From assembly GCF_001988955.1 (NCBI RefSeq), contig NZ_CP014263.1, forward strand, positions 3,938,001-4,002,000: a stretch of DNA of 64,000 nucleotides, in the 5' to 3' direction. This document shows positions 1 to 64,000 of the stretch, one piece after another; position 1 is the stretch's first letter, and the number at the start of each line of letters is the position of its first letter. The notes beneath the pieces were generated by a model. The model was not told the DNA's origin. It did not search any database and saw only the letters and a list, made by a program, of their open reading frames with translations. The stretch comes from Spirosoma montaniterrae. Lineage in GTDB: Bacteria; Bacteroidota; Bacteroidia; Cytophagales; Spirosomataceae. A program made the position numbers and the translations under genes.

Positions 1-727
1 CTGCTGCCAGCCCGGCAGGGCCAGAGCCAATGATAGCCAGATCATATAACTCCTGCGACGCTTTGGGGGCGAGCCCCAGTTTTTCGGCCAGATCGGCCAG
101 CGCAGGTTGCTTCAGCACAGTGCCATCTTCGAGTACCACAATGGGCAGGTCGGCGGGTGCCAGGCCGTGCAGATCGAGCAGTTCCTGAGCGCGGGGGTCG
201 GTTTCAATATCGAGCCATTGGTAGGCAAACAGGTTTCCCGCCAGAAAATCCTTGAGCGCGTGCGACTGTGGCGAAAACTGGTAGCCTACTAACTTCAGCC
301 CCTCAAACGCCGGGCGATAGTCTGACTGCCAGTCGCTTAGCAGATCATCGAGAACCGGGTATAGTTTTTCCTCGGGCGGGTCCCACGGCTTGGCGATGTA
401 GTAATCCAACTGCACTTCGTTGATGGCCCGTATGGCGGCATCGATGTCGGAATAGGCCGTGAGTAGTGCACGTTTGGCATTGGGGAACACACGCCGGGCC
501 TGCGTCAGAAACTCAACGCCGGTCATGTCGGGCATCCGCTGATCGCTCAGAAACAGAGCCACTTCTTCGCCCTTTTTCTTGAGTTCGGTCAATGAATCGA
601 GTCCTTCGCGGGCCGACGACGTACACATAATCCGGTACTGTTTCCGGTACTGCTGCCGTAAATCGTGCTGAATCGCCTGCAACACCTGCGGGTCGTCGTC
701 AATGGAGAGAATGATAGGAAGACGCAT
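1..727 (-). CDS. Fused response regulator / thioredoxin-disulfide reductase (3' part outside window)
   Basis: Only the first 242 codons are inside the window; the gene runs off the left edge. The start is the ATG at 727. Residues 1-125 form a CheY-like receiver: acidic cluster IDDDP near residue 10, phospho-acceptor Asp in LSDQRMPDMTG, and the conserved Lys in YIAKPW. A linker follows, and near residue 230 the protein enters an FAD-binding motif, LAIIGSGPAGLAA, typical of thioredoxin-reductase-like flavoproteins. This arrangement matches the known family of receiver/thioredoxin-reductase fusions. The gene lies just downstream of a cyclic-nucleotide-domain histidine kinase on the same strand, its probable phospho-donor. 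I infer that phosphorylation controls a redox output rather than DNA binding. The flavoprotein part is mostly unseen. Confidence 0.9.
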   Translation of the reverse strand, partial: MRLPIILSIDDDPQVLQAIQHDLRQQYRKQYRIMCTSSAREGLDSLTELKKKGEEVALFLSDQRMPDMTGVEFLTQARRVFPNAKRALLTAYSDIDAAIRAINEVQLDYYIAKPWDPPEEKLYPVLDDLLSDWQSDYRPAFEGLKLVGYQFSPQSHALKDFLAGNLFAYQWLDIETDPRAQELLDLHGLAPADLPIVVLEDGTVLKQPALADLAEKLGLAPKASQELYDLAIIGSGPAGLAA

Positions 728-810
728 GGTTTTAGTGATGAACGATGAGTGATGAGCGATGAGTGTTTGGCGCGTCAGCAAACTTATCACTCATCGTTCA
801 TCACTCATCA
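728..810. repeat. Palindromic short-tandem-repeat element, atgagtg type, small copy
   Basis: The gap between two co-directional genes consists of degenerate heptamers (atgagtg, atgagcg) on the left and their reverse complements (cactcat) on the right. Between them is an inverted repeat, gtttggcgcgtcagcaaac. The core gcgtcagcaaact followed by heptamers recurs in the larger element at 14515-14736, so the two belong to one family. The transcript could fold into a long hairpin between the kinase and regulator genes. Confidence 0.8.
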
Positions 811-2196
811 CTACAGAATGGGTAGGCACACCGAGAATTCGGTTTCGCCGGGTTTGGATTTTAGTTTTATGGAGCCGTTGTGATGTTTTATGATGCCCTG
901 AACAATGTCGAGACCGAGGCCAGTGCCTTTTCCAATTTCTTTGGTCGTGAAAAATGGCTCGAAGATTTTGTCCTGAATATCTGCCGGAATACCGCTACCA
1001 TTGTCGGTAATGGTTGTCAGCACAAACTCGCCCCGGTCAACGTAGCTGCGAATGGTGAGCTGGCCGCTGTCGGGCATGGCGTCGATAGCGTTGTCGATAA
1101 GATTAGTCCAGACCTGATTTAGTTCGCCGGGCCAGCCGCAAATGGCGGGCAGGTCGGCGGGCAGATCGAGCGATATGGTAATGTGTTTAGACTTCAGCTT
1201 GTAGTCGAGCAGGGTAAGCGTACTGTGTAGACCGTCGGGCAGATGTACCTGTTCTTTGCCCGCGCCCCGATCCATATGGGTGTAATTTTTGATAGAGCCA
1301 ACGAGCGTTGAGATACGTTTCGACGCTTCGCTGATGTCCATCACCAATTTTTCGGTCACTAAATTATTAACTAACCAATTCACGATGCGGGGCATGTTTG
1401 CATCGCCAACCTGGTTGAGAATCCAGTCTAAATCGTCGGTTTTGAAGCCAAACTCTACGAGCGGCCCGGCCAGATCAACGGCATCGTCAACGCCGTGGTC
1501 GTCGAGCCAGTCGGTTAGCTCATCTTCGAGGCTGCTCCGTTGCATCATGGTGAGTGCAGGAGCTTTCTGATCGACTTTTTTAAAAAACGCATCGTTCACC
1601 GAATCGACCTGCTGATTGGTCAGGCTCAGATGCATAATGGCTTTGAATGCTTCGGGTGTAGCCCGGAGATGCTCTTTGAGCGTATCGGCAGACCGCACCA
1701 CAGCCGCCACGGGGTTGTTGAGTTCGTGGGCCAGCCCCGCCGACAGCCGCCCCAGCGAGGCCATTTTATCTTCCTGCTGCGTTTGCTTTGTGAAATCACG
1801 GACGCGGGTGGTCATTTGCTGAACAAACGCCCCTGTCAGTTCATAACCCACCTGAGCCATCTCCCTAAATTGCTTACGGTGGAGCAATAGCGTGTATGTG
1901 GGCTTCTCGGCAGTGATACGAACCGAAGCTTTTGTTAACCGCGAAAACGGCAACACGCCCAGTATGGAATGCGAGGTATAGACGGCTATTTCGTCGGGGG
2001 CACTGTCTGGGCCAGTATCGAGCCGAACGCGCCCATCGATGAGCAGCATCAGGTGATCGATAGCATCGCCCGCTTTGTAAATTACCGTATCGGCGGGGTA
2101 CGTCTGTTCGTCGGCATGGTCGGCCAGCCACTGAAGCTGTTCGTTGGGAACATCACTGAAAGCCGGAAACTGGCGGAGCGTATCGAGTATGGTCAT
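811..2196 (-). CDS. Cyclic-nucleotide-binding-domain sensor histidine kinase
   Basis: 461 aa, cytoplasmic, with no membrane segment. Residues 10-130 resemble a cNMP-binding beta-roll of the CAP type. The H-box GLAHELNNP places the phospho-accepting His at residue 157. About 130 mostly helical residues separate it from the ATPase domain, longer than in a minimal kinase. The ATPase domain has an N-box (NLIDNAIDAMPD), a G1 box (DNGSGIP) and a G2 box (GKGTGLGL). It is followed on the same strand, after a hairpin-forming repeat, by the receiver/thioredoxin-reductase fusion, its likely partner. The ligand of the sensor domain cannot be told from sequence; cAMP, a redox cofactor or no ligand are all possible. 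Confidence 0.9.
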   Translation of the reverse strand: MTILDTLRQFPAFSDVPNEQLQWLADHADEQTYPADTVIYKAGDAIDHLMLLIDGRVRLDTGPDSAPDEIAVYTSHSILGVLPFSRLTKASVRITAEKPTYTLLLHRKQFREMAQVGYELTGAFVQQMTTRVRDFTKQTQQEDKMASLGRLSAGLAHELNNPVAAVVRSADTLKEHLRATPEAFKAIMHLSLTNQQVDSVNDAFFKKVDQKAPALTMMQRSSLEDELTDWLDDHGVDDAVDLAGPLVEFGFKTDDLDWILNQVGDANMPRIVNWLVNNLVTEKLVMDISEASKRISTLVGSIKNYTHMDRGAGKEQVHLPDGLHSTLTLLDYKLKSKHITISLDLPADLPAICGWPGELNQVWTNLIDNAIDAMPDSGQLTIRSYVDRGEFVLTTITDNGSGIPADIQDKIFEPFFTTKEIGKGTGLGLDIVQGIIKHHNGSIKLKSKPGETEFSVCLPIL

Positions 2197-2250
2197 GATG
2201 GCCTGTTTACGGTTGAGTAACTAATTTTCGGCGGGATTAGTTGTTAGTGC

Positions 2251-3153
2251 ATGCGCCCTATTCTGCTCCTGCTTTGCCTGATGACAACATCGTTTCGTTC
2301 CCATCCGGAAGGCCCCAACAAACCGGCTTATCAACTCTATGATGGTGGTTTAAAGGCTACCACCTACGCCAAACTGCTCCGGCAAGCCGCCGACGCCGAC
2401 GTGGTATTATTCGGCGAGTTGCATAACAACCCGATTTGCCACTGGCTTCAGCTTCAGCTTACCAAAGACCTCGCGGCCCGCAAACCGGGTGCGCTGGTGC
2501 TGGGTGCCGAAATGTTCGAGACCGATAACCAAACCCCTCTTACGCGCTACGTGCAGGGGCAAATCACAGCGAAAGAGTTAGCGGCTCAGGCCCGGCTGTG
2601 GCCCAATTTCGATACTGACTACAAACCCATTGTCGACGTGGCCCGCGAACAGAAAATTCCGTTCATAGCTACGAACGTGCCGCGCCGATATGCCAGTTTG
2701 GTGGCCCGGCACGGATTGGCCGCCCTCGATACGCTGCCCGCCGACGCCAAACGTCAGATGGCCCCGCTGCCGCTGACCGTTGACCTGACCCTGCCCGGCT
2801 ACCGCGCCATGCTCGACATGATGACCGGCGACGCTAACCACGGCAGTCCGCACGGCAACAACGGCGACATGGCGGCTAACTTCGCCCGTGCGCAGGCTAT
2901 TAAAGATGCGACGATGGCGCATTTCATTCTGCAAAACCTGACACCCGGCCAGACGCTGCTGCACCTCAACGGCGATTATCACTCGAAAAATCGCGAAGGG
3001 ATTAGCTGGTATCTGCGGCAGCAACGTCCGCAACTCAGGATTCTGACTATTTCATCGGTCGAGCTAAATGACGTTGACAAACCCACCGCCAACCAGCGCA
3101 ACCTCGCCGATTTTGTGCTCGCTATTCCAGCCGATATGACGAAGACGTATTAG
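2251..3153 (+). CDS. ChaN-family (heme-binding uptake protein-like) exported protein
   Basis: 300 aa starting at ATG 2251, with a hydrophobic N-terminal signal sequence (residues 1-17). The mature part has the ChaN/Tiki-like signature: FGELHNNP near residue 55, LGAEMFETDNQ near residue 87, and LHLNGDYHS near residue 245. In characterised ChaN proteins this fold binds heme and is tied to iron uptake. There is no properly placed lipobox cysteine, so it is probably periplasmic rather than a lipoprotein. It is transcribed away from the histidine kinase across a 54-bp divergent gap. No TonB receptor or heme uptake gene is adjacent, so a heme role is a family-based inference. Confidence 0.82.
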   Translation: MRPILLLLCLMTTSFRSHPEGPNKPAYQLYDGGLKATTYAKLLRQAADADVVLFGELHNNPICHWLQLQLTKDLAARKPGALVLGAEMFETDNQTPLTRYVQGQITAKELAAQARLWPNFDTDYKPIVDVAREQKIPFIATNVPRRYASLVARHGLAALDTLPADAKRQMAPLPLTVDLTLPGYRAMLDMMTGDANHGSPHGNNGDMAANFARAQAIKDATMAHFILQNLTPGQTLLHLNGDYHSKNREGISWYLRQQRPQLRILTISSVELNDVDKPTANQRNLADFVLAIPADMTKTY

Positions 3154-3169
3154 AAACTTACTTTTTTTT

Positions 3170-4141
3170 ATGAAAGCATTGAAACGGATCAGTGAACTAC
3201 TGTTTATTGGCGTTTTCAGCACTCATGTTGCCCCCGCACAAAAATTGCCTACTGTTAGCCAAGACACTGCTTACGTTCATGCCGTAGAGCAGGCGTTAAC
3301 TCATCTCCAAAAGGGGGACTGCCAACTCTGTTTGGATTCGTATAAAAAAGCGTTTCAAATTTCACAAAACAGTGCGCTAAGCACAATGCGGGCCGCCTTG
3401 TGCGCTTATCGGTGTGGCCGGGAAGATTTAGCAAGAACGTACATTGATCAGGCAATAACTGTTGATTATGGCATTGCTGAAGATATATGGTTCGACCGTC
3501 AGATTGCGCCTGAGTTTGATGCCGTTCGCAGCACAAATATGGCTACCTATGTGCGCGAAGCGTTTGCTCGAAAAGACGCTGCGTTGAAACTGAATATACC
3601 ATTGAAAAACGAATTGCAAGCCATATACGAGACAGACCAGCAACCACGCGCTCAAATTGATTCTCTTATTCAAAAATATGGTAATGAATCGGCCCAGATG
3701 CAGCAATTATGGCAACATATACATCGAACCGACTCGATTAATCTCATCAGAATTGAGTCAATCATTCGTCAATATGGCTATCCTGGCAAACGTTTGGTTG
3801 GGCCTAATCAGAGCAATACTGCCTGGCTCATTATCCAGCACTCACCGTTAGCTACCCAAGAAAAATATTTACCGCTAATTCGGAAAGCCGCCGAAGAAGG
3901 TGAAATGGATAAATCGAATGTGGCGTTGTTAGTCGACCGCATTCGTATGTACAAAGGTCAGAAACAACTTTATGGCTCTCAGATCGCCATTGACCCGAGT
4001 GGAAAGCGACATTTCCACCCAATTGCCGACGAAGTGAATGTCAATAAACGTCGGGCCGACATGGACCTTGGTTCGATTGAAGATTATGCGCGGGAAAACG
4101 ACATTCTATACAAACCCGTCGGGAGAAAGTCGAAAAAATAG
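3170..4141 (+). CDS. Exported protein with C-terminal DUF6624-like domain
   Basis: 323 aa with an N-terminal signal peptide ending near VAPAQ. Residues 25-110 look like short helical, TPR-like repeats (ALTHLQKGDCQLCLDSYKKAFQ). From about residue 145 the protein shows the DUF6624 pattern: two heptad-like helices, a GYPGKRLVG segment, AWLIIQH, and a final RIRMYKGQKQLYGSQ element. The biochemical role of this domain is unknown to me. It lies 16 bp after the ChaN-like gene and probably shares its transcript. Its base composition is somewhat more AT-rich than the next gene. Confidence 0.75.
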   Translation: MKALKRISELLFIGVFSTHVAPAQKLPTVSQDTAYVHAVEQALTHLQKGDCQLCLDSYKKAFQISQNSALSTMRAALCAYRCGREDLARTYIDQAITVDYGIAEDIWFDRQIAPEFDAVRSTNMATYVREAFARKDAALKLNIPLKNELQAIYETDQQPRAQIDSLIQKYGNESAQMQQLWQHIHRTDSINLIRIESIIRQYGYPGKRLVGPNQSNTAWLIIQHSPLATQEKYLPLIRKAAEEGEMDKSNVALLVDRIRMYKGQKQLYGSQIAIDPSGKRHFHPIADEVNVNKRRADMDLGSIEDYARENDILYKPVGRKSKK

Positions 4142-4169
4142 TTTTGTATCACAATACTAAAACCTTTCT

Positions 4170-5003
4170 ATGCATGCTTACTCCTCCACGTTACCCGTTG
4201 GAGATACTGCCTACTGGACGCGCTATGCGCTCGGCAAGCACTTGCAACAAATTGGCCTGCAACCCGGCGATGCCGTTATGGTTCATGCCGGGCTGCGGGC
4301 AATTGGCCCTATGCTCAATGGCCCCGATACGCTGATCGATGCCCTGCTCGACACGGTTGGCCCAACTGGCACGCTGCTGTGTTACGTCAACTGGGAGCAA
4401 CAATACGAAGACGCACTCGATGAAGAGGGGCGCATTCCTGATGCGCTCAAGCCGCACATTCCTCCCTTCGACCCTGCCCGAAGCCGCGCCAGTCGGGACC
4501 ACGGAGCTTTTGCCGAATTTGTTCGGACAACGCCCGGTGCCCAACGAAGCGGCAACCCCGGCGCATCGGTAGCGGCTATCGGCGGGCGGGCCAACTGGTT
4601 TACGGCCAACCACCCGCTCGATTATGGCTACGGCCCCAACTCGCCCTTTGCCAGATTGGTATCGGCAGCGGGCAACGTGCTGATGATTGGTTGCCCGCTC
4701 GATACCATGAGCCTGCTGCACCATGCTGAGCATTTGGCCCAAATTCCGGGTAAACATAGTTGCCGGATGGAAGTCCCGCTCCTGCTTAGCGGACAAACCC
4801 TATGGCGCATGATCGAAGAATTCGACACCGCCGAGCCGGTTGTTGACGGCCTGGAACCCGATTATTTCGGCACCATTGTCGATGAATTTCTGGTTGCGGG
4901 CAACGGACGTCGGGGGCAGGTTGGCAACGCTCCGGCGGTGCTGGTTCCGGCGGCTGACATGGTAGCCTTCGCCGTTGACTGGCTGGAGCAGCGGTTTGGT
5001 TAG
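4170..5003 (+). CDS. AAC(3)-family N-acetyltransferase
   Basis: 277 aa, matching the length of aminoglycoside 3-N-acetyltransferases. Family landmarks are visible: VMVHAGLRAIG near residue 33, the GNPGASVAAIG segment, HPLDYGYGPNSPFARL, and GCPLDTMSLLHHAEHLA, in the order found in the Antibiotic_NAT family. Members transfer acetyl from acetyl-CoA to the 3-amino group of 2-deoxystreptamine aminoglycosides, but many chromosomal homologues have unknown natural substrates. A TAnnTTTG-like box (TAGTTTTG, 4139-4146) lies just upstream, overlapping the preceding stop codon. No mobile element flanks it, so this looks like an intrinsic gene, not an acquired resistance cassette. Confidence 0.88.
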   Translation: MHAYSSTLPVGDTAYWTRYALGKHLQQIGLQPGDAVMVHAGLRAIGPMLNGPDTLIDALLDTVGPTGTLLCYVNWEQQYEDALDEEGRIPDALKPHIPPFDPARSRASRDHGAFAEFVRTTPGAQRSGNPGASVAAIGGRANWFTANHPLDYGYGPNSPFARLVSAAGNVLMIGCPLDTMSLLHHAEHLAQIPGKHSCRMEVPLLLSGQTLWRMIEEFDTAEPVVDGLEPDYFGTIVDEFLVAGNGRRGQVGNAPAVLVPAADMVAFAVDWLEQRFG

Positions 5004-5048
5004 TTTTATAGAAAATATGGAACAGTGTAATTTTTTTTGCTGTTTTGC

Positions 5049-5312
5049 ATGAACCAAAAGAGCGCGAATATGACAATTCCAACAACCCCGCAGAAGTTGA
5101 GTGCCATACAGTTGCACTTACTGCGTTTTTTTAGCGAACGACCTGTCTCTGAGGTTGAAACGGCTGACATACAACGACTCATCGCTAACTATTTCGCTCA
5201 AAAAGCGGATCTCCGAATGGAAGAAATCTGGGAGGAACGAGGCTACACAGAAGAATCGATGAAAAACATTCTCAACACTCCATTGCAGAAACCGAATGCG
5301 GTTAATCGTTGA
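5049..5312 (+). CDS. Small antitoxin-like protein upstream of PIN toxin
   Basis: 87 aa from ATG 5049; the in-frame ATG at 5070 is an equally plausible start. Residues 30-75 are predicted helical and include the segment ANYFAQKADLRMEEIWEERG. That helix-rich pattern, ending before a PIN gene, is common in Bacteroidota type II antitoxin-like proteins. Its 3' end overlaps the PIN gene by 17 bp, typical of translational coupling in toxin-antitoxin pairs. I see no clear DNA-binding motif, so the antitoxin role rests on context. Confidence 0.7.
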   Translation: MNQKSANMTIPTTPQKLSAIQLHLLRFFSERPVSEVETADIQRLIANYFAQKADLRMEEIWEERGYTEESMKNILNTPLQKPNAVNR

Positions 5313-5727
5313 TACCAATTGTTTGTTGGTCTCCGTCCCACGTCGTTCCCCTTATCGCTGGTTATACGATGCCATTTTAATAGGCCGGGTCGAATTGGCC
5401 GTTACGACCGAAATCCTGCTGGAATATGAGGAGCAATTAGGATTATTTTATGCTCCCGATTATGCTGAATACATACTGGCTACGTTGACAAACCTCCCGA
5501 ATATCATACAAGTAAATCCGCTTCACTTTTATTGGCTCCTGATCGAAAACGACCCTGACGATAACAAATTTGTTGACACAGCCATTGCTGCCAACGCCGA
5601 TTACATCATTACTAATGACCGGCATTACCAGATTCTCCAGAAAGTGAGTTTTCCGACCGCTACCGTTGTGCGGTTAGATGATTTTCAATCTATTTTAGCC
5701 GCCTTCTCAACCACCACCAAGTCATAG
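5296..5727 (+). CDS. PIN-domain ribonuclease toxin, PIN_3-like
   Basis: 143 aa. The PIN active-site acids are all present: Asp in RLIVDTNCLL (residue 5), Glu in TTEILLEYEEQ (about residue 43), then Asp residues in ENDPDDNKFVDTAIAANADYIITND. PIN toxins cut RNA with a metal ion held by these acids. The ORF overlaps the upstream small gene by 17 bp, so the pair forms a compact operon. Its 3' end overlaps the converging hypothetical gene by 6 bp. All catalytic residues are intact, so the toxin is probably functional. Confidence 0.87.
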   Translation: MRLIVDTNCLLVSVPRRSPYRWLYDAILIGRVELAVTTEILLEYEEQLGLFYAPDYAEYILATLTNLPNIIQVNPLHFYWLLIENDPDDNKFVDTAIAANADYIITNDRHYQILQKVSFPTATVVRLDDFQSILAAFSTTTKS

Positions 5728-6777
5728 TTTGGCAAACTGATGCAGCCCCACATACTCCGCTATTAATGCCCAGTTATGCGCTTCGCATTGCCAGCGCATC
5801 TGTGTCAGCGGGCGGTCGGCAAACCGGCGCAGAAGCGGATTTTCGTAGGCTGTGAGCAACCCGGCAATGAAAAAATGAAAGCGATCAAAATCCTGCTCAA
5901 TGTGGCTCAGGTCGATAGCCGGAACTGCTTTACCTAACCGCAATAAGCTGATTAACAGCACAATTTGCTCGATTCGATTGGTTGTCTTTGTTACAAGATG
6001 GCGGGCGTCATTAATCAGGCGTGGGCGAATGGCATCAAGTTCAGGCGGAGCAAAAGCGGCTATCAGCCGGGCGAGGTGGTAGATGATGAGCGAGGTTCGG
6101 GCGTAATGCGGAGCGCAGCAGAACGGCTCCGACGCATACCGCCCCGACTCAACAACATCGCGCAGGTATCGCAGCGAATCAGTATCGTGCTGATTTGGTG
6201 GCATCTGGTACTGATACAGGCAGTAGAGCATATTGCTCAGGGCACAGGCGTCGAAATCAATCGGCATGTTTTTGCCGAACCAGGTTGAATAAGCCCGCAG
6301 ACTGCGGTAATCGGCGTAGGTGTTTCGAATGGTTAACTGCACACCGTTGGCATGTTGGGCAAGCTTGTCGTGGAGCCATTGCACGTCGGTAGTGGTGTGG
6401 GGCGAGGTCAGGTACACCATTGCCGTGTCATCAATATCATCGGGAATGCGGAAATGGTCGAACCGGTGGAATACGTAGCCATTCGGGAAATGATGGGATG
6501 GGCGGGTAGGCCAGAAATTGTAGGTTTTCAGTCCGTCCTTGTTTTGGAAGCGCGGATACGCGGCCACGGCCCGTTCCGTAATCGCATCGATCAGACGCTG
6601 TGTTCCTGCCGATGCCGTTGGGCGCAACTGCTGCAGGGTAAACACCGTAACGGCTGTAAAAAAAACGTTCGTATCGGCTCGCTGGTAGCCAAGATAGTCG
6701 TTCCGCCGAACCGACGGAAACAGGCCATCGGGTTGTTGCAACCGGGCAATGCGTTGAAGAATGATATCGAGTGTCAC
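5722..6777 (-). CDS. Conserved-looking hypothetical protein, possible alpha/alpha-toroid fold
   Basis: 351 aa with no signal peptide or membrane segment. It is rich in paired helices, and the segments RIARLQQPDGLFPSVR and IPDDIDDTAMVYLTSP recall helical barrels of the terpenoid-cyclase/prenyltransferase type, where QxxDG and DD motifs line a cavity. The resemblance is weak and I do not assign an activity. It converges on the PIN toxin with a 6-bp overlap and is divergent from the GlmU-family gene across 114 bp. Confidence 0.65.
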   Translation of the reverse strand: MTLDIILQRIARLQQPDGLFPSVRRNDYLGYQRADTNVFFTAVTVFTLQQLRPTASAGTQRLIDAITERAVAAYPRFQNKDGLKTYNFWPTRPSHHFPNGYVFHRFDHFRIPDDIDDTAMVYLTSPHTTTDVQWLHDKLAQHANGVQLTIRNTYADYRSLRAYSTWFGKNMPIDFDACALSNMLYCLYQYQMPPNQHDTDSLRYLRDVVESGRYASEPFCCAPHYARTSLIIYHLARLIAAFAPPELDAIRPRLINDARHLVTKTTNRIEQIVLLISLLRLGKAVPAIDLSHIEQDFDRFHFFIAGLLTAYENPLLRRFADRPLTQMRWQCEAHNWALIAEYVGLHQFAKL

Positions 6778-6891
6778 GAAAGCCTAAAGGTTTGGGTGCA
6801 AACTTTGCTAATGTTTAAAACTTTGACAACGTTGATACGTTCTCATTTTTCAAAATAAGCTCCCATATTTGCCGCCTGATTTTGCTGTGCA

Positions 6892-8094
6892 ATGTCCAAC
6901 CTGATTTTATTTGACGAGCCAACCATCCGCACGTCGTTGCTGCCATTTACGTTTACCCGGCCCGTAGCTGGTATACGCATCGGTATTCAAACGCTGGCCG
7001 AAAAATGGGCCGATGTGCTGAACCAAACGCCTTCGTTTCTGACGGAATCGTATCTACAAACCAAATTCCCACAACAGCCGGGTACTGATAATCTGTATGT
7101 TAACGCAGCCGTCTGCCCAAACAGCACCCTGGTCGAACGGCTGCGCCAGTTGCAGCCTAACGAAAGCCTGCTAACGTCTGGCGGTCTGCTGCTGGCACTG
7201 CGCACTCCGCATACAGCCACCAACGCCAGCCAACTGCCCGACCTGCCGCAGCACAGCATCGCCTTTAGCGAAGGCTTCCGCTCCCTGACCATCATCCGGC
7301 ATGTATGGGATATATTCGTGGAAAATGGCGATCAGATACGGGCCGATTTTGCCCGCATCACCGCCGGTCGCCAATCAGCCCCTATCACTGACCCGTTTAC
7401 GCGTTGCTACGCGCCCGAAAACATCTTCGTGGAAGAAGGGGCCACTATCCGGGCAGCCACGTTGAACGCCGAGGGTGGGCCAATCTACATTGGCCGCGAC
7501 GCCACTATCAGCGAAGGCACCGTCATGATCGGACCGTTTGCGCTGGGCGAGGGGTCAACGGTAAACTGGGGCGGCAAAATGCGGTCTAACACCACCATTG
7601 GGCCGGGCTGCAAAGTGGGTGGCGAAGTGGGCAATTCGATTTTCCTGGGCTATAGCAACAAAGCACACGACGGTTTTCTGGGCAATTCAGTTATTGGCGA
7701 GTGGTGCAATCTCGGCGCAAACGTTAATAACTCGAATCTCAAAAATGACTATAGTAACGTGAAGCTCCACAGCTACGCAACGGGTCAGCTCGAAGATACA
7801 GGACGTATTTTTTGCGGGCTGATGATGGGCGATTTCACGAAAGCAGGTATCAGCACCATGTTCAATACAGGTACGGTGGTGGGCGTGAGTGCGAACGTTT
7901 TCGGCGGAGGATTTCAGCCGAAACACATTCCGTCGTTTTCGTGGGGCGGGGCCGATTCGGGCTTTGCTCCGTATCGCATCGACAAAGCCCTACAGGTGGC
8001 CCGCGAAGCCTTCTCACGGCGAAACCTGGAATTTGATGCCGTAGAAGAAGCCATTCTAAGACACGTATTTAATAATGAAAGAGTGAGAGAGTGA
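6892..8094 (+). CDS. GlmU-family putative UDP-sugar pyrophosphorylase/acetyltransferase (TIGR03991-like)
   Basis: 400 aa. The N-terminal part opens with LILFDEPTIRTSLLPFTFTRP, characteristic of the alternative bacterial GlmU group found in Bacteroidota; it lacks the classical GlmU nucleotide loop. Residues 180-370 form hexapeptide repeats of a left-handed beta-helix (IGRDATISEGTVMIGPFALGE). The expected role is making UDP-GlcNAc or a related activated sugar for the cell envelope. The last five codons (ERVRE) are encoded by the start of an intergenic tandem-repeat array, so the natural C-terminus may have been extended or replaced by the repeat. Confidence 0.85.
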   Translation: MSNLILFDEPTIRTSLLPFTFTRPVAGIRIGIQTLAEKWADVLNQTPSFLTESYLQTKFPQQPGTDNLYVNAAVCPNSTLVERLRQLQPNESLLTSGGLLLALRTPHTATNASQLPDLPQHSIAFSEGFRSLTIIRHVWDIFVENGDQIRADFARITAGRQSAPITDPFTRCYAPENIFVEEGATIRAATLNAEGGPIYIGRDATISEGTVMIGPFALGEGSTVNWGGKMRSNTTIGPGCKVGGEVGNSIFLGYSNKAHDGFLGNSVIGEWCNLGANVNNSNLKNDYSNVKLHSYATGQLEDTGRIFCGLMMGDFTKAGISTMFNTGTVVGVSANVFGGGFQPKHIPSFSWGGADSGFAPYRIDKALQVAREAFSRRNLEFDAVEEAILRHVFNNERVRE

Positions 8095-8193
8095 AAGAGC
8101 GAAAGGGTGAGATGGTTTCGTCAGCCACTCTTTCACTCTTTCACTCTCTCACTCTTTCGCTCTTTCGCTCTTTCGCTCTTTCGCTCTTTCACT
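8076..8193. repeat. Palindromic short-tandem-repeat element, gagtgaaa/cactctttc type
   Basis: Left arm: runs of gaaagagtg, gagagtg and gaaagcg-like units. Right arm: cactctttc, tcgctctttc and similar units, the reverse complement. A loop of about 15 nt (atggtttcgtcagcc) separates them. The array overlaps the last codons of the GlmU-family gene and stops one base before the holB start codon, leaving no ordinary leader. It has the same architecture as the elements at 728, 9325, 10785 and 14515 but a different unit. Confidence 0.8.
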
Positions 8194-9327
8194 ATGCAAT
8201 TCTCTGACATCATCGGTCACGACGATACCAAACAACTGCTGCTGCGGGCGGTGCAGACCAATCATCTGGCCCATGCGCTGCTGTTTGATGGGCCGGTGGG
8301 CAGTGCTAACCTAACGTTGGCACTCGCGCTGGCGCAGTATGTCAACTGCGAAGACCGGCGCGATGCCGATGCCTGCGGGCGGTGCGCGGCCTGCGTAAAA
8401 ATTCAGAAACTCGTGCATCCCGACCTGCACATGGTGTTTCCGGTAGCCAATACGGCAAAGGGCAAAACGTCTGAAGCCTATCTGACCGACTGGCGGGCGT
8501 TTCTGCTCGAAAGCCCTTACCGAACCCTGCCCAACTGGCTCGAAACCACCGGGGCCGACAATAAACAGGGTAACATTTCGGCTGAAGAAGCGCGGAACAT
8601 TTTGCAAAAACTATCGCTCAAATCGTATGAGGGTACCTACAAAATTATGCTCATCTGGTTGCCCGAACTGATGAACGTGGCTTCTGCCAATGCGCTGCTG
8701 AAAGTACTTGAAGAACCACCCGCTCAAACGTTGTTTCTGCTGGTAACGAACCAACCCGACAAGCTGCTGATTACCATTCTGTCGCGCACGCAGCGGGTGG
8801 CGGTGCGGGCCTTTACCGACGACGAAGTGGCTACGTACCTGCGGCAGTACGAAAATTTAGACGAAACCACCGCCCGGCGACTGGCCTATTTAGCCGATGG
8901 CAACTTAGCCGAAGCCCTGCAACTGAGTCATAATGAGGCCAAAGGTACTGGCGTTTCGGAGCAACACGCCTGGTTTGCCGAATGGATGCGCGATTGCTAC
9001 CGGCAGGATTTAACAAAATTGGTGAAACAGGCTGAGCAGTTCGACGGTTTCAGCAAAGAAAAGCAGAAGGGACTATTCGATTACAGCATCCGGCTCTACC
9101 GCAGCCTATTTCTTTGGCAGCAGGGCGCAAGCGACTTATTGCGGCTGCCCGACGACGAACTGTCTTTTGTTAAAAACTTCTCGAAAGTCCTGACCGTCAA
9201 CCACATCGAGCGCATTGTAGCCGACCTTAACGAAGCAACCTATCATCTCGAACGAAACGCCCGCGCCAAAATGGTGCTGTTAGATATGTCGCTCACCTTC
9301 ACCCGACTGATAAAAACGAAGTTATAA
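8194..9327 (+). CDS. holB: DNA polymerase III subunit delta'
   Basis: 377 aa from ATG 8194; an upstream in-frame start would read into tandem repeats and is rejected. The N-terminus FSDIIGHDDTKQLLLRAV and the NALLKVLEEPP segment are typical of clamp-loader AAA+ subunits. The P-loop position (FDGPVGSANLTLAL) lacks GK[TS], as expected for delta', which does not bind ATP. A Cys-rich zinc site is present around residues 45-65 (ACGRCAACVK). The protein would help open the sliding clamp during replication. Confidence 0.9.
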   Translation: MQFSDIIGHDDTKQLLLRAVQTNHLAHALLFDGPVGSANLTLALALAQYVNCEDRRDADACGRCAACVKIQKLVHPDLHMVFPVANTAKGKTSEAYLTDWRAFLLESPYRTLPNWLETTGADNKQGNISAEEARNILQKLSLKSYEGTYKIMLIWLPELMNVASANALLKVLEEPPAQTLFLLVTNQPDKLLITILSRTQRVAVRAFTDDEVATYLRQYENLDETTARRLAYLADGNLAEALQLSHNEAKGTGVSEQHAWFAEWMRDCYRQDLTKLVKQAEQFDGFSKEKQKGLFDYSIRLYRSLFLWQQGASDLLRLPDDELSFVKNFSKVLTVNHIERIVADLNEATYHLERNARAKMVLLDMSLTFTRLIKTKL

Positions 9328-9410
9328 AGTTGTAGGGTTATAGAGTTGTAGGGTTGCCTGGCATGTTCTACGACTTTACAACCCTACAACTTTACAACCC
9401 TACAACTCCC
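9325..9410. repeat. Palindromic short-tandem-repeat element, gttgtaggg type
   Basis: Units of agttgtagggtt, repeated on the left, face aaccctacaact units on the right across a short loop (gcctggcatgttctacg). It fills nearly the whole gap between holB and the next gene; the holB stop codon sits at its left edge. The folded RNA would be a long, nearly perfect hairpin. Confidence 0.8.
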
Positions 9411-9412
9411 TT

Positions 9413-9871
9413 ATGCGCCCTAAGCAGCTCATTGGCATGACCGACTTTGTTGATTTCCCCGACCTCGGCTTACTTGACGTGGCGGCCAAAATCGATACGG
9501 GCGCATTTACGTCGGCATTGCATTGCAAAAACGTTCGGCTGGTACGAGCGCACGGAAAAACAAAACTGAGCTTTTGGCTTATCGATAACTCCGGCGAAAA
9601 ACCCCGGCAGTTTTTTGCCGATGAGTTTAGTCAGCGTATGATTCGCAACTCGTTTGGCGTGGCCGAGAAACGGTATGTCATTAAAACGCGCATCGTTTTG
9701 TTTGGGCGAAAAATCCGGGCCGAGTTTACACTGGCCGACCGCGAACGACTCAAAAACCCGGTACTGCTGGGCCGCAGACTGCTTCGCAACCGGTTCATTG
9801 TCGATGTCTCACAAAAAAACCTGTCGTATACCGCTAAACAGGCATCGACTTCTCCACTTATTGTTTACTGA
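9413..9871 (+). CDS. RimK-associated retropepsin-like protease (PF05618, RimB/ATP-dependent zinc protease type)
   Basis: 152 aa, the usual length for this family. The motif [13 protein letters not shown] near residue 27 holds the DTGA tetrad of aspartic-protease-like folds, and [15 protein letters not shown] near residue 122 matches the second conserved element. Family members sit beside RimK-like ATP-grasp ligases; in characterised systems the protease trims poly-glutamate added to ribosomal protein S6. Here the rimK start lies 4 bp after the stop, so the two are surely co-translated. Many databases still label the family a zinc protease. Confidence 0.85.
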
Positions 9872-9875
9872 ACTC

Positions 9876-10784
9876 ATGCGTATTGGAATTTTATCGACCA
9901 ATCCGGCTTTATATTCGACCCAACGCCTGCTCGAAGCTGCCCATCAGCGCGGCCACGACGCCAGCGTGGTCAACCATCTGAATTGCCAGGTTATCATCGA
10001 AGGCGGCAATCCATCGGTGTTGTATGAAGGCCGCAACCTCGACCCATTCGACGCTATTGTGCCACGTATTGGGGCTTCCGTTACCGATTACGGCTGTGCT
10101 ATTGTACGGCAGTTTGAGATGATGAAAGTTTTTACCACGGCCAAGTCGCAGGCCATTACGCGCTCGCGCAACAAGCTGCGGTCGTTGCAGGTATTGTCGA
10201 AGGCGGGCGTGGGGCTACCCAAAACGGTGTTTGCCAACCATCCGAAGAACGGCAATGTTACGCAGTTGATTGAGCTGGTGGGCGGCCCGCCGGTAGTGAT
10301 TAAACTGCTCGAAGGCACGCAGGGAATCGGCGTGGTGCTGGCCGAAACCACCAAAGCTGCCAAATCGACCATCGAAGCGTTTTACGGACTGAAAAAGCAC
10401 GTTTTGGTGCAGGAGTTTGTAGCCGAAGCCAAAGGAGCTGATATCCGGGCATTTGTGGTAGGCGGGCGCGTGGTGGGTGCCATGAAACGGCAGGGCGTTG
10501 ACGGCGACTTCCGTTCCAATATTCATCGGGGTGGCAACGCCGTGGCTGTCAGGCTCACCGCCGACGAAGAACATACGGCCATTGCAGCCGCCCGCGCCCT
10601 CGGCCTGAAAGTAGCCGGGGTCGATATGTTGCCCTCTCACCGGGGGCCGCTGGTGCTGGAGGTCAATTCATCGCCCGGTCTGGAAGGTATCGAAGCCGCC
10701 ACCGGCCACGACATTGCCAGCGAAATTATTGCCTATATTGAGGAGAAAAGCCGCGCCGACGAAGGCGATACGGTAGGAGTTTGA
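9876..10784 (+). CDS. rimK: RimK-family alpha-L-glutamate ligase
   Basis: 302 aa from ATG 9876; the longer in-frame extension overlaps the protease gene out of frame and is rejected. The N-terminus [22 protein letters not shown], the [11 protein letters not shown] segment and the ATP-grasp elements ([44 protein letters not shown]) match RimK. RimK adds glutamate residues to the C-terminus of ribosomal protein S6 using ATP. Its pairing with the retropepsin-like gene suggests reversible modification of S6 or another target. Confidence 0.9.
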
Positions 10785-10932
10785 CTGTTGAATGGTTGAA
10801 TGATTGAATGATTGAATGGGGTGCTGAGGTAGTAGCCCTCATTCAATCACTCAACCATTCAATCACTCAATCATTCAACCACTCAATCATTCAACCACTC
10901 AATCATTCTATCATTCAACCATTCAACCCAGA
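10785..10932. repeat. Palindromic short-tandem-repeat element, gattgaatg/cattcaatc type
   Basis: Left arm of tgaatgattgaatg units, a central loop (gggtgctgaggtagtagccc), and a longer right arm of about a dozen cattcaac/cactcaatc units. It fills the gap between rimK and the next gene and ends just before the ATG at 10933. The right arm is longer than the left, suggesting expansion by slippage. Confidence 0.8.
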
Positions 10933-11484
10933 ATGTCGCTCGATCCTGACCTAAAGAAAGCCATTGTCCACATGCCAGGCGTGGAGAAAGATAAGTTGCT
11001 GCTGCGGTTGGTGGCAAAAGACGCGCTGCTGGTCGAAAAACTTCAGTTTGAACTGCTTGAAGGCAAACAGACCCTCGACGAACGGCGGCAGATTATCCGG
11101 CAGTTTATCGACCGCACGGCCCGGCTCAACCCTGATTCGGCGGGCTGGCTCATGATGGATATGCGGACCGTAAGTGGCTACATCACCCGGCATGTGAAGG
11201 TCACAAAAGACAAGTACGGCGAAGTAGAGCTGATGCTGTATATGCTGAATACGTTCTACGAACAGAACGCCCACCTGCTGGCTAAGTACAACAGCCGGTC
11301 TGATAAATGCGCCGAATACGTAGCCAAACGTACCGAACAACTGCTGAAAAACGTCGGCAAACTCGACGCTGATTATCACGTCGAATTCGCCGATGACATC
11401 AATAAACTGCTAAGTTGGGTGCATTATGCCGCCCCCGCCCATTATGCCCGGCAGTTGGGTTTGCCAAAGGAATGGATGATGTAA
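10933..11484 (+). CDS. Conserved-looking hypothetical cytoplasmic protein
   Basis: 183 aa, no signal or membrane segment, predicted almost entirely helical. It contains charged heptads (KLQFELLEGKQTLDERRQIIRQF) and a Trp/Tyr-rich C-terminus (LLSWVHYAAPAHYARQLGLPKEWMM). I do not recognise the family. It follows rimK in the same direction, separated by a hairpin-forming repeat, so it may or may not belong to that transcript. Confidence 0.7.
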   Translation: MSLDPDLKKAIVHMPGVEKDKLLLRLVAKDALLVEKLQFELLEGKQTLDERRQIIRQFIDRTARLNPDSAGWLMMDMRTVSGYITRHVKVTKDKYGEVELMLYMLNTFYEQNAHLLAKYNSRSDKCAEYVAKRTEQLLKNVGKLDADYHVEFADDINKLLSWVHYAAPAHYARQLGLPKEWMM

Positions 11485-11635
11485 TATTGATTTAGCGGTC
11501 CTGTGCGCTGGAAAGCCGGTTTTTCTGTACTGCTGTCTACAATAATTCTATAGCTACAAGTTTGAAAATATGATCAGTTGACACTATTTGCCGACCAATT
11601 GCCTAACCCATAGGCGCTCTCTACATATCCTGATT

Positions 11636-12178
11636 ATGAATCACCTCACCGATGAAGAGCTGGCGTCGGCCTATGCTCGTACTCAGCACAGCGCGTATTT
11701 TAGTTTGCTGTACCAACGCTATTACAAAAAAGTGTATGCCCACTGCCTGAGTTTTACTACCAGCACCAACACACAGGCCGAAGACCTGACACACGACATC
11801 TTTGAACGGGTATTCAGGCAAATCAACACCTACAAAGGAAACGCCCGCTTCTCAACCTGGCTCTATACGGTTTGCCGCAATTACTGCCTTAGCCAGCATC
11901 AACGGGAGCAGCAGCGTAGCCGAGCCGTTACGGTTTATGACCAGGGGCAGGAGTCAACTGTCGGCCCTGATTCGTACTCGGCCTATGAGCATCAGTTAGC
12001 CTTGCTGGAATGTGCTTTCGAGCAACTGCCCGACGCCGACCAACGGATTCTGCTGGCACGGTATGGGGCTGGTTCAAGCGTTGGGCAATTGGCCCTGTCG
12101 GCGCAGGCATCGGAATCGGCTATAAAAATGCGGCTTTTCCGCGCCCGCGAACGGCTACGGCAGGCATTACAGCAGTAA
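11636..12178 (+). CDS. ECF-type RNA polymerase sigma factor
   Basis: 180 aa from ATG 11636. Region 2 spans roughly residues 20-85 (LYQRYYKKVYAHCLSF, then AEDLTHDIFERVF, then FSTWLYTVCRNYCLSQ). Region 4 lies at about 120-178 (LPDADQRILLARYGAGSSVGQLALSAQASESAIKMRLFRARERLRQAL). No anti-sigma gene is adjacent; the next gene converges from the other strand with a 3-bp gap. A 151-bp non-coding leader precedes it. The regulon is unknown. Confidence 0.9.
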   Translation: MNHLTDEELASAYARTQHSAYFSLLYQRYYKKVYAHCLSFTTSTNTQAEDLTHDIFERVFRQINTYKGNARFSTWLYTVCRNYCLSQHQREQQRSRAVTVYDQGQESTVGPDSYSAYEHQLALLECAFEQLPDADQRILLARYGAGSSVGQLALSAQASESAIKMRLFRARERLRQALQQ

Positions 12179-12181
12179 ACA

Positions 12182-13288
12182 TCAATATTGCTGTAGGAAC
12201 GTTTCGAGCGATGCATCGGGGTCGAGGTCCAGACGCTTACGCAGTCGATACCGGGCCGTATTGGCACTTTGGGGCGATATGCCCAGCAGAGCCGATATTT
12301 CTTTAGTACTGAGATTCAGTTTGAGCAGCGCAATCAAACGAATGTCATACGTATTGAGCGTTGGATAGGCTGACTGAATCCGGGCAAAAAACAGCGGGTG
12401 TAGCCGCTCGAAGAGCACCACGAAGTATTTCCAGCGATCTTCCTGATTCAACTGATAATCAATGAGCCGGGTCAGGCGGTCGGGGTCAGTTGTGGTGATG
12501 CGTTCTTTTAGTTCGAGTAAGAATGCATTACGCTGCTGCTCCTGCAATACATAACTGATTAGTTCCTGACTCCGCTGCTCCAGTTCCTGCACAGCCCGTT
12601 TCTGTTCCTCTTCGAGCTGACGGGCCTGCTTTTTCAAAGCTTCGTGCTGGTCTTCGATAAGTCGATTCTGGACAAACTCGCGGATAAACAGATTGTAGAG
12701 ATGGGTAGCCAATGCAAAAATTGCCAGCGTAAACAGCACCACTTCCAATAAGCTGATATACCGTTCGGCAAATGTTCCCGTTCTGAATAACCAGACCGTT
12801 GGCGTCATGATGCCAATGCTTAGCCCCGTCAGGATGATACGCACCCGATGCCCAACCATGAAGATGATCTGGCTTACGAGTACGTAATAAATGAACATAA
12901 CCATCGTTTGACGGTCCACGTAGGCAAACGCCGACCGGGGCAATCCGTAAAGCGCGAAAAAAAAAGTAATGCCTGCCAGCCAGCGTTCTGCCCGCGCCAG
13001 TTGCCCCTGCTGAATGGCTCTTTTTTCCCGAATCGTCAGTCCATAAGCAATTACCAAGGATGCTGATGCAATGTGTGTCAGCAGCAGATTTCGATGTACC
13101 GGATCGGTAAACAGGCTACCCTCCCGGTAGCGCACCCAGTCGGTCGAAAACTGAACGATCTGGAAGAAGATGCCCAGCCAGAACATCCACCGCAACCGCA
13201 CCAGAATAGCCAATATGAGCGTTTGCCGAAACGCGATGTCTAATTCAGGCGGTATGGTAGCGAAAAAACGACGAAAAAGACGACTCAT
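12182..13288 (-). CDS. Membrane-anchored regulator: six membrane segments, coiled coil, LuxR/NarL-like HTH
   Basis: 368 aa. About six hydrophobic helices occupy residues 20-210, followed by a Glu/Gln-rich coiled coil (AQLEEEQKRAVQELEQRSQEL type sequence, residues 225-265). The C-terminal 70 residues read YPTLNTYDIRLIALLKLN then STKEISALLGISPQSANTARYRLRKRL, a LuxR/NarL-like HTH seen in Bacteroidota membrane regulators. I infer that the membrane part senses a signal and the HTH acts while tethered. It converges on the ECF sigma gene with a 3-bp gap, so the two mRNAs overlap in their 3' ends. Confidence 0.78.
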   Translation of the reverse strand: MSRLFRRFFATIPPELDIAFRQTLILAILVRLRWMFWLGIFFQIVQFSTDWVRYREGSLFTDPVHRNLLLTHIASASLVIAYGLTIREKRAIQQGQLARAERWLAGITFFFALYGLPRSAFAYVDRQTMVMFIYYVLVSQIIFMVGHRVRIILTGLSIGIMTPTVWLFRTGTFAERYISLLEVVLFTLAIFALATHLYNLFIREFVQNRLIEDQHEALKKQARQLEEEQKRAVQELEQRSQELISYVLQEQQRNAFLLELKERITTTDPDRLTRLIDYQLNQEDRWKYFVVLFERLHPLFFARIQSAYPTLNTYDIRLIALLKLNLSTKEISALLGISPQSANTARYRLRKRLDLDPDASLETFLQQY

Positions 13289-13407
13289 TAAAACCGGCGA
13301 AAAGAAAATTCATCAATGAGGCTGTCTGCAAAGGTACAAACCGCAACGCTTGTGCTTCGCCGGTATCAACTAAGAGGTATTAGAGCCTGACTTACAGGAA
13401 CATTAAC

Positions 13408-13572
13408 TCAACTCCGCAGAGCGGTCAAATCGAGCGAAAAGCCGGACAGCACGTCCTCGCCCGACAGCGGCTCACCGAACGTTCGGTTGCTTTGAATAGA
13501 ACCGTCGGCCCGGTAGATGTACGTAGTTTCGGTTTTGGGGTCGATGAGCAAACTCTCTACCACCCCGCCCGG
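13408..13572 (-). pseudogene. C-terminal remnant of an Uma2-family (DUF820) nuclease gene
   Basis: Reading leftward from 13572 the frame gives PGGVVESLLIDPKTETTYIY, then RADGSIQSNRTFGEPLSGED, then VLSGFSLDLTALRS and a stop. This matches the end of Uma2-family proteins (GVxExWLIDP, YRADGS, L-G-D-VLPGF). An in-frame TAA lies immediately before it and no upstream part of the gene is present, so only about 51 codons survive. The rest was probably lost when the neighbouring epimerase gene or its leader was joined here. Confidence 0.7.
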
Positions 13573-13602
13573 TTATTCAGAGACAACCCACAGCTACGCA
13601 TC

Positions 13603-14517
13603 ATGGCGCAAACTGTTTTGATTACAGGCGGCACCGGCACGATTGGCCGCCGATTAACTGAATTGCTGCTTCAGGATGGCTATCAGGTCAGCTACCTCAG
13701 TCGGACGCTAAAGCCCATCGCCAACGTCACTGTCTATCAGTGGGACGTGCCGAAGGGGCAGCTTAATCCACAGGCTATTCAAACCGCCGATCACATCATT
13801 CACCTCGCCGGAGCGGGTATTGCCGACGAACGATGGACCGACGCCAGAAAGAACGAAATTCTGAAAAGCCGCACCCAATCGACCGAATTACTGGCTCAGG
13901 CACTCGTTAAGAATACACATTCGGTTAAGTCGTTCATTGCTTCCTCAGCCATTGGTTATTACGGGGGCGACACTGCCGACCGACCGCTTACCGAAACCAG
14001 CCCGGCAGGCAACGACTTTCTGGCGCAGGTGACACGGGCCTGGGAGCGGTCGGAAGACCTGGTAGCCGCCCTCGGCATCCGAACGGTGAAACTTCGCACG
14101 GGTGTGGTGCTGACGATGGCGGGCGGAGCTTTGCCCAAACTGGCCCAGCCGGTGCGGCTCGGCGCGGGGGCGCCTATCGGGTCGGGGCAACAATACATTT
14201 CCTGGATTCACCTCGACGACCTGTGCCGACTCTACATCGAGGCCATCAAAAACGAGTCGTGGCAGGGTGTCTATAACGCAGTAGCTCCGACGCCCGTCAC
14301 GAACGAGACGCTGACGCGGGCCATTGCCAAAACCCTCGGTCGGCCTATGTTGCTGCCTAATATTCCGGGGTTTGTGATAAAACTGATGTTTGGCGAACTG
14401 GCCGTTACGGTACTGGGCGGTAACTACGTGCTTAACAAGCGAATCGCCGAAGAGACCAATTTCCGGTACAGCTTCGGCGATTTGGACAGGGCGTTGGAAG
14501 AAGAGTTGCAGGAGTGA
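13603..14517 (+). CDS. TIGR01777-family NAD(P)-dependent epimerase-like protein
   Basis: 304 aa from ATG 13603; the longer frame reads antisense to the Uma2 remnant and is rejected. The N-terminal VLITGGTGTIGRRL is a Rossmann dinucleotide motif. HLAGAGIADERWTDARKNEI, SSAIGYYGG, and the C-terminal segment with NIPGFVIKLMFGELA followed by VLGGNYVL are diagnostic of the YfcH/TIGR01777 group. The substrate of this group is unknown. It converges on the enolase-superfamily gene across a large tandem-repeat element. Confidence 0.88.
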   Translation: MAQTVLITGGTGTIGRRLTELLLQDGYQVSYLSRTLKPIANVTVYQWDVPKGQLNPQAIQTADHIIHLAGAGIADERWTDARKNEILKSRTQSTELLAQALVKNTHSVKSFIASSAIGYYGGDTADRPLTETSPAGNDFLAQVTRAWERSEDLVAALGIRTVKLRTGVVLTMAGGALPKLAQPVRLGAGAPIGSGQQYISWIHLDDLCRLYIEAIKNESWQGVYNAVAPTPVTNETLTRAIAKTLGRPMLLPNIPGFVIKLMFGELAVTVLGGNYVLNKRIAEETNFRYSFGDLDRALEEELQE

Positions 14518-14736
14518 TGAGAGATAAGTGATGAGTGATGAGTGATGAGTGATGAGTGATGAGTTTGCTGACGCGTCAAAATGTGCTTGCGTCAGCAAAC
14601 TCATCACTCATCACTCATCACTCATCACTCATCACTCATCACTCATCACTCATCACTCATCACTCATCACTCATCACTCATCACTCATCACTCATCACTC
14701 ATCACTCATCACTCATCACTCATCACTCATCACTCC
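14515..14736. repeat. Palindromic heptamer array (tcatcac, about 19 copies on the right arm)
   Basis: The left arm holds about five gatgagt units, then a perfect 12-bp inverted repeat (gtttgctgacgc / gcgtcagcaaac) around a 14-nt loop, then about 19 exact tandem copies of tcatcac from 14601. It lies between the 3' ends of two converging genes and abuts both stop codons. The core and unit are shared with the smaller element at 728-810. A 7-bp unit produces the false SLITHHS peptide repeats in every forward frame. Confidence 0.95.
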
Positions 14737-14737
14737 T

Positions 14738-16174
14738 TCAGCTCCACTCCCGATCCCACGAATCACGAGTGTTCCAGACATCGGTGGGGGCAAACCAGGT
14801 ATTGTCTTTTTTGAGATAGCGTTTGGCTACTTCTTCGTTCAGGTTTACGCCCAGACCGGGAGCTTCAGGAACGCGCACGTAGCCTTTGTCGGCGATGGGT
14901 TTCAGGCCCGTTACGATGTCTTCCCAACCCGCCACGTCGACGCCGTGATGTTCGAGAGCCACGAAATTTTCGGTGGCCGCAGCGCAGTGTACGTTTGCCA
15001 TCATCGAAATCGGCGAACCGGCAAAGTGCATCGCCATTGGAATGCCCGCTTCTTCGGCATAATCGCCGATTTTCTTGGTTTCGAGCAACCCACCCGACGA
15101 TGCCAGGTCGGGGTGAATCATGTCGACGGCGCGGGCATCGATGAGTTTAATGAATTCTTCTTTCAGGTAAATGTCTTCGCCCGTCAGCGTGGGCGTTTCG
15201 ATGGCGTCGGAAATCTGCTTCCACTGATCGGTATAAAACCACGGCACGAGGTCTTCGAGCCAGGCCAGCCGGAAAGGTTCCATCGCCTTCCCCACCTGAA
15301 TAGCGGTATTCACGTCGAAATGCCCGAAATGGTCGGCGGCTAAAGGAGTTTCGTAGCCCACAATCTCGCGCACCCGCCCAACGTGTTCTACGAGCCGGTC
15401 GAGTCCTTTTTTGGTAATCTGGATGCGCGTAAACGGGTGGCGGGTCATGGCGTAGTTGCCTATTTTACCCGGTTCGTTGGCATTATAGGGTTGTTTCACG
15501 CTCCATTGTTTGGCCCCTACGAGCATGTCTTTCTGGTCGGCAATCATACCAATGCCAAAATCCATTTTCAGGAACGAATAGCCCGCGTCGCGTCGTTTGC
15601 TCATATTCTGAGCGAACTCGTCGTAGTTTTTGCCTTCGGGCGTATCGGCGTAGAGCCGTACAAAATCGCGGTATTTGCCGCCCAGCAGTTGGTACGCTGG
15701 CACGTTGTAGGCTTTGCCCGCCAAATCCCAGAGGGCCATCTCAACGCCACAAACGCCCCCTGCCGCCCGACCATGATTGCCAAACGGTTTGATGAGTTTA
15801 AACAGTTGCTCAACATTGCAGGGATTTTTGCCTAACAGGCGACTCTTGAGCATGAGCGCGTAATTGGCCGAGGCTCCATCGCGTACTTCGCCCCAACCCA
15901 CAAGCCCCTGATTGGTATCGATACGAATGATAGGACTGGTAAAGGGCACTCCCGACAAAATCGCCACCCGCATATCGGTGATTTTCAGTTCCGATGGCTT
16001 TGAGTCGCGGGGGACTTTCTGGGTAATAAACTCCAGTTCCTGCTCAGTACGGCCATCGAGCATCATACCTAAGGCCAGACCACCTAAGCTGGCTTTCTGC
16101 ATAAATTCGCGCCGATTCGAGGCCGGGCCGGTGGGCGTATTGGCGGGGCTTAGGCGCGACAAAAAGTTCTTCAT
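14738..16174 (-). CDS. Mandelate racemase/muconate lactonizing enzyme (enolase superfamily) with Tat-like signal
   Basis: 478 aa. The N-terminus carries a twin-arginine-like signal (NRREFMQKASLGGLALGMML), suggesting folded export to the periplasm. The barrel has the expected metal ligands and catalytic residues: FLKMDFG, then Asp in LAADHFGHF, Glu in AWLEDLVPW and Glu in LTGEDIY, followed by DMIHPDLASSGG and a late His in MAMHFAGSP. This pattern fits acid-sugar dehydratases of the galactonate/gluconate type. Its promoter region faces two exported RraA-like genes, so the three could act on the same extracytoplasmic sugar acid. The exact substrate is not determined. Confidence 0.85.
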   Translation of the reverse strand: MKNFLSRLSPANTPTGPASNRREFMQKASLGGLALGMMLDGRTEQELEFITQKVPRDSKPSELKITDMRVAILSGVPFTSPIIRIDTNQGLVGWGEVRDGASANYALMLKSRLLGKNPCNVEQLFKLIKPFGNHGRAAGGVCGVEMALWDLAGKAYNVPAYQLLGGKYRDFVRLYADTPEGKNYDEFAQNMSKRRDAGYSFLKMDFGIGMIADQKDMLVGAKQWSVKQPYNANEPGKIGNYAMTRHPFTRIQITKKGLDRLVEHVGRVREIVGYETPLAADHFGHFDVNTAIQVGKAMEPFRLAWLEDLVPWFYTDQWKQISDAIETPTLTGEDIYLKEEFIKLIDARAVDMIHPDLASSGGLLETKKIGDYAEEAGIPMAMHFAGSPISMMANVHCAAATENFVALEHHGVDVAGWEDIVTGLKPIADKGYVRVPEAPGLGVNLNEEVAKRYLKKDNTWFAPTDVWNTRDSWDREWS

Positions 16175-16310
16175 AATTGATTGGCTTTTCTTGGTTTAAG
16201 GCAATGCATCCATAAAATAAGTCCATGCCAGTATTTTACTTATCGGGTTGTCTTTGATGCGAAGAATTGAACCTTCTTCTACAATTAACCAGCCAACGTC
16301 TGACAACGCG

Positions 16311-17249
16311 ATGATAAACAAATCGTTATCAATCCTGACCGCACTGTCGTTTCTGGGCGTTTCAACTGTTTTTGCCCAGCAAATCGGCTCCACGCCCGAA
16401 CAGATTAAAGCCTATACGGCCAACTGGAAAGGCGACCGCTTCGCCGATGGTCGGCCCAATGTGCCGGACCTTGTGCTGGAACGGTTGCAAAACTGCACCC
16501 TCGAACAAATTTGGGGTTATCTGAACAACAAAGGCTACCGGAATCAGGTCGAAAAAAACTGGGTGATTCTCAAACCCGGCGAAACCATGACAGGTCGCGT
16601 AGTTACGGCGCAGTTTATGCCCACCCGCCCCGACCTCGACAGTCTGGTGCGCAAAACTGGCAAAGCCGAAGGCCGGTCGCAGCGGGGTGGCATCAATATC
16701 TGGCCCATCGACATTTTAACCAAAGGCGATATTTACGTGGCCGATGGCTTCGGTAAAATCAAAGACGGTACGCTCATCGGGTCGAGTTTGGGCAATGCCA
16801 TTTACGGCAAAACAGGCAAGGGCGTTATCTTCTACGGCTCCGTGCGCGATATGCAGGAACTGAAAGACACGAAAGGCTTCAATGCCTGGGTAAAAGGCCA
16901 CGACCCGTCGTACATTAAAGACATGACGCCCACGTCGATCAACGCGCCCATTCGCATTGGCGAGGTGTCGGTATTGCCCGGCGACGTAGTGTTCGCCAAC
17001 GAATATGGCGTGGTGTTCATTCCGTCGCATTTGGTAGAAGGATTGGTGTCGGCATCGGAGATGACCGCCCTCCGCGATGAGTTTGAGCGGTATTTGCTGC
17101 AACAGAGCAAGTACCCATCGGGCGAAATTCATGGCGACTGGAAAGACAACATCAAGACCGAGTTTCGGGCGTGGGTTGCCAAGTACCCCAAAAAGCTGGC
17201 AATCACCCAAAAAGACATTGACGCGTATTTAGCGAAAGAAGGAAAATGA
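16311..17249 (+). CDS. Exported RraA-family (HMG/CHA-aldolase-like) protein, copy 1
   Basis: 312 aa from ATG 16311 with a signal peptide ending near TVFAQ. The RraA-like fold shows VVTAQFMPTRPD near residue 95, LTKGDIYVADGFGKI, SLGNAIYGKTGKGVIFYGSVRD (G-x-x-x-R-D, the substrate-Arg and metal-Asp pair of HMG aldolases) and VLPGDVVFANEYGVVFIP. Residues conserved for aldolase or oxaloacetate decarboxylase activity are present. Classical RraA and HMG aldolases are cytoplasmic, so the signal peptide is notable. It is divergent from the enolase-superfamily gene and followed by a paralogue. Confidence 0.85.
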   Translation: MINKSLSILTALSFLGVSTVFAQQIGSTPEQIKAYTANWKGDRFADGRPNVPDLVLERLQNCTLEQIWGYLNNKGYRNQVEKNWVILKPGETMTGRVVTAQFMPTRPDLDSLVRKTGKAEGRSQRGGINIWPIDILTKGDIYVADGFGKIKDGTLIGSSLGNAIYGKTGKGVIFYGSVRDMQELKDTKGFNAWVKGHDPSYIKDMTPTSINAPIRIGEVSVLPGDVVFANEYGVVFIPSHLVEGLVSASEMTALRDEFERYLLQQSKYPSGEIHGDWKDNIKTEFRAWVAKYPKKLAITQKDIDAYLAKEGK

Positions 17250-17262
17250 GAATAAAGAGATG

Positions 17263-17392
17263 TTACACAGAGATTCACTGAGAGAAAAGAGATACACAAA
17301 GGATAAGGGCTTGCCCTAAACTCTGACAGCCACCCTACTTAGTGCAACAGAACCTCTGTGTATCTCTTTTCTCTCAGTGAATCTCTGTGTAA
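17263..17392. repeat. Perfect 36-bp inverted repeat between the two rraA-like genes
   Basis: Arms at 17263-17298 and 17357-17392 are exact reverse complements over 36 bp, separated by 58 bp. The arm is composed of loosely repeated gagatt/agagata units (ttacacagagattcactg at the left end). In RNA this makes a very stable stem between two co-directional paralogues, able to stop or attenuate transcription or shield the first message. Confidence 0.92.
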
Positions 17393-17411
17393 TAACTCCT
17401 TCACTTACACC

Positions 17412-18329
17412 ATGAAACAACTTGCTTTTTTCCTGCTTCTCGGCCTTGTCACACAGGTTCGGGCGCAGACAATACCGGCTGATGAACTGATTTTCCTGAC
17501 CTCGGCCTGGAAAGGCGAACGCTTTGCTGACGGTCGGCCCAAAATCCCGGACGCGCTGCTAACCCGCGCCCGTAACATCGGCATCGACGACGCCTGGACG
17601 GTTCTAAAAAATGAAGGATATACCAACCAGTTTGAGGGCAACTGGAAACTGATTCATACCGACGTGCCGGTGGTTGGCCGGGCTGTTACGGCGATGTTTA
17701 TGCCCAGTCGTCCCGACGTGGAAAAAGCGATCAAGGAACGCGGCCAAACCAAACAGGTGCGCAAGGGCAACACGAATGCGTGGCCTATTGAAACGCTCAC
17801 CAAAGGCGACGTGTACGTGGCCGATGCGTTCGGGAAAATTGGCGGTGGCACACTCATGGGGGCTACGCTCGGCAATGCTATTTTCGCCAAAACCGGCAAC
17901 GGCGTCGTGTTCAACGGAGCCGCCCGCGACTTGCAGGAGTTACAGAATATAAAGGGGTTCAACGCGTTTGTGCGCGACTTTCACCCGTCGTTCCTGGAAG
18001 AGACCGTGCTGATGGGGCTAAATACGCCTATTCGGATTGGGCAGGCGATGGTGCTGCCGGGCGATCTGGTTATTGCGCAGCGTGAGGGTGTGCTGTTTGT
18101 TCCGGCGCACATGGCCGAGCAGGTTATCAGCACCTGCGAATTCGTGACGCGCAAAGATCAGTTCGGCTTTGAGGTCGTGAAGTCGGGCCGCTACACCACT
18201 GGGCAGATCGACAGCCAATGGACGGATGAAATCAAGACCGAGTTTTTAAAATGGCTCGGTCAGCACCCCGAACTGGGCAGTATGACCCGCGCCGAACTGG
18301 ATCAGATGATGAGTAAACGAACGTGGTAA
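17412..18329 (+). CDS. Exported RraA-family (HMG/CHA-aldolase-like) protein, copy 2
   Basis: 305 aa from ATG 17412 with a signal peptide ending near QVRAQ. It aligns along its whole length with copy 1: shared TSAWKGERFADGRPKIPD, VVGRAVTAMFMPSRPD, LTKGDVYVADAFGKI, NGVVFNGAARDLQEL and VLPGDLVIAQREGVLFVP. The G-x-x-R-D pair is kept. The two copies have diverged enough that this is an old duplication. A strong terminator follows immediately. Confidence 0.85.
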   Translation: MKQLAFFLLLGLVTQVRAQTIPADELIFLTSAWKGERFADGRPKIPDALLTRARNIGIDDAWTVLKNEGYTNQFEGNWKLIHTDVPVVGRAVTAMFMPSRPDVEKAIKERGQTKQVRKGNTNAWPIETLTKGDVYVADAFGKIGGGTLMGATLGNAIFAKTGNGVVFNGAARDLQELQNIKGFNAFVRDFHPSFLEETVLMGLNTPIRIGQAMVLPGDLVIAQREGVLFVPAHMAEQVISTCEFVTRKDQFGFEVVKSGRYTTGQIDSQWTDEIKTEFLKWLGQHPELGSMTRAELDQMMSKRTW

Positions 18330-18335
18330 TCCTCA

Positions 18336-18380
18336 AAAAACAGCATAACCCGCTCAAATTGGGCGGGTTATGCTGTTTTT
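18336..18380 (+). terminator. Rho-independent terminator after the second rraA-like gene
   Basis: Perfect stem, 18336-18353 against 18363-18380 (arm begins aaaaacagcataacccgc), 9-nt loop, ending in a T-run. The A-rich left foot makes it potentially bidirectional. Confidence 0.9.
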
Positions 18381-18393
18381 AAGATAAATGGTT

Positions 18394-18501
18394 TTACCGG
18401 CTTACGCCAGTAATGATGGTAATAGCCGTGCTGAGCAGGCCATTCGGAATTGGCCGCGTTGGGTTTGGGTCGGGCCGACTGATAACGGGTGTTTTTCGCA
18501 T
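18394..18501 (-). CDS. Possible 35-aa small protein
   Basis: An ATG at 18501 opens a 35-codon frame: basic start MRKTPVISRP, Pro/Asn-rich middle DPNPTRPIPN, then a hydrophobic end with LLSTAITIITGVSR. It occupies most of an otherwise empty 225-bp gap between a terminator and the next gene. The organised Pro-rich then hydrophobic composition looks non-random, but there is no homology evidence. It could be a small membrane peptide or chance. Confidence 0.35.
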   Translation of the reverse strand: MRKTPVISRPDPNPTRPIPNGLLSTAITIITGVSR

Positions 18502-18606
18502 ACTGTGTAGAAGCGTTTAGAAGTTATCAACATATACACATACGAACCTATATCTTTGTCGGATACTATGCCACGGAAATTTACCGGGCGGTAACATGCT
18601 TTTTTT

Positions 18607-19068
18607 ATGTTAGACCCCTACCCTTTTACCAGTAACGACGATCATACGTCCTATTTTTTCGACAGCATTGGCAAACGTGGAGTTGTCCCTAAAGTCATTG
18701 ACTATGTGTTGCTCCAAAACAACATTTATAATGTGGGCATACAGGATTTAGATCCCACTACAAATGAGCGGTTGCCGCCCCAGTTTACCGGAAACGGTGA
18801 TGCTATGCAGGTTTTTGTAACGGCGGTAGAAACGATGAAAGTTTTTTTCAAACACTACCCCGACAAATGGCTATTTCTCGAACCACTTAATTCAGAGTTG
18901 ATAAAGTTGTATCATCGGGGTATGCTGGCTTTGATGGGGCCGTATGCCGATGATATACACGTTTATGGCATTGTGCAGGAAGGCGAGTATGAGCCTTATC
19001 GCGAAGACGGCACTTACCGGGCCATTTTGATCGGACTTCAGGAACATCACCTTCAGGCCAATAGTTAA
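18607..19068 (+). CDS. DUF6934-like hypothetical protein
   Basis: 153 aa, cytoplasmic. The pattern PFTSNDDHTSYFFDSIGKRG, then IYNVGIQDLDP, then GNGDAMQVFVTAVETMKVFF and a Trp/Leu segment DKWLFLEPLNSE, matches a Bacteroidota-specific small domain I associate with DUF6934. Function is unknown. An AT-rich leader with a TATCTTTG box (18551-18558) precedes it. It lies directly upstream of the curli locus but its promoter and the 158-bp gap suggest a separate unit. Confidence 0.7.
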   Translation: MLDPYPFTSNDDHTSYFFDSIGKRGVVPKVIDYVLLQNNIYNVGIQDLDPTTNERLPPQFTGNGDAMQVFVTAVETMKVFFKHYPDKWLFLEPLNSELIKLYHRGMLALMGPYADDIHVYGIVQEGEYEPYREDGTYRAILIGLQEHHLQANS

Positions 19069-19226
19069 CCCAATCCCGTTTTTCGACACTTACGAAATTT
19101 ACTGGTCGGTATTGGCAACGCGTCTGTATTTTACAGATGTTTGTATTATCATATTTTTTATTGTTGGTAATTGTAGTCTGAACCGCTACCAGCATCGTAC
19201 AACTAAACCCTTTTCTTCAATCATTT

Positions 19227-20561
19227 ATGAAACATGTTTTCTTGGTGGGTCTATGCGTTTTATCCATCAGCGCAGCAGTGGCCCAGACCAACGTTGGCAC
19301 TGTCACACAGGTAGGCAACAGCCTGACAGGCAACATAGGTCAGACGGGCACCGGGCTAACCGGCGTAGTAAGCCAGACGGCCAGCAATCCTATAACCAGT
19401 GCTAATAATTCGGGTATTATTTCCCAAACAGGCACTAACCACAATGCGCTGATCGAGCAAAATAATGGATCGACGTATAACAAAGCGTTGATTACGCAGA
19501 GCGGTTCGTCGTCGGGCAACGTGGGCTATATTACGCAGAGCAACGGCAGCGGTGGGTCGTCGGCCAGTTTGGGCAACACGGCAGCTATTGACCAGGACGG
19601 AGCCGCCAACCGGGCGGGCATCTTCCAGGACGGAACCAACACGACAACCAACGCAGCCGAAATCTGGCAGGCGGGTGATAACAACGGACGACCTACTGCC
19701 GGGGCACGGGGCGACGTGTATATCGACCAGTCAGGATCGACCAGCAACCGGGCCGAAGTTTACCAGGGCGACGATACAAGAAATGGCACCGTTATCGGTA
19801 TCGCCGGTACAGCCAGCAGCAACGGCGCACAAATCGACCAGCAGGGCGGTAGTCAGTCGAATACTGCGGTTGTGCGGCAGTTCAGCGATAACAACAACGC
19901 CCGCGTTCGGCAGGACGGTCCCAACAGTCAAAGCAACGTAACGACGATTACGCAGGATGGCAACGGCAATAATACGGCCTACGTTGATCAGGGTGGATCT
20001 GAGGGGTACGACAGCAGAAACAATCAGGCCACCATTGTGCAGGCCGGTCAGAGCAGCACGGCCACCGTACAGCAGTTTTATTATGCCCAGAACGGGATTG
20101 TAACCATCACACAGGGAGCCGACGGTTCGGGCAATAGTGCATTGGCCGTTCAGTTCAACACCAGTGCGGAGAGTAACACGATCAGCATTGGCCAGAATGA
20201 AACCAGCATGGGTATGGGCAACGTAGCGATTGTCTTGCAGGGTACTACCTCTCCCTTCAGCCCCACGTCGGGCGGCAACCGGGCTACGATTTCGCAGGAA
20301 GACAGCTTCAATTATACAGGGTTGTTTCAGACGGGGCAAACGAATACGGCAATCATCAGCCAGGCTGGTAATGGCAACGCCGTAACGTCGTTGACCCGCG
20401 ACAATCCGCTCGATTCCAATCTGCCGAACGTGGCCGTGCAAGATGGCACCGGCAACCGCATGGACGTTGGTCAGCAGGCAAATGCAGGCATTGCCAATAC
20501 TGCCAACATAATACAGACAGGTGTAAATCAGACAACGTTTATCCGGCAAACGGGCAATTAG
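19227..20561 (+). CDS. Curlin-repeat (CsgA-like) amyloid subunit, 444 aa
   Basis: Signal peptide of about 20 residues ending near AAVAQ, then curlin repeats throughout: about 20-24-residue units with the Q-x-G-x2-N-x-A-x-[IV]-x-Q pattern (GNSLTGNIGQTGTG, NTAAIDQDGAANRAGIFQDG). E. coli CsgA has five such repeats in 151 aa; this protein has roughly eighteen. An aromatic unit, AEIWQAGDNN, lies near residue 145, and the QGDDTR motif shared with four paralogues lies near residue 180. It ends in FIRQTGN, lacking the NGVTP tail of most paralogues. Expected to be secreted unfolded through CsgG and to polymerise outside the cell. First gene of the curli locus. Confidence 0.9.
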   Translation: MKHVFLVGLCVLSISAAVAQTNVGTVTQVGNSLTGNIGQTGTGLTGVVSQTASNPITSANNSGIISQTGTNHNALIEQNNGSTYNKALITQSGSSSGNVGYITQSNGSGGSSASLGNTAAIDQDGAANRAGIFQDGTNTTTNAAEIWQAGDNNGRPTAGARGDVYIDQSGSTSNRAEVYQGDDTRNGTVIGIAGTASSNGAQIDQQGGSQSNTAVVRQFSDNNNARVRQDGPNSQSNVTTITQDGNGNNTAYVDQGGSEGYDSRNNQATIVQAGQSSTATVQQFYYAQNGIVTITQGADGSGNSALAVQFNTSAESNTISIGQNETSMGMGNVAIVLQGTTSPFSPTSGGNRATISQEDSFNYTGLFQTGQTNTAIISQAGNGNAVTSLTRDNPLDSNLPNVAVQDGTGNRMDVGQQANAGIANTANIIQTGVNQTTFIRQTGN

Positions 20562-20690
20562 TAACCCTTCGGGCTAATACCTTACGTAATGGCTTCGATT
20601 AGCTAACCGTTTAGTCAATATAAATCGTACGAGCTGACTTTCAAACCAGTAATTTACTGGACGGTCACTCTCCCCTTGCCTCAATTTGTT

Positions 20691-20698
20691 TAGGTTTG
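20691..20698 (+). promoter_or_regulatory. TAnnTTTG-type -7 box upstream of the 718-aa curlin gene
   Basis: TAGGTTTG matches the Bacteroidota -7 consensus TAnnTTTG and lies 66 bp before the start codon at 20765. No convincing -33 TTTG sits at the usual 19-bp spacing, so strength is uncertain. Confidence 0.4.
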
Positions 20699-20764
20699 CC
20701 CACCAGATCGACTAATCGTATCTGGTGGGTTTTTCTTTACATTTTTACTAAACCACAAAAGCAC

Positions 20765-22921
20765 ATGAAGAAACTTTTCTTTTGGAGCTTATTGGCCCTT
20801 CCTCTATCCACGGCCATTGCCCAAAACGTCTCAACCATCACGCAAACTGGTCTGTCTCAGACCGGAGTAGCCGCGCAATCGGGTACCAGTTTAACATCGG
20901 TCATTACGCAGGTCGGTGATCAGACGGGCGGTTCGCCTAATGCCTTCAACACCGCTGCCACAAGTCAGACCGGAACCGGCAGTACTGCCACCATCTCCCA
21001 GAGTAAAGGAACTGTAGTTAACTCTCGCTACAATCAGGCGGCTATTACACAAACCGGCACCAGCCAAACCGCTACCATCAATCAGAACGCCAGTGGCGGC
21101 AGCGGGTATCGCGGTACGACCGGCGCAAACTCACCGGTCAATCTGGGCAACTACGCCACCGTGGGACAGGCAGGATCGGGCAATTCAGCGGTTATCAGCC
21201 AGACTGCATTAGCGAACAGCAACTTTGCCACCACAAACCAGAACGGCAGCGGCAACCAGGCCAGCACGAATCAGGATGTTAGCACCAACAACCGGGCTGA
21301 GATTACGCAGGGCAGTTCCGTTAGCGCGAACAACAACCGGGCAACAGTTCTTCAGGACGGCCTTACCACGATTGGCAACGATGCATTCGTAACGCAAACC
21401 AGCAATGGCAACACGGCTACCGTTACACAAAACAACGTGAGTGCCAATAACACAGCGACCGTTTTGCAGGATGGTTCGCTGGGCCAGAACGTGGCAACGG
21501 CAACGCAGAATAACATTAGCAACCGCAACGAATCGCTCATCACGCAGTCGGGTGGCAGCAATACCGCAACTACTACCCAAACCGATGTGAGCAACGATAA
21601 CGAGGCTACGATTACGCAGACGGGCAATGGCAACCGGGCAACATCGGGTCAGAATAACGTTAGCAGCGACAATGTTCTGACCATTACGCAAAGTGGTAAC
21701 AGCAACACCGCCACCTCCAGCCAGACGGAGTATAGCAGCGGCAACGAAACGACAATTACACAGAGCGGCAATGCTAACCGGGCTACCACCAGCCAGAACG
21801 GTTCGGGAGTTTTGCGGCCCAGCGAAGATAACGACGTAACGATCTCGCAGATTGGCAACAACAACGCAGCTTCCACCAGTCAGAACGGTGCCAGCCTCGA
21901 TAACGACATCTCGGTTACGCAGGGTGGCAACAATAACCTCGCAACGCTCACCCAAAACGGTGCTTCTGCGCTGGAGATCAGCCGCGAAAACACGGCAACG
22001 GTAACGCAGGGTGGCAACAGCAACACGGCCACCACCAGCCAGAACGGTAATAGCCGCGACAACGAAACAACCATCGACCAGTCGGGCAATAGCAACCGCG
22101 CCACCGTGGCACAAAATGGTAGCAGCCTAACCCGGCCCAGCCGCGATAACATAGCAGCCATTACACAAAGTGGTAGCAGCAATACGGCCACCACGAGCCA
22201 GAACGGCAATAGTCTGACCAACGTAGTAACGGTTACGCAGAGCGGTAATACAAACCGGGCTACTGTAAACCAGGATGGTAATTCAACGACTCGCGCCAGC
22301 CGTCAAAACAACGCCACAGTAACGCAATCGGGCGCGGGTAACGTAGCTACGATTAGCCAGAACGCAGGCGGCAACCGCGATGCCCGACTCAATGGGGCTA
22401 TCATTGAGCAGCTTGGCACTAACGGCATTGCCACCATCACCCAGAACGAGACCCGCAACAACAAAGGGTTGATTACGCAGGGACTTAGCGGCACGGGCAA
22501 CCAGGCTACGATCACGCAGTATAACTCAACGGCAGGCAACTCGGCTACCATCACGCAGAACATTACGTCGGCAGGCAGCAACAACACGGCGGTGGTGACG
22601 CAGGGCTTTAACACCGCTACGGTTTCTGATAACAACATTGCCACGGTTAGTCAGGAAGGTAGCTCGAACTCGGCCCGACTATTGCAACTCCGCAATAACA
22701 ATACGGCTACCTTCTCTCAGGTGGGCGATGGCAACGTGATTCGGGGCTTGGATACAGCGGCTGACCCCCTCACGGCTCTTCAGGAAACGACGTCGGGTAT
22801 TATTGGCAACTCAGCCATTATCAACCAAACCGCCGGTGGCGGGGTCGCCAACACCGCCAAGTTAGGGCAGGTTGGCATTGGCAACACAACCGTTATTACG
22901 CAAACCGGTATGATGCCGTAA
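20765..22921 (+). CDS. Giant curlin-repeat amyloid subunit, 718 aa
   Basis: Start ATG 20765 (MKKLFFWSLLALPLSTAIAQ), which gives a clean signal peptide; the longer frame upstream has none. The mature protein has roughly thirty curlin repeats, extremely regular, such as NNATVTQSGAGNVATISQN. From about residue 280 to 540 there is a higher-order period of about 45-50 residues, in which blocks containing LRPSEDN, LEISREN, LTRPSRDN and TRASRQN recur between standard repeats. It lacks the Trp/QGNDxR central module and ends ITQTGMMP. If folded like CsgA it would be a very long single-chain beta-solenoid. Confidence 0.92.
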   Translation: MKKLFFWSLLALPLSTAIAQNVSTITQTGLSQTGVAAQSGTSLTSVITQVGDQTGGSPNAFNTAATSQTGTGSTATISQSKGTVVNSRYNQAAITQTGTSQTATINQNASGGSGYRGTTGANSPVNLGNYATVGQAGSGNSAVISQTALANSNFATTNQNGSGNQASTNQDVSTNNRAEITQGSSVSANNNRATVLQDGLTTIGNDAFVTQTSNGNTATVTQNNVSANNTATVLQDGSLGQNVATATQNNISNRNESLITQSGGSNTATTTQTDVSNDNEATITQTGNGNRATSGQNNVSSDNVLTITQSGNSNTATSSQTEYSSGNETTITQSGNANRATTSQNGSGVLRPSEDNDVTISQIGNNNAASTSQNGASLDNDISVTQGGNNNLATLTQNGASALEISRENTATVTQGGNSNTATTSQNGNSRDNETTIDQSGNSNRATVAQNGSSLTRPSRDNIAAITQSGSSNTATTSQNGNSLTNVVTVTQSGNTNRATVNQDGNSTTRASRQNNATVTQSGAGNVATISQNAGGNRDARLNGAIIEQLGTNGIATITQNETRNNKGLITQGLSGTGNQATITQYNSTAGNSATITQNITSAGSNNTAVVTQGFNTATVSDNNIATVSQEGSSNSARLLQLRNNNTATFSQVGDGNVIRGLDTAADPLTALQETTSGIIGNSAIINQTAGGGVANTAKLGQVGIGNTTVITQTGMMP

Positions 22922-22993
22922 TGAGTTGACAGCCTGACTAATTTACGGCAGATCGTTCTACTACCGCTTAATAATGTTAGGTTGCTCAGAGTT

Positions 22994-23056
22994 ACAAATC
23001 TCCATTTCGCCAGCCTGAAGGCAATACCTTCACCTACGAAATGGAGATTTGTTTAT
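22994..23056 (+). terminator. Rho-independent terminator after the 718-aa curlin gene
   Basis: Perfect 16-bp arms (acaaatctccatttcg, 22994-23009, against 23037-23052) with a 27-nt loop, followed by a T-rich stretch. It sits in the 377-bp gap between the 718-aa and 131-aa curlin genes. The rest of the gap is AT-rich and holds the promoter at 23195-23224. Confidence 0.8.
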
Positions 23057-23194
23057 TAATCGGTTTAAAGCTCTCATAATCAATTAGAAGCAGTTAGTAT
23101 TTTTACTTAAGTAAGTCTACCATTTATTGACCTTTTCCGTGTCTTTTTATGAATTTATCTTTGTCTTCTTACTGAAAATCTATTAAAAGGTAGG

Positions 23195-23224
23195 TTGACG
23201 TAAATAATTCCAACAGTACATTTG
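23195..23224 (+). promoter_or_regulatory. Bacteroidota-type promoter for the 131-aa curlin gene
   Basis: TTG (23195-23197), 19 bp, then TACATTTG (23217-23224), fitting the TTTG-N19-TAnnTTTG pattern closely. It lies in an AT-rich leader 75 bp before the start codon at 23299. Confidence 0.55.
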
Positions 23225-23298
23225 CTTACCTATTCAGCCGTAAGGGGCTGCATAAACCTTCTCTTCGTTGCAACCAACGTACTCTCTACGTACTCACT

Positions 23299-23694
23299 AT
23301 GAAGTCTTTCCTTCTCATTGGCATTGCGACCCTTGTTTCGATAGCGGGCTACGCGCAGAATTCAGCAGTTATCAACCAATCGGGCGGTGGTCAGGTAGCC
23401 GTCTCGCAACAGGGTAGCGGCAATACGTCGGTTATCAATCAATCAAATCCCCGTCCGGGCAATACAGCCGTTATCAATCAGTCGGGCGCGGGCAACGTTG
23501 CCACGGTCAGCCAGGGCGGCAGCGCGGGCGAACCCGGTCAGTCGGTCAGTGTGTCGCAGTCGGGTCATACCGAGACGCATATCAACCAGACCGACGGCAG
23601 CAATTCCATTGTTGTCAATCAATCAGGAGAGCCGGTTCCGGCAACTTCCAAAAAGAAAAGTCGCGCCAAACGCCGGACCGACCGTCCGCGTTAA
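23299..23694 (+). CDS. Short curlin-repeat protein with strongly basic tail, 131 aa
   Basis: Signal peptide ending near GYAQ, then four to five compact curlin repeats (NSAVINQSGGGQVAVSQQG, NTAVINQSGAGNVATVSQGG). The last 20 residues leave the repeat pattern and become polybasic: KKKSRAKRRTDRPR at the very C-terminus. Its size resembles E. coli CsgA and CsgB. CsgB uses a divergent, charged last repeat to stay on the cell surface, so this protein is a candidate nucleator or anchor binding lipopolysaccharide, DNA or another polyanion. It has its own promoter and is preceded by a terminator, so it is independently expressed. Confidence 0.87.
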   Translation: MKSFLLIGIATLVSIAGYAQNSAVINQSGGGQVAVSQQGSGNTSVINQSNPRPGNTAVINQSGAGNVATVSQGGSAGEPGQSVSVSQSGHTETHINQTDGSNSIVVNQSGEPVPATSKKKSRAKRRTDRPR

Positions 23695-23822
23695 TCAGGC
23701 AGCGTTCTGCAACTCCTTCACCCTAATAGTCTTACTTACCCAGCCGAAATTGTGTGGGTATTACACGTTTTGTGACTTCTCTCTACAAATTGCTTTCTTT
23801 AATTTAAATTTTTCTCCACAAA

Positions 23823-25430
23823 ATGCAAAAACTACTTCTATCCGGTATAGCTACACTGTTTGCAGCAGTTGGCTTTGCCCAATCGAACACCAGCACAGTA
23901 AATCAGGATGGTACCAGTCAGACCGCCAGCGTCAGTCAGGCCGGTTCGAGCCTTACCTCCACCGTCAGCCAGGTCGGTCCTGGTTCTAACTCCGCCAATT
24001 CGGGCATTAGCATTCAGATTGGAACGGGTCATCAACTGACCATTAACCAGAACAACTCAAGCTACAACCGGGCAGGTATTTGGCAGGAAAACACAAGCGG
24101 GCCAGGCAGCAACACCGCGACGATTAACCAGAATGGTAACAGCGGCAACGGAGCCACGGCTCTGCGCCCGAACGACACCCGCACAACCACTCCCAACGCT
24201 CTGTTGGGTAACTGGGCGGGCGTGAAGCAGATTGGTTCGGGCAATAACGGTACTATCAATCAGAACGACGCGGGCACTGTCAACAACTTTGCCGAAACCT
24301 GGCAGTGGGGCACGGGCAATAGTGCCACCACGAATCAGAATGGCGGAGCCAAAGACAACAAAGCCGAGGTTTTTCAGGGCAACGACAAACGGGAATCCTC
24401 GCCCGATGCCGAAGGGGCAACAGATGTTAATGTAACGGGTAATACGGCCAGCATCGATCAGTCGGGCAGCGTTCTCAATACGGCTAAGGTTAAGCAATTC
24501 AGTAATACCAATACGGCCAGTGTTGAGCAGTTGGGTGCTTTCAGCAGCAGCAACACTGCTTTCATTCAGCAGGGCGCAACAGGAGCTTCGTCGGCGGTGG
24601 CGGGTGGTAATACAGCGCTGATTCAGCAGAACGGCAACACCAGCCAGGGAAACTCGGCAACGGCGTTGCAAACCGGAACGGGTGGTTTAGCGCAGGTAAT
24701 TCAGGTCAACAACAGCAACAACAACATCGGTTTTGTGCAGCAGATTGCCGGTACTGGTTCGAGCGGCTACGTTCGTCAGATTGGCGACGCGCAAAGCAAC
24801 AGCGGCACCATTATTCAGACGGGCGATTTTCATAACGCCCTTGTTGAGCAGGGAACTGGCTCATCGTCAAATTTCGGCACCATCAATCAGGGCATTGCCG
24901 GCGTAACCCTGTCAGACCATGCTACGGCTTATATCGGGCAGGTTAGCGGAGCCAGTTCGGGCACGGCTACCATCAACCAGAATCAGGCAAGCGTGGGCAG
25001 CTACAACAAAGCCTTTGTTCTGCAAACCGGTGTTACAACGGGCAACCTCGCCACCGTCACGCAGGAGAATTCATACAACACGGCTGGGCTATTGCAGACA
25101 GGCGCAGGCAGCAACACGGCTACGTTTGGTCAAACCGGCGGTTACAACGTGATTAACGGCCCGGCCTCGGTCAACAGTGGTTTCTTCGGCTCGCTGGACG
25201 CGGCCCGTCAGGATGGCAACGGCAACAAAATGACCGTAACGCAGAATGCCGGTACGTTCGGTACAATGACGACCAGCAACACGGCTACGCTCAGCCAAAC
25301 GGGTACCAGCAACACACTCTCGGTCGATCAACTCATTACTACGGCGGGTGGCAGCAACTTAAGTACCATCAATCAAAACGGCATGATGAACTCCGTAACC
25401 GTGACGCAGGTCAACGGCGTAACGCCCTAA
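23823..25430 (+). CDS. Curlin-repeat amyloid subunit, 535 aa
   Basis: Signal peptide ending near VGFAQ. The opening repeats (NTSTVNQDGTSQTASVSQAG, SSLTSTVSQVG) are nearly identical to those of the 552- and 540-aa paralogues. The central module follows the group pattern: GNWAGVKQ near residue 128, NFAETWQWG near 155, AEVFQGNDKR near 181, then an acidic non-repeat loop and VNVTGNTASIDQ. Roughly twenty curlin repeats in all. The C-terminus ends TVTQVNGVTP. Expected substrate of the CsgG channel. A terminator follows. Confidence 0.9.
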   Translation: MQKLLLSGIATLFAAVGFAQSNTSTVNQDGTSQTASVSQAGSSLTSTVSQVGPGSNSANSGISIQIGTGHQLTINQNNSSYNRAGIWQENTSGPGSNTATINQNGNSGNGATALRPNDTRTTTPNALLGNWAGVKQIGSGNNGTINQNDAGTVNNFAETWQWGTGNSATTNQNGGAKDNKAEVFQGNDKRESSPDAEGATDVNVTGNTASIDQSGSVLNTAKVKQFSNTNTASVEQLGAFSSSNTAFIQQGATGASSAVAGGNTALIQQNGNTSQGNSATALQTGTGGLAQVIQVNNSNNNIGFVQQIAGTGSSGYVRQIGDAQSNSGTIIQTGDFHNALVEQGTGSSSNFGTINQGIAGVTLSDHATAYIGQVSGASSGTATINQNQASVGSYNKAFVLQTGVTTGNLATVTQENSYNTAGLLQTGAGSNTATFGQTGGYNVINGPASVNSGFFGSLDAARQDGNGNKMTVTQNAGTFGTMTTSNTATLSQTGTSNTLSVDQLITTAGGSNLSTINQNGMMNSVTVTQVNGVTP

Positions 25431-25447
25431 CAACGTCTTTACGCGTA

Positions 25448-25484
25448 CCCGAAGCCGTTGGTCAGAATGGCTTCGGGCTTTTTC
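25448..25484 (+). terminator. Rho-independent terminator between curlin genes
   Basis: Stem cccgaagcc (25448-25456) against ggcttcggg (25469-25477), 12-nt loop, then ctttttc. It separates the 535-aa and 526-aa subunit genes only 87 bp apart. Confidence 0.85.
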
Positions 25485-25516
25485 AGTTCACACAAAAAAT
25501 ATAACTACTCTCTTTT

Positions 25517-27097
25517 ATGAACAAGTGGCTTCTATCCGGCATGGCTACGCTTGCATTTGCAGCGGTCAGCTTTGCCCAAACTAACACCGCGACCGTGTCG
25601 CAAACGGGAAACGCCAATTCGGCCTCGGCTGTGCAAGGAGGATCGGGTAACACGTCTACCATTACTCAGGGTGGTCCACTGGGGCCGAGTTCGCAACCCA
25701 GTAGCCTTAATAACAAAGCCTTGTCGGACCAATCTGGTAAAAACCACACAGCAGTTATTAATCAGAACGGCGACAGCTACTTCCGCCCGTCGAAGTTCAA
25801 TGAAGCCTCGATTACGCAAAGTGGCACAGCCACATCAGGCAACTCGGCTACAGTTAACCAAAACAGCAGCGGTGGCAGTGCTTACCGGGGCAGCAATGGG
25901 AATTTAGCCGTTGGCGATGGTAACAACGCGATTGTGATTCAGGATGGCACCAACACGGCAGTGGTGAATCAGAACGATGTTCCGGCAAATAGCAGTTCTA
26001 AAAATCTGGCAACCGTTACGCAGTATGGCAGCAACACAGCTACCGTTACGCAAAACGGTGGTACGGATAACTGGTCAGATGTAAAGCAGGGTAGCAGTAG
26101 CCTGCCTGCAACCGGCAACAAAGCTATGGTTGATCAAACCAGTGGCGCTACCAACGATGCCTTCGTTACGCAGAACAGCAACAGCAACTATGCAGATGTT
26201 CAGCAGGGGGCCACAGGTACAACCAGCAACACGGTAAGCATCACACAAGGCGATGCACTGGCTGTTGGTACGTCGAGTAGCAACACAGCCATCGTAGATC
26301 AGGTAGATGGTACGAACACCGGCAATCTCGCGACTATCCTGCAAACGGGTCAGAATGGCCTTGTTAATATCAAGCAGGACAATAACTCGGGCAGCAATCA
26401 GGCGTTCATCACGCAAGTGTCGGGTACTGGCAACCGCGTAGAGGGTCAGCAGTCGTTTAACTCGAACGTCAATCTTGTGACAGTTACGCAGTATGGCAAT
26501 AACAACCAGGTTGGGTATGAGCAGGTGTTTGGTGCAAACAATACGCTCACTGTAAATCAGGGGTCGGCAGCAACAACCAGTACAAACAACCGGGTGCAAA
26601 GCTATCAGAAAGATTACAGCGACTATGGCACCATCACAATCAACCAGAACGTGACAACATCGGGAGGTGACAACATTGTTGTTGCTGAGCAAGGCATTAG
26701 CGGCCCACCCCGTTCGGTAAGCAACGTTGCCACTTTCAGCCAGGAAGGCAGCTTTAACGAAGCACGCTTGCGCCAGACTGGGGTAGGTAGCAATACGGCT
26801 ACCGTTACGCAGACCGGGAATTATAACAAACTCACCGGCCCACAGGTGGTTCTGTTCCCTGGTGGCAATGGTGCCCTGCAAGATGGTTCGATGAACAAAA
26901 TGACCGTCACGCAGGCTTCGGGTTCGCTCGCTACGGCATTGGTTAACAACACGGCGAATCTGAGCCAGACGGGCACCAGCAACACGCTGTCGGTTAATCA
27001 ACTGATTAGTTCGGCAGGCGTGGGCAACCTGAGCACCGTTACGCAGAATGGCATGATGAATCAGGCCATCGTGCAGCAGAACGGTGTGACGCCTTAA
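25517..27097 (+). CDS. Curlin-repeat amyloid subunit, 526 aa
   Basis: Signal peptide ending near VSFAQ, then about twenty curlin repeats. It differs from its neighbours: the opening reads NTATVSQTGNANSASAVQGG, and the central region has SDVKQGSSSLPATGNKAMVDQ where others have the QG[ND][DE]xR module, so the Trp/acidic module is lost or was never present. The last quarter again matches the group (LSQTGTSNTLSVNQLI, then GNLSTVTQNGMMN) and ends QQNGVTP. The mix suggests recombination between paralogues. A terminator lies on each side. Confidence 0.9.
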   Translation: MNKWLLSGMATLAFAAVSFAQTNTATVSQTGNANSASAVQGGSGNTSTITQGGPLGPSSQPSSLNNKALSDQSGKNHTAVINQNGDSYFRPSKFNEASITQSGTATSGNSATVNQNSSGGSAYRGSNGNLAVGDGNNAIVIQDGTNTAVVNQNDVPANSSSKNLATVTQYGSNTATVTQNGGTDNWSDVKQGSSSLPATGNKAMVDQTSGATNDAFVTQNSNSNYADVQQGATGTTSNTVSITQGDALAVGTSSSNTAIVDQVDGTNTGNLATILQTGQNGLVNIKQDNNSGSNQAFITQVSGTGNRVEGQQSFNSNVNLVTVTQYGNNNQVGYEQVFGANNTLTVNQGSAATTSTNNRVQSYQKDYSDYGTITINQNVTTSGGDNIVVAEQGISGPPRSVSNVATFSQEGSFNEARLRQTGVGSNTATVTQTGNYNKLTGPQVVLFPGGNGALQDGSMNKMTVTQASGSLATALVNNTANLSQTGTSNTLSVNQLISSAGVGNLSTVTQNGMMNQAIVQQNGVTP

Positions 27098-27107
27098 CTG
27101 CTATCTA

Positions 27108-27157
27108 TAATCCGCTCCGCCACGGCACTGACCTGCCGGGCGGAGCGGATTAGTTTA
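27108..27157 (+). terminator. Rho-independent terminator after the 526-aa curlin gene
   Basis: Perfect 14-bp arms (taatccgctccgcc, 27108-27121, against 27139-27152) with a 17-nt loop and a short T-rich tail. Confidence 0.8.
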
Positions 27158-27209
27158 GTGCCGATAGCTAAATCTACTGAAAGGCAGTGCAGCCTGAGTT
27201 AAACAGTTG

Positions 27210-27217
27210 TAGTTTTG
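27210..27217 (+). promoter_or_regulatory. TAnnTTTG-type -7 box upstream of the 552-aa curlin gene
   Basis: TAGTTTTG lies 61 bp before the start codon at 27279, just after a terminator, where a promoter is needed. The -33 element is not obvious. Confidence 0.4.
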
Positions 27218-27278
27218 TTTCAGCTCTCTTTCGGGCATCCTAATCCCTCTCGTCAATATATTCTTTTAACAACGTTTC

Positions 27279-28937
27279 ATGAAGAAAGCCTTACTATCCG
27301 CATTACTTACCGGTATTAGCGTTGCTGGTTTCGCGCAAAACAACACATCGACCGTAACCCAGGGCGGCACGAGCCAGACCGCCAGTATCGGGCAAGCTGG
27401 CAATAATCTGACCTCAACGATAAGCCAGTCGGGGGTGAGTAATGCCACGAACCTCGCTATTGTTGACCAAACCAATCAGCATAGCGTCATTTTCACCGGC
27501 ACCAACCAGTATCAGAACGCCATTATCAATCAAAACAACGGGTCGGTCAATAACCGGGCTGGCATTCTGCAACGGGGCAGTGGCGTATCGGCGGCACAGT
27601 CGAATACAGCGACCGTAAATCAGAACAACAGTGGCAGCGGCACCACCGGCCTCCAAACAGGCAACCGCACGGCCAGCCGGGCGGGTTTAGGCAACTGGGC
27701 TGGCGTTGAACAGGTCGGAACGGGCAATGCAGCGACCATCAATCAGAACGACGGAGCCAAAGCCAATTTTGCCGAACTCTGGCAACGGGGCACTGATAAT
27801 ATAAACACCAGCATCACGCAGTCGGGCGGCACCAACAACAAAGCCGAAATTTTTCAGGGCGACGACCGGCGGCTTGTCGATCCGGATGTAGATGGCACCA
27901 ACGGCGTGAACGTATCGGGCAACTCGGCCATTATTGACCAAAGCAATAGCACCGACAACACGGCTAAGGTTAAGCAGTTCAGCAACAGCAACACGGCCAC
28001 GGTTACACAAACCGGCACGGGCAGCCAGGGCAACGACGCGTTTATCCGGCAGGGAAAAAGCCTTGACGATGATGGCGTTAACGACGTGACGGGTGGCATC
28101 ACCAACACGGCCCTGATTCAGCAGACCGGCAGCAACAGCAGCGGCAACTCGGCATCGGCCATTCAGACCGGCAGCAACGGCACCGCCAGTATCTACCAGA
28201 CTGGTAACGTGACCGAAAACGTAGCGTTTATCGACCAGATCAGCGGATTCCAGAATTCAGGTACTATCAACCAGACATCGTTTGGTGGCGCAACTACCGA
28301 CAATGAAGCCTACATTACGCAACATGGCGATGCCGCCGGAGCTTATCACATTGCCGTAATTACGCAGGATGCCGCCACAAGTAATTTTGCTGCTATACAG
28401 CAGGGGCGCACCGGTGGTAGCTCCAGCAACAACCGGGCGTTTATCAATCAGGTATCGGGCATCTCATCGAGTTCGGCCACAATTAATCAGAACACAACCG
28501 TTGACGGCACCAACAACAAAGCGCAAATCGACCAGTTGGCAAGTACGCTCAACCAGGCCACCATGTCGCAGCAAGGTTCCAGTAACGTAGCGGGGTTGAT
28601 TCAAACGGGTGCAGGCAACAATACGGCCACGATTACGCAGACGGGTAATTTCAACGTAGTAGGTGGGCCAGGCACAACAACGCAGTTTAACAGCCTGCCC
28701 GCCAACAGCTTTGCCATCCAGAACGGCTCAGGCAACACCATGACCGTGGTGCAGGATGGGGCCGGTGCCACGTCGGGTAACTTTAATCAGGCGGTATTGA
28801 GCCAGATTGGGAACAGCAACCTGATCGATTTGCAACAAACCATTACGTCGGGCGGGTCGGGGAATATCAGCACCATTAACCAGAACGGCAATAGCAACTC
28901 AGCCGTTGTTCGTCAGCTAAACGGTGCAACACCCTAA
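27279..28937 (+). CDS. Curlin-repeat amyloid subunit, 552 aa
   Basis: Signal peptide ending near AGFAQ. Opening repeats NTSTVTQGGTSQTASIGQAG match the 535-aa paralogue. Central module: GNWAGVEQ near residue 137, NFAELWQRG near 162, AEIFQGDDRR near 190, an Asp-rich loop (DPDVDGTNG) and VNVSGNSAIIDQ. About twenty-two repeats in total. The C-terminus ends VVRQLNGATP. The next curlin gene follows after 65 bp with no terminator, so these two probably share a transcript. Confidence 0.9.
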   Translation: MKKALLSALLTGISVAGFAQNNTSTVTQGGTSQTASIGQAGNNLTSTISQSGVSNATNLAIVDQTNQHSVIFTGTNQYQNAIINQNNGSVNNRAGILQRGSGVSAAQSNTATVNQNNSGSGTTGLQTGNRTASRAGLGNWAGVEQVGTGNAATINQNDGAKANFAELWQRGTDNINTSITQSGGTNNKAEIFQGDDRRLVDPDVDGTNGVNVSGNSAIIDQSNSTDNTAKVKQFSNSNTATVTQTGTGSQGNDAFIRQGKSLDDDGVNDVTGGITNTALIQQTGSNSSGNSASAIQTGSNGTASIYQTGNVTENVAFIDQISGFQNSGTINQTSFGGATTDNEAYITQHGDAAGAYHIAVITQDAATSNFAAIQQGRTGGSSSNNRAFINQVSGISSSSATINQNTTVDGTNNKAQIDQLASTLNQATMSQQGSSNVAGLIQTGAGNNTATITQTGNFNVVGGPGTTTQFNSLPANSFAIQNGSGNTMTVVQDGAGATSGNFNQAVLSQIGNSNLIDLQQTITSGGSGNISTINQNGNSNSAVVRQLNGATP

Positions 28938-29002
28938 AGAAGGGCTACAACAGCCTTATGCCTGTGTTTTTATTCACCGTACACCATATCATAGAGCACG
29001 CA

Positions 29003-30625
29003 ATGAAGCAGATAACCCTTACTTTGTCACTTGCCTTAGCGGCCATAACGGCATGGGGGCAGACTAACACATCCACGATTAGTCAGACGGGCGTTAGTCA
29101 GCAAGCCAACGTTAGTCAGACCGGTTCGGCACTGACGAGCGTGATTAGTCAGGTTGGTACGCCTACGTCGAATACGGGCAATGTGGGGTTGGTTATTCAG
29201 TCAGGTACCGGGCATATTTTGTCAATCTCTCAGAACGGGTCGAACTATAACCGGGCGGGCGTTACCCAAACGGGTACGTCGCCGGGCAGCAACACCGTTA
29301 CGATTGCCCAGAACAATAATGGTAACGGCAACACAAGTCTGCGTAGTGCCGACCCGGCTACGTCGGCGGTTGGCAACGGCAACTGGGCCGGAGGCTGGCA
29401 ATTGGGCAGCAGTAACTCCATTCGGATCCGGCAGAACAACGCCGGCACAACCCAGAATTTTGCCGAAGCCTGGCAGCAGGGAACCAGCAATGAAGCCGAT
29501 ATACAGCAAAGCCGGGGCGTTGATAACCGGGCCGAGATTTTTCAGGGTAACGAACAGCGGGGAGGTGGCCCGGCAGCCGGTAGCCTGCCTACGGTAAACG
29601 TGACCGGAAATGTCGCTGATATTGACCAGGAGCGTGGTCTTCGTAACGATGCTTCTATCCGGCAGTTCAGCAATAATAACCGGGGCGAAGTAAATCAGAA
29701 CGCCATTACCAGCACCGATAACCTGGCAACGATTCAGCAGGGCGATGGCACCGACCCGTCTGGTCAGCGTGAGAACACGGCGATCATCGAGCAGAACAAC
29801 ATCAGTAACCTCAACATTGCCAACATACTTCAATTAGGTAGTGAAAGCGAGGCCGAAATAAACCAGGATGGCGTTAGTGGTAGTGGAGGCTCTTCGACCA
29901 ACATAGCGTCTATCACACAAACGATTGGCAGTGACGAAAACGAGGCCCGTATCGACCAAAGCAGTGGCAATAGTCTGCTCTCGGAACGCAATAACGCTAC
30001 CATTGTTCAGAAAGGCGAAGACGGACGTACTCACATCCGGCAAACCATTGCTGCTGCTGATAGCAAAGGGAGCATTGAGCAGGGTACGGGTAGCGACAAC
30101 GACCGGGCTTACATCTGGCAGGGCCGCACATCGTTCGCTACGGCCACCATCACGCAAAACCTGACCGCTACGGGCCGGGACAACATCGCCAGCATTCAGC
30201 AGGGTAACGGCACCGTTGGGCAGGGCAGCAGTTTATCGGCCACAATAGCGCAGGAAGGCAGCCGCAACGACACCCGCCTGCTGCAAATTGGTTCGGCCAG
30301 CAGTGCTACGGTATCGCAAACCGGTAATAATAACGTGGTGACTGGCCCCGGCTTAGGCACTACGCCATCGGGGGGCGAAGGCACGCTACTCGGCGGTTCG
30401 TATGCCGTTCAGAATGGGAGCAGTCACCAATTGACCATTACACAAACATCGCCGGGCGGAGGAAATACAAGCATTTTCAATACTGCCGATGTTCAGCAGT
30501 TGGGTACGGGCAATGTATTGATTGGTATGCAGACAGCTCAAACGGCGGGCAACCTGATGACCGTTCGGCAAGATGGCAATACCAATCAGGCGTTCATCCA
30601 GCAAAACGGTATCGTTACACCTTAA
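29003..30625 (+). CDS. Curlin-repeat amyloid subunit, 540 aa
   Basis: Start ATG 29003 chosen because it begins the signal peptide (ending near TAWGQ). Opening repeats NTSTISQTGVSQQANVSQTG. Central module: GNWAGGWQ near residue 126, NFAEAWQQG near 151, AEIFQGNEQR near 176, then VNVTGNVADIDQ. Compared with its neighbours it carries more Glu and Arg between repeats (NEARIDQSSG, LSERNNA). The C-terminus ends QQNGIVTP. Probably co-transcribed with the 552-aa gene and closed by a strong terminator. Confidence 0.9.
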   Translation: MKQITLTLSLALAAITAWGQTNTSTISQTGVSQQANVSQTGSALTSVISQVGTPTSNTGNVGLVIQSGTGHILSISQNGSNYNRAGVTQTGTSPGSNTVTIAQNNNGNGNTSLRSADPATSAVGNGNWAGGWQLGSSNSIRIRQNNAGTTQNFAEAWQQGTSNEADIQQSRGVDNRAEIFQGNEQRGGGPAAGSLPTVNVTGNVADIDQERGLRNDASIRQFSNNNRGEVNQNAITSTDNLATIQQGDGTDPSGQRENTAIIEQNNISNLNIANILQLGSESEAEINQDGVSGSGGSSTNIASITQTIGSDENEARIDQSSGNSLLSERNNATIVQKGEDGRTHIRQTIAAADSKGSIEQGTGSDNDRAYIWQGRTSFATATITQNLTATGRDNIASIQQGNGTVGQGSSLSATIAQEGSRNDTRLLQIGSASSATVSQTGNNNVVTGPGLGTTPSGGEGTLLGGSYAVQNGSSHQLTITQTSPGGGNTSIFNTADVQQLGTGNVLIGMQTAQTAGNLMTVRQDGNTNQAFIQQNGIVTP

Positions 30626-30647
30626 ACCAGTTTTTGTTCGCCACTTA

Positions 30648-30688
30648 ACAGCCCGCTACAACTTCTGTAGCGGGCTGTTGGCTTTTTA
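30648..30688 (+). terminator. Rho-independent terminator after the 540-aa curlin gene
   Basis: Perfect 13-bp arms (acagcccgctaca, 30648-30660, against 30666-30678), 5-nt loop, then a T-rich run. Confidence 0.9.
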
Positions 30689-30752
30689 TTAAAGTTTACC
30701 AGATGGTGGCTGAAATTTATCAGACGGAAGGTGGCAAACATAAGTACGTATC

Positions 30753-30760
30753 TACATTTG
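30753..30760 (+). promoter_or_regulatory. TAnnTTTG-type -7 box upstream of the 572-aa curlin gene
   Basis: TACATTTG, the same octamer as at 23217-23224, lies 49 bp before the start codon at 30810. A weak -33-like ggtg lies about 19 bp upstream. Confidence 0.45.
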
Positions 30761-30809
30761 TTGATAATGTACCGGAGTTAAGGTTACAATCAGCAAACAC
30801 TGCATTTTT

Positions 30810-32528
30810 ATGAAAAGAATACTTCTTTCGACAATAGCTGTCTTATGCTTCGTGGGCAGTTATGGGCAGAACAACACAGTGACCATTACGCAGGGCGGCA
30901 CCAGCAACAATGTCTCCGCTGTGCAGGGTGAAGACATACCGGGCTTTCCGGGAACCGCATCACAGGGTGCTCAAAACCTGACCACTGAAATTAGCCAGTC
31001 GTCTAACGGCGATATCAGCGAAAACAACAACAATCTTGGCATTACCTTTCAGGTAGGTAGAAATCATAGTGCTATAATCCGACAGAATGGCACAGCGACC
31101 TACAACCGGGGGGCCATCAGTCAGATGAACACTGACGGCAGCGGGGGCGGCAACGAAGCCATTATTCGGCAAAACAACAGCGGGGGAAGTGAAATGCAAA
31201 CCGGTACCCGAACCAATATCAACCCCGACGCAGGAAACTGGGCAGGCGTTTGGCAAAACGGCAGACAAAACGATGCGCTAATCAATCAAAGCCGTCGAGA
31301 TGACGGCTGTGGTTGTGGCGAAGAACCGCCCATTGACAATGATGAGCCTGTTCCAACGGGTTTCTTCGAAGGCGGGAACGTTTCGGGTAACTTTGCTGAA
31401 ACATGGCAACAGGGGAACAACAACACGGCCCGCACACGCCAGCAGAATAGCCGACAAAATATGGCTGAAATTTTTCAGGGGAACGACCGGCGTCCGGTGG
31501 CAAATGATGAAGGGCTGACCGATGTTTTTGTGAAAGACAATGAAGCTCGTATCAACCAGATATACAGTCAACAGAACGTTGCCAGGGTTAAGCAGTTGAG
31601 CAACGATAACTGGACCCGTGTACTGCAAAACGGGCCCAGTAGCACCAGTAACACAGCGGTAGTTACACAGGGCAACGGTGTTAATCTGAACAATTCGGGC
31701 GGCAACCGGGCACTCGTTGAGCAAACGTATAATGCCGAAAATAACGTTGCCAACATTCTGCAAACGGGTAAAGACAACCGGGCCGAGATAGAACAGTATT
31801 CGTTTGCAGGCAGCATCAGTAACACGGCTTCGATTACTCAAACGTTTGGCGGTAGCAACAACGAAGCTGAAATTTATCAGGGCGGCATTGCAGAACCGAA
31901 CGCCACTGAAAACAATATGGCCTCTATTTTACAGCGCGGCAACGATGGTATTGCTATCATCTGGCAGTACCGGGGTTCGGACAATAACACTGCCGACATT
32001 ACGCAGGGCCGCAATTCAACCAGCGACCGGGCTTACATTTCGCAGTACGAATCAACATCGGGGTCGGCTACCATTGTGCAGAATCAAACCGCCACCGGTG
32101 GCGAAAACGTGGCAGAAATCGAACAGACCGGCAACGAGAACATTGCCAATTTTCGGCAGGAGGGCAATAACAACAGAGCCGGTGTGCTTCAATTTGGCGA
32201 CGGACCAGGTCGGAACCGTGGCCGCTTCCGGCAGACGGGCGACAACAATACTATTCAGGGGCCGGGCGAAGCCAATAATTTCAATGAGTTGGGAGCAGGC
32301 GGGTATGCCGTGCAGGAAGGTCGCCGTAATGATATGCAGGTAGATCAGACATCGACAGGTTCGTCATTTGCCAATACGGCGGTTCTTTTCCAGAACGGTC
32401 GTAACAATGATATTATACTCAACCAAACCACCAACTCCGGGGCCACGGGAGGTAACTTGAGTACGATTAGCCAGAACGGTAATTTTAATTCATCGACTAT
32501 TACACAAGTCAACGGTGTAACGCCTTAA
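30810..32528 (+). CDS. Curlin-repeat amyloid subunit with Cys-containing acidic insert, 572 aa
   Basis: Signal peptide ending near GSYGQ. Repeats are more charged than in the paralogues (NRAEIEQYSF, NEAEIYQGGI). Central module: GNWAGVWQ near residue 141, NFAETWQQG near 194, AEIFQGNDRR near 219. Between the first two lies an insert of about 30 residues containing CGCG (Cys167 and Cys169), an acidic stretch EEPPIDNDEPVP and FFEGGN; these are the only cysteines I see in the mature curlin proteins of this locus. The C-terminus ends TITQVNGVTP. It may be a specialised cap, branch or metal-binding subunit. Confidence 0.88.
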   Translation: MKRILLSTIAVLCFVGSYGQNNTVTITQGGTSNNVSAVQGEDIPGFPGTASQGAQNLTTEISQSSNGDISENNNNLGITFQVGRNHSAIIRQNGTATYNRGAISQMNTDGSGGGNEAIIRQNNSGGSEMQTGTRTNINPDAGNWAGVWQNGRQNDALINQSRRDDGCGCGEEPPIDNDEPVPTGFFEGGNVSGNFAETWQQGNNNTARTRQQNSRQNMAEIFQGNDRRPVANDEGLTDVFVKDNEARINQIYSQQNVARVKQLSNDNWTRVLQNGPSSTSNTAVVTQGNGVNLNNSGGNRALVEQTYNAENNVANILQTGKDNRAEIEQYSFAGSISNTASITQTFGGSNNEAEIYQGGIAEPNATENNMASILQRGNDGIAIIWQYRGSDNNTADITQGRNSTSDRAYISQYESTSGSATIVQNQTATGGENVAEIEQTGNENIANFRQEGNNNRAGVLQFGDGPGRNRGRFRQTGDNNTIQGPGEANNFNELGAGGYAVQEGRRNDMQVDQTSTGSSFANTAVLFQNGRNNDIILNQTTNSGATGGNLSTISQNGNFNSSTITQVNGVTP

Positions 32529-32549
32529 TTGACTTCTGTTATCCTGAAG

Positions 32550-32585
32550 AGGCACCGCTGTTCACTTGCAGTGGTGCCTTTTTTG
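32550..32585 (+). terminator. Rho-independent terminator after the 572-aa curlin gene
   Basis: Stem aggcacc-gctg against cag-tggtgcct around a short loop (32550-32578), followed by six Ts. It isolates the fibre-subunit genes from the downstream nucleator/secretion genes. Confidence 0.85.
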
Positions 32586-32720
32586 TATACGGATGTTTTC
32601 TATACTGGTTAAACAGACTGTGCCACCACCGCCCAATTAATTTACCTGCCGTTTACTACGATGGCGATTATTTTTCAGGCAAAAGACAGTATCTTTCGAC
32701 TGAAAAGTTTTACTAAAGTT

Positions 32721-33332
32721 ATGAAAAGTCTTTTTGTCTGCTTCGTTTGCTTGCTCAGCATCACGGCGCATGCCCAAAATCAGGCTCCAACCACAACAGC
32801 ACCGCTCAGCAACACGCTCGACGCGTTCTGGAACTTTAATCCAACGCCGGGTGTGGGGCAGGCAGTTTTGTCGCTCAGCGAAACCACCATTCCGGGCGTG
32901 TCGTCGGCAATCAGCGACATTATTATCAACCAAAGTGGTAGTAATAACGCTGCCAACCTCAGTGCCAGCCCACAGAACCGGCTTCAGCTCAATCAGAGCA
33001 ACGATGGCAACCGGGCCGACGCCCTGCTGACTGGCAGCGGCAACAGCCTGTTGCTGAACCAAACCGGCGGAGGCAACTCAATTGGCATTGACCTTACCGG
33101 CAGCGGCAATAATTATCTGATCTCGCAGGACGGGGGCGACAAAGCCCAGTTTTCGGGTATCAATCAGGCAAATACGCGCATGGAACTGGTACAGAAGAGC
33201 GGTGCCAACACGTTCGTTACTGATAATTCGACGCTGGTAAATCCGTTTACGAGTGGCGTTCAAAACCTGCGCATCGAACAGTCGGGCGGGGCGTCGATGA
33301 CGGTTCGGCATGGTGCTCTGCTAACACCCTGA
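32721..33332 (+). CDS. Divergent curlin-repeat protein, CsgB-like nucleator candidate, 203 aa
   Basis: Start ATG 32721 gives a signal peptide ending near AHAQ. Residues 20-70 are non-repetitive (LDAFWNFNPTPGVGQ). Then five or six loose curlin units follow: DIIINQSGSNNAANL, LQLNQSNDGNRADAL, SLLLNQTGGGNSIGI, NYLISQDGGDKAQF and LRIEQSGGASMTV. Size, divergence and its position 5 bp before csgE parallel CsgB, the minor subunit that starts CsgA polymerisation. It ends RHGALLTP, a weakened form of the paralogues' tail. It is probably the first gene of a csgE-F-G operon. Confidence 0.8.
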   Translation: MKSLFVCFVCLLSITAHAQNQAPTTTAPLSNTLDAFWNFNPTPGVGQAVLSLSETTIPGVSSAISDIIINQSGSNNAANLSASPQNRLQLNQSNDGNRADALLTGSGNSLLLNQTGGGNSIGIDLTGSGNNYLISQDGGDKAQFSGINQANTRMELVQKSGANTFVTDNSTLVNPFTSGVQNLRIEQSGGASMTVRHGALLTP

Positions 33333-33337
33333 TACCG

Positions 33338-33862
33338 ATGAATGTACTCCGCATTTTTCTGTTTGCTGGCCTGTTACTGACTGGTTTTTTTTGCCAGGCA
33401 CAACCCGATCCTGAATTGGACGGTCAGTTGATCGAAGAAACGATGAGCGAGGCCGTTCTGACCGACGAAGGTACTGAGACACTACTGCTCGACAATACCC
33501 GCTCAAAAATTGGCCGCGACTTCTACGACGCGTTCTTTCGTCGATACGCCGAACTGCCCAAAGCAATCAGCCCACTAATGCCCGCCGATACCACGCAGAA
33601 AATAGGGCCGAACGTAGAGCTTGACGTAAACGCGTTCATAGTAACGATTGACGAAACACCCGCTTTCGGGGTTGGTACTACAATTATTTCGGTCACGCTC
33701 AACGATCAGGTCATCTGGCAAAACTATGTACAGTTTCGGGCCGAAGTTATTGAACTGTATGCTTTCAATGCGGCAGAGGTTGCCAATCAATATGTACTTA
33801 ATTACCAGGACGTGCAACGCTCGTTAGAGAGCGAAGACCAGCGGGGCAGCGGTATTTTTTAG
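33338..33862 (+). CDS. csgE: Curli secretion adaptor CsgE
   Basis: 174 aa with a signal peptide ending near FCQAQ. The mature part matches CsgE: TRSKIGRDFYDAFFRRY near residue 60, LDVNAFIVTIDETPAFG, TIISVTLNDQVIWQNYVQFRAE-like strands, and a final NYQDVQ. In E. coli CsgE forms a nonameric cap on the periplasmic side of CsgG and guides subunits into the pore. Here it starts 5 bp after the CsgB-like gene and is followed by csgF and csgG, as in csgDEFG but without csgD. Confidence 0.92.
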   Translation: MNVLRIFLFAGLLLTGFFCQAQPDPELDGQLIEETMSEAVLTDEGTETLLLDNTRSKIGRDFYDAFFRRYAELPKAISPLMPADTTQKIGPNVELDVNAFIVTIDETPAFGVGTTIISVTLNDQVIWQNYVQFRAEVIELYAFNAAEVANQYVLNYQDVQRSLESEDQRGSGIF

Positions 33863-33907
33863 CCAACCTGACGCCCTCTTGTCAACACTACGACCCATAA
33901 ACTACTC

Positions 33908-34333
33908 ATGAAAAAACTGTTACTTTCGGTGCTGTTACTGGCTGGCATCAGTGCTTTCGCTTCGGCACAATCGTTTACGTACACCCCCCGCAATCCGGCT
34001 TTTGGGGGCAACACCTTCAACTACTCGTGGCTGCAAAGCTCGGCACAGGCACAGGACCGCACCACCGACCCGGCTCAGCGACGCAATCAGGCGGCCTCTG
34101 GGCGCACAACGAATTCAACCCTCGATGCGTTTTCACAAAGCATTCAGAATCAGCTACTCAGCCGCCTGACCCGCGACCTGATCGGCAACCAGTTTGGCGA
34201 GGGCGAATTACGGCCCGGTACGTACCGCTTTGGCGATTATCAGGTTGAAATCACCAACGCGGCTGATGGCGTTCAGGTACGTATCGTAGATGGGCGCGGT
34301 GGCGAAACTACCCTGACCATTCCTTATTTTTGA
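33908..34333 (+). CDS. csgF: Curli assembly factor CsgF
   Basis: 141 aa with a signal peptide ending near ASAQ. Residues just after cleavage read SFTYTPRNPAFGGNTFNYSW and then LQSSAQAQ, the diagnostic CsgF segment that in E. coli (RNPNFGGNP, SAQAQ) inserts into the CsgG barrel and narrows the pore. The C-terminal domain (YQVEITNAADGVQVRIVDG) would lie outside, coupling secretion to nucleation. It sits 45 bp after csgE. Confidence 0.93.
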   Translation: MKKLLLSVLLLAGISAFASAQSFTYTPRNPAFGGNTFNYSWLQSSAQAQDRTTDPAQRRNQAASGRTTNSTLDAFSQSIQNQLLSRLTRDLIGNQFGEGELRPGTYRFGDYQVEITNAADGVQVRIVDGRGGETTLTIPYF

Positions 34334-34407
34334 TTGTCTGGAACGTGATGCTGGCATAGCGGGGCAACTCGGCCCTTCCTTTATTCGTTTATCCGCTTTT
34401 TTTACCA

Positions 34408-35934
34408 ATGAATTTTAGAGTATATCCTACCATGCGGCTGTTGCTGCTGAGCAGCCTGGCTGGTATTGCATCGGGTTGTATGAATTATTTTCATCAACCT
34501 ACCCAAACCCGCCGGGCACGCTTAGGCGAAGAAACCCCGGCAACGGTCGAATTGCGCGGCCTGCCGGTTGCCAAAGAAAAGGTTGTGGCTGCCGTTTATA
34601 AGTTCCGCGATTTGACAGGCCAACTGCGGCAAACCGAAACTGGCGCGGGTTTCTCGACAGCCATTACGCAGGGTACGACCAACATCCTGCTCAAAGCACT
34701 TGAAGAAAGCGGCTGGTTTGTACCCATCGAGCGCGAAAACGTTAGCAACCTGCTCAACGAACGCAAGATTGTGCGGTCGAGCGTGGCGCAGTTCAAAGAA
34801 GGCGAAAACCTCCCTCCGCTGCTCTTTGCGGGTATTATTCTCGAAGGGGGTGTAGTGTCGTATGATTACAACTTCGTTACCGGCGGGGGTGGCCTTCGCT
34901 ACTTCGGAGCCGGGGCTTCGACGCAGTATCGACAAGACCGCGTAACGGTTTATCTGCGGGCCGTTGCCACCAAGTCGGGTAAGATTCTGAAAACGATCTA
35001 TACCTCGAAAACGATTCTGTCGCAAACCGTAGACGCCAGCCTGTTCCGGTATGTTTCGTTCAAGCGGCTGCTGGAAGCCGAAACCGGCCTCACCACCACC
35101 GAACCAGGTCAGATGGCCGTAACGGAAGCTATTGAAAAAGCTGTTCATTCGTTGATTATCGAAGGGGCGAAAGAAGGGCTGTGGGCACCCGAAGATAAAG
35201 CCCAGGCCCAGATGAAAACGGTTATTGACGCCTACGAGCAGGAGAAAACCGAAATGGCGCAGATCGACGTGTACAACGCCCGCCGAAACTTCGACGCGCC
35301 CCGCATCAGTCTTCAGCCTTATGCCGGACTTTGGCAGTATGCTGGTGATTATCAGCGCAAAACACCACGCTTAGGTTACGGTCTGTCTGCCGACATTTAC
35401 ATTACCCCGTCGTTTGGCTTACAAATCAACGGGGGCGTCGGTGCGCTCGAAAGTCAGAATGCATTCAGTCAGAACATATCGACGCTGGAAGGCAACCTGA
35501 TTTTTCGTCCCATTCCCAATCAACGCTGGACACCCCTGCTCTTTGCGGGTGGTGGCATGGTATCGCGCCGGGGTACTGGCCCCGTCGAGTTACGCGGCAA
35601 CCGATTTGCGCAAATCAACGGGGGCGTGGGCGTACAGTACTCGGCTAACCGGACTATCGGATTCCGCTCCACACTGTCGATGAATCAGTTGCTTACCGAC
35701 GAATTCGACGGGCGCACCATCGGGCTTCGCAATGATTATTACCTGCGCGGCACGCTCGGATTGGTTTTCCATATCGGACGGTTTCGCCCGAAGTTCAGGA
35801 CCGTGACGCAGGCGAACAAACCAGCCTCTGCAACGGCCCGACCAACCGCGCAGCCAGCCCGGCCAACTACGCAGCCAGCCCGACCAGCCACGCAACCAGC
35901 TACCACACCTCAAACGGCTCCCCGGCAGCCGTAG
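34408..35934 (+). CDS. csgG: Curli secretion channel CsgG with beta-barrel-like C-terminal extension
   Basis: 508 aa from ATG 34408 (ATG 34432 is possible and leaves the lipobox intact). The lipobox ASGC puts the acylated Cys at residue 24. Residues 30-280 are CsgG: VVAAVYKFRDLTGQ, TQGTTNILLKALEESGWF, ERENVSNLLNERKI, LLFAGIILEGGVVSYDYN, and YLRAVATKSGKIL. E. coli CsgG is 277 aa and ends here. This protein adds about 170 residues of amphipathic strands like an OmpA-type barrel (SLQPYAGLWQYAGDY, SFGLQINGGVGALES, IGFRSTLSMNQLL, YLRGTLGLVFHIG) and a 40-residue tail of ARPTTQP repeats. The extension could surround or regulate the nonameric pore. Confidence 0.92.
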   Translation: MNFRVYPTMRLLLLSSLAGIASGCMNYFHQPTQTRRARLGEETPATVELRGLPVAKEKVVAAVYKFRDLTGQLRQTETGAGFSTAITQGTTNILLKALEESGWFVPIERENVSNLLNERKIVRSSVAQFKEGENLPPLLFAGIILEGGVVSYDYNFVTGGGGLRYFGAGASTQYRQDRVTVYLRAVATKSGKILKTIYTSKTILSQTVDASLFRYVSFKRLLEAETGLTTTEPGQMAVTEAIEKAVHSLIIEGAKEGLWAPEDKAQAQMKTVIDAYEQEKTEMAQIDVYNARRNFDAPRISLQPYAGLWQYAGDYQRKTPRLGYGLSADIYITPSFGLQINGGVGALESQNAFSQNISTLEGNLIFRPIPNQRWTPLLFAGGGMVSRRGTGPVELRGNRFAQINGGVGVQYSANRTIGFRSTLSMNQLLTDEFDGRTIGLRNDYYLRGTLGLVFHIGRFRPKFRTVTQANKPASATARPTAQPARPTTQPARPATQPATTPQTAPRQP

Positions 35935-35968
35935 TCTTATTTCTTAAACATTGCTTTTGTTTTCACCA

Positions 35969-37480
35969 ATGAAGTCTCTTTTTTATCTGACTGTACTGCT
36001 CGCAGGGTTGTTCGGCATCTGGAGTTGCAACGAAGACACCTACGTAGAACCCCTTCAGCTAACCAGCGTTCGGGGCAGAGTTGTATTGAGTGCCAACCAA
36101 CGGCCCGTTGGCAGTGCCGTAGTTCGGCTAACACCCGGCGGTCGGCAGGTAACTACCGATTCGGCAGGCACATTCCGGTTCGACAGCGTGCTGGTTGGCA
36201 ACTATACCGTACAGGTGTCTAAAGCGGGCTATGGCACGCAGGTTGCCACGGTGGTCGCCAGCGTCGATACGTCGCCAATTATAACCATTCAGCTTACCGA
36301 CGACCGAACGCAGAACCAACCGCCATCGGCTCCGACGCTGGTGGCTCCTACCCTGAGTACCAGTGCCGTGTCTACCACCACGACGCTAAAATGGACAGCA
36401 ACCGACCCGAACCGCGATACGCTGACGTATAGCGTGCTGCTGTTCCGCTCCGGCACAACCACGCCTGCCCAGTCGTTTACGGGGCTGCGTACCGACTCGC
36501 TCGTGGTTAGTTTAGACTACAACACCAATTATCTGTGGCAGGTGATTGTCAGCGATGGCATTGCTACCGTCAACGGTCCGGTCTGGTCGTTCCGCACGGT
36601 GGCCTTCCCCGATTATAGCTACGTTTTCACGCGCCGGATCAACGGACAGTTTCAGGTTTTTGGGGCCAATGCAACCGGCGACGCGGCTCAGTTTACCCGC
36701 GAAGGCAGCAACTGGCGACCTACCGTTAGCCCCAACCGCCAATTGATTGCCTTTATCTCGAACCGGGATACCGACGCGCAGCTATATATTATGAATGCCG
36801 ACGGCAGCAACCAACGCCGGGTTACGAACGTACCCATTTCCGGCGTATCGCTCGCCGATGTGTCGTTCGCCTGGTCGCCCGATGGTACGCAACTGCTTTA
36901 CCCCGTCAACGACCGGCTCTATGCCGTTCGATTAGATGGTACGGGGCTGCGTATTGTGGCACAGGCGGCTCCGGGTCGGCTGTTTGCCGGCTGCGACTGG
37001 ACGGCGCAGGGCAACCGCATTGTGGCACGTACTACTGGTCCTAACGTATATGACAACGATATTTCGATTTACCCCGCCGATGGTGGTACGCCAACGTCGG
37101 TGCTGGCCCGGAGAGCCAACCGCGTCGGCAATCCGGTCTTCTCGGTGAGTGGGGGGCAACTGTTATTCACCATCGACATCAGCGGTTTCCAGAACGAACA
37201 GGGCCGTCAGCTCGACGCGCGGATGTTTATTCTTGACCTGACCACAGCCGCGCTGACCGACCTTTCGCTGACGCAGAGCGGCAATAATAACCAGATTCAG
37301 AACAAACCCGCTGGCACCAACGACCTCGATCCACGGTTCTCGCCCAATGGCGCGCAGGTGATTTTCACCAACACCGACAACACCGGCAACGGTCCACGTG
37401 CCGTGTTCACGTCGGACGTTGATGGCCGGAACCGGCGGCAACTTTTCACCACCGCCGAAATGCCTTTCTGGCGGCAATAA
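35969..37480 (+). CDS. Lipoprotein with CarboxypepD_reg-like, FnIII-like and TolB-like propeller domains
   Basis: 503 aa from ATG 35969; the lipobox GIWSC puts the acylated Cys at residue 19. Residues 30-110 look like a carboxypeptidase-regulatory-like beta sandwich (VRGRVVLSANQRPVGSAVVRL). Residues 115-215 resemble a fibronectin type III module. From 215 to the end are WD40-like/PD40 blades (SPNRQLIAFISNRDTDAQLY, WSPDGTQLLYPV, FSPNGAQVIFTN). It follows csgG by 34 bp and closes the operon, so it may be a surface accessory of the curli system. The last propeller blade contains LTQSGNNNQIQN, a curlin-like string. Confidence 0.8.
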   Translation: MKSLFYLTVLLAGLFGIWSCNEDTYVEPLQLTSVRGRVVLSANQRPVGSAVVRLTPGGRQVTTDSAGTFRFDSVLVGNYTVQVSKAGYGTQVATVVASVDTSPIITIQLTDDRTQNQPPSAPTLVAPTLSTSAVSTTTTLKWTATDPNRDTLTYSVLLFRSGTTTPAQSFTGLRTDSLVVSLDYNTNYLWQVIVSDGIATVNGPVWSFRTVAFPDYSYVFTRRINGQFQVFGANATGDAAQFTREGSNWRPTVSPNRQLIAFISNRDTDAQLYIMNADGSNQRRVTNVPISGVSLADVSFAWSPDGTQLLYPVNDRLYAVRLDGTGLRIVAQAAPGRLFAGCDWTAQGNRIVARTTGPNVYDNDISIYPADGGTPTSVLARRANRVGNPVFSVSGGQLLFTIDISGFQNEQGRQLDARMFILDLTTAALTDLSLTQSGNNNQIQNKPAGTNDLDPRFSPNGAQVIFTNTDNTGNGPRAVFTSDVDGRNRRQLFTTAEMPFWRQ

Positions 37481-37504
37481 GTACCGAAAGAACGGGGTAA
37501 AATG

Positions 37505-37559
37505 AGCTTGAGGGAGTAATTTGATGATCTTTGTTGTTATCAGATTACTCCCTCAAGCT
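37505..37559. terminator. Hairpin between the curli operon and recX
   Basis: Perfect 16-bp arms (agcttgagggagtaat, 37505-37520, against 37544-37559) with a 23-nt loop. It ends 7 bp before the recX start codon, so it may act as a terminator for the curli operon and shape the recX leader. Confidence 0.75.
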
Positions 37560-37566
37560 TTGTTAC

Positions 37567-38028
37567 ATGAGTATGACCGATACGCTGAAAGACGCCCTAC
37601 GAAAAGCCGCTATGTTCTGCGCCTATCAGGAACGCACACAACAGGACGTGCGCGACCGGCTAAAAGACTGGGGTGTCTGGGGCGATGATGCCGAAGAAGT
37701 TATTGCCGAACTGATTCAGCAAAATTACCTGAACGAAGAGCGGTTCGCCAGGTCATTTGCCGGAGGCAAGTTCCGGGTCAAAAGCTGGGGTCGGCGGAAG
37801 ATTCAGCAGCACCTGCAACAGCGCGGCATTACGGGCTATAACCTGCAACAGGCCATGAAAGAAATCGCTCCCGACGATTACCGTCAGACGCTCGCGGCCC
37901 TGCTCGATAAAAAACGCCAAAGCCTGCGCGACGATAACCCGCTGGTTATCAAACAGAAATTAGTTCGATACGCCCTCAGCAAAGGCTATGAATCCGAACT
38001 GGTTTTTTCGGTACTTGGCGACGAGTGA
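37567..38028 (+). CDS. recX: Regulatory protein RecX
   Basis: 153 aa from ATG 37567 (ATG 37573 also possible). Helical triads typical of RecX: KAAMFCAYQERTQQDVRDRL near residue 12, LIQQNYLNEERFARSFAGGKF near 50, WGRRKIQQHLQQRGI near 72, and a final LVRYALSKGYESELV. RecX binds along RecA filaments and limits their growth. recA lies 20 kb away in this window, so the two are not in one operon. Confidence 0.9.
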   Translation: MSMTDTLKDALRKAAMFCAYQERTQQDVRDRLKDWGVWGDDAEEVIAELIQQNYLNEERFARSFAGGKFRVKSWGRRKIQQHLQQRGITGYNLQQAMKEIAPDDYRQTLAALLDKKRQSLRDDNPLVIKQKLVRYALSKGYESELVFSVLGDE

Positions 38029-38043
38029 CGTATATTTCGGCTT

Positions 38044-38961
38044 ATGCGCAAGGTTTCGGTTATTCTGCTCAATTACAATTCCCACCGCTTCACGTTCGAT
38101 TGCATTGCGTCGATACAGCAACAAACGCAGGGTGTTGACTACGAGATCATTATTGTCGATAATAACTCCTCTCCTACCGACGCTGACGCCCTTCGGCCAC
38201 TTGCCGACGTGCCGGGCGTGAGGCTCATTCGCAGCCGTATCAATCTCGGCTTTTCGGGTGGCAATATGCTCGGCGTACAAGCTGCCGACCCGGCCACCGA
38301 CTACTACTATTTCCTGAACAACGACTGCGTTTTGCGGACTAACGTGCTGGCCCAACTCACGGTTTTTATGGACGCTACACCCGACGCAGGTCTGTGTGGC
38401 GCACAGATGTTTGCGGGAGACGGCTCGCGGCAGGAAACGTTCGGCTATCTACCGACGGCTGTCAACAAGATTCTCGGTCATGGCGTAGCCCGGCTGCTTA
38501 ACCCCGACCGCTACCCCAATCGTCGGCGCGTATATACCGAACCGGTTCGGGTGCCGTTTATCATGGGCAGTACGCTATTTGTGCGGGCGTCGGTGTTCCA
38601 TGCCATTGGCGGGTTCGACGTGGCTCATTTTCTATACGTCGAAGAAGAGGATCTGGCAAAGCGGCTGCTGTTGCGGGGGTTCTACGCCTACTTAGTACCG
38701 CAGGCCGAGTATGTTCATTTCACGGGCCAAAGCACCGTTCGCAACTACGACATCGAGAAAGAACATTATATTTCGCTGTTTTATTATTTCCGAAAGTACC
38801 ATTCGTGGCCGGAGCGGGCTTTGCTTCGGGCCTATTATGTTATCAAAAACGGACGGAAATTCCGGCGCAACCCAGTTTATGGCAAACTGGCCTGGTTTAT
38901 CGGGCGTGGCAGCCCCATGCGCGAGAGCCTGCGCTACCGCCAAACCATCCGCGAACAATAA
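38044..38961 (+). CDS. Family 2 glycosyltransferase
   Basis: 305 aa. The GT-A fold starts VSVILLNYNSHRFTFDCIAS and has EIIIVDNNSSPTDAD, RSRINLGFSGGNMLG, and the YFLNNDCVL segment in place of DxD. The IGGFDVAHFLYVEEEDLAKRL segment supplies the ED acid pair of rhamnosyl-transferase-like GT2 enzymes. It probably transfers a sugar during cell-surface glycan synthesis. It starts 15 bp after recX, so it may be co-transcribed, though the functions are unrelated. Confidence 0.88.
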   Translation: MRKVSVILLNYNSHRFTFDCIASIQQQTQGVDYEIIIVDNNSSPTDADALRPLADVPGVRLIRSRINLGFSGGNMLGVQAADPATDYYYFLNNDCVLRTNVLAQLTVFMDATPDAGLCGAQMFAGDGSRQETFGYLPTAVNKILGHGVARLLNPDRYPNRRRVYTEPVRVPFIMGSTLFVRASVFHAIGGFDVAHFLYVEEEDLAKRLLLRGFYAYLVPQAEYVHFTGQSTVRNYDIEKEHYISLFYYFRKYHSWPERALLRAYYVIKNGRKFRRNPVYGKLAWFIGRGSPMRESLRYRQTIREQ

Positions 38962-39005
38962 AGCCTGTATCTTGTTCAAGGTTCAACAAAACCATTCTGA
39001 TTCGT

Positions 39006-40445
39006 ATGCGTACACTTTTTCTATTCGCCACACTCATCTGCCTTGCAGCCTGTTCGCGCAACCCCGTTACGGGCAAGCGCGAGGTTATTTTAATGTCGGA
39101 AGAGCAGGAAAAAGCCTTAGGGGCAGAGTCGCACCCATCGATTGTTGCCACAATGGGCCTTTACGACGACAAAAAACTTCAGGCTTTCATTAACGAAAAA
39201 GGTATGGCAATGGCGCGCATTTCGCACCGGCCCAACCTGCCCTATCAGTTTCATATTGTTGATTCGCCCGTAGTAAATGCCTTTGCCGTGCCAGGCGGTT
39301 ACGTGTATTTTACGCGCGGTATTATGGCCCACTTCAACAACGAAGCTGAATTTGCCGGGGTGCTGGGTCACGAAATCGGACACGTTACGGCCAAACACTC
39401 GGCTCGTCAGCAAAGCAGTCAGCTTTTCGGCACGGCGGGGCTGATTCTGGGGTCGGTGCTGCTCGACCGAACCGGCCAACTGACCGAAGCGGCTGCTCAG
39501 GGCCTACAGTTGGCATTGCTGGGCTATAGCCGCGCCCACGAGTCGGAGTCCGACGAAATTGGTGTACAATATTCCAGCAAAATTGGCTACGACGCCCGGC
39601 AAATGGCGAATTTCTTCGGCACCATCAAACGCATTCAGGATAATTCGGGCCAAAGCATTCCGCAGTTCCAGTCGACCCACCCCGATCCGGGCAACCGGCA
39701 GGCACGCGTGGGCAAGTTAGCGACTGACTATCAGGCTAAAAACCCCGGAAATTATGAAGTTGACCGCGAATCATACTTACGCATGATTGACGGTATTATT
39801 TTCGGAGAAGACCCCAAACAGGGTTTCGTGGAGAATGACCAGTTCTACCATCCTGAACTGCGTTTCCAGTTTCCGGTGCCGCGCGGCTGGACCCACCAGA
39901 ACTCGCCCCAGCAGTTTCAGATGGGTGCTAAAGATGGACAATCGGCCATGATTCTGATGCTCGCCAAAGGCAATTCGCTCGATGAAGCGGCTCAGAATCT
40001 GGTAAAAGATCTGGGTTTGGTTGTCTCGGAAAATCAGCGCACCACCATCAACGGCAACCCGGCCATCGTGCTGATCTCGCAGCAGCAACAGCAACAGCAG
40101 CAGGGTCAGCCGCAACAGCAGCAAGACCCGCGCACCCGGCTCCAGATTGGCACTTGGCTCATTCAATATAACAACGCGATCTACGCGTTGCATGGGCTGG
40201 CACAGGCGCAGGCATTCAACAGCCGGTTCGATACGTTCCGGCAGGTGGCGGGTGGCTTCCGCGCCCTTACCGACCCCGACAAACTGAACCGCCAACCTGA
40301 GCGCGTCCGGGTTCGGCAGGCCCCGCGCGACGGTTCGTTTCAGGAGATTATGGCCGCCCTCGGTATGCCCGCCAGCCGACTCGAAGAGCTGGGGACGCTT
40401 AATAGTATGAAAGCCGGAGACCGGGTGGCGCGGGGTATTTGGTGA
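39006..40445 (+). CDS. M48-family metallopeptidase lipoprotein
   Basis: 479 aa from ATG 39006. The lipobox CLAAC gives an acylated Cys at residue 16, followed by SRNPVTGKREVILMSEEQE, the usual start of BepA/YggG-like M48 proteins. The zinc motif HEIGH is at residues 122-126, with the third ligand in SRAHESESDEIG. A Gln-rich low-complexity stretch (about residues 359-375) and a C-terminal LysM-like end (LGTLNSMKAGDRVARGIW) follow. Likely an envelope protease or chaperone in outer-membrane protein quality control. Confidence 0.9.
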   Translation: MRTLFLFATLICLAACSRNPVTGKREVILMSEEQEKALGAESHPSIVATMGLYDDKKLQAFINEKGMAMARISHRPNLPYQFHIVDSPVVNAFAVPGGYVYFTRGIMAHFNNEAEFAGVLGHEIGHVTAKHSARQQSSQLFGTAGLILGSVLLDRTGQLTEAAAQGLQLALLGYSRAHESESDEIGVQYSSKIGYDARQMANFFGTIKRIQDNSGQSIPQFQSTHPDPGNRQARVGKLATDYQAKNPGNYEVDRESYLRMIDGIIFGEDPKQGFVENDQFYHPELRFQFPVPRGWTHQNSPQQFQMGAKDGQSAMILMLAKGNSLDEAAQNLVKDLGLVVSENQRTTINGNPAIVLISQQQQQQQQGQPQQQQDPRTRLQIGTWLIQYNNAIYALHGLAQAQAFNSRFDTFRQVAGGFRALTDPDKLNRQPERVRVRQAPRDGSFQEIMAALGMPASRLEELGTLNSMKAGDRVARGIW

Positions 40446-40454
40446 AAGTGATTG

Positions 40455-40566
40455 CGCGATAACCCCACCCCAACCCCTCCCCTGATTTCAGGGGAGGGGC
40501 TTGAACCGCGAAGCGTTAAGACTTCACTCCTCTTCTTGTTTTAAGGGATGGGTTGGGGGTGGGGTC
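40455..40566. repeat. C/G-rich inverted-repeat element
   Basis: It opens with aaccccaccccaacccctcc and a small hairpin (cccctgatttcagggg), and closes with the inverse gggttgggggtggggt; about 40 bp of unrelated sequence lies between. The same outer arms occur at 60566-60875, so it is a dispersed family. It separates two convergent genes and may double as a terminator. Confidence 0.8.
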
Positions 40567-41248
40567 ACAACCCAAAAAACGCCTTCGCAAAATCCTCTGA
40601 CTTCAGGTTCAGCCAGTTGGTGCGGTTTGCATCGAACTCATCGTATGTCAACGCCTGAATTTGCGTGGGCGTAAACGAGATAGGCGTACCCAGCACCGGA
40701 TCAGCAGGTTTGCGTTTGGTAATAATACCCAGCCCGTGGTCGCAGTCGAGTACAAACACGTTCAGATCGGGGCGTTGGCTGCGTAGGTGAATGACGCTCC
40801 GCCACACGTCGCCATTCCAGACGCCCTCTTTCCAGTCGTCGAACCGGCCAGCCGCCTGCGCCGATTGCGGATTGCAATCGTGCATAATAATTACGCCATC
40901 GTTGCTCAAATAACGAAGCGTATTTTCAACGTCGCGGAGGGCGTAGTGGTATTCATGCATGCCATCGACTAAAGCGAGGTCAAGTTTTCGGCCTGCAAAT
41001 ACATGGTCGGCATCCTGGGTAAAAAAGTCGTCGCTGGTTTTCTCGAAATACTGATTGTATACGTTGTAGGGGTTTAGAATCGTTTTGCCAATTTTTCGGC
41101 CCGTGTCAAACATAAAATGAGGGTCAACGGCAACCTTGAATTTGCTTTGAACCCGAAAGAAAATTCGTCCGTTCTCAACGCCAATTTCAAGGTAATTGCG
41201 CAACCCTTTCTGGCGCATGAGGGCCTGGATCAGTTCTAAACGATTCAT
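40565..41248 (-). CDS. Class I SAM-dependent methyltransferase (Methyltransf_24-like)
   Basis: 227 aa. RNYLEIGVENGRIFF is motif I, VAVDPHFMFD the acidic loop, LDLALVDGMHEYHYALRDVE the metal/substrate region, and GVIIMHDCNPQ the post-motif III strand. The DGxHxY and DC pattern is typical of Methyltransf_24 proteins that modify sugars or small metabolites. The true substrate is unknown. It converges on the M48 gene and is downstream of the sulfatase on the same strand. Confidence 0.85.
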   Translation of the reverse strand: MNRLELIQALMRQKGLRNYLEIGVENGRIFFRVQSKFKVAVDPHFMFDTGRKIGKTILNPYNVYNQYFEKTSDDFFTQDADHVFAGRKLDLALVDGMHEYHYALRDVENTLRYLSNDGVIIMHDCNPQSAQAAGRFDDWKEGVWNGDVWRSVIHLRSQRPDLNVFVLDCDHGLGIITKRKPADPVLGTPISFTPTQIQALTYDEFDANRTNWLNLKSEDFAKAFFGL

Positions 41249-41300
41249 TGGACAGCGGTTAGTGGCCCCAAAAGTACAATTCTGTAGCGTCTATAACCGC

Positions 41301-42827
41301 TCAATACGTGCCTTTGAACCGGTGGTCGAATCGTTTCTGCTGCACTTTGTTAAGCGGAATCTGCATTCCCTGCGTGGTTTCGAGCCAGGTAAATAGTTCT
41401 CCGCGTAGTTGTCGGGCAATGTCCTGATGCTGCGGACTACGGATCAGGTTATTCACCTCGCCGGGGTCATTTTGCAGGTCGTAGAGTTCGTTGGCATCCC
41501 AAACGCCGTAGTTGAAAATGTACTTGTAGCGGTCGGTGCGGGCGGCAAACATAGTGGGCGTCTGCGGAAAATCGACTTCCCAGTAATATTCGTAAAACGC
41601 CCGGTCGCGCCACGGAATGGTTTTTCCGGCCAGGAGCGGCAAAAACGAATTTCCCTGCATCTGTGCCGGTTTGGGCAGGCCCGCATAATTGAGCAACATG
41701 GGCGCAATGTCGATGTTCTGCACCACCGATGTGAGTTTTGTGCCGGGTTTTACCACCGCCGGGCAGCGAACCAGCAGCGGCACCCGCATCGATTCGTCAT
41801 AAGCATGGCGTTTGTCGATTAAGCCGCGTTCGCCAAAACTGAAGCCGTTATCGCCCATATACACCACCATCGTGTTCTCCGACAGCCCGTTAGCCTCAAG
41901 CCAGGTCAGCACCCGCCCAACACTCTCATCGACGCCCAGCAGCGTTTCGGCATATTGCCGGTAAAAATCGTTGAATCCAATCTGGCCGTGGTACATGTAA
42001 TCGACTCCGTGCCAGCTACCGCGCTGCTGTTTCACCCAGTTGGGCATATCGGCCACGTTCGCTTTCAAGGCACCCGTCTCCGGGTCGACGGACGGTTTCG
42101 GCCCCCAGATTTTGCTGGTATCGGTGGCGGTCAGATACATCGAGCGCGGGTAATTGATGGGTACGTTGCGGTACTGTCCCCGGTGCCGCCGTGTTGGCTC
42201 GAACATGGCATGAACGGCCTTGTGCGACAGATAGAGCATAAATGGCTTCTTCTTATCGACGGTGTTGAGCCATTTCACGGCATAGTCTGTCAGCAGGTCG
42301 GTGGTGTGGCTGCTGTCGGTATGGCTCACCTGCTTACCGTTAATATTGAAAGTTGGGTTATAGTAAACGCCCTGCCCTTTAAAACTGAGCCAGTAATCAA
42401 ATCCGGGCTGGGGTTGGTCGCCGGTGTTTCCCATGTGCCATTTGCCAAGAAAGGCCGTCTGGTAGCCTGCTTTTTTCAGGTATTGCGGAAAAAACGTCAA
42501 CCCTTTCGGCATCGGCGCGAAGTTATCGACCACCTTGTGCGTATGTGCATACTGCCCCGACAGAATACTGGCCCGGCTGGGCGAACACAGGGCCGTGCTG
42601 ACGAAGGCGTTCTGAACATGGGCACCTTCGCGGGCGAGCCGGTCGAGATTGGGCGTTTGCAGGCCAGCCACTTTACCCGTAAAGCCCATAAAATCGTACC
42701 GATGATCGTCGGACAGGATAAAGATTATGTTTTTGGGTGTTGCTTTTGGAGCAGGAAGAAGGGCCGTAAGCGGCACTGAACCTATGAACAGGCCGAGACT
42801 CAGCACGGCAAGAAAGAAGTTTTTCAT
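41301..42827 (-). CDS. Exported sulfatase (S1 family)
   Basis: 508 aa from ATG 42827, which begins a signal peptide (MKNFFLAVLSLGLFIGS); longer in-frame starts lack it. The CSPSR motif at residues 81-85 carries the Cys that is converted to formylglycine by a maturase. Metal ligands IFILSDDHR near residue 35 and the late YMGDNGF with GERGLIDKRHAYDES are present. It would release sulfate from sulfated polysaccharides or arylsulfates in the periplasm. No polysaccharide-utilisation genes are adjacent. Confidence 0.9.
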   Translation of the reverse strand: MKNFFLAVLSLGLFIGSVPLTALLPAPKATPKNIIFILSDDHRYDFMGFTGKVAGLQTPNLDRLAREGAHVQNAFVSTALCSPSRASILSGQYAHTHKVVDNFAPMPKGLTFFPQYLKKAGYQTAFLGKWHMGNTGDQPQPGFDYWLSFKGQGVYYNPTFNINGKQVSHTDSSHTTDLLTDYAVKWLNTVDKKKPFMLYLSHKAVHAMFEPTRRHRGQYRNVPINYPRSMYLTATDTSKIWGPKPSVDPETGALKANVADMPNWVKQQRGSWHGVDYMYHGQIGFNDFYRQYAETLLGVDESVGRVLTWLEANGLSENTMVVYMGDNGFSFGERGLIDKRHAYDESMRVPLLVRCPAVVKPGTKLTSVVQNIDIAPMLLNYAGLPKPAQMQGNSFLPLLAGKTIPWRDRAFYEYYWEVDFPQTPTMFAARTDRYKYIFNYGVWDANELYDLQNDPGEVNNLIRSPQHQDIARQLRGELFTWLETTQGMQIPLNKVQQKRFDHRFKGTY

Positions 42828-42936
42828 TCGCACAAAAGGGTTTATGTTTACCATCTCCCATTGTGCAGAAAAAGGAAAATCCCCGCCGAACATACCGTTG
42901 GGCAGGGATTTTGTAATGCCATGACGCGATATTGAG

Positions 42937-43131
42937 TTAGGCCACTTCCAGTTCAATCGACGCTGGACGATCCATGCGCCTGGATGCGTCCATAATTTCA
43001 ATTCCAACCATCATACCATTGGCATCGTAGTCGATAACGACACCGGGACGGTCTTCATCACTTTCTTCTATCTGATTATCTGTCAGTCGGATATAAAGAA
43101 TATCGACCTCACGATCATATTTCACTTTCAT
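42937..43131 (-). CDS. DUF2283-family small protein
   Basis: 64 aa with the DUF2283 pattern: MKVKYDREVDILYIRLTDNQ, then DRPGVVIDYDANGMMVGIEI. Its start overlaps the stop of the DUF4258 gene by 4 bp. Such pairs are common in bacteria and are often proposed to be toxin-antitoxin-like, with DUF4258 as the toxin. Here the order is DUF4258 then DUF2283. Confidence 0.85.
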   Translation of the reverse strand: MKVKYDREVDILYIRLTDNQIEESDEDRPGVVIDYDANGMMVGIEIMDASRRMDRPASIELEVA

Positions 43132-43415
43132 AAATACTTCTGTACTTTCGATGTCTTATAAACAGATTTTACAACATTTGGTTGCTTCTGTGCATTGACA
43201 AATACTCGTACTAAGTACGTACTATTTTCTTCAAATTCGATCAATGATTGATAAATTTTCTGACCTTGTTTCCCTGAGTCGTCATCTACTACTTGGTCAG
43301 GATTATTTAACACTCTTTTGAGAATCTCCTGTGTTATGTTGCGTTCTTTAGCTCGTTCTAAAGCATGTTTCGATATATAAATTCCATCTTCTAAGAAATG
43401 TTTTATCTCCTTCAT
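43128..43415 (-). CDS. DUF4258-family small protein (possible toxin)
   Basis: 95 aa. The motif ISKHALERAKERNITQEILKR, then VLNNPDQVVDDDSGKQGQKIYQ, matches DUF4258, which has a RelE/BECR-like look with a conserved His-Arg-xx-Arg start. It overlaps the DUF2283 gene by 4 bp, so the two are translationally coupled. The toxin assignment follows from family proposals, not direct proof. Confidence 0.8.
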   Translation of the reverse strand: MKEIKHFLEDGIYISKHALERAKERNITQEILKRVLNNPDQVVDDDSGKQGQKIYQSLIEFEENSTYLVRVFVNAQKQPNVVKSVYKTSKVQKYL

Positions 43416-43463
43416 TCATAATTTACAATTTTAGCTTGGTAAAGAAACAGTAGTTACTAACTA

Positions 43464-43504
43464 TTTTCAGGTCAGCCCTTATGTGTTAGGCTGACCTGAA
43501 AATA
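43464..43504. terminator. Bidirectional terminator between nrdB and the DUF4258 gene
   Basis: Perfect 15-bp arms (attttcaggtcagcc, 43464-43478, against 43490-43504), 11-nt loop, and A/T-rich feet. It lies just past the nrdB stop and reads as an nrdB terminator on the minus strand. Confidence 0.88.
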
Positions 43505-43508
43505 ATTT

Positions 43509-44555
43509 CTAAAAATCGGCATCCATTACAAACCCTTTCGGCTCTTCAACAACGGTAGTCGTTTCGGTTTCGGTGGCTTGCGGATTCTGCGCTGCGGCTT
43601 TCATGGCCCGGAATTTCGCCATCACTTCGCCCCGCTGATATTCGCCCACGCGCTTCTCGAAGAAATTGGTTTTGCCCTGCAACGAAATCATATCCATGAA
43701 ATCGAAGGGGTTTGAGACGTTATAAAGTTTACGTAAACCAAGCGTTATCAGCAGGTGATCGGCCACGAAAGCAATGTACTGCTTCATCAGGTCAGCGTTC
43801 ATGCCAATCAGCGATACGGGGAGCGCATCAGACACAAACTCCTGCTCGATTTCAACGGCGTTGCGGATGATGTCGTAAATCTGCGACTCCGGCAGTTTAT
43901 TCGCGATATGATCGGTATAGAGCATACACGCAAAGTCGCGGTGCAGCCCTTCATCGCGCGAAATCAGCTCGTTCGAGAACGTCAGGCCGGGCATCATACC
44001 ACGCTTTTTAAGCCAGTAAATCGAGCAGAACGATCCTGAGAAGAAAATGCCTTCTACAGCCGCAAACGCAATGAGCCGCTCGGCAAAGGAGCCATTATCG
44101 ATCCAGCGCAAGGCCCATTCGGCTTTTTTCTGCACGCACGGAATGGTGTCGATTGCGTTGAGTAGCCGATCTTTCTCGGCGGGGTCTTTGATGTAGGTGT
44201 CGATCAGCAGCGAATAGGTTTCCGAGTGAATGTTTTCCATCATCACCTGAAACCCGTAGAAACATTTGGCTTCGGCATACTGCACCTCCGACAGGAAATT
44301 AACGGCCAGATTCTCGTTCACGATTCCGTCTGACGCGGCAAAGAACGCCAGCACGTGTGAGATAAAGTGCCGCTCGCCATCGTTCAGACTGTTCCAGTCT
44401 TTCATGTCCTGCCCGAGGTCAATTTCTTCGGCGGTCCAGAACGAGGCTTCATGGGTTTTGTAATACTCCCAAATATCCCAGTGTTTAATGGGAAACAGGA
44501 CAAATCGGTTTTTGTCTTCTTCTAAAATCGGCTCAATGACATCGGCTTGTACCAT
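43509..44555 (-). CDS. nrdB: Ribonucleoside-diphosphate reductase beta subunit, eukaryote-like class Ia
   Basis: 348 aa. The sequence is strikingly close to eukaryotic R2: [53 protein letters not shown]. It has all diiron ligands and the radical Tyr in CFYGF. It also ends FVMDADF, like the eukaryotic R2 tail that docks on R1. It provides the tyrosyl radical for dNTP synthesis. nrdA is not in the window. Confidence 0.95.
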
Positions 44556-45092
44556 GTTTATCTATACAATTTATGTGGAACTGACTGAGTTTTTCGTAGC
44601 AAGAGAAAAGGCACTACAGCGCGTAGAGAAGGATAGACAAAATTAAGCTTTTGCCTCTCCCCTGCAAGCCCGTTCGCTTATAGACTTCGATGAAGACAAA
44701 AAAGAAACCGGCTTATGCTTTCGCTATCAGCCGGTTAGGAAAGAATGTATTAGGTAGATTCTTAAAATAGTTCTGTTAGCGGGTCAAAGGGGTTTCTTTT
44801 CTGGGTCGTCAGGACTGAAGCTTCCTCTTTACAGCAAAGTAATGTTTACTTATAGCAAAGGTGTACGTCTTAGTAAACGTAGAACCTTTGCTCGATTATT
44901 GGATCTGTTAAAGGCCAGAAAACCAGTCAAATCGTCACCCGAGGTGGTTTGGAAATCTTCGTTAAAATGAATAATCATAGTACTCGTTACGATAAAATGT
45001 GTGTACGTCGGCCATTTCGGGGGTGCGTTGAGCGTTTTAGCGTAAAACACCCAATGGCGTCAATTTGTGTTAGACCTGCTACCATATTACAT
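44556..45092. other. Long non-coding gap with a minus-strand terminator
   Basis: I see no supported gene here. A hairpin with arms aaccggct (44706-44713) and agccggtt (44729-44736) is followed, on the minus strand, by a T-rich run, so it looks like a terminator for leftward transcription, perhaps of the broken toxin gene at 45093. A second imperfect hairpin (agcaaaggt / acctttgct) spans 44854-44892. The nrdB promoter must lie in the first 150 bp. A 66-codon minus-strand frame at 44850-45050 has no convincing features. Confidence 0.6.
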
Positions 45093-45212
45093 CTATGAGG
45101 GGGCGATAAATTTTTCGTCTGCCGAAATAACAGGGATGTTTTCGGCCAATGCCGTAGCCAGGATCAAACGGTCAAAAAAATCGCAGTGGTCGTCGTAGAG
45201 AAGAATTTCGTC
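45093..45212 (-). pseudogene. C-terminal remnant of a PIN-domain (VapC-like) toxin
   Basis: Reading leftward from 45212 the frame gives DEILLYDDHC, DFFDRLILATALAENIP, then VISADEKFIAPS and a stop. This is the usual end of PIN toxins: H-x-D-x-F-D-R-L-I-x-A-x-A, then a D after VIS. The first two-thirds of the domain, including the first catalytic Asp, are missing. It abuts the left end of the TnpB element, and a matching antitoxin fragment lies on the far side. Confidence 0.75.
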
Positions 45213-46540
45213 ATGGCTGTTCCCGCGAGGAAACCCCCTGCTTTAGCTGGGGGAGGAATCGCGCCGGGCCGACGTTCGGCAGCAAGCCGTATCGACGGAC
45301 CGCCGAAGGGTTGCAAAGCCAGTGCGCGGGTGGACACAACGACTCCAACGTTTACAAATAAACTATTCAATTCAGTGAACTATTGTAACGCAAATGCCGT
45401 TACATAATCGTGAAGATTACCGCCAAAATACACCTTCGTCCAACACCGGAACAGGCTGCCGCACTCCTGGGTACGCTCCTGGAAGCGAACGCGGCCTGCA
45501 ATGCACTGGCTCAATATGCCTTTGAGCATAAGGTATTCAAGCAGTATGACCTTCACAAAGCGCAGTACTACAACCTGAAAGAAACGTTCCGGCTCAGTTC
45601 TCAACTGATTATTCGCTGTCTGTCCAAAGTAGCTGACAGCTACAAACTCGATAAGGAAAACCAACGAACGTTCAGGGCTACGGGCGGTATCGCCTACGAT
45701 GCGCGTATTCTTTCCATCAACCCCGCCAAATCCATCGCGTCTATCTGGACAGTTGACGGTCGGCTGAAAATCCCCTACACCACCAATGCCCACAACCAAC
45801 GATTGCTTGCCTTTCAGAAGGGCGAATCGGACTTGGTCTTGGTGAAGGGGAAGTACTTCCTGCTGTTGACCTGTGATATACCCGACGAAAACACGGATGA
45901 GTTTGACGACGTGTTGGGTGTTGATTTGGGCATTGTCTCGATTGCAACCGACAGCGACGGACAGACCTTTAGCGGGGCAAAGGTTGAAGCCGCCCGTCAG
46001 TGGTATGCCAAACGTCGGGGTGTTCTGCAAAGCGTTGGTACGAAGTCGGCCAAACGCAGCCTGAAAAAGTTGTCGGGCAAACAAAAACGGTTTCAACGTG
46101 ATACCAACCACGTAATCAGCAAGTCTCTTGTGGTGAAGGCTAAGGCAACTTCCCGCGCTATCAGCATGGAAAATCTGAAAGGAATTTCTAAGCAGGTACG
46201 CAAGGAAGCAAAACGGTTGCGCCAGCCCCAACGGGCTAAACACAGTAATTGGTCGTTCGACCAGTTGAAACAATTCGTCGGCTACAAATGCCAGTTGTAC
46301 GGCGTTGTTCTCACAACCATTGACCCGCGCAACACGTCCCGAACGTGCCATGTATGCGGGCATTGTGCGAAGGCGAACCGCCGTTCGCAAGCTGAATTTG
46401 TATGTCGGTCTTGCTTCCATTCTGACTCTGCCGATGTGAACGCGGCAAAGAACATTAAGTTATTGGGTCGCCAATCAACCGGCCTATGGTCTCGGAGCTT
46501 TACGTTTCAGGGACAAGCCCCGCGCTTTAGCCGGGGGTAG
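45213..46540 (+). mobile_element. TnpB-only IS200/IS605-type (IS1341-like) element
   Basis: A single tnpB gene flanked by short G/C hairpins: accccctgctttagctggggg (21 bases across 45229-45250 region, read as stem ccccc/ggggg with a ctttag loop) at the left and ccccgcgctttagccgggg at the right (near 46516-46534). These resemble the end hairpins recognised by Y1 transposases. No tnpA is present, so it would need a transposase in trans. Left and right limits are approximate; the right end is probably just after gtagttgac. It lies between fragments of a toxin-antitoxin module. Confidence 0.75.
45410..46540 (+). CDS. tnpB: RNA-guided nuclease TnpB (IS605 OrfB)
   Basis: 376 aa from GTG 45410. RuvC residues are intact: Asp172 in VLGVDLGIVSIAT, Glu254 in AISMENLKGIS, Asp342 in SADVNAAKNI. 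The zinc ribbon has Cys313/316 and Cys332/335 (CHVCG, CRSC). The N-terminus (LRPTPEQAAALLGTLLEANAACNAL) is the usual start. TnpB is the ancestor of Cas12 and cuts DNA guided by an RNA from its own 3' end. The last codons and stop fall inside the right-end hairpin, as expected for an overlapping guide RNA. Confidence 0.93.
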   Translation: MKITAKIHLRPTPEQAAALLGTLLEANAACNALAQYAFEHKVFKQYDLHKAQYYNLKETFRLSSQLIIRCLSKVADSYKLDKENQRTFRATGGIAYDARILSINPAKSIASIWTVDGRLKIPYTTNAHNQRLLAFQKGESDLVLVKGKYFLLLTCDIPDENTDEFDDVLGVDLGIVSIATDSDGQTFSGAKVEAARQWYAKRRGVLQSVGTKSAKRSLKKLSGKQKRFQRDTNHVISKSLVVKAKATSRAISMENLKGISKQVRKEAKRLRQPQRAKHSNWSFDQLKQFVGYKCQLYGVVLTTIDPRNTSRTCHVCGHCAKANRRSQAEFVCRSCFHSDSADVNAAKNIKLLGRQSTGLWSRSFTFQGQAPRFSRG

Positions 46541-46560
46541 TTGACTCATAATGTCATTGT
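46440..46560 (+). ncRNA. Predicted omega-RNA (reRNA) of the TnpB element
   Basis: In IS605-family elements the guide RNA begins in the 3' part of tnpB, contains the right-end hairpin, and uses the flanking DNA as guide. Here the hairpin is gcc-ccgcgctttagcc-gggg, ending gtagttgac near 46540, so the guide would start with tcataatgtcattgtcgctg or within a few bases. Boundaries are predicted by analogy, not by a model. Confidence 0.5.
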
Positions 46561-46732
46561 CGCTGAGAGGTACATCCGTGGGAGAATTTTTTACGTACCG
46601 CTTCACCTGATTCTGCAGGGATTCCACTTCCACAAAATCAAATAATTTAAGCATTTCTAAAAAAGCCGCTTTTTTGGTAGGGTCAACCCGCAATACGATT
46701 CGTTCGGGTATACGACTTGCCGCTGATTGCAT
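46484..46732 (-). pseudogene. Antitoxin-like gene truncated by the TnpB element
   Basis: The frame from ATG 46732 reads MQSAASRIPERIVLRVDPTK, then a helix FLEMLKLFDFVEVES, then QVKRYVKNSPTDVPLSDNDIM. This resembles small antitoxins that precede PIN toxins in Cytophagales. After about codon 64 the frame runs into the right end of the TnpB element and picks up a foreign tail (PPAKARGLSLKRKAPRP). With the PIN remnant on the other side, it appears to be one half of a disrupted module. Confidence 0.65.
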
Positions 46733-46853
46733 TGTCTTATTGTTTGCTGATAAGCAAAGTTAGGACGAAATGACTCTCATTCCTAAGTTAAGTAGCGGCC
46801 TTCTATCATGTGTGCCTCGGGTTATCTAAACCTCGCCCGAAAGCAACCTCTAA

Positions 46854-47474
46854 TCACTCCACCCGAATGCCTTTCTTTGCCAGATACGCGCCGATGTTGA
46901 TTGCGTGGCCGCTCATCAGTTCAACGTCGGTGTTCCAGTCAACGGTTTCGATGCGTTCGGGCGTAGCAATCATCACTACCTGCGCGTCGGTCAAAACCCA
47001 GATAATTTTCTGAACACCAAACGCAAACAGCTTGCGCGTTTTTTTGTAGAGGTAGCCCGTTTCTGTCAGGTCGGCAACGTCGGCATCAATATCGATTTCG
47101 ATAGCCAGCAGGGGCGGCACGTCGGCATATTTTTTTGATATTTTGGCGGGTGTCAGTACGGTCTGATCGTAGATAGCAATATCGTTTGCCAGATTATTGC
47201 GGTGATCGATGTGAACGCCCGATTCGCCAGTGAGTATGAAGTAGGCGTCATCGTCAATAAATATGCCAATCTGAATAACTAAATAGGCTACAATAACAGA
47301 CTGTAAGGTGCTGGCCCCTATAATTTCTTCAATCGTTTTTTTGCCGGATAAAACGTCGCGGTAGCCTTTGCGGTAGATGGGCCTGCCGTCCATGATTTCG
47401 TAAATCAGACGGTCAGGCACCCGGCCTTTGGGCTTCGGTACAGGTCGGCGAGGGCTGTCAATAGCGATTGTCAT
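46854..47474 (-). CDS. Uma2-family (DUF820) restriction-endonuclease-fold protein
   Basis: 206 aa from ATG 47474. The PD-(D/E)XK-like core is seen in PPLLAIEIDIDADVADLTETG, followed by YLYKKTRKLFAFGVQKIIWVLTD, the family's K-x-x-x-Y/F-x-x-x-GV-x-x-x-W-x-x-x-D motif. The N-terminus has RLIYEIMDGRPIYRKGYRDV. Function of Uma2 proteins is unclear; they are abundant in Cytophagales and cyanobacteria. A remnant of another family member is at 13408-13572. Confidence 0.82.
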   Translation of the reverse strand: MTIAIDSPRRPVPKPKGRVPDRLIYEIMDGRPIYRKGYRDVLSGKKTIEEIIGASTLQSVIVAYLVIQIGIFIDDDAYFILTGESGVHIDHRNNLANDIAIYDQTVLTPAKISKKYADVPPLLAIEIDIDADVADLTETGYLYKKTRKLFAFGVQKIIWVLTDAQVVMIATPERIETVDWNTDVELMSGHAINIGAYLAKKGIRVE

Positions 47475-47596
47475 AGGCGTCGCAGCGTTGATGCATACAT
47501 CAAAGATAGGGGAATCAACCCCAAAAAACCATTCACTCAAACCGCTGCTCGTTATGGCCGCTAAATACCGATATTGTACGTTGATTCAGAAAACCT

Positions 47597-48214
47597 ATGC
47601 CGTACTCCATTGCGCTGTTAGACGACCATCGGGTTGTGCTCGAAAGTTTCGCCAATCTGCTTGCCACGTCGGGCAAGTTCGAGGTGGTGGGCATCGCGCA
47701 CGACATAGCTTCGCTACGGGCAGTGCTGGCCAGTTCGGCAGTCGACGTGCTGGTGTCTGACCTGGTAATGCCAAATCAGAACGGGGCCGACCTGATTCCG
47801 GCGTTGAAAGCGCAATATCCCGAGCTGCGGGTGCTCATTCTGTCGGGGGCCGACGATGCCGAGCTGATTCGGCGGGCTATCCGCGCCGGTGCCGACGGTT
47901 TCGTAACCAAAACCGCCGACAAGACCGAGCTTTTCGATGCCCTGCTGACCGTGGCTTCGGGTCGGCGGTACGTCGATAGCCGGTTATATGACTTTACCGA
48001 ATCAGCCGCCCTTACTCCCGATACACTGTTGACGGAACGCGAAGCCGAAGTGGCCCGGCTGATTATCGACGAACTGTCGAGCATGCAGATTGCCGAGCGG
48101 CTGTTTATTTCGTTCAACACGGTTGAAACGCACCGCAAGCACATCTACCAGAAGTTAGGCGTTACCACCTCGCTCGGACTGATGAAGTACGTGCTGAAAC
48201 ACGGCCTACGTTAA
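47597..48214 (+). CDS. NarL/LuxR-type response regulator
   Basis: 205 aa. Receiver: acidic pair in IALLDDHRVV, phospho-Asp in VLVSDLVMPNQNG, Lys in GFVTKTADKTEL. LuxR-type HTH at residues 140-200: LTEREAEVARLIIDELSSMQ, IAERLFISFNTVETHRKHIYQKLGV-type helices. It converges on a HisKA_3 histidine kinase with 9 bp of overlap, its probable partner. Confidence 0.92.
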   Translation: MPYSIALLDDHRVVLESFANLLATSGKFEVVGIAHDIASLRAVLASSAVDVLVSDLVMPNQNGADLIPALKAQYPELRVLILSGADDAELIRRAIRAGADGFVTKTADKTELFDALLTVASGRRYVDSRLYDFTESAALTPDTLLTEREAEVARLIIDELSSMQIAERLFISFNTVETHRKHIYQKLGVTTSLGLMKYVLKHGLR

Positions 48215-50320
48215 AACAGGCTGCTCTACCGGCAGCGAAATGGTGGCCTGCGTACCTCCACTTTCGCCCGCTTCGAGCCAGAACTGCCCGCCAATTGCCT
48301 TCGCCCGGTCGCGAATGCTTTGCAGCCCCATGCCTGCGTCGGCATCCGGGTTCAGTCCAATGCCATTGTCGTTGAGTTGCAGTGTGAGCCAGCCATTTTG
48401 CCCGCTCAGGTGCAGGTTAGCGTGCGTAGCATCGGCGTGCCGCAATACGTTCGTGCAGAGTTCCAGACAGATCACGTAGAGGTGAAAAGTAACTTCGGGC
48501 AAAAGCGGGCGCACATCGGCGAGGTCGCAGGTTAGCGAAAACCGGGTTTTGCCAGCCGTGTTCATTTGCTTCAGCAGGCTTTTGAGCGAAGTGGCGAGGT
48601 TTTGCTGAAGCAGTTGTTCGGGAATGAGGTTGTGCGACAACTGCCGCACCCGCGCCACGGCGTCGTTGAGCAGGTTCAGGCTGTTTTCATACAGCTTTTT
48701 CTCGCGTGGGGGCAGCGTATCGGCGTCGATAGTCTGAAACGTCATCTTCGTGGCGCCGAGCAGGCTGCTTACCTGATCGTGTAGTTCGCTGGCTACGCGC
48801 CTGCGCTCGATGGTTTGCCCGCGCAGCAGTGCCTGTTCGATTTCGCGGTTTTTTATCCGCAACGCCAGGTTACTGCGCCGAAGCCGAAGGCTATAATAGA
48901 GCAGCAGCAGCCCGAGCAGACTGATAATTGCCAGCCCTGCGAAGAGTTGTTTTTTCTGCCGTTCCTGCGCCTGTAAGCCCAAGCGTAACTGATTGATTTT
49001 CAACTGCCTGATTGTGCTTTGCTGTACGCTTTGCTTTTGCGCCGACTGGGCTTTGAGTTGCTGGGTTTCGAGCTGGTGTTTGAGCGCGTTGGTCTGGGCG
49101 GTCCGGCGTAATTCGTTGGCCTGCACCATACTGTTGAGCCGGTCGATCTCGGCCTGTTTAGCCAGCGTCTGGTACCGCTGCTGCTGCATAAGCTGCTCCT
49201 GCCGGTGGGTTGTTTCGAGCCGTTCGCGCTCATAACGGGCTTTTATCCGCAGGCTTTCGGTTTGGTTGACCGCTTCCTGCCGCTGCTGTTTTGTTTCGTT
49301 GTACAATTGCTGGTATGCAAACGCATTTTTCCAGTCCTGCTGCCGCTCGTAGGCCCGAACCAGCACCGAGTACGCCATCTGCCGCGTCACTAAAACCGTC
49401 TGATTTTTGGTTAACGCTTCCTTTGCGGCATTAATGGCATTGTCGTACTCATTCATCATCAGATACGTATTTGCCAGATCGGCCAGTGCGTCGGACTGGG
49501 GCAGTGGCGCATTGAGCTGCGCCCAGTACTGCACTGATCGACGCAAATAGGGTAACGCTTGTGCCGGTTTGTTGAGGCTGTTATATAAACTTCCGATATC
49601 GTTGGTCAAATAGCCTTTGCTCGATAGTGATGCTTTCATCTGCTCAACAATCTGCCAGGCCGTCAGATAATGGGTTTCGGCCCGGTCGAACTGCCGTTTT
49701 TCTTTGTAAGCATCTGCCAGGCACTTATGCAGGTCGGCAAGGTGTATGCGGTCGCTTTTGGCGTCATGTTGAAACCCGGTAATAGCTTTCTGCAAATACG
49801 AGATGGCTTCATCGTATTCGCCAATAGCGGTGCTGATCGTACCCAGATTGCGATACAGCCGCCAGAAATAATAATTCTTCAATTCGGGCGTGGTTTCGGC
49901 TAAGGCAAGTACCTTATAGTTGATGCCGATAGCCTTCGGATAGTCGAGCCGGAAGCCCCGGTAGTACCGCTCGATCAGCAACAGTCCTTTAATCTGAAAC
50001 TTGGTGTTTTGGTGGCGTTCGGCCAGCCTGACGAGTTGGCTGGCAATTACGAGCGCACTATCGCGGTGAGTCATACCGCTGTAATGCACGTAGGCGATGT
50101 AATGCATAAACTCCATCCGGGCCGTGTCGACCATAGCCGATGGGCGCAGGCGGTTAAGCGCGAGCAGGCGCGTTCGGGTAGCCTGAACCAGACTATCGAC
50201 GTATCGCTGATCCAGGCTGCGGTCGAAATTGAACGGGGGCGTGTCGTATTGCTGCGCCCATAGCGGAAGCGTCAGGCTCATGCAGTACACCAGCCACAGC
50301 AGTAGTTTGATTGACTTCAT
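48206..50320 (-). CDS. TPR-containing sensor histidine kinase (HisKA_3 type)
   Basis: 704 aa from ATG 50320, which starts a signal peptide (MKSIKLLLWLVYCMSLTLPL). Residues 60-390 are TPR repeats (AISYLQKAITGFQ, RAETHYLTAWQIVEQ, ALPYLRRSVQYW). A long Gln-rich coiled coil (390-470) precedes one transmembrane helix (LFAGLAIISLLGLLLLYYSL). The H-box RRVASELHDQVSSLLG and the ATPase boxes (ELCTNVLRHADAT, LNDNGIGLN, GMGLQSIRDRA) end the protein. The sensor is periplasmic. It is paired with the convergent LuxR-type regulator. Confidence 0.92.
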   Translation of the reverse strand: MKSIKLLLWLVYCMSLTLPLWAQQYDTPPFNFDRSLDQRYVDSLVQATRTRLLALNRLRPSAMVDTARMEFMHYIAYVHYSGMTHRDSALVIASQLVRLAERHQNTKFQIKGLLLIERYYRGFRLDYPKAIGINYKVLALAETTPELKNYYFWRLYRNLGTISTAIGEYDEAISYLQKAITGFQHDAKSDRIHLADLHKCLADAYKEKRQFDRAETHYLTAWQIVEQMKASLSSKGYLTNDIGSLYNSLNKPAQALPYLRRSVQYWAQLNAPLPQSDALADLANTYLMMNEYDNAINAAKEALTKNQTVLVTRQMAYSVLVRAYERQQDWKNAFAYQQLYNETKQQRQEAVNQTESLRIKARYERERLETTHRQEQLMQQQRYQTLAKQAEIDRLNSMVQANELRRTAQTNALKHQLETQQLKAQSAQKQSVQQSTIRQLKINQLRLGLQAQERQKKQLFAGLAIISLLGLLLLYYSLRLRRSNLALRIKNREIEQALLRGQTIERRRVASELHDQVSSLLGATKMTFQTIDADTLPPREKKLYENSLNLLNDAVARVRQLSHNLIPEQLLQQNLATSLKSLLKQMNTAGKTRFSLTCDLADVRPLLPEVTFHLYVICLELCTNVLRHADATHANLHLSGQNGWLTLQLNDNGIGLNPDADAGMGLQSIRDRAKAIGGQFWLEAGESGGTQATISLPVEQPVLT

Positions 50321-50365
50321 AGTTGGCAGAGAACGAATCATCACAGACCATTAGCCCGCCTGTAG

Positions 50366-50420
50366 CCAAAAAATCACTGAATTCGGTGACGCCAATTCAC
50401 GGTTTTCGGTGATTTTTTGG
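50366..50420. promoter_or_regulatory. Double dyad operator candidate
   Basis: Two 16-bp dyads, tcactgaattcggtga (50374-50389) and tcacggttttcggtga (50397-50412), lie 7 bp apart and are embedded in a 55-bp imperfect palindrome with ccaaaaaatcac / gtgattttttgg outer arms. They sit in the divergent gap between the TPR kinase and the TonB-domain gene, 79 bp before the latter. The form suggests binding sites for a dimeric regulator such as the LuxR-type neighbour. Confidence 0.55.
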
Positions 50421-50490
50421 GGCTGACAAAAGAGGAGCTTTGTACCAGTAATGAATTGATTTACAACCTAAAGGTAACTCCTCTTAATCA

Positions 50491-50925
50491 ATGAAACGAA
50501 TCGCTTTAGCCACCGCTTACTTAACGGTAACGAGCCTGCTGGCTTGGGGCCAGACATCGGCTAATCTGACCTCCGACGACCTGTCGTCAACTCACCATTC
50601 TGAACCAGCCGACGCGTTTGCTCCGCTGAATAATGATGCTTCTTTTCCGGGTGGTCATCTGGCTCTGCAAGATTACCTGCAAAGCATCGATCTGTACCCC
50701 TACCAGGCCCGTCAGGCGCAGGTAGAAGGCACGGTGAAAGTGCGCTTTCGGGTGCAACCCAACGGCTATCTTATCGACGTCCGCGTAACCCAGTCGCACG
50801 GGCAATTGCTCGATCAGGCGGCTTTGCAAACGATTGAGCAGATGCCCCGCTGGTATCCGGCCCACCGCAACGGCATGAGCGTGGCGCAGGCTATTGAACT
50901 ACCTATTACGTTTCGTCTTGACTAA
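50491..50925 (+). CDS. Exported TonB C-terminal-domain protein
   Basis: 144 aa with a signal peptide ending near LAWGQ. Residues 60-144 are a TonB_C-like domain: YPYQARQAQVEGTVKVRFRV, GYLIDVRVTQSHGQLLDQAAL, and a final LPITFRLD. It lacks the N-terminal anchor and Pro-rich spacer of a true energy-transducing TonB, so it is a free periplasmic TonB-like domain, common in Bacteroidota. It lies behind the double dyad and before a micro-ORF. Confidence 0.85.
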   Translation: MKRIALATAYLTVTSLLAWGQTSANLTSDDLSSTHHSEPADAFAPLNNDASFPGGHLALQDYLQSIDLYPYQARQAQVEGTVKVRFRVQPNGYLIDVRVTQSHGQLLDQAALQTIEQMPRWYPAHRNGMSVAQAIELPITFRLD

Positions 50926-50940
50926 TCCGACGCATTATCC

Positions 50941-51081
50941 ATGAAAACGCTATTTATTGCTCTCATCGCCACGCTGTTGGCGGCTGTGGTGTCGCGGGTC
51001 AATCGCTTTCCTTATCTCGATTTCGACAGCTTTGATTTTGATATAACGTGGGAAGACATTACGGATGACTTGTGGCCGTAA
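50941..51081 (+). CDS. 46-aa micro-protein with signal/TM helix and acidic tail
   Basis: ATG 50941 opens a 46-codon frame 15 bp after the TonB-domain gene: MKTLFIALIATLLAAVVSRV is a signal or membrane helix, and the tail is aromatic and acidic (FPYLDFDSFDFDITWEDITD, then DLWP). A clean terminator follows 9 bp after the stop. Codon use and composition look like a real gene. Function is unknown; it may bind the TonB-domain partner. Confidence 0.6.
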   Translation: MKTLFIALIATLLAAVVSRVNRFPYLDFDSFDFDITWEDITDDLWP

Positions 51082-51090
51082 TTTGTGGCA

Positions 51091-51120
51091 GGCGCGTCGG
51101 AACCCCGACGCGCCTGTTTT
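51091..51120 (+). terminator. Rho-independent terminator before uvrA
   Basis: Perfect stem ggcgcgtcgg / ccgacgcgcc with a 4-nt loop, followed by tgtttt. Confidence 0.92.
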
Positions 51121-51151
51121 ACGTTGCTATTTAGAATAGGCTGAACGCAAC

Positions 51152-54022
51152 GTGACCACAGAAGAAACCGTTATTGGGCAACCCGCCCATCTGACTGATA
51201 TTGACTTAACGGGCTACGACCAGATCGACGTACTGGGTGCCCGCGAGCATAATCTCAAAAACATCGACGTATCTATTCCGCGCAACAAATTAGTCGTTGT
51301 AACGGGTATCAGTGGCTCCGGCAAATCGTCGCTCGCGTTTGATACCATTTATGCCGAAGGGCAACGTCGGTATATGGAAAGCTTCTCGGCCTACGCCCGC
51401 TCATTCATCGGCGATATGGAACGGCCCGACGTCGATAAGATCAACGGCCTGAGTCCGGTGATTTCCATTGAGCAGAAAACGACGTCAAAAAACCCCCGCT
51501 CCACTGTCGGCACGACTACTGAGATTTACGATTTTCTGCGATTGCTTTACGCCCGCGCTGGTGAAGCGTTTTCGTACATTACGGGCCGAAAAATGGAGCG
51601 GCAATCACAGGATCAGATTATCGATACCATTCTGAGTCAGTACGAAGGGCAGAAATTAACGTTGCTGGCTCCGGTTATCAGGGGTCGCAAAGGGCACTAC
51701 CGCGAACTGTTCGTGCAGATTGCCAAAACGGGCTACACCAAAGTGCGGGTCGATGGCGTGGTACAGGACATTGTGCCAAAGATGCAGTTGGATCGCTACA
51801 AAATCCACGATGTTGAAATTGTAATTGACCGGCTGGTGCCAAAACCCGACGACCGCTACCGGCTCAGTCAGTCGGTACAGACCGCGTTGAAGCAGGGGAA
51901 GGGGGCTATGCAAATGCTCGACGGCAGCGGACATCTGGTTTATTTTTCGCAAAACCTGATGGACCCTGAATCGGGCATCAGCTACGACGAACCTTCGCCT
52001 AACTCATTTTCGTTTAACTCGCCCTACGGTGCCTGCCCGGTGTGCAATGGGCTGGGCATTGTCGAGGAAATTACCGAAGAATCAGTTATTCCCGATAAGT
52101 CGCTAAGTATCAGTCGCGGTGCCATTGCTCCGCTGGGCGAATACCGCGAACTCTGGATTTTCAAGGAAATCGAAGCCATCCTGAAAAAGTACAAGCTAAA
52201 CCTCAGCACACCCGTTGCCCGATACCCGGAAGACCTTCTGTACGCGCTGATGTATGGTACTGAAGACGAGGCAACCGTACCCAGTAAAAAGTATCCGGGA
52301 GAAGACTATTATAGCTTTAAGTTCGACGGTATTGTGAACTTCCTGAAACGGCAGCAGGAAACTGGCAACGACAAGATTCAGGATTGGCTCAAAGATTTTA
52401 TGGTCGTGAACACCTGCCCCGAATGCAACGGTGCCCGGCTGAAAAAAGAATCGCTATACTTTAAAATCGATCAGAAGAACATTTCTGAACTCGCCCGCAT
52501 GGACGTTTCGGAACTGGCGCAGTGGTTTGTCGGCGTTGAGACCCGCATGACCGACCGGCAGAACGTGATCGGCAAAGAAATTCTGAAAGAGATTCGCAAG
52601 CGCATCGGATTTCTGGTCGATATTGGCCTGGATTACCTCACGCTCGACCGTCCGCTGAAAACGCTGTCGGGGGGCGAAGCGCAGCGGATTCGGCTTGCCA
52701 CGCAAATCGGGACGCAGCTTGTGGGCGTGCTGTACATCATGGATGAACCCAGCATTGGCCTGCATCAGCGCGACAACGTAAAGCTTATCGAATCGCTTAA
52801 GAATCTGCGCGATTTGGGCAATACGGTACTCGTTGTCGAGCACGACAAAGACATGATGCTGGAGTCGGACTATATTCTCGACATCGGCCCCGGTGCTGGT
52901 CGGCATGGCGGGCAGGTAGTTGGACACGGCACACCCAACGAGTTTCTTAAAAATGGCAGCACCACCGCCGATTACCTCAGCGGTCGGCGGGCTATCGACG
53001 TACCGACCGACCGGCGCAAAGGAAATGGCAAATTCCTGCTCATCAAGAATGCGACGGGCCACAACCTGAAAAACGTGACGCTGAAACTGCCACTCGGCAA
53101 AATGGTCTGCATCACGGGCGTATCGGGCAGCGGCAAATCGTCGTTGATTCACGAAACGCTGTTTCCGGTGCTGAACCGGCACTTTTATAAGTCGAAACGC
53201 GAGCCGCTGCCGTTCAAAACGGTTGAAGGGCTGGAGCATTTAGATAAAGTGATCGAGGTTGACCAATCGCCCATTGGCCGAACACCCCGCTCCAACCCGG
53301 CTACCTATACGGGTATGTTTTCGGAAATCAGACTGCTGTTTGCCGAACTGCCCGAAGCTAAAATTCGCGGCTACAAACCGGGCCGGTTTTCGTTCAACGT
53401 GAAAGGCGGGCGGTGCGAAGACTGCGAAGGCGCGGGCATGAAAAAAATCGAGATGGAGTTTCTGCCCGACGTACACGTACTGTGCGAAACCTGCAAAGGC
53501 AAACGCTTCAACCGCGAAACGCTGGAAGTGCGCTTCAAAGGCAAATCCATCGCCGACGTGCTGGACATGACCGTCGAACAGGCGTTGGACTACTTCGCCA
53601 GCCAGCCAAAAATTCTGCGTAAAGTGCAGACCCTGAACGATGTAGGATTGGGCTATATCACCCTCGGCCAACACGCTACAACGCTATCGGGCGGTGAAGC
53701 GCAGCGCGTAAAGTTAGCCGAAGAGTTATCGAAAAAAGACACCGGCAAAACCCTGTACATCTTAGACGAACCGACTACCGGCCTGCACTTCCAGGACATC
53801 GCCCACCTGCTCGATGTACTGAACAAACTCGCCGACAAGGGCAACACCGTACTCATCATCGAACACAACCTCGACGTCATCAAAGTGGCCGACCACGTAA
53901 TCGACCTCGGCCCGGAAGGGGGCAACAAAGGTGGCCTAATCATTGCCGAAGGAACGCCCGAAAAAGTGGCGAACGCCAAAGGAAGCTACACCGGCAAGTT
54001 TCTGAAAGCGGAGTTGGGGTAG
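51152..54022 (+). CDS. uvrA: Excinuclease ABC subunit A
   Basis: 956 aa from GTG 51152, full length for UvrA. Two ATPase modules with Walker A loops ([15 protein letters not shown] near residue 50 and [15 protein letters not shown] near 653) and two LSGGEAQR signatures. Zinc-binding clusters: [25 protein letters not shown] with CETCKGKRF. The DNA-damage recognition insert is present. UvrA finds bulky lesions and loads UvrB. It appears to be a single-gene unit. Confidence 0.97.
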
Positions 54023-54024
54023 GT

Positions 54025-54780
54025 CTACCGCGCCAAATAACCGCCATCTACTGGATAATACGCCCCCGTTACGAACGACGCTTTGTCGGAGCTGAGCCAG
54101 ATAACCAGTTCGGCTACTTCTTCGGCCCGGCCCAGCCGCCCAATAGGATGCAGGCCGATCAGCATCTGCTTCATGTCGGACGGAATCTGCGCCAGGAGGG
54201 GCGTATCGATGAATGCCGGCCCAACCGAGTTGATGCGAATGCTCTGCGGAGCATATTCGACAGCCGCCGTTTTGGTTAGGCCAAGCAGAGCATGTTTGGC
54301 CGCTACGTAGCCCGGCGAGGTTGCAAACGCCACTTGTCCCAAAATCGACGACATATTTACGATAGCCCCGCCACCTCCCTGCTTCAGTAGCTGCTGCAAC
54401 TGGTATTTCATACAGTAAAAGACGCTATTCAGATTGATATTGATAACGTGCTGCCAGCCGTCGAGCGAGTAGTCGGCGGTGGGGTTTTGTTCGCCACCGA
54501 TGCCCGCATTGTTACAGGCCATATCGAGCCGCCCGTATGCCGCAACTGTCTCGGCCACGAGTTGTTCGCACTGCGCCGGATCGCCCACGTCGGCCCGGAC
54601 GAACGTAGCGTTTCCGCCCGCTGCCGCAATCTCATCCACGACCTGCTGCCCGTGTTCGTCGGCAATATCAGAGACAACTACACTGGCTCCGTGCTGCGCG
54701 TACAGCATGGCACATGCTTTGCCAATACCCGACCCGGCTCCCGTTACGAGGGCCACCTTCCCCTGCATATCTTTTTCCAT
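54025..54780 (-). CDS. Short-chain dehydrogenase/reductase
   Basis: 251 aa. The NAD(P) motif is TGAGSGIG (residues 13-20), then NNAGIGG, and the catalytic Ser-Tyr-Lys set with YVAAKHALLG. The Asp after the second strand (VVVSDIADEHGQQ) favours NAD over NADP. The substrate cannot be inferred. It converges on uvrA with a 2-bp gap. Confidence 0.9.
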   Translation of the reverse strand: MEKDMQGKVALVTGAGSGIGKACAMLYAQHGASVVVSDIADEHGQQVVDEIAAAGGNATFVRADVGDPAQCEQLVAETVAAYGRLDMACNNAGIGGEQNPTADYSLDGWQHVININLNSVFYCMKYQLQQLLKQGGGGAIVNMSSILGQVAFATSPGYVAAKHALLGLTKTAAVEYAPQSIRINSVGPAFIDTPLLAQIPSDMKQMLIGLHPIGRLGRAEEVAELVIWLSSDKASFVTGAYYPVDGGYLAR

Positions 54781-54941
54781 AACTTCATTACGTTGATTAC
54801 TGATGTCGTAAAGCTAACGATCTGAACGGTAGGTAGTAGCTGACCACCGACAGTATCGGACCTGATTCTTCTCCAATGGCCGTTGGTGGGGCAGTCTCAA
54901 ACACCTATCTTCACCGTCTCAAAATTCATTGTGTTTGGCGT

Positions 54942-55340
54942 ATGCGCTCCCCTTTCTTTTACGTTTTACTCCTCGTTTTAGTGGTTCTCGACGGCTGGCT
55001 TCTGGCCCATCCTAATCTAATTGGCCGGGCAGGGGTCTTCTTTTTCGAATACGATTACCTCGAAACGTTTCCTAAAGCCCTCGGCACCGTTGCGACTGTG
55101 GTGGGACTGGCATTGCTGATTGCCTGGGCCGTTGGTCGGCTGGGGCGTACCGTCGCGCTGTTGCTATTAATCATTCTGGTGCTGGCGTCGGGCTATTGGC
55201 TTTTCAATAATTTTCAGGCGTATAATTCCGGCGTTTATAAACTGACCGGTGCCGGTTTCCGCGCTGGTGCCATCCTGCTGCCGGGTCTGGTGGTGTTAGT
55301 ATTCGGCGAAGCGTTGGTTCGGCGGCTGGGCAGGCTGTAA
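54942..55340 (+). CDS. Small membrane protein with four transmembrane helices
   Basis: 132 aa from ATG 54942. Hydrophobic helices at about 3-20 (FFYVLLLVLVVLDGWLLA), 46-66 (LGTVATVVGLALLIAWAVG), 70-90 (VALLLLIILVLASGYWLF) and 108-125. No family recognised. It precedes the amidohydrolase gene by 51 bp in the same direction. Confidence 0.7.
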   Translation: MRSPFFYVLLLVLVVLDGWLLAHPNLIGRAGVFFFEYDYLETFPKALGTVATVVGLALLIAWAVGRLGRTVALLLLIILVLASGYWLFNNFQAYNSGVYKLTGAGFRAGAILLPGLVVLVFGEALVRRLGRL

Positions 55341-55391
55341 TATGCTAACAATAACAGGATTGGACATGGCCGTACATAAAACTCGAATACA

Positions 55392-56717
55392 ATGACTTTG
55401 CGTAAGTGGCTATGGGTATTACTATTGGCACAAACAGGCTCTCAACTGTTTGCACAGGATGCTGAACAGCAAACAGCCGGGCGGGCCAATGGTTCGGGCC
55501 TGTCGGCAATTTACCTCCTCCGGCCCGACCGCGTATTCGACGGGGAAACCATGCACGAGGGGTGGGTAGTACGAATCAACGGCAACAAGATTGAAGCCGT
55601 CGGGCCAGCCGCCAGTGTAGCTGCCAACGGTGGGGAACAATCCGGCGTTTCGGTGGTCGACCTGAAGGGCACCACCTTGCTGCCGGGTTTCATTGAGGGG
55701 CATTCGCATCTGCTGCTACACCCATACAATGAAACACCCTGGGACGATCAGGTTCTCAAAGAAGCGCGGTCGCTGCGGGTGGCGCGGGCAACGGTTCACG
55801 CCCGGAAAACATTGCTGGCGGGTTTTACGACCGTGCGCGACCTCGGCACAGAAGGGGCCGATTACGACGATGTTGGTCTGAAACACGCTATCGAACAGGG
55901 TATTATTCCCGGCCCGCGTATGGTGGTGGTTACGCGGGCACTTATCGCAACGGGCAGTTACGCGCCGAAAGGGTTTAGCCCCGACATAACCGTGCCGCAG
56001 GGTGCCGAAGAAGCCGACGGACACGATGCGCTGATTCGGGCTGTGCGGACGCAGATTGGCAAAGGAGCCGATGCTATAAAAGTATATGCCGACTACCGTT
56101 GGGGGCTGATGGCCGAAGCCCGCCCAACCTTCTCAGTCGATGAACTAAAGCTCATTGTCAAAACTGCCCGCAGCAGCGGACGGGGTGTAGTAGCCCACGC
56201 CAGCACTGCCGAAGGTATGCATCGGGCTATTCTGGCGGGGGTCGAAACGGTTGAACACGGCGATGCCGGAACGCCCGAAATTTTCGCCCTGATGAAGCAG
56301 CGGGGCGTGGCCCTCTGCCCTACCCTCGCGGCAGGCGATGCCGTGAGCCAATACCGGGGCTGGAAAAAAGGCACTGAGCCCGAACCCGAACGCATTCGGC
56401 AAAAGCGCGTTACGTTTCGGCAGGCTCTCGACGCGGGGGTGACGCTTTGCGCCGGGGGCGACGTGGGCGTATTTGCGCACGGCGACAATGCCCGCGAACT
56501 GGAGATGATGGTTGACTACGGCATGAACCCGCTCGATGTGTTGCGGTCAGCTACATCGGTCAATGCCGATGTCTTTCACCTCGCCGACCGGGGGCGCATA
56601 CGGCCCGGTTTACTGGCCGACCTGGTGGCGGTGGCGGGTGATCCGTCGCGGCAAATCAGCGATCTACGGCGGGTTCGTCGGGTCTGGAAAGGGGGCGTAT
56701 TGCATCTGCCTGAGTGA
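55392..56717 (+). CDS. Exported metal-dependent amidohydrolase
   Basis: 441 aa with a signal peptide ending near SQLFAQ. The amidohydrolase fold is clear: TTLLPGFIEGHSHLLLHPYN (the H-x-H metal pair), FTTVRDLGTEGADYDD, DAIKVYADYRWG, VVAHASTAEGMHRAI, VETVEHGDAGTPE, LCAGGDVGVFAHGDNARELE, and the final RGRIRPGLLADLVAVAGDP. It fits the imidazolonepropionase-like/prolidase-like exported hydrolases of Bacteroidota. The substrate may be a dipeptide or cyclic amide. Confidence 0.9.
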   Translation: MTLRKWLWVLLLAQTGSQLFAQDAEQQTAGRANGSGLSAIYLLRPDRVFDGETMHEGWVVRINGNKIEAVGPAASVAANGGEQSGVSVVDLKGTTLLPGFIEGHSHLLLHPYNETPWDDQVLKEARSLRVARATVHARKTLLAGFTTVRDLGTEGADYDDVGLKHAIEQGIIPGPRMVVVTRALIATGSYAPKGFSPDITVPQGAEEADGHDALIRAVRTQIGKGADAIKVYADYRWGLMAEARPTFSVDELKLIVKTARSSGRGVVAHASTAEGMHRAILAGVETVEHGDAGTPEIFALMKQRGVALCPTLAAGDAVSQYRGWKKGTEPEPERIRQKRVTFRQALDAGVTLCAGGDVGVFAHGDNARELEMMVDYGMNPLDVLRSATSVNADVFHLADRGRIRPGLLADLVAVAGDPSRQISDLRRVRRVWKGGVLHLPE

Positions 56718-56878
56718 AAAACTATTCGCAGGCTGGTGAGTTTTATCATTGACGTGTTATAAACCGGCTTTTTTCAATCCAGTATGACCGACGTTCGGGT
56801 TTTTGGGCTATTTTCGCCGGGTAATCGACCATTGACCTGCTAATCCATTCGTCCTGAATACTCTACCCTGATTTTTTT

Positions 56879-58159
56879 ATGGCAAACAATGCTGAATTAA
56901 CCGTCGACGGTAAGTCGTACTCATTTCCAGTTCTGGAAGGAAGCGAACACGAAAAAGCCTTCGACATATCGGCCCTCCGTGACCAAACCGGCTACGTAAC
57001 CTTAGACCGGGGTTATAAAAATACCGGTGCTACCCAAAGTGCTATTACGTTCCTCGACGGTGAAGAAGGTATTTTGCGCTACCGGGGTTATTCTATTGAA
57101 GACTTAGCCTCTAAAGCCTCTTTTCTGGAAGTTGCGTACCTGCTCATCTACGGCGAACTACCCACTGCCAATCAATACGAAACGTTCAGCAACGGCATTC
57201 GTCGGCATACGCTCGTGAACGAAGACATGCGCAAAATCTTCGACGGATTCCCGGTTTCGGCACACCCGATGTGTGTACTGGCATCGCTGGTGAGTGCAAT
57301 GAGCGCGTTTTATCCCGACTCTTACGAAGGCAACAAAAACCCTGACCTGCACATCGTTCGGTTGCTGGCCAAGCTGCCAACACTGGCAACGTGGTCGTAT
57401 AAACGGGCACTCGGCCATCCGATTAACTACCCCAAAAATCAGCTTGACTACATCCCGAACTTCCTGCACATGATGTTCGCGCTGCCGGTAGAAGACTATA
57501 AAGTTGATCCGGTAGTTGCCGAAGCCCTGAACGTGCTGCTGATTCTACACGCCGACCACGAACAGAACTGCTCAACCAGCACGGTTCGGCTTGTGGGTTC
57601 GTCGCAGGCCAATCTGTATTCGTCTATTTCGGCAGGCATCAGTGCTTTGTGGGGGCCACTACACGGCGGAGCCAATCAGGAAGTAATCGAGATGCTCGAA
57701 GACATTAAAGCCGACGGTGGCGACGTGGGTAAATACATCGACATGGCGAAAAACGCCAAAACTACGGGCTTCCGGCTGTTCGGTTTCGGGCACCGTGTCT
57801 ACAAAAACTTCGACCCACGCGCCAAAATCATTAAAAAAGCTGCCGACGACGTGCTGGCGAAATTAGGCGTGAACGACCCCGTTCTGGAAATTGCCAAAGG
57901 GCTGGAAGAAGCCGCCCTGAACGATCCGTACTTCGTACAGCGCAAACTATACCCGAACGTCGATTTCTACTCCGGCATCATCTATCGCGCCCTCGGCATC
58001 CCAACCAACATGTTTACGGTGATGTTTGCCATCGGTCGTTTGCCGGGCTGGATTGCACAATGGAAAGAAATGCGCGAGCAGAAAGAACCCATTGGTCGCC
58101 CGCGCCAGATTTACACCGGTGCCACTCTCCGCGAGTTTGTTCCACTGGAACAGCGGTAA
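56879..58159 (+). CDS. gltA: Citrate synthase
   Basis: 426 aa. Hallmarks: GILRYRGYSIEDLAS near residue 65, ILHADHEQNCSTSTVRLVGS (active-site His), GPLHGGANQEVIEML, RLFGFGHRVYKNFDPRA (second His) and DFYSGIIYRALGIP (catalytic Asp). It is the type II, hexameric-like length. The 3' end enters a 71-bp palindrome shared with recA. Confidence 0.97.
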   Translation: MANNAELTVDGKSYSFPVLEGSEHEKAFDISALRDQTGYVTLDRGYKNTGATQSAITFLDGEEGILRYRGYSIEDLASKASFLEVAYLLIYGELPTANQYETFSNGIRRHTLVNEDMRKIFDGFPVSAHPMCVLASLVSAMSAFYPDSYEGNKNPDLHIVRLLAKLPTLATWSYKRALGHPINYPKNQLDYIPNFLHMMFALPVEDYKVDPVVAEALNVLLILHADHEQNCSTSTVRLVGSSQANLYSSISAGISALWGPLHGGANQEVIEMLEDIKADGGDVGKYIDMAKNAKTTGFRLFGFGHRVYKNFDPRAKIIKKAADDVLAKLGVNDPVLEIAKGLEEAALNDPYFVQRKLYPNVDFYSGIIYRALGIPTNMFTVMFAIGRLPGWIAQWKEMREQKEPIGRPRQIYTGATLREFVPLEQR

Positions 58160-58228
58160 CTTTTCTCGCATTAGCAATAAAAAAGGGCTGATTATCAGCC
58201 CTTTTTTATTGCTAATGCGAGAAAAGTT
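58158..58228. terminator. Perfect 71-bp palindrome serving as a shared terminator of gltA and recA
   Basis: Arms of 35 bp (58158-58192 and 58194-58228) are exact reverse complements around one base. The arm starts aacttttctcgcattagc and holds aaaaaagggctgat next to the centre. Both stop codons are inside the outer ends. The internal A-run and T-run make it a terminator in both directions. Confidence 0.95.
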
Positions 58229-59321
58229 AATCTTCGATTTCACCTTCGTCGTCACCGTTGGTAGCGGCCAGAACGGGATCGATCAGCGCGTTTTCATCCT
58301 CGTTGATTTTCGCCCGGATTTTGCCTTCCAGTTCGGCCATGAGTTCGGGGTTGTCGAGCAGCAGTTCTTTCACGGCATCGCGACCCTGCGCCAGACGGCT
58401 TGTGCCATAGGAGAACCACGAACCCGACTTTTTCACAATTTCCATCTCAACGGCGAGGTCGAGTATTTCGCCCACCTTCGAGATGCCCTGTCCGTACATA
58501 ATGTCGAATTCAACGACTTTGAAGGGGGCGGCCAATTTGTTTTTCACCACTTTCACCTTCGTGCGGTTGCCCACCACATTATCGGCTCCTTCTTTGATTT
58601 GACCAATACGCCGGATGTCGATCCGCACCGATGCGTAGAATTTGAGCGCGTTACCACCGGTGGTAGTTTCGGGATTGCCGAACATTACGCCTATTTTCTC
58701 GCGCAACTGGTTGATAAAAATACAGCAGCAGCCGGTTTTGTTGATGGTGCCGGTCAGTTTCCGCAGTGCCTGACTCATCAGGCGGGCTTGCAGACCCATT
58801 TTGCTTTCGCCCATCTCGCCTTCGATTTCGGCTTTGGGCACCAGCGCAGCAACGGAGTCGATTACGATAATGTCAATAGCCCCGGAGCTAATCAGGTGTT
58901 CGGCGATTTCAAGGGCCTGTTCGCCATTATCGGGCTGTGAAATAAGCAGATTTTTAGTGTCGATACCGAGTTTTTCGGCATACGCACGGTCGAAGGCGTG
59001 TTCGGCGTCGATAAAGGCTGCCAAACCGCCATTCTTCTGCGCTTCGGCGATGCAGTGCATCGTCAGCGTGGTTTTACCCGACGATTCGGGACCGTAAATT
59101 TCGACAACGCGACCACGCGGTACACCGCCAATGCCCAATGCCAGATCCAGACCCAATGAGCCGGTCGAGATCACCGGAACGTCAACGACTTTGCTTTCGC
59201 TGAGCCGCATCACGGTGCCTTTTCCGAAGGCTTTGTCCAATTTTTCGATGGTGGTCTGGAGGGCTTTTAACTTATTGTCAGTAGCAGATGCCGTGGCTTG
59301 CGCCGTATCTGATTTTGCCAT
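58227..59321 (-). CDS. recA: Recombinase A
   Basis: 364 aa. Walker [11 protein letters not shown] near residue 80; [53 protein letters not shown]; all RecA signatures. The C-terminus has the acidic tail ([10 protein letters not shown]). It forms filaments on single-stranded DNA for recombination and SOS induction. A TTG-N19-TAnnTTTa promoter lies just upstream. Confidence 0.98.
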
Positions 59322-59343
59322 GTTGGATGGTTGTTTAAACAGA

Positions 59344-59374
59344 TAAAATTAGCCAAAAACAGCCACTTTTCCAA
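59344..59374 (-). promoter_or_regulatory. Bacteroidota-type promoter of recA
   Basis: On the minus strand, TTGG, exactly 19 bp, then TAATTTTA, close to TTTG-N19-TAnnTTTG. It ends 23 bp before the recA start codon. Confidence 0.5.
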
Positions 59375-59409
59375 GTGAGTTTCCGGAAATAAACTACCGT
59401 TTCTGACGT

Positions 59410-59485
59410 AAAGCCGCAGCTCCGGCTTCGGCTGTTAAGCAGGTATCCTATCCGCTTAAACAACTGAAGCCAGCACTGCGGCTTT
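59410..59485 (-). terminator. Imperfect hairpin downstream of the membrane-protein gene at 59494
   Basis: Arms aaagccgcag (59410-59419) and ctgcggcttt (59476-59485) with further pairing inside (cggcttc/gaagccag). Placed 8 bp past the stop of the gene at 59494-59994 on the minus strand, it may end that transcript before recA. Confidence 0.5.
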
Positions 59486-59493
59486 GCCTAACT

Positions 59494-59994
59494 TTACAAC
59501 GTTGAATCGACTGGCGCAGGCTGCTGTTGCACAGGCGGTTGCGACTGCGTTTGGGGCTGAGGCTGCTGTTGCTGCGGGTAGCCCTGCTGCTGACCGCCGG
59601 GGTAATTTGGGTTTACACCGTAGGGCGTAGCCGGGCCAACAATTTCGACACTCGTGATGTAGTATTTCGTGTCGCCATTCCAGGGTAATTTCAGAATTTT
59701 CTCCTCGTAGTGTAACGTCACGCGCTGACCTGTTTTTACGGCTTGCGTAATCTGGCCCGCAACGGCTTCGTCTTTCACGGAAAAATCAAAATACTGGGGT
59801 GTCAGCGATCCGGTTTCGCCTGAGAAACCACCCACATTCAGTACGCCTTCGTAGGTTTTAAAAATAAACCCCCGGCGGCTGAATTTCGATACTGTTCCGG
59901 CGCGTTCGCCATCGCTGTAGCTCCAGCCGGTAAGGGCATACAGAATCCCGAAAACAACTAACAGAAACAGCAGGAAGTACAATAACCCTCGCAT
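59494..59994 (-). CDS. Membrane-anchored hypothetical protein with Gln/Pro-rich tail
   Basis: 166 aa from ATG 59994. One N-terminal membrane helix (MRGLLYFLLFLLVVFGILYA), then a small beta domain: YSDGERAGTVSKFSRRGFIF, KTYEGVLNVGGFSGETG, and VTLHYEEKILKLPWNGDTKY. The last 40 residues are low complexity (QQQGYPQQQQPQPQTQSQPP type). Related Bacteroidota proteins exist and are sometimes mislabelled as 6-phosphogluconate dehydrogenase; I see no such fold. Confidence 0.75.
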   Translation of the reverse strand: MRGLLYFLLFLLVVFGILYALTGWSYSDGERAGTVSKFSRRGFIFKTYEGVLNVGGFSGETGSLTPQYFDFSVKDEAVAGQITQAVKTGQRVTLHYEEKILKLPWNGDTKYYITSVEIVGPATPYGVNPNYPGGQQQGYPQQQQPQPQTQSQPPVQQQPAPVDSTL

Positions 59995-60341
59995 TGGATT
60001 GACTTGATTTAGTGGCAAAGAATGACCGCACAAATAAGACGATTTTTTCGGACAAACGTTTCAATTGCCAAACGCCGGGCCGTTCGGTTTGTTCAAGAAG
60101 CTGCGTCCTTTATAAACAATGTTGCATTATTCCGCGATTTATGTTACCACAAGTGCGGGTATAATACGTATTATAACCCCAATTTAATCACCTGATTCGA
60201 TACTTTCACATTAAATAAACGGTCGTTCATACATAGAACTCAGTATTTGTCACCACCCGCTCACTTGCCTATTGGATTGCACTGCTTTTGTGCCATACAT
60301 TTCGGAAACCATTCATACATCTGTCAACCTATCTTAATTTT
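59995..60341. other. 347-bp non-coding gap
   Basis: AT-rich from about 60100 to 60340, with no supported ORF. It must hold the promoters for the leftward gene at 59994 and for the rightward HTH remnant at 60342. A leftward tatttg-like box near 60031-60036 with caaa/tttg about 17 bp upstream is suggestive only. Confidence 0.5.
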
Positions 60342-60563
60342 ATGGTATCAGTAGTGTTTTTAGAAAAACTTACGTCTGCCGAACACCGCGTACTGCTCTG
60401 CTGCATGACCGACGATTCGTGTAAATAAATTGCCGACAAACTAAACCTGAGCGTTGAGACGGTGAAGACGCACCGCAAGAATATAGCCCACAAAGCCGGA
60501 ACGAAAGGTAAGGCCGAGTTCCGGCTTCTGCTGCGTCGGCTGGAGCAGGAAGCCGTATTGTGA
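60342..60563 (+). pseudogene. LuxR-type HTH gene with an in-frame nonsense codon
   Basis: The frame from ATG 60342 reads MVSVVFLEKLTSAEHRVLLC, CMTDDSCK, then TAA, then IADKLNLSVETVKTHRKN, IAHKAGTKGKAEFRLLLRRL and EQEAVL, stop. This is a complete stand-alone LuxR HTH of 73 codons, except that the codon expected to be Glu or Gln in K-[EQ]-I-A is TAA. A single G-to-T or C-to-T change explains it. Either the gene is recently inactivated or the base is an assembly error. Confidence 0.7.
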
Positions 60564-60565
60564 GA

Positions 60566-60875
60566 TTTCACCCCACCCCCGACCCCTCCCCGTTAGGGAG
60601 GGGAGGTTTACCCACAGAGCTGCGCTTTGGGTTTGTTTTCGTCGCATAGCGACCCAATATGTGTAGCTCCACAACCGTCTGAACCGCGTTTTCCGTCGCG
60701 TAGCGACCAAACCGATAGGGCGACTTGTTTGGTCGCTACGCGACGGAAAGCCCCGAGCGATGTTTGATGTCTACAGACATTGGGTCGCTATGCGACGGTT
60801 AGTCCCACACGGGTTTGTTGACCCAAGATGTGGGTAAACCTCACCGTTAGGGAGGAGCCGGGGGGTGGGGTCGTT
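60566..60875. repeat. Nested inverted-repeat element with C/G-rich outer arms
   Basis: Outer arms: ccccacccccgacccctcc at the left and gggggtggggtc at the right, plus gggaggggaggtttaccca against tgggtaaacctcac. Middle arms: gtcgcatagcgacccaat (60641-60658) against attgggtcgctatgcgac (60779-60796). Inner arms: ttccgtcgcgtagcgacc (60691-60708) against ggtcgctacgcgacggaa (60731-60748). Four copies of gtcgcRtagcgac or its complement result. The outer arms match the element at 40455-40566. Confidence 0.88.
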
Positions 60876-61326
60876 ACGGTTGTAGCAGGGCGGCTTTGAT
60901 ACGGTACGTTCGCTCTTCTGCGCCGTCGCGTTGACTGACAGTCATAAACAGGCTATCGGCCCGGCGCGTGGCTTCGCCCTGCAAAGCGGTTTTGTCGAGT
61001 TTCGGGGTTGAAGGTCTCAGGCGCAACCGATTGGGTGCCGGGTAGCCTGCCAACGGGCTGGGCAATGTGAGGTCACGCTGATAGAGCAGTACCGAAACCG
61101 AGTCGGGATGGCTACGCTGTGTAATCAGCACCGATACGCCCGCATACGTCTGTTGGGTAATTTGAGAGCCGGTGCCACGCTCAACGGCGACAATACCGAC
61201 ATAGCCGCCCAGAAACAATGAAGCCGATACCGCTGCCGACGGAGTAGGATCAGGGGCCGTGCAGCCAGTAAGCAGGAGTATTACACTACCGAGAGCGGGC
61301 AAAAATCGATTAGAACGGAACTTCAT
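60874..61326 (-). CDS. Small lipoprotein of unknown function
   Basis: 150 aa from ATG 61326. The lipobox LLLTGC gives an acylated Cys near residue 22. The mature part starts TAPDPTPSAAVSASLFLGGY and has alternating strands (TYAGVSVLITQRSHPDSVSV). No family recognised. Its stop codon lies at the edge of the nested repeat element, so the C-terminus could have been affected by the repeat. Confidence 0.7.
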   Translation of the reverse strand: MKFRSNRFLPALGSVILLLTGCTAPDPTPSAAVSASLFLGGYVGIVAVERGTGSQITQQTYAGVSVLITQRSHPDSVSVLLYQRDLTLPSPLAGYPAPNRLRLRPSTPKLDKTALQGEATRRADSLFMTVSQRDGAEERTYRIKAALLQP

Positions 61327-61464
61327 GATGTACATGGAGCCTACGGATTTTGGGCGTAAGCCGCTGTAAGAATAACGCCCGACAAGCCAATGTTCAAAGA
61401 CCAACAGCCCAATCTCACCCCAAATTCACCCCAAACGGTGGTGCGCGGTATGTAGCTACCCCCT

Positions 61465-61472
61465 TACCTTTG
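61465..61472 (+). promoter_or_regulatory. TAnnTTTG-type -7 box upstream of the 271-aa lipoprotein gene
   Basis: TACCTTTG, 30 bp before the start codon at 61503. The -33 element is weak. Confidence 0.4.
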
Positions 61473-61502
61473 TCCTAATCAACGGCCTAAGCCACGCTGC
61501 TT

Positions 61503-62318
61503 ATGAAATCGTTTATGCTCACCCTGCCCGCCTATTTCTTTCTTCTGCTTGTTACGGGCAGTTGTAAGAAGGAGGTCATTGACGAACCCGCCCCGAATCT
61601 GGCGAATTGCCGAATTGTGCGGGAGGTGTATAAATCGATTCAGACAACTGACAACAAGGATGAAATTGAAAAAATCGAAGTGGATGGAAGGACTGTTACT
61701 ATCGCTAAATATTGGGAGCGACGCTACACATACGACAAGGAAGGCAGATTATATACAGCCGCTGATTTTGTTTCTAATATTGAGGGATTTCGGACTCAAT
61801 ACACTTATCAAAAAGGTTATATTGTTGCATCCACAACTTTACGCGGAGCAACCAGCCAAGACACCATTTATTTAAATCCACAAGGATTAGCTATTGTCAA
61901 CACAGATAGTGTTCGTTACGATGAAAATGGATTTCCTGTAGAGTTCTATTTTAAAGAGATTACAGTTAGAAAAAATACATATGTGGATGATAACTTAACA
62001 ACAAGTCGTTACACTGTCTTGTTGGAAGACATTACAGACAAATATATATACAACACATCAAAGTTAAGCTTGCCAAATCTACATCCGTATTATGGTAAAC
62101 TAAGTAAAAATTTAATAATAGGTTATACTCAAACTGTAAATAATAGCAAGTACTATCCCGTTGGGTTAGTTTTTGAAAAAAACTACAAATACATCTTCGA
62201 CAAATTTGGAAGAGTATCCAGACGTCTTGCAAGTAGCAGGCGTATCAATCCCCTGTGGCCTTTTCAGGCTGACCCTGGCGGTGTTGGGATTACGGATTTC
62301 GAATACGATTGCCCCTAA
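61503..62318 (+). CDS. Hypothetical lipoprotein, AT-rich
   Basis: 271 aa. The lipobox LVTGSC gives an acylated Cys near residue 21. The mature part has YD-repeat-like strands (RRYTYDKEGRLYTAADFV, VRYDENGFPVEFYFKE, KYIFDKFGRVSRRL), as in DUF4595/RHS-like beta-sheet lipoproteins. Base composition from about 61650 to 62230 is clearly more AT-rich than the surroundings, hinting at transfer. Function unknown. Confidence 0.72.
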   Translation: MKSFMLTLPAYFFLLLVTGSCKKEVIDEPAPNLANCRIVREVYKSIQTTDNKDEIEKIEVDGRTVTIAKYWERRYTYDKEGRLYTAADFVSNIEGFRTQYTYQKGYIVASTTLRGATSQDTIYLNPQGLAIVNTDSVRYDENGFPVEFYFKEITVRKNTYVDDNLTTSRYTVLLEDITDKYIYNTSKLSLPNLHPYYGKLSKNLIIGYTQTVNNSKYYPVGLVFEKNYKYIFDKFGRVSRRLASSRRINPLWPFQADPGGVGITDFEYDCP

Positions 62319-62353
62319 ATAAGTTTTCCGCCTTTTCCTGACAACCTCATTTC

Positions 62354-62431
62354 ATGAGAAAACTTTCTCTGTTGTGTCTGGCCTTATGCGTGGTGTCGAA
62401 TCGTGCGCTGTGCAGGACACCTCCTTCATAA
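62354..62431 (+). pseudogene. Signal-peptide fragment of a secreted protein
   Basis: ATG 62354 opens a 25-codon frame that is a typical signal peptide (MRKLSLLCLALCVVSNRALC) followed by RTPPS and a stop. Nothing recognisable follows, so it looks like the start of a gene whose body has been lost. Confidence 0.4.
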
Positions 62432-62468
62432 AGGCTACTTTGCTAATCCCCCGCTCACAGACACTCAA

Positions 62469-62810
62469 TCAAACTGCTAAGGACTTAGCCTGCTTCTCGT
62501 GATTATATTTTTTTAAGTTTTGGTACAAAGATTTCCGTGCTTGACGATATTGTTTAACGCATTCATTAATAGAATCTTGATCAACGATAGAACTTCCAAT
62601 AGCTTTTTGTACTTTATGTATTTCGCTTATATCCTTTAAAGCCGAGTCAATTTTAATGTGGTTGGATTTGATTGACTTCACCAATTTTGAATGCCTATTC
62701 TCAGATTCCGTTGCAATTATTGTTTTTGTAATAACATTGAAAAACGGACAAAAGTTGTTTTCCAAACGATTATCACCACTATAGGTTTTGAACCCGCGCC
62801 GGTAGCTCAA
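62469..62810 (-). CDS. Possible 113-aa hypothetical protein
   Basis: AT-rich frame with a charged, helical C-terminal part (KSIKSNHIKIDSALKDISEI, then CVKQYRQARKSLYQNLKKYN). The codons near the start lie inside the hairpin at 62791-62834, so the nominal start is doubtful. It could be a truncated gene from the same AT-rich insertion as its neighbours. Not recognised. Confidence 0.4.
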   Translation of the reverse strand: MSYRRGFKTYSGDNRLENNFCPFFNVITKTIIATESENRHSKLVKSIKSNHIKIDSALKDISEIHKVQKAIGSSIVDQDSINECVKQYRQARKSLYQNLKKYNHEKQAKSLAV

Positions 62811-62834
62811 CCTTCGGCGCGGGTTGTGCTTTTT
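62791..62834 (+). terminator. Rho-independent terminator upstream of enolase
   Basis: Stem aacccgcgccg (62791-62801) against cggcgcgggtt (62815-62825), 13-nt loop, then gtgcttttt. It ends rightward transcription from the AT-rich patch before the enolase gene. The remaining 148 bp to the start codon are the enolase leader. Confidence 0.8.
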
Positions 62835-62901
62835 CGGGGTGGGTTTCCCGAAGTGTCCGGCGTATTTCGTTACTTTGCCGTCGGTAAAGATGCCCGCTTA
62901 A

Positions 62902-64000
<1,099 letters not shown>

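Follow-up and report, generated by a model that had tools for sequence, protein, structure and literature searches.

A nine-curlin locus in Spirosoma montaniterrae with a predicted barrel on CsgG and a curli-associated propeller lipoprotein

Curli are a model functional amyloid that is understood mainly from enterobacteria. A locus in Spirosoma montaniterrae raises the question of how a curli system with many long subunits is built, and which of its parts are peculiar to its phylum. Within the window, a stretch of 64,000 nucleotides from a genome that forms a single contig of 5.8 Mb, nine curlin genes on the + strand are followed by csgE, csgF, csgG and the gene of a propeller lipoprotein (19227-37480). 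It is probable, in our view, that the locus works in curli biogenesis and is of a Bacteroidota type, with barrels on CsgG, a lipoprotein beside the pore and subunits that divide the roles among them. In its number of curlins it is an enlarged member of an already published kind, multi-curlin Spirosoma having been reported in 2012. The features are listed below; cur1 to cur9 and prop are labels of the present analysis, and curlin lengths are counted from ATG starts.

19227..20561, + strand: cur1, long curlin, 444 aa; PF07012 62.3 bits
20765..22921, + strand: cur2, long curlin, 718 aa; PF07012 203.9 bits in 12 stretches
23299..23694, + strand: cur3, short curlin, 131 aa, cationic C-terminal tail of net charge +7; PF07012 22.1 bits
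23823..25430, + strand: cur4, long curlin, 535 aa, start of the inserted block; PF07012 65.4 bits
25448..25477, + strand: terminator-like hairpin 3' of cur4, a stem of 12 pairs followed by a T run
25517..27097, + strand: cur5, long curlin, 526 aa; PF07012 96.2 bits
27279..28937, + strand: cur6, long curlin, 552 aa; PF07012 80 bits
29003..30625, + strand: cur7, long curlin, 540 aa; PF07012 73.9 bits
30645..30681, + strand: terminator-like hairpin 3' of cur7, a stem of 16 pairs followed by a T run
30810..32528, + strand: cur8, long curlin, 572 aa, end of the inserted block; PF07012 85.5 bits
32721..33332, + strand: cur9, csgE-linked minor curlin, 203 aa, degenerate repeats; PF07012 21.6 bits
33338..33862, + strand: csgE; PF10627 46.7 bits (cut-off 25)
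33908..34333, + strand: csgF; PF10614 149.1 bits (cut-off 25.8)
34408..35934, + strand: csgG; PF03783 197.1 bits (cut-off 20.8); pore domain fused, in the predicted structure, to an eight-stranded outer-membrane barrel
35969..37480, + strand: prop, propeller lipoprotein; CarboxypepD_reg and PD40 propeller matches (Pfam)
37509..37555, + strand: terminator-like hairpin 3' of the lipoprotein gene, from the hairpin scan

No RNA families or tRNAs were found within the window, and we took the antisense ORFs that cross the curlin repeats to be by-products of repeat codons.

A preliminary description had read nine curlin-repeat proteins of these lengths at these positions on the + strand, and both the ORFs and a Pfam profile search agree with it: all nine exceed the curated PF07012 cut-off of 20.7 bits, cur3 and cur9 by a narrow margin. 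Each of the seven long curlins has 17-30 copies of the strict strand motif N-x-h-x-h-x-Q, and 500 composition shuffles per protein never gave more than 4; cur3 has 4 copies (shuffle maximum 1). In cur9 the strict motif occurs twice, which equals the shuffle maximum of 2 and is no excess over chance, and a looser form of the motif occurs 7 times (shuffle maximum 6), barely above chance. Because the motif counts exceed those of the shuffles, for cur9 with the loose motif only and barely, we do not regard the nine curlins as a product of chance. All nine reading frames are intact, with N-termini that, judged by eye, resemble signal peptides. The solved curlin matched by cur4 (8c50, E 1.1e-7) is R15.5 of Pontibacter korlensis, likewise a long Bacteroidota curlin, which forms beta-solenoid fibres (Sleutel 2023); unlike the array, it was studied in vitro as one protein alone, and its entry has 363 aa.

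The CsgE, CsgF and CsgG profiles also scored over their cut-offs and Pfam matches identify the lipoprotein, so that the genes earlier proposed to follow the curlins are indeed there, and the locus combines a full set of core curli (type VIII) secretion genes with many long subunits. With E. coli curli (csgBAC-csgDEFG, type VIII secretion) it has CsgE, CsgF, the CsgG pore domain and the curlin repeats in common. It differs in its CsgG (508 aa with an added barrel, against 277 aa in E. coli), in the extra lipoprotein, in its nine subunits, seven of them of 444-718 aa, and in that no CsgC was found. The lack of a csgC homologue, first noted at the locus, extends to the whole genome, where no PF10610 match was found and an E. 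coli control was positive; periplasmic protection, if needed, must thus have another source. No LuxR-type gene occurs among the ORFs scanned within 10 kb of the cluster, and to that extent the statement that no recognisable csgD lies beside the locus stands. A LuxR-type response regulator lies at 47597, 10 kb downstream, but nothing links it to curli, and family assignment does not separate CsgD from other LuxR-type proteins. According to passages of Dueholm 2012 (PMC3521004), Bacteroidetes are without csgC and, Spirosoma excepted, without csgD, and CsgC is limited to Enterobacteriales and Aeromonadales.

Elsewhere in the genome there are at least three further curlin genes (563, 880 and 684 aa), with no csg genes recognised within 19 kb around these orphans, and a second CsgG-family protein, a weaker match, at 3.34 Mb. 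The totals found are at least 12 curlins, one csgE and one csgF; the curlin number is a lower bound because 150 of the 175 candidates were scored. We also compared copy numbers across 88 locus rows (of which L020 and L079 represent one contig): the window has nine curlins and the others 0-6, counts that may be low since the fetched stretches were mostly about 20 kb and a few shorter. We rejected the idea that the 1.1 kb gap of L038 hides a gene, as the sole ORF of at least 80 aa touching the gap overlaps the next gene.

The description of the locus as expanded therefore holds relative to the other counted loci, but multiple and long curlins outside Enterobacteriaceae, Spirosoma included, were already published. 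Extracts of Dueholm 2012 (PMC3521004) give up to six csgA/B homologues for Spirosoma and curlins of up to 529 aa with 22 repeats; one genome of our set (G035) has six curlins in L047 and L052, equal to the published number. The Spirosoma linguale loci described there belong to the same genus and contain several unlike curlins, whereas the window has one csg locus with nine, plus at least three orphans. In the portions of Sleutel 2023 (PMC10192328) available to us, the number of curlin copies in a genome declines towards 14 and reaches 30 at most, and curlins, modelled as beta-solenoids, have 4 to 62 repeats. To present long and many subunits as special was an overstatement: G019 has 14 curlin ORFs across four fetched stretches (L035, L041, L068, L075), and G045 has one curlin of 1639 aa.

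By sequence, the subunits form three classes: long curlins, short curlins with a cationic tail, and csgE-linked curlins. The last 25 residues carry a net charge of at least +5 in 20 of the 116 curlin ORFs that phmmer found in the window and its fetched relatives (L035-L075), all 20 being of 128-180 aa; the remaining 96 lie between -2 and +4. With the tail cut set at +4, a cationic-tail curlin is found in 16 of 26 family loci, and the other ten have none in the stretch, one of them being cut by a contig end. Outside the window, each of 20 cationic-tail curlins sits 10-541 bp from another curlin. Beyond the family (L076-L115), no curlin ORF has a tail charge of +5 or more; one csgE and two csgG ORFs there do. 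Next to csgE, 22 of the 25 other family loci have a short curlin, as the window has cur9 at a gap of 5 bp; 3 of the 26 family loci lack one. The same arrangement, within 20 bp of csgE, recurs in the distant L026, L081, L082, L084, L090, L092, L103, L109 and L112; Hymenobacter and many of the phylum-sample loci have no such curlin there. Because of this recurrence, cur9 is the best candidate for a nucleator; the NCBIfam CsgB model scores 30 for cur3, 27.9 for cur9 and 56.2 for cur4, far below its cut-off of 165. Cationic-tail short curlins such as cur3 would likely act as anchors or matrix binders. Since some loci are without a csgE-linked or a cationic-tail curlin, these proposed roles cannot be essential everywhere.

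All nine curlins might enter one heteropolymeric amyloid, or form different fibres by condition, a reading to which we give slightly less than an even chance. The secretion core is shared and all the genes lie on one strand. In six paralogues (cur4-cur8 and the orphan of L061), Gln is invariant in 37 columns and Asn in 24, so the solenoid register is kept. The ends of these proteins rank among the better conserved stretches: identity is 52% over the first 45 and 49% over the last 45 aligned positions, against 43% in the middle, and the end blocks rank 2 and 30 among 451 blocks for conservation. Conserved ends fit, weakly, with interchangeable ends, and published models of curlins from different species docking, as far as given in Sleutel 2023 (PMC10192328), point the same way; co-polymerisation into mixed fibres is plausible. 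Against it, cur4-cur8 are just 40-54% identical, and the terminator-like hairpins that split the array would suit separate use as well as co-use.

Nor is the cluster evidently one operon: the gaps between curlin genes (65-377 bp) and the hairpins after cur4 and cur7 weakly oppose that reading. Hairpin-like sites are also frequent inside the repeats (41 observed, 23.5 in shuffles), and sites resembling the Bacteroidota -33/-7 promoter consensus show no excess over shuffles upstream of the subunit genes. That the hairpins bound separate transcription units is a guess, since promoter-like sites are no commoner than in shuffles and hairpins are common inside repeats; such units would let the subunit mix vary.

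Comparison with relatives places the enlargement. The same chromosomal site, marked by an upstream RraA-like gene pair, occurs in L036, L037 and L053 (81-89% identity between the window and these loci for the matching RraA-like gene), where long curlins, a short cationic-tail curlin, a csgE-linked curlin and csgE follow in that order, with four, four and five curlins respectively. Between cur3 and cur9 the window has the five-gene block cur4-cur8, which has no counterpart there in the three loci. The long subunit of the closest relative, G002, is 43-47% identical to cur4-cur8, while its CsgF, CsgG and lipoprotein are 75-78% identical to those of the window; from these alignments, the subunits diverge much faster than the machinery. 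In a tree of 43 rows, cur1, cur2, cur4-cur8, one orphan and the G002 subunit form a group of nine, eight rows being from the S. montaniterrae genome, and the G002 subunit branches within the array clade beside cur7 (99/63); the tree is shaky: its branches are long, cur7 and cur8 carry a composition flag, and the group has a support of 87/83 only. A recent duplication of cur4-cur8 is rejected on their identity to one another and on the position of the G002 subunit. Because that subunit groups with the array curlins, the expansion appears to predate, at least partly, the split from G002.

The array could instead be mostly neutral tandem duplication, with a dosage effect or slow drift and one or two genes that matter. 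Repeats invite duplication, the other loci differ in curlin number (0 to 6), and the gap in identity between subunits and machinery in G002 would fit; we nevertheless find this unlikely, for drift is expected to break reading frames, and here nine are intact with signal-peptide-like N-termini, while the core Gln and Asn columns of the six paralogues are invariant at about 45% identity. In the working locus that we favour, the long curlins would be the bulk subunits, and the five-gene block a gain of the S. montaniterrae lineage.

The features that set the machinery apart are in CsgG and the lipoprotein. The pore domain of CsgG runs from Cys24 to about residue 285, and residues 298-458 form a further domain in which, according to a structure model and fold search, eight strands close a barrel of OmpA size, of the OmpA/OmpW type of small outer-membrane barrel. 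By this model, CsgG carries a C-terminal eight-stranded outer-membrane barrel; the monomer model is poor in the pore domain (mean pLDDT 64.9, pTM 0.47). A solved CsgG matches residues 10-272, and the E. coli-type equivalog NF011731 scores 195.6 bits over residues 10-273, below its cut-off of 505. Nor does the protein qualify as the holdfast anchor HfaB (NF037935, 34.4 against a cut-off of 300). The C-terminal extension is present in all 37 strong loci fetched across the phylum. In L113-L115, from three of nine weak-CsgF genomes, the CsgG ORFs are of 300-311 aa and without the barrel; there an in-house csgF profile had no match and the lipoprotein was not found in the stretch. We found no published account of a CsgG-fused barrel in curli in the open-licence literature.

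The product of prop has a presumed lipid-bearing Cys20, a CarboxypepD_reg domain (33-110), a second part resembling a beta-sandwich and, by model, a TolB-like propeller (about 217-503). It is probably displayed on the cell surface, judging by a probable surface-export signal. It does not qualify as TolB of Tol-Pal, as the NCBIfam TIGR02800 cut-off of 343 is not reached, nor as PG1058, later called PorE, as neither TPR nor OmpA_C occurs in it (Pfam, E 0.01). PG1058 is likewise a lipoprotein of a Bacteroidota secretion system (type IX) with a beta-propeller and a carboxypeptidase-regulatory-like domain but, according to its published abstract, also contains TPR and OmpA_C and is directed towards the periplasm. 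A secreted protein with four carboxypeptidase-regulatory domains in a CsgG-family cluster of Armatimonadetes, from the part of PMC4737851 we had, is a different protein and a distant parallel.

CsgF is present in 20 of 79 genomes, S. montaniterrae included, and a lipoprotein profile (A2, built from some of the positive loci) matched at E 1e-20 in the same 20 and in none of the 59 others. Copy numbers of the two agree except in G021, which has two fragments at contig starts, and curlin repeats were found in the same 14 CsgF-positive genomes among 47 re-searched. In the phylum sample of 395 genomes, 50 have CsgF (41 of them strongly) and 24 have the full-length lipoprotein, every one of these 24 belonging to the 41; the lipoprotein scoring covered the top 3 candidates of each genome and may have passed over weaker homologues where curli are lacking. 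At a looser E of 1e-12, 130 of the 395 genomes have some match, mostly single common domains. A lipoprotein of the same type lies nearby in 35 of the 37 strong phylum loci, 20 full-length and 15 shorter, the latter sharing the N-terminal part only; because of their place and signal, the short forms are likely true orthologues. The other two, L098 and L110, have none in the stretch (L110 is cut by a contig end), with a short-form match elsewhere in both genomes.

That the lipoprotein is an unrelated neighbour, for example TolB-like or nutrient-binding, is very improbable: its domains are common and its relatives, where the sources name them, are called hypothetical, carboxypeptidase regulatory-like, PD40, Tol biopolymer transport or TolB protein (among the best 120 of 262), but it co-occurs completely with CsgF in the 79 genomes, its full-length form is restricted to CsgF-bearing genomes among the 395, and in Hymenobacter it stays beside the curli genes even where curlins separate it from csgG. 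We found no published curli role for it in the open-licence literature. Available passages of Dueholm 2012 (PMC3521004) mention neither it nor the CsgG barrel, and the genome-wide survey in a 2025 review (PMC12822426), as far as we have its text, used models for CsgA/B to CsgH only. On the sequence and model comparisons above, the lipoprotein and the barrel are consistent Bacteroidota-specific features of curli.

In the Bacteroidota-type locus that we favour, the curlins would cross the inner membrane by Sec through their signal-peptide-like N-termini, CsgE would gate them into a nonameric CsgG pore, and they would leave through CsgF and stack outside as beta-solenoids. Nine small outer-membrane barrels, one per protomer, would ring the CsgG nonamer, an arrangement extrapolated from E. 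coli CsgG and the monomer model, and the dedicated surface lipoprotein at the pore mouth would most likely receive or anchor the growing fibre. More tentatively, at rather less than even odds, the barrels and the surface lipoprotein may form an exit platform that defines a distinct Bacteroidota subtype of curli; this platform would take over fibre anchoring and perhaps subunit sorting, one pore would serve a dozen curlins and the csgE-coupled minor curlin would prime the platform.

With at least 12 distinct curlins for one csgE and one csgF, S. montaniterrae is a natural test case for the handling of many subunits by a single amyloid pore. A stronger finding than the number of curlins is that of a lipoprotein and a CsgG barrel specific to Bacteroidota, which make this a variant worth testing; an accessory protein found across the phylum and a barrel fused to CsgG would, if true, be new parts of the curli machine.

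The tandem pair of RraA-like genes at window 16248-18329 serves as a landmark by which the corresponding position on the chromosome is identified in three relatives. Two other genes that we annotated in the window are as follows:

41301-43007, minus strand, sulfatase with an SGSH C-terminal domain
45410-46537, plus strand, IS605 OrfB / Cas12f-like (TnpB-type) protein

An ECF-type sigma factor containing Sigma70_r2 and r4 domains (window 11588-12175) lies 7 kb upstream of the curli genes, and a LuxR-type response regulator on the plus strand adjoins a TPR histidine kinase on the minus strand 10 kb downstream (window 47597-50344). Among the window ORFs scanned against Pfam, the regulator of this pair is the sole one of LuxR type.

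Elsewhere in the same genome, we observed three orphan curlin genes (L061, L062 and L063), whose neighbours are unrelated: a histidine kinase, a TonB-dependent receptor and ribosome recycling factor. A second CsgG-family protein, scoring 74.7 bits in an open frame of 683 aa, is encoded away from the curli locus (L118, genome position 3339413-3339940).

In the curli loci of relatives L038, L040 and L052, the distance from the short cationic curlin to the next long curlin is approximately 1.1-1.2 kb; in L038, this gap holds no separate ORF of at least 80 aa.

In the phylum sample, short lipoproteins of 134-272 aa are found near the curli genes at 15 loci (L077, L078, L080, L083, L089, L093, L094, L096, L097, L099, L100, L101, L104, L106 and L107), and what they have in common with the propeller lipoprotein is only the N-terminal part of the latter. 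At three further Bacteroidota loci, L113, L114 and L115, the matches to CsgF are weak, CsgG is 300-311 aa long and lacks the C-terminal barrel, and the lipoprotein was not found in the fetched stretch. Curlins at two of these three loci reach up to 529 aa. Perhaps these loci represent a second type of curli within the phylum.
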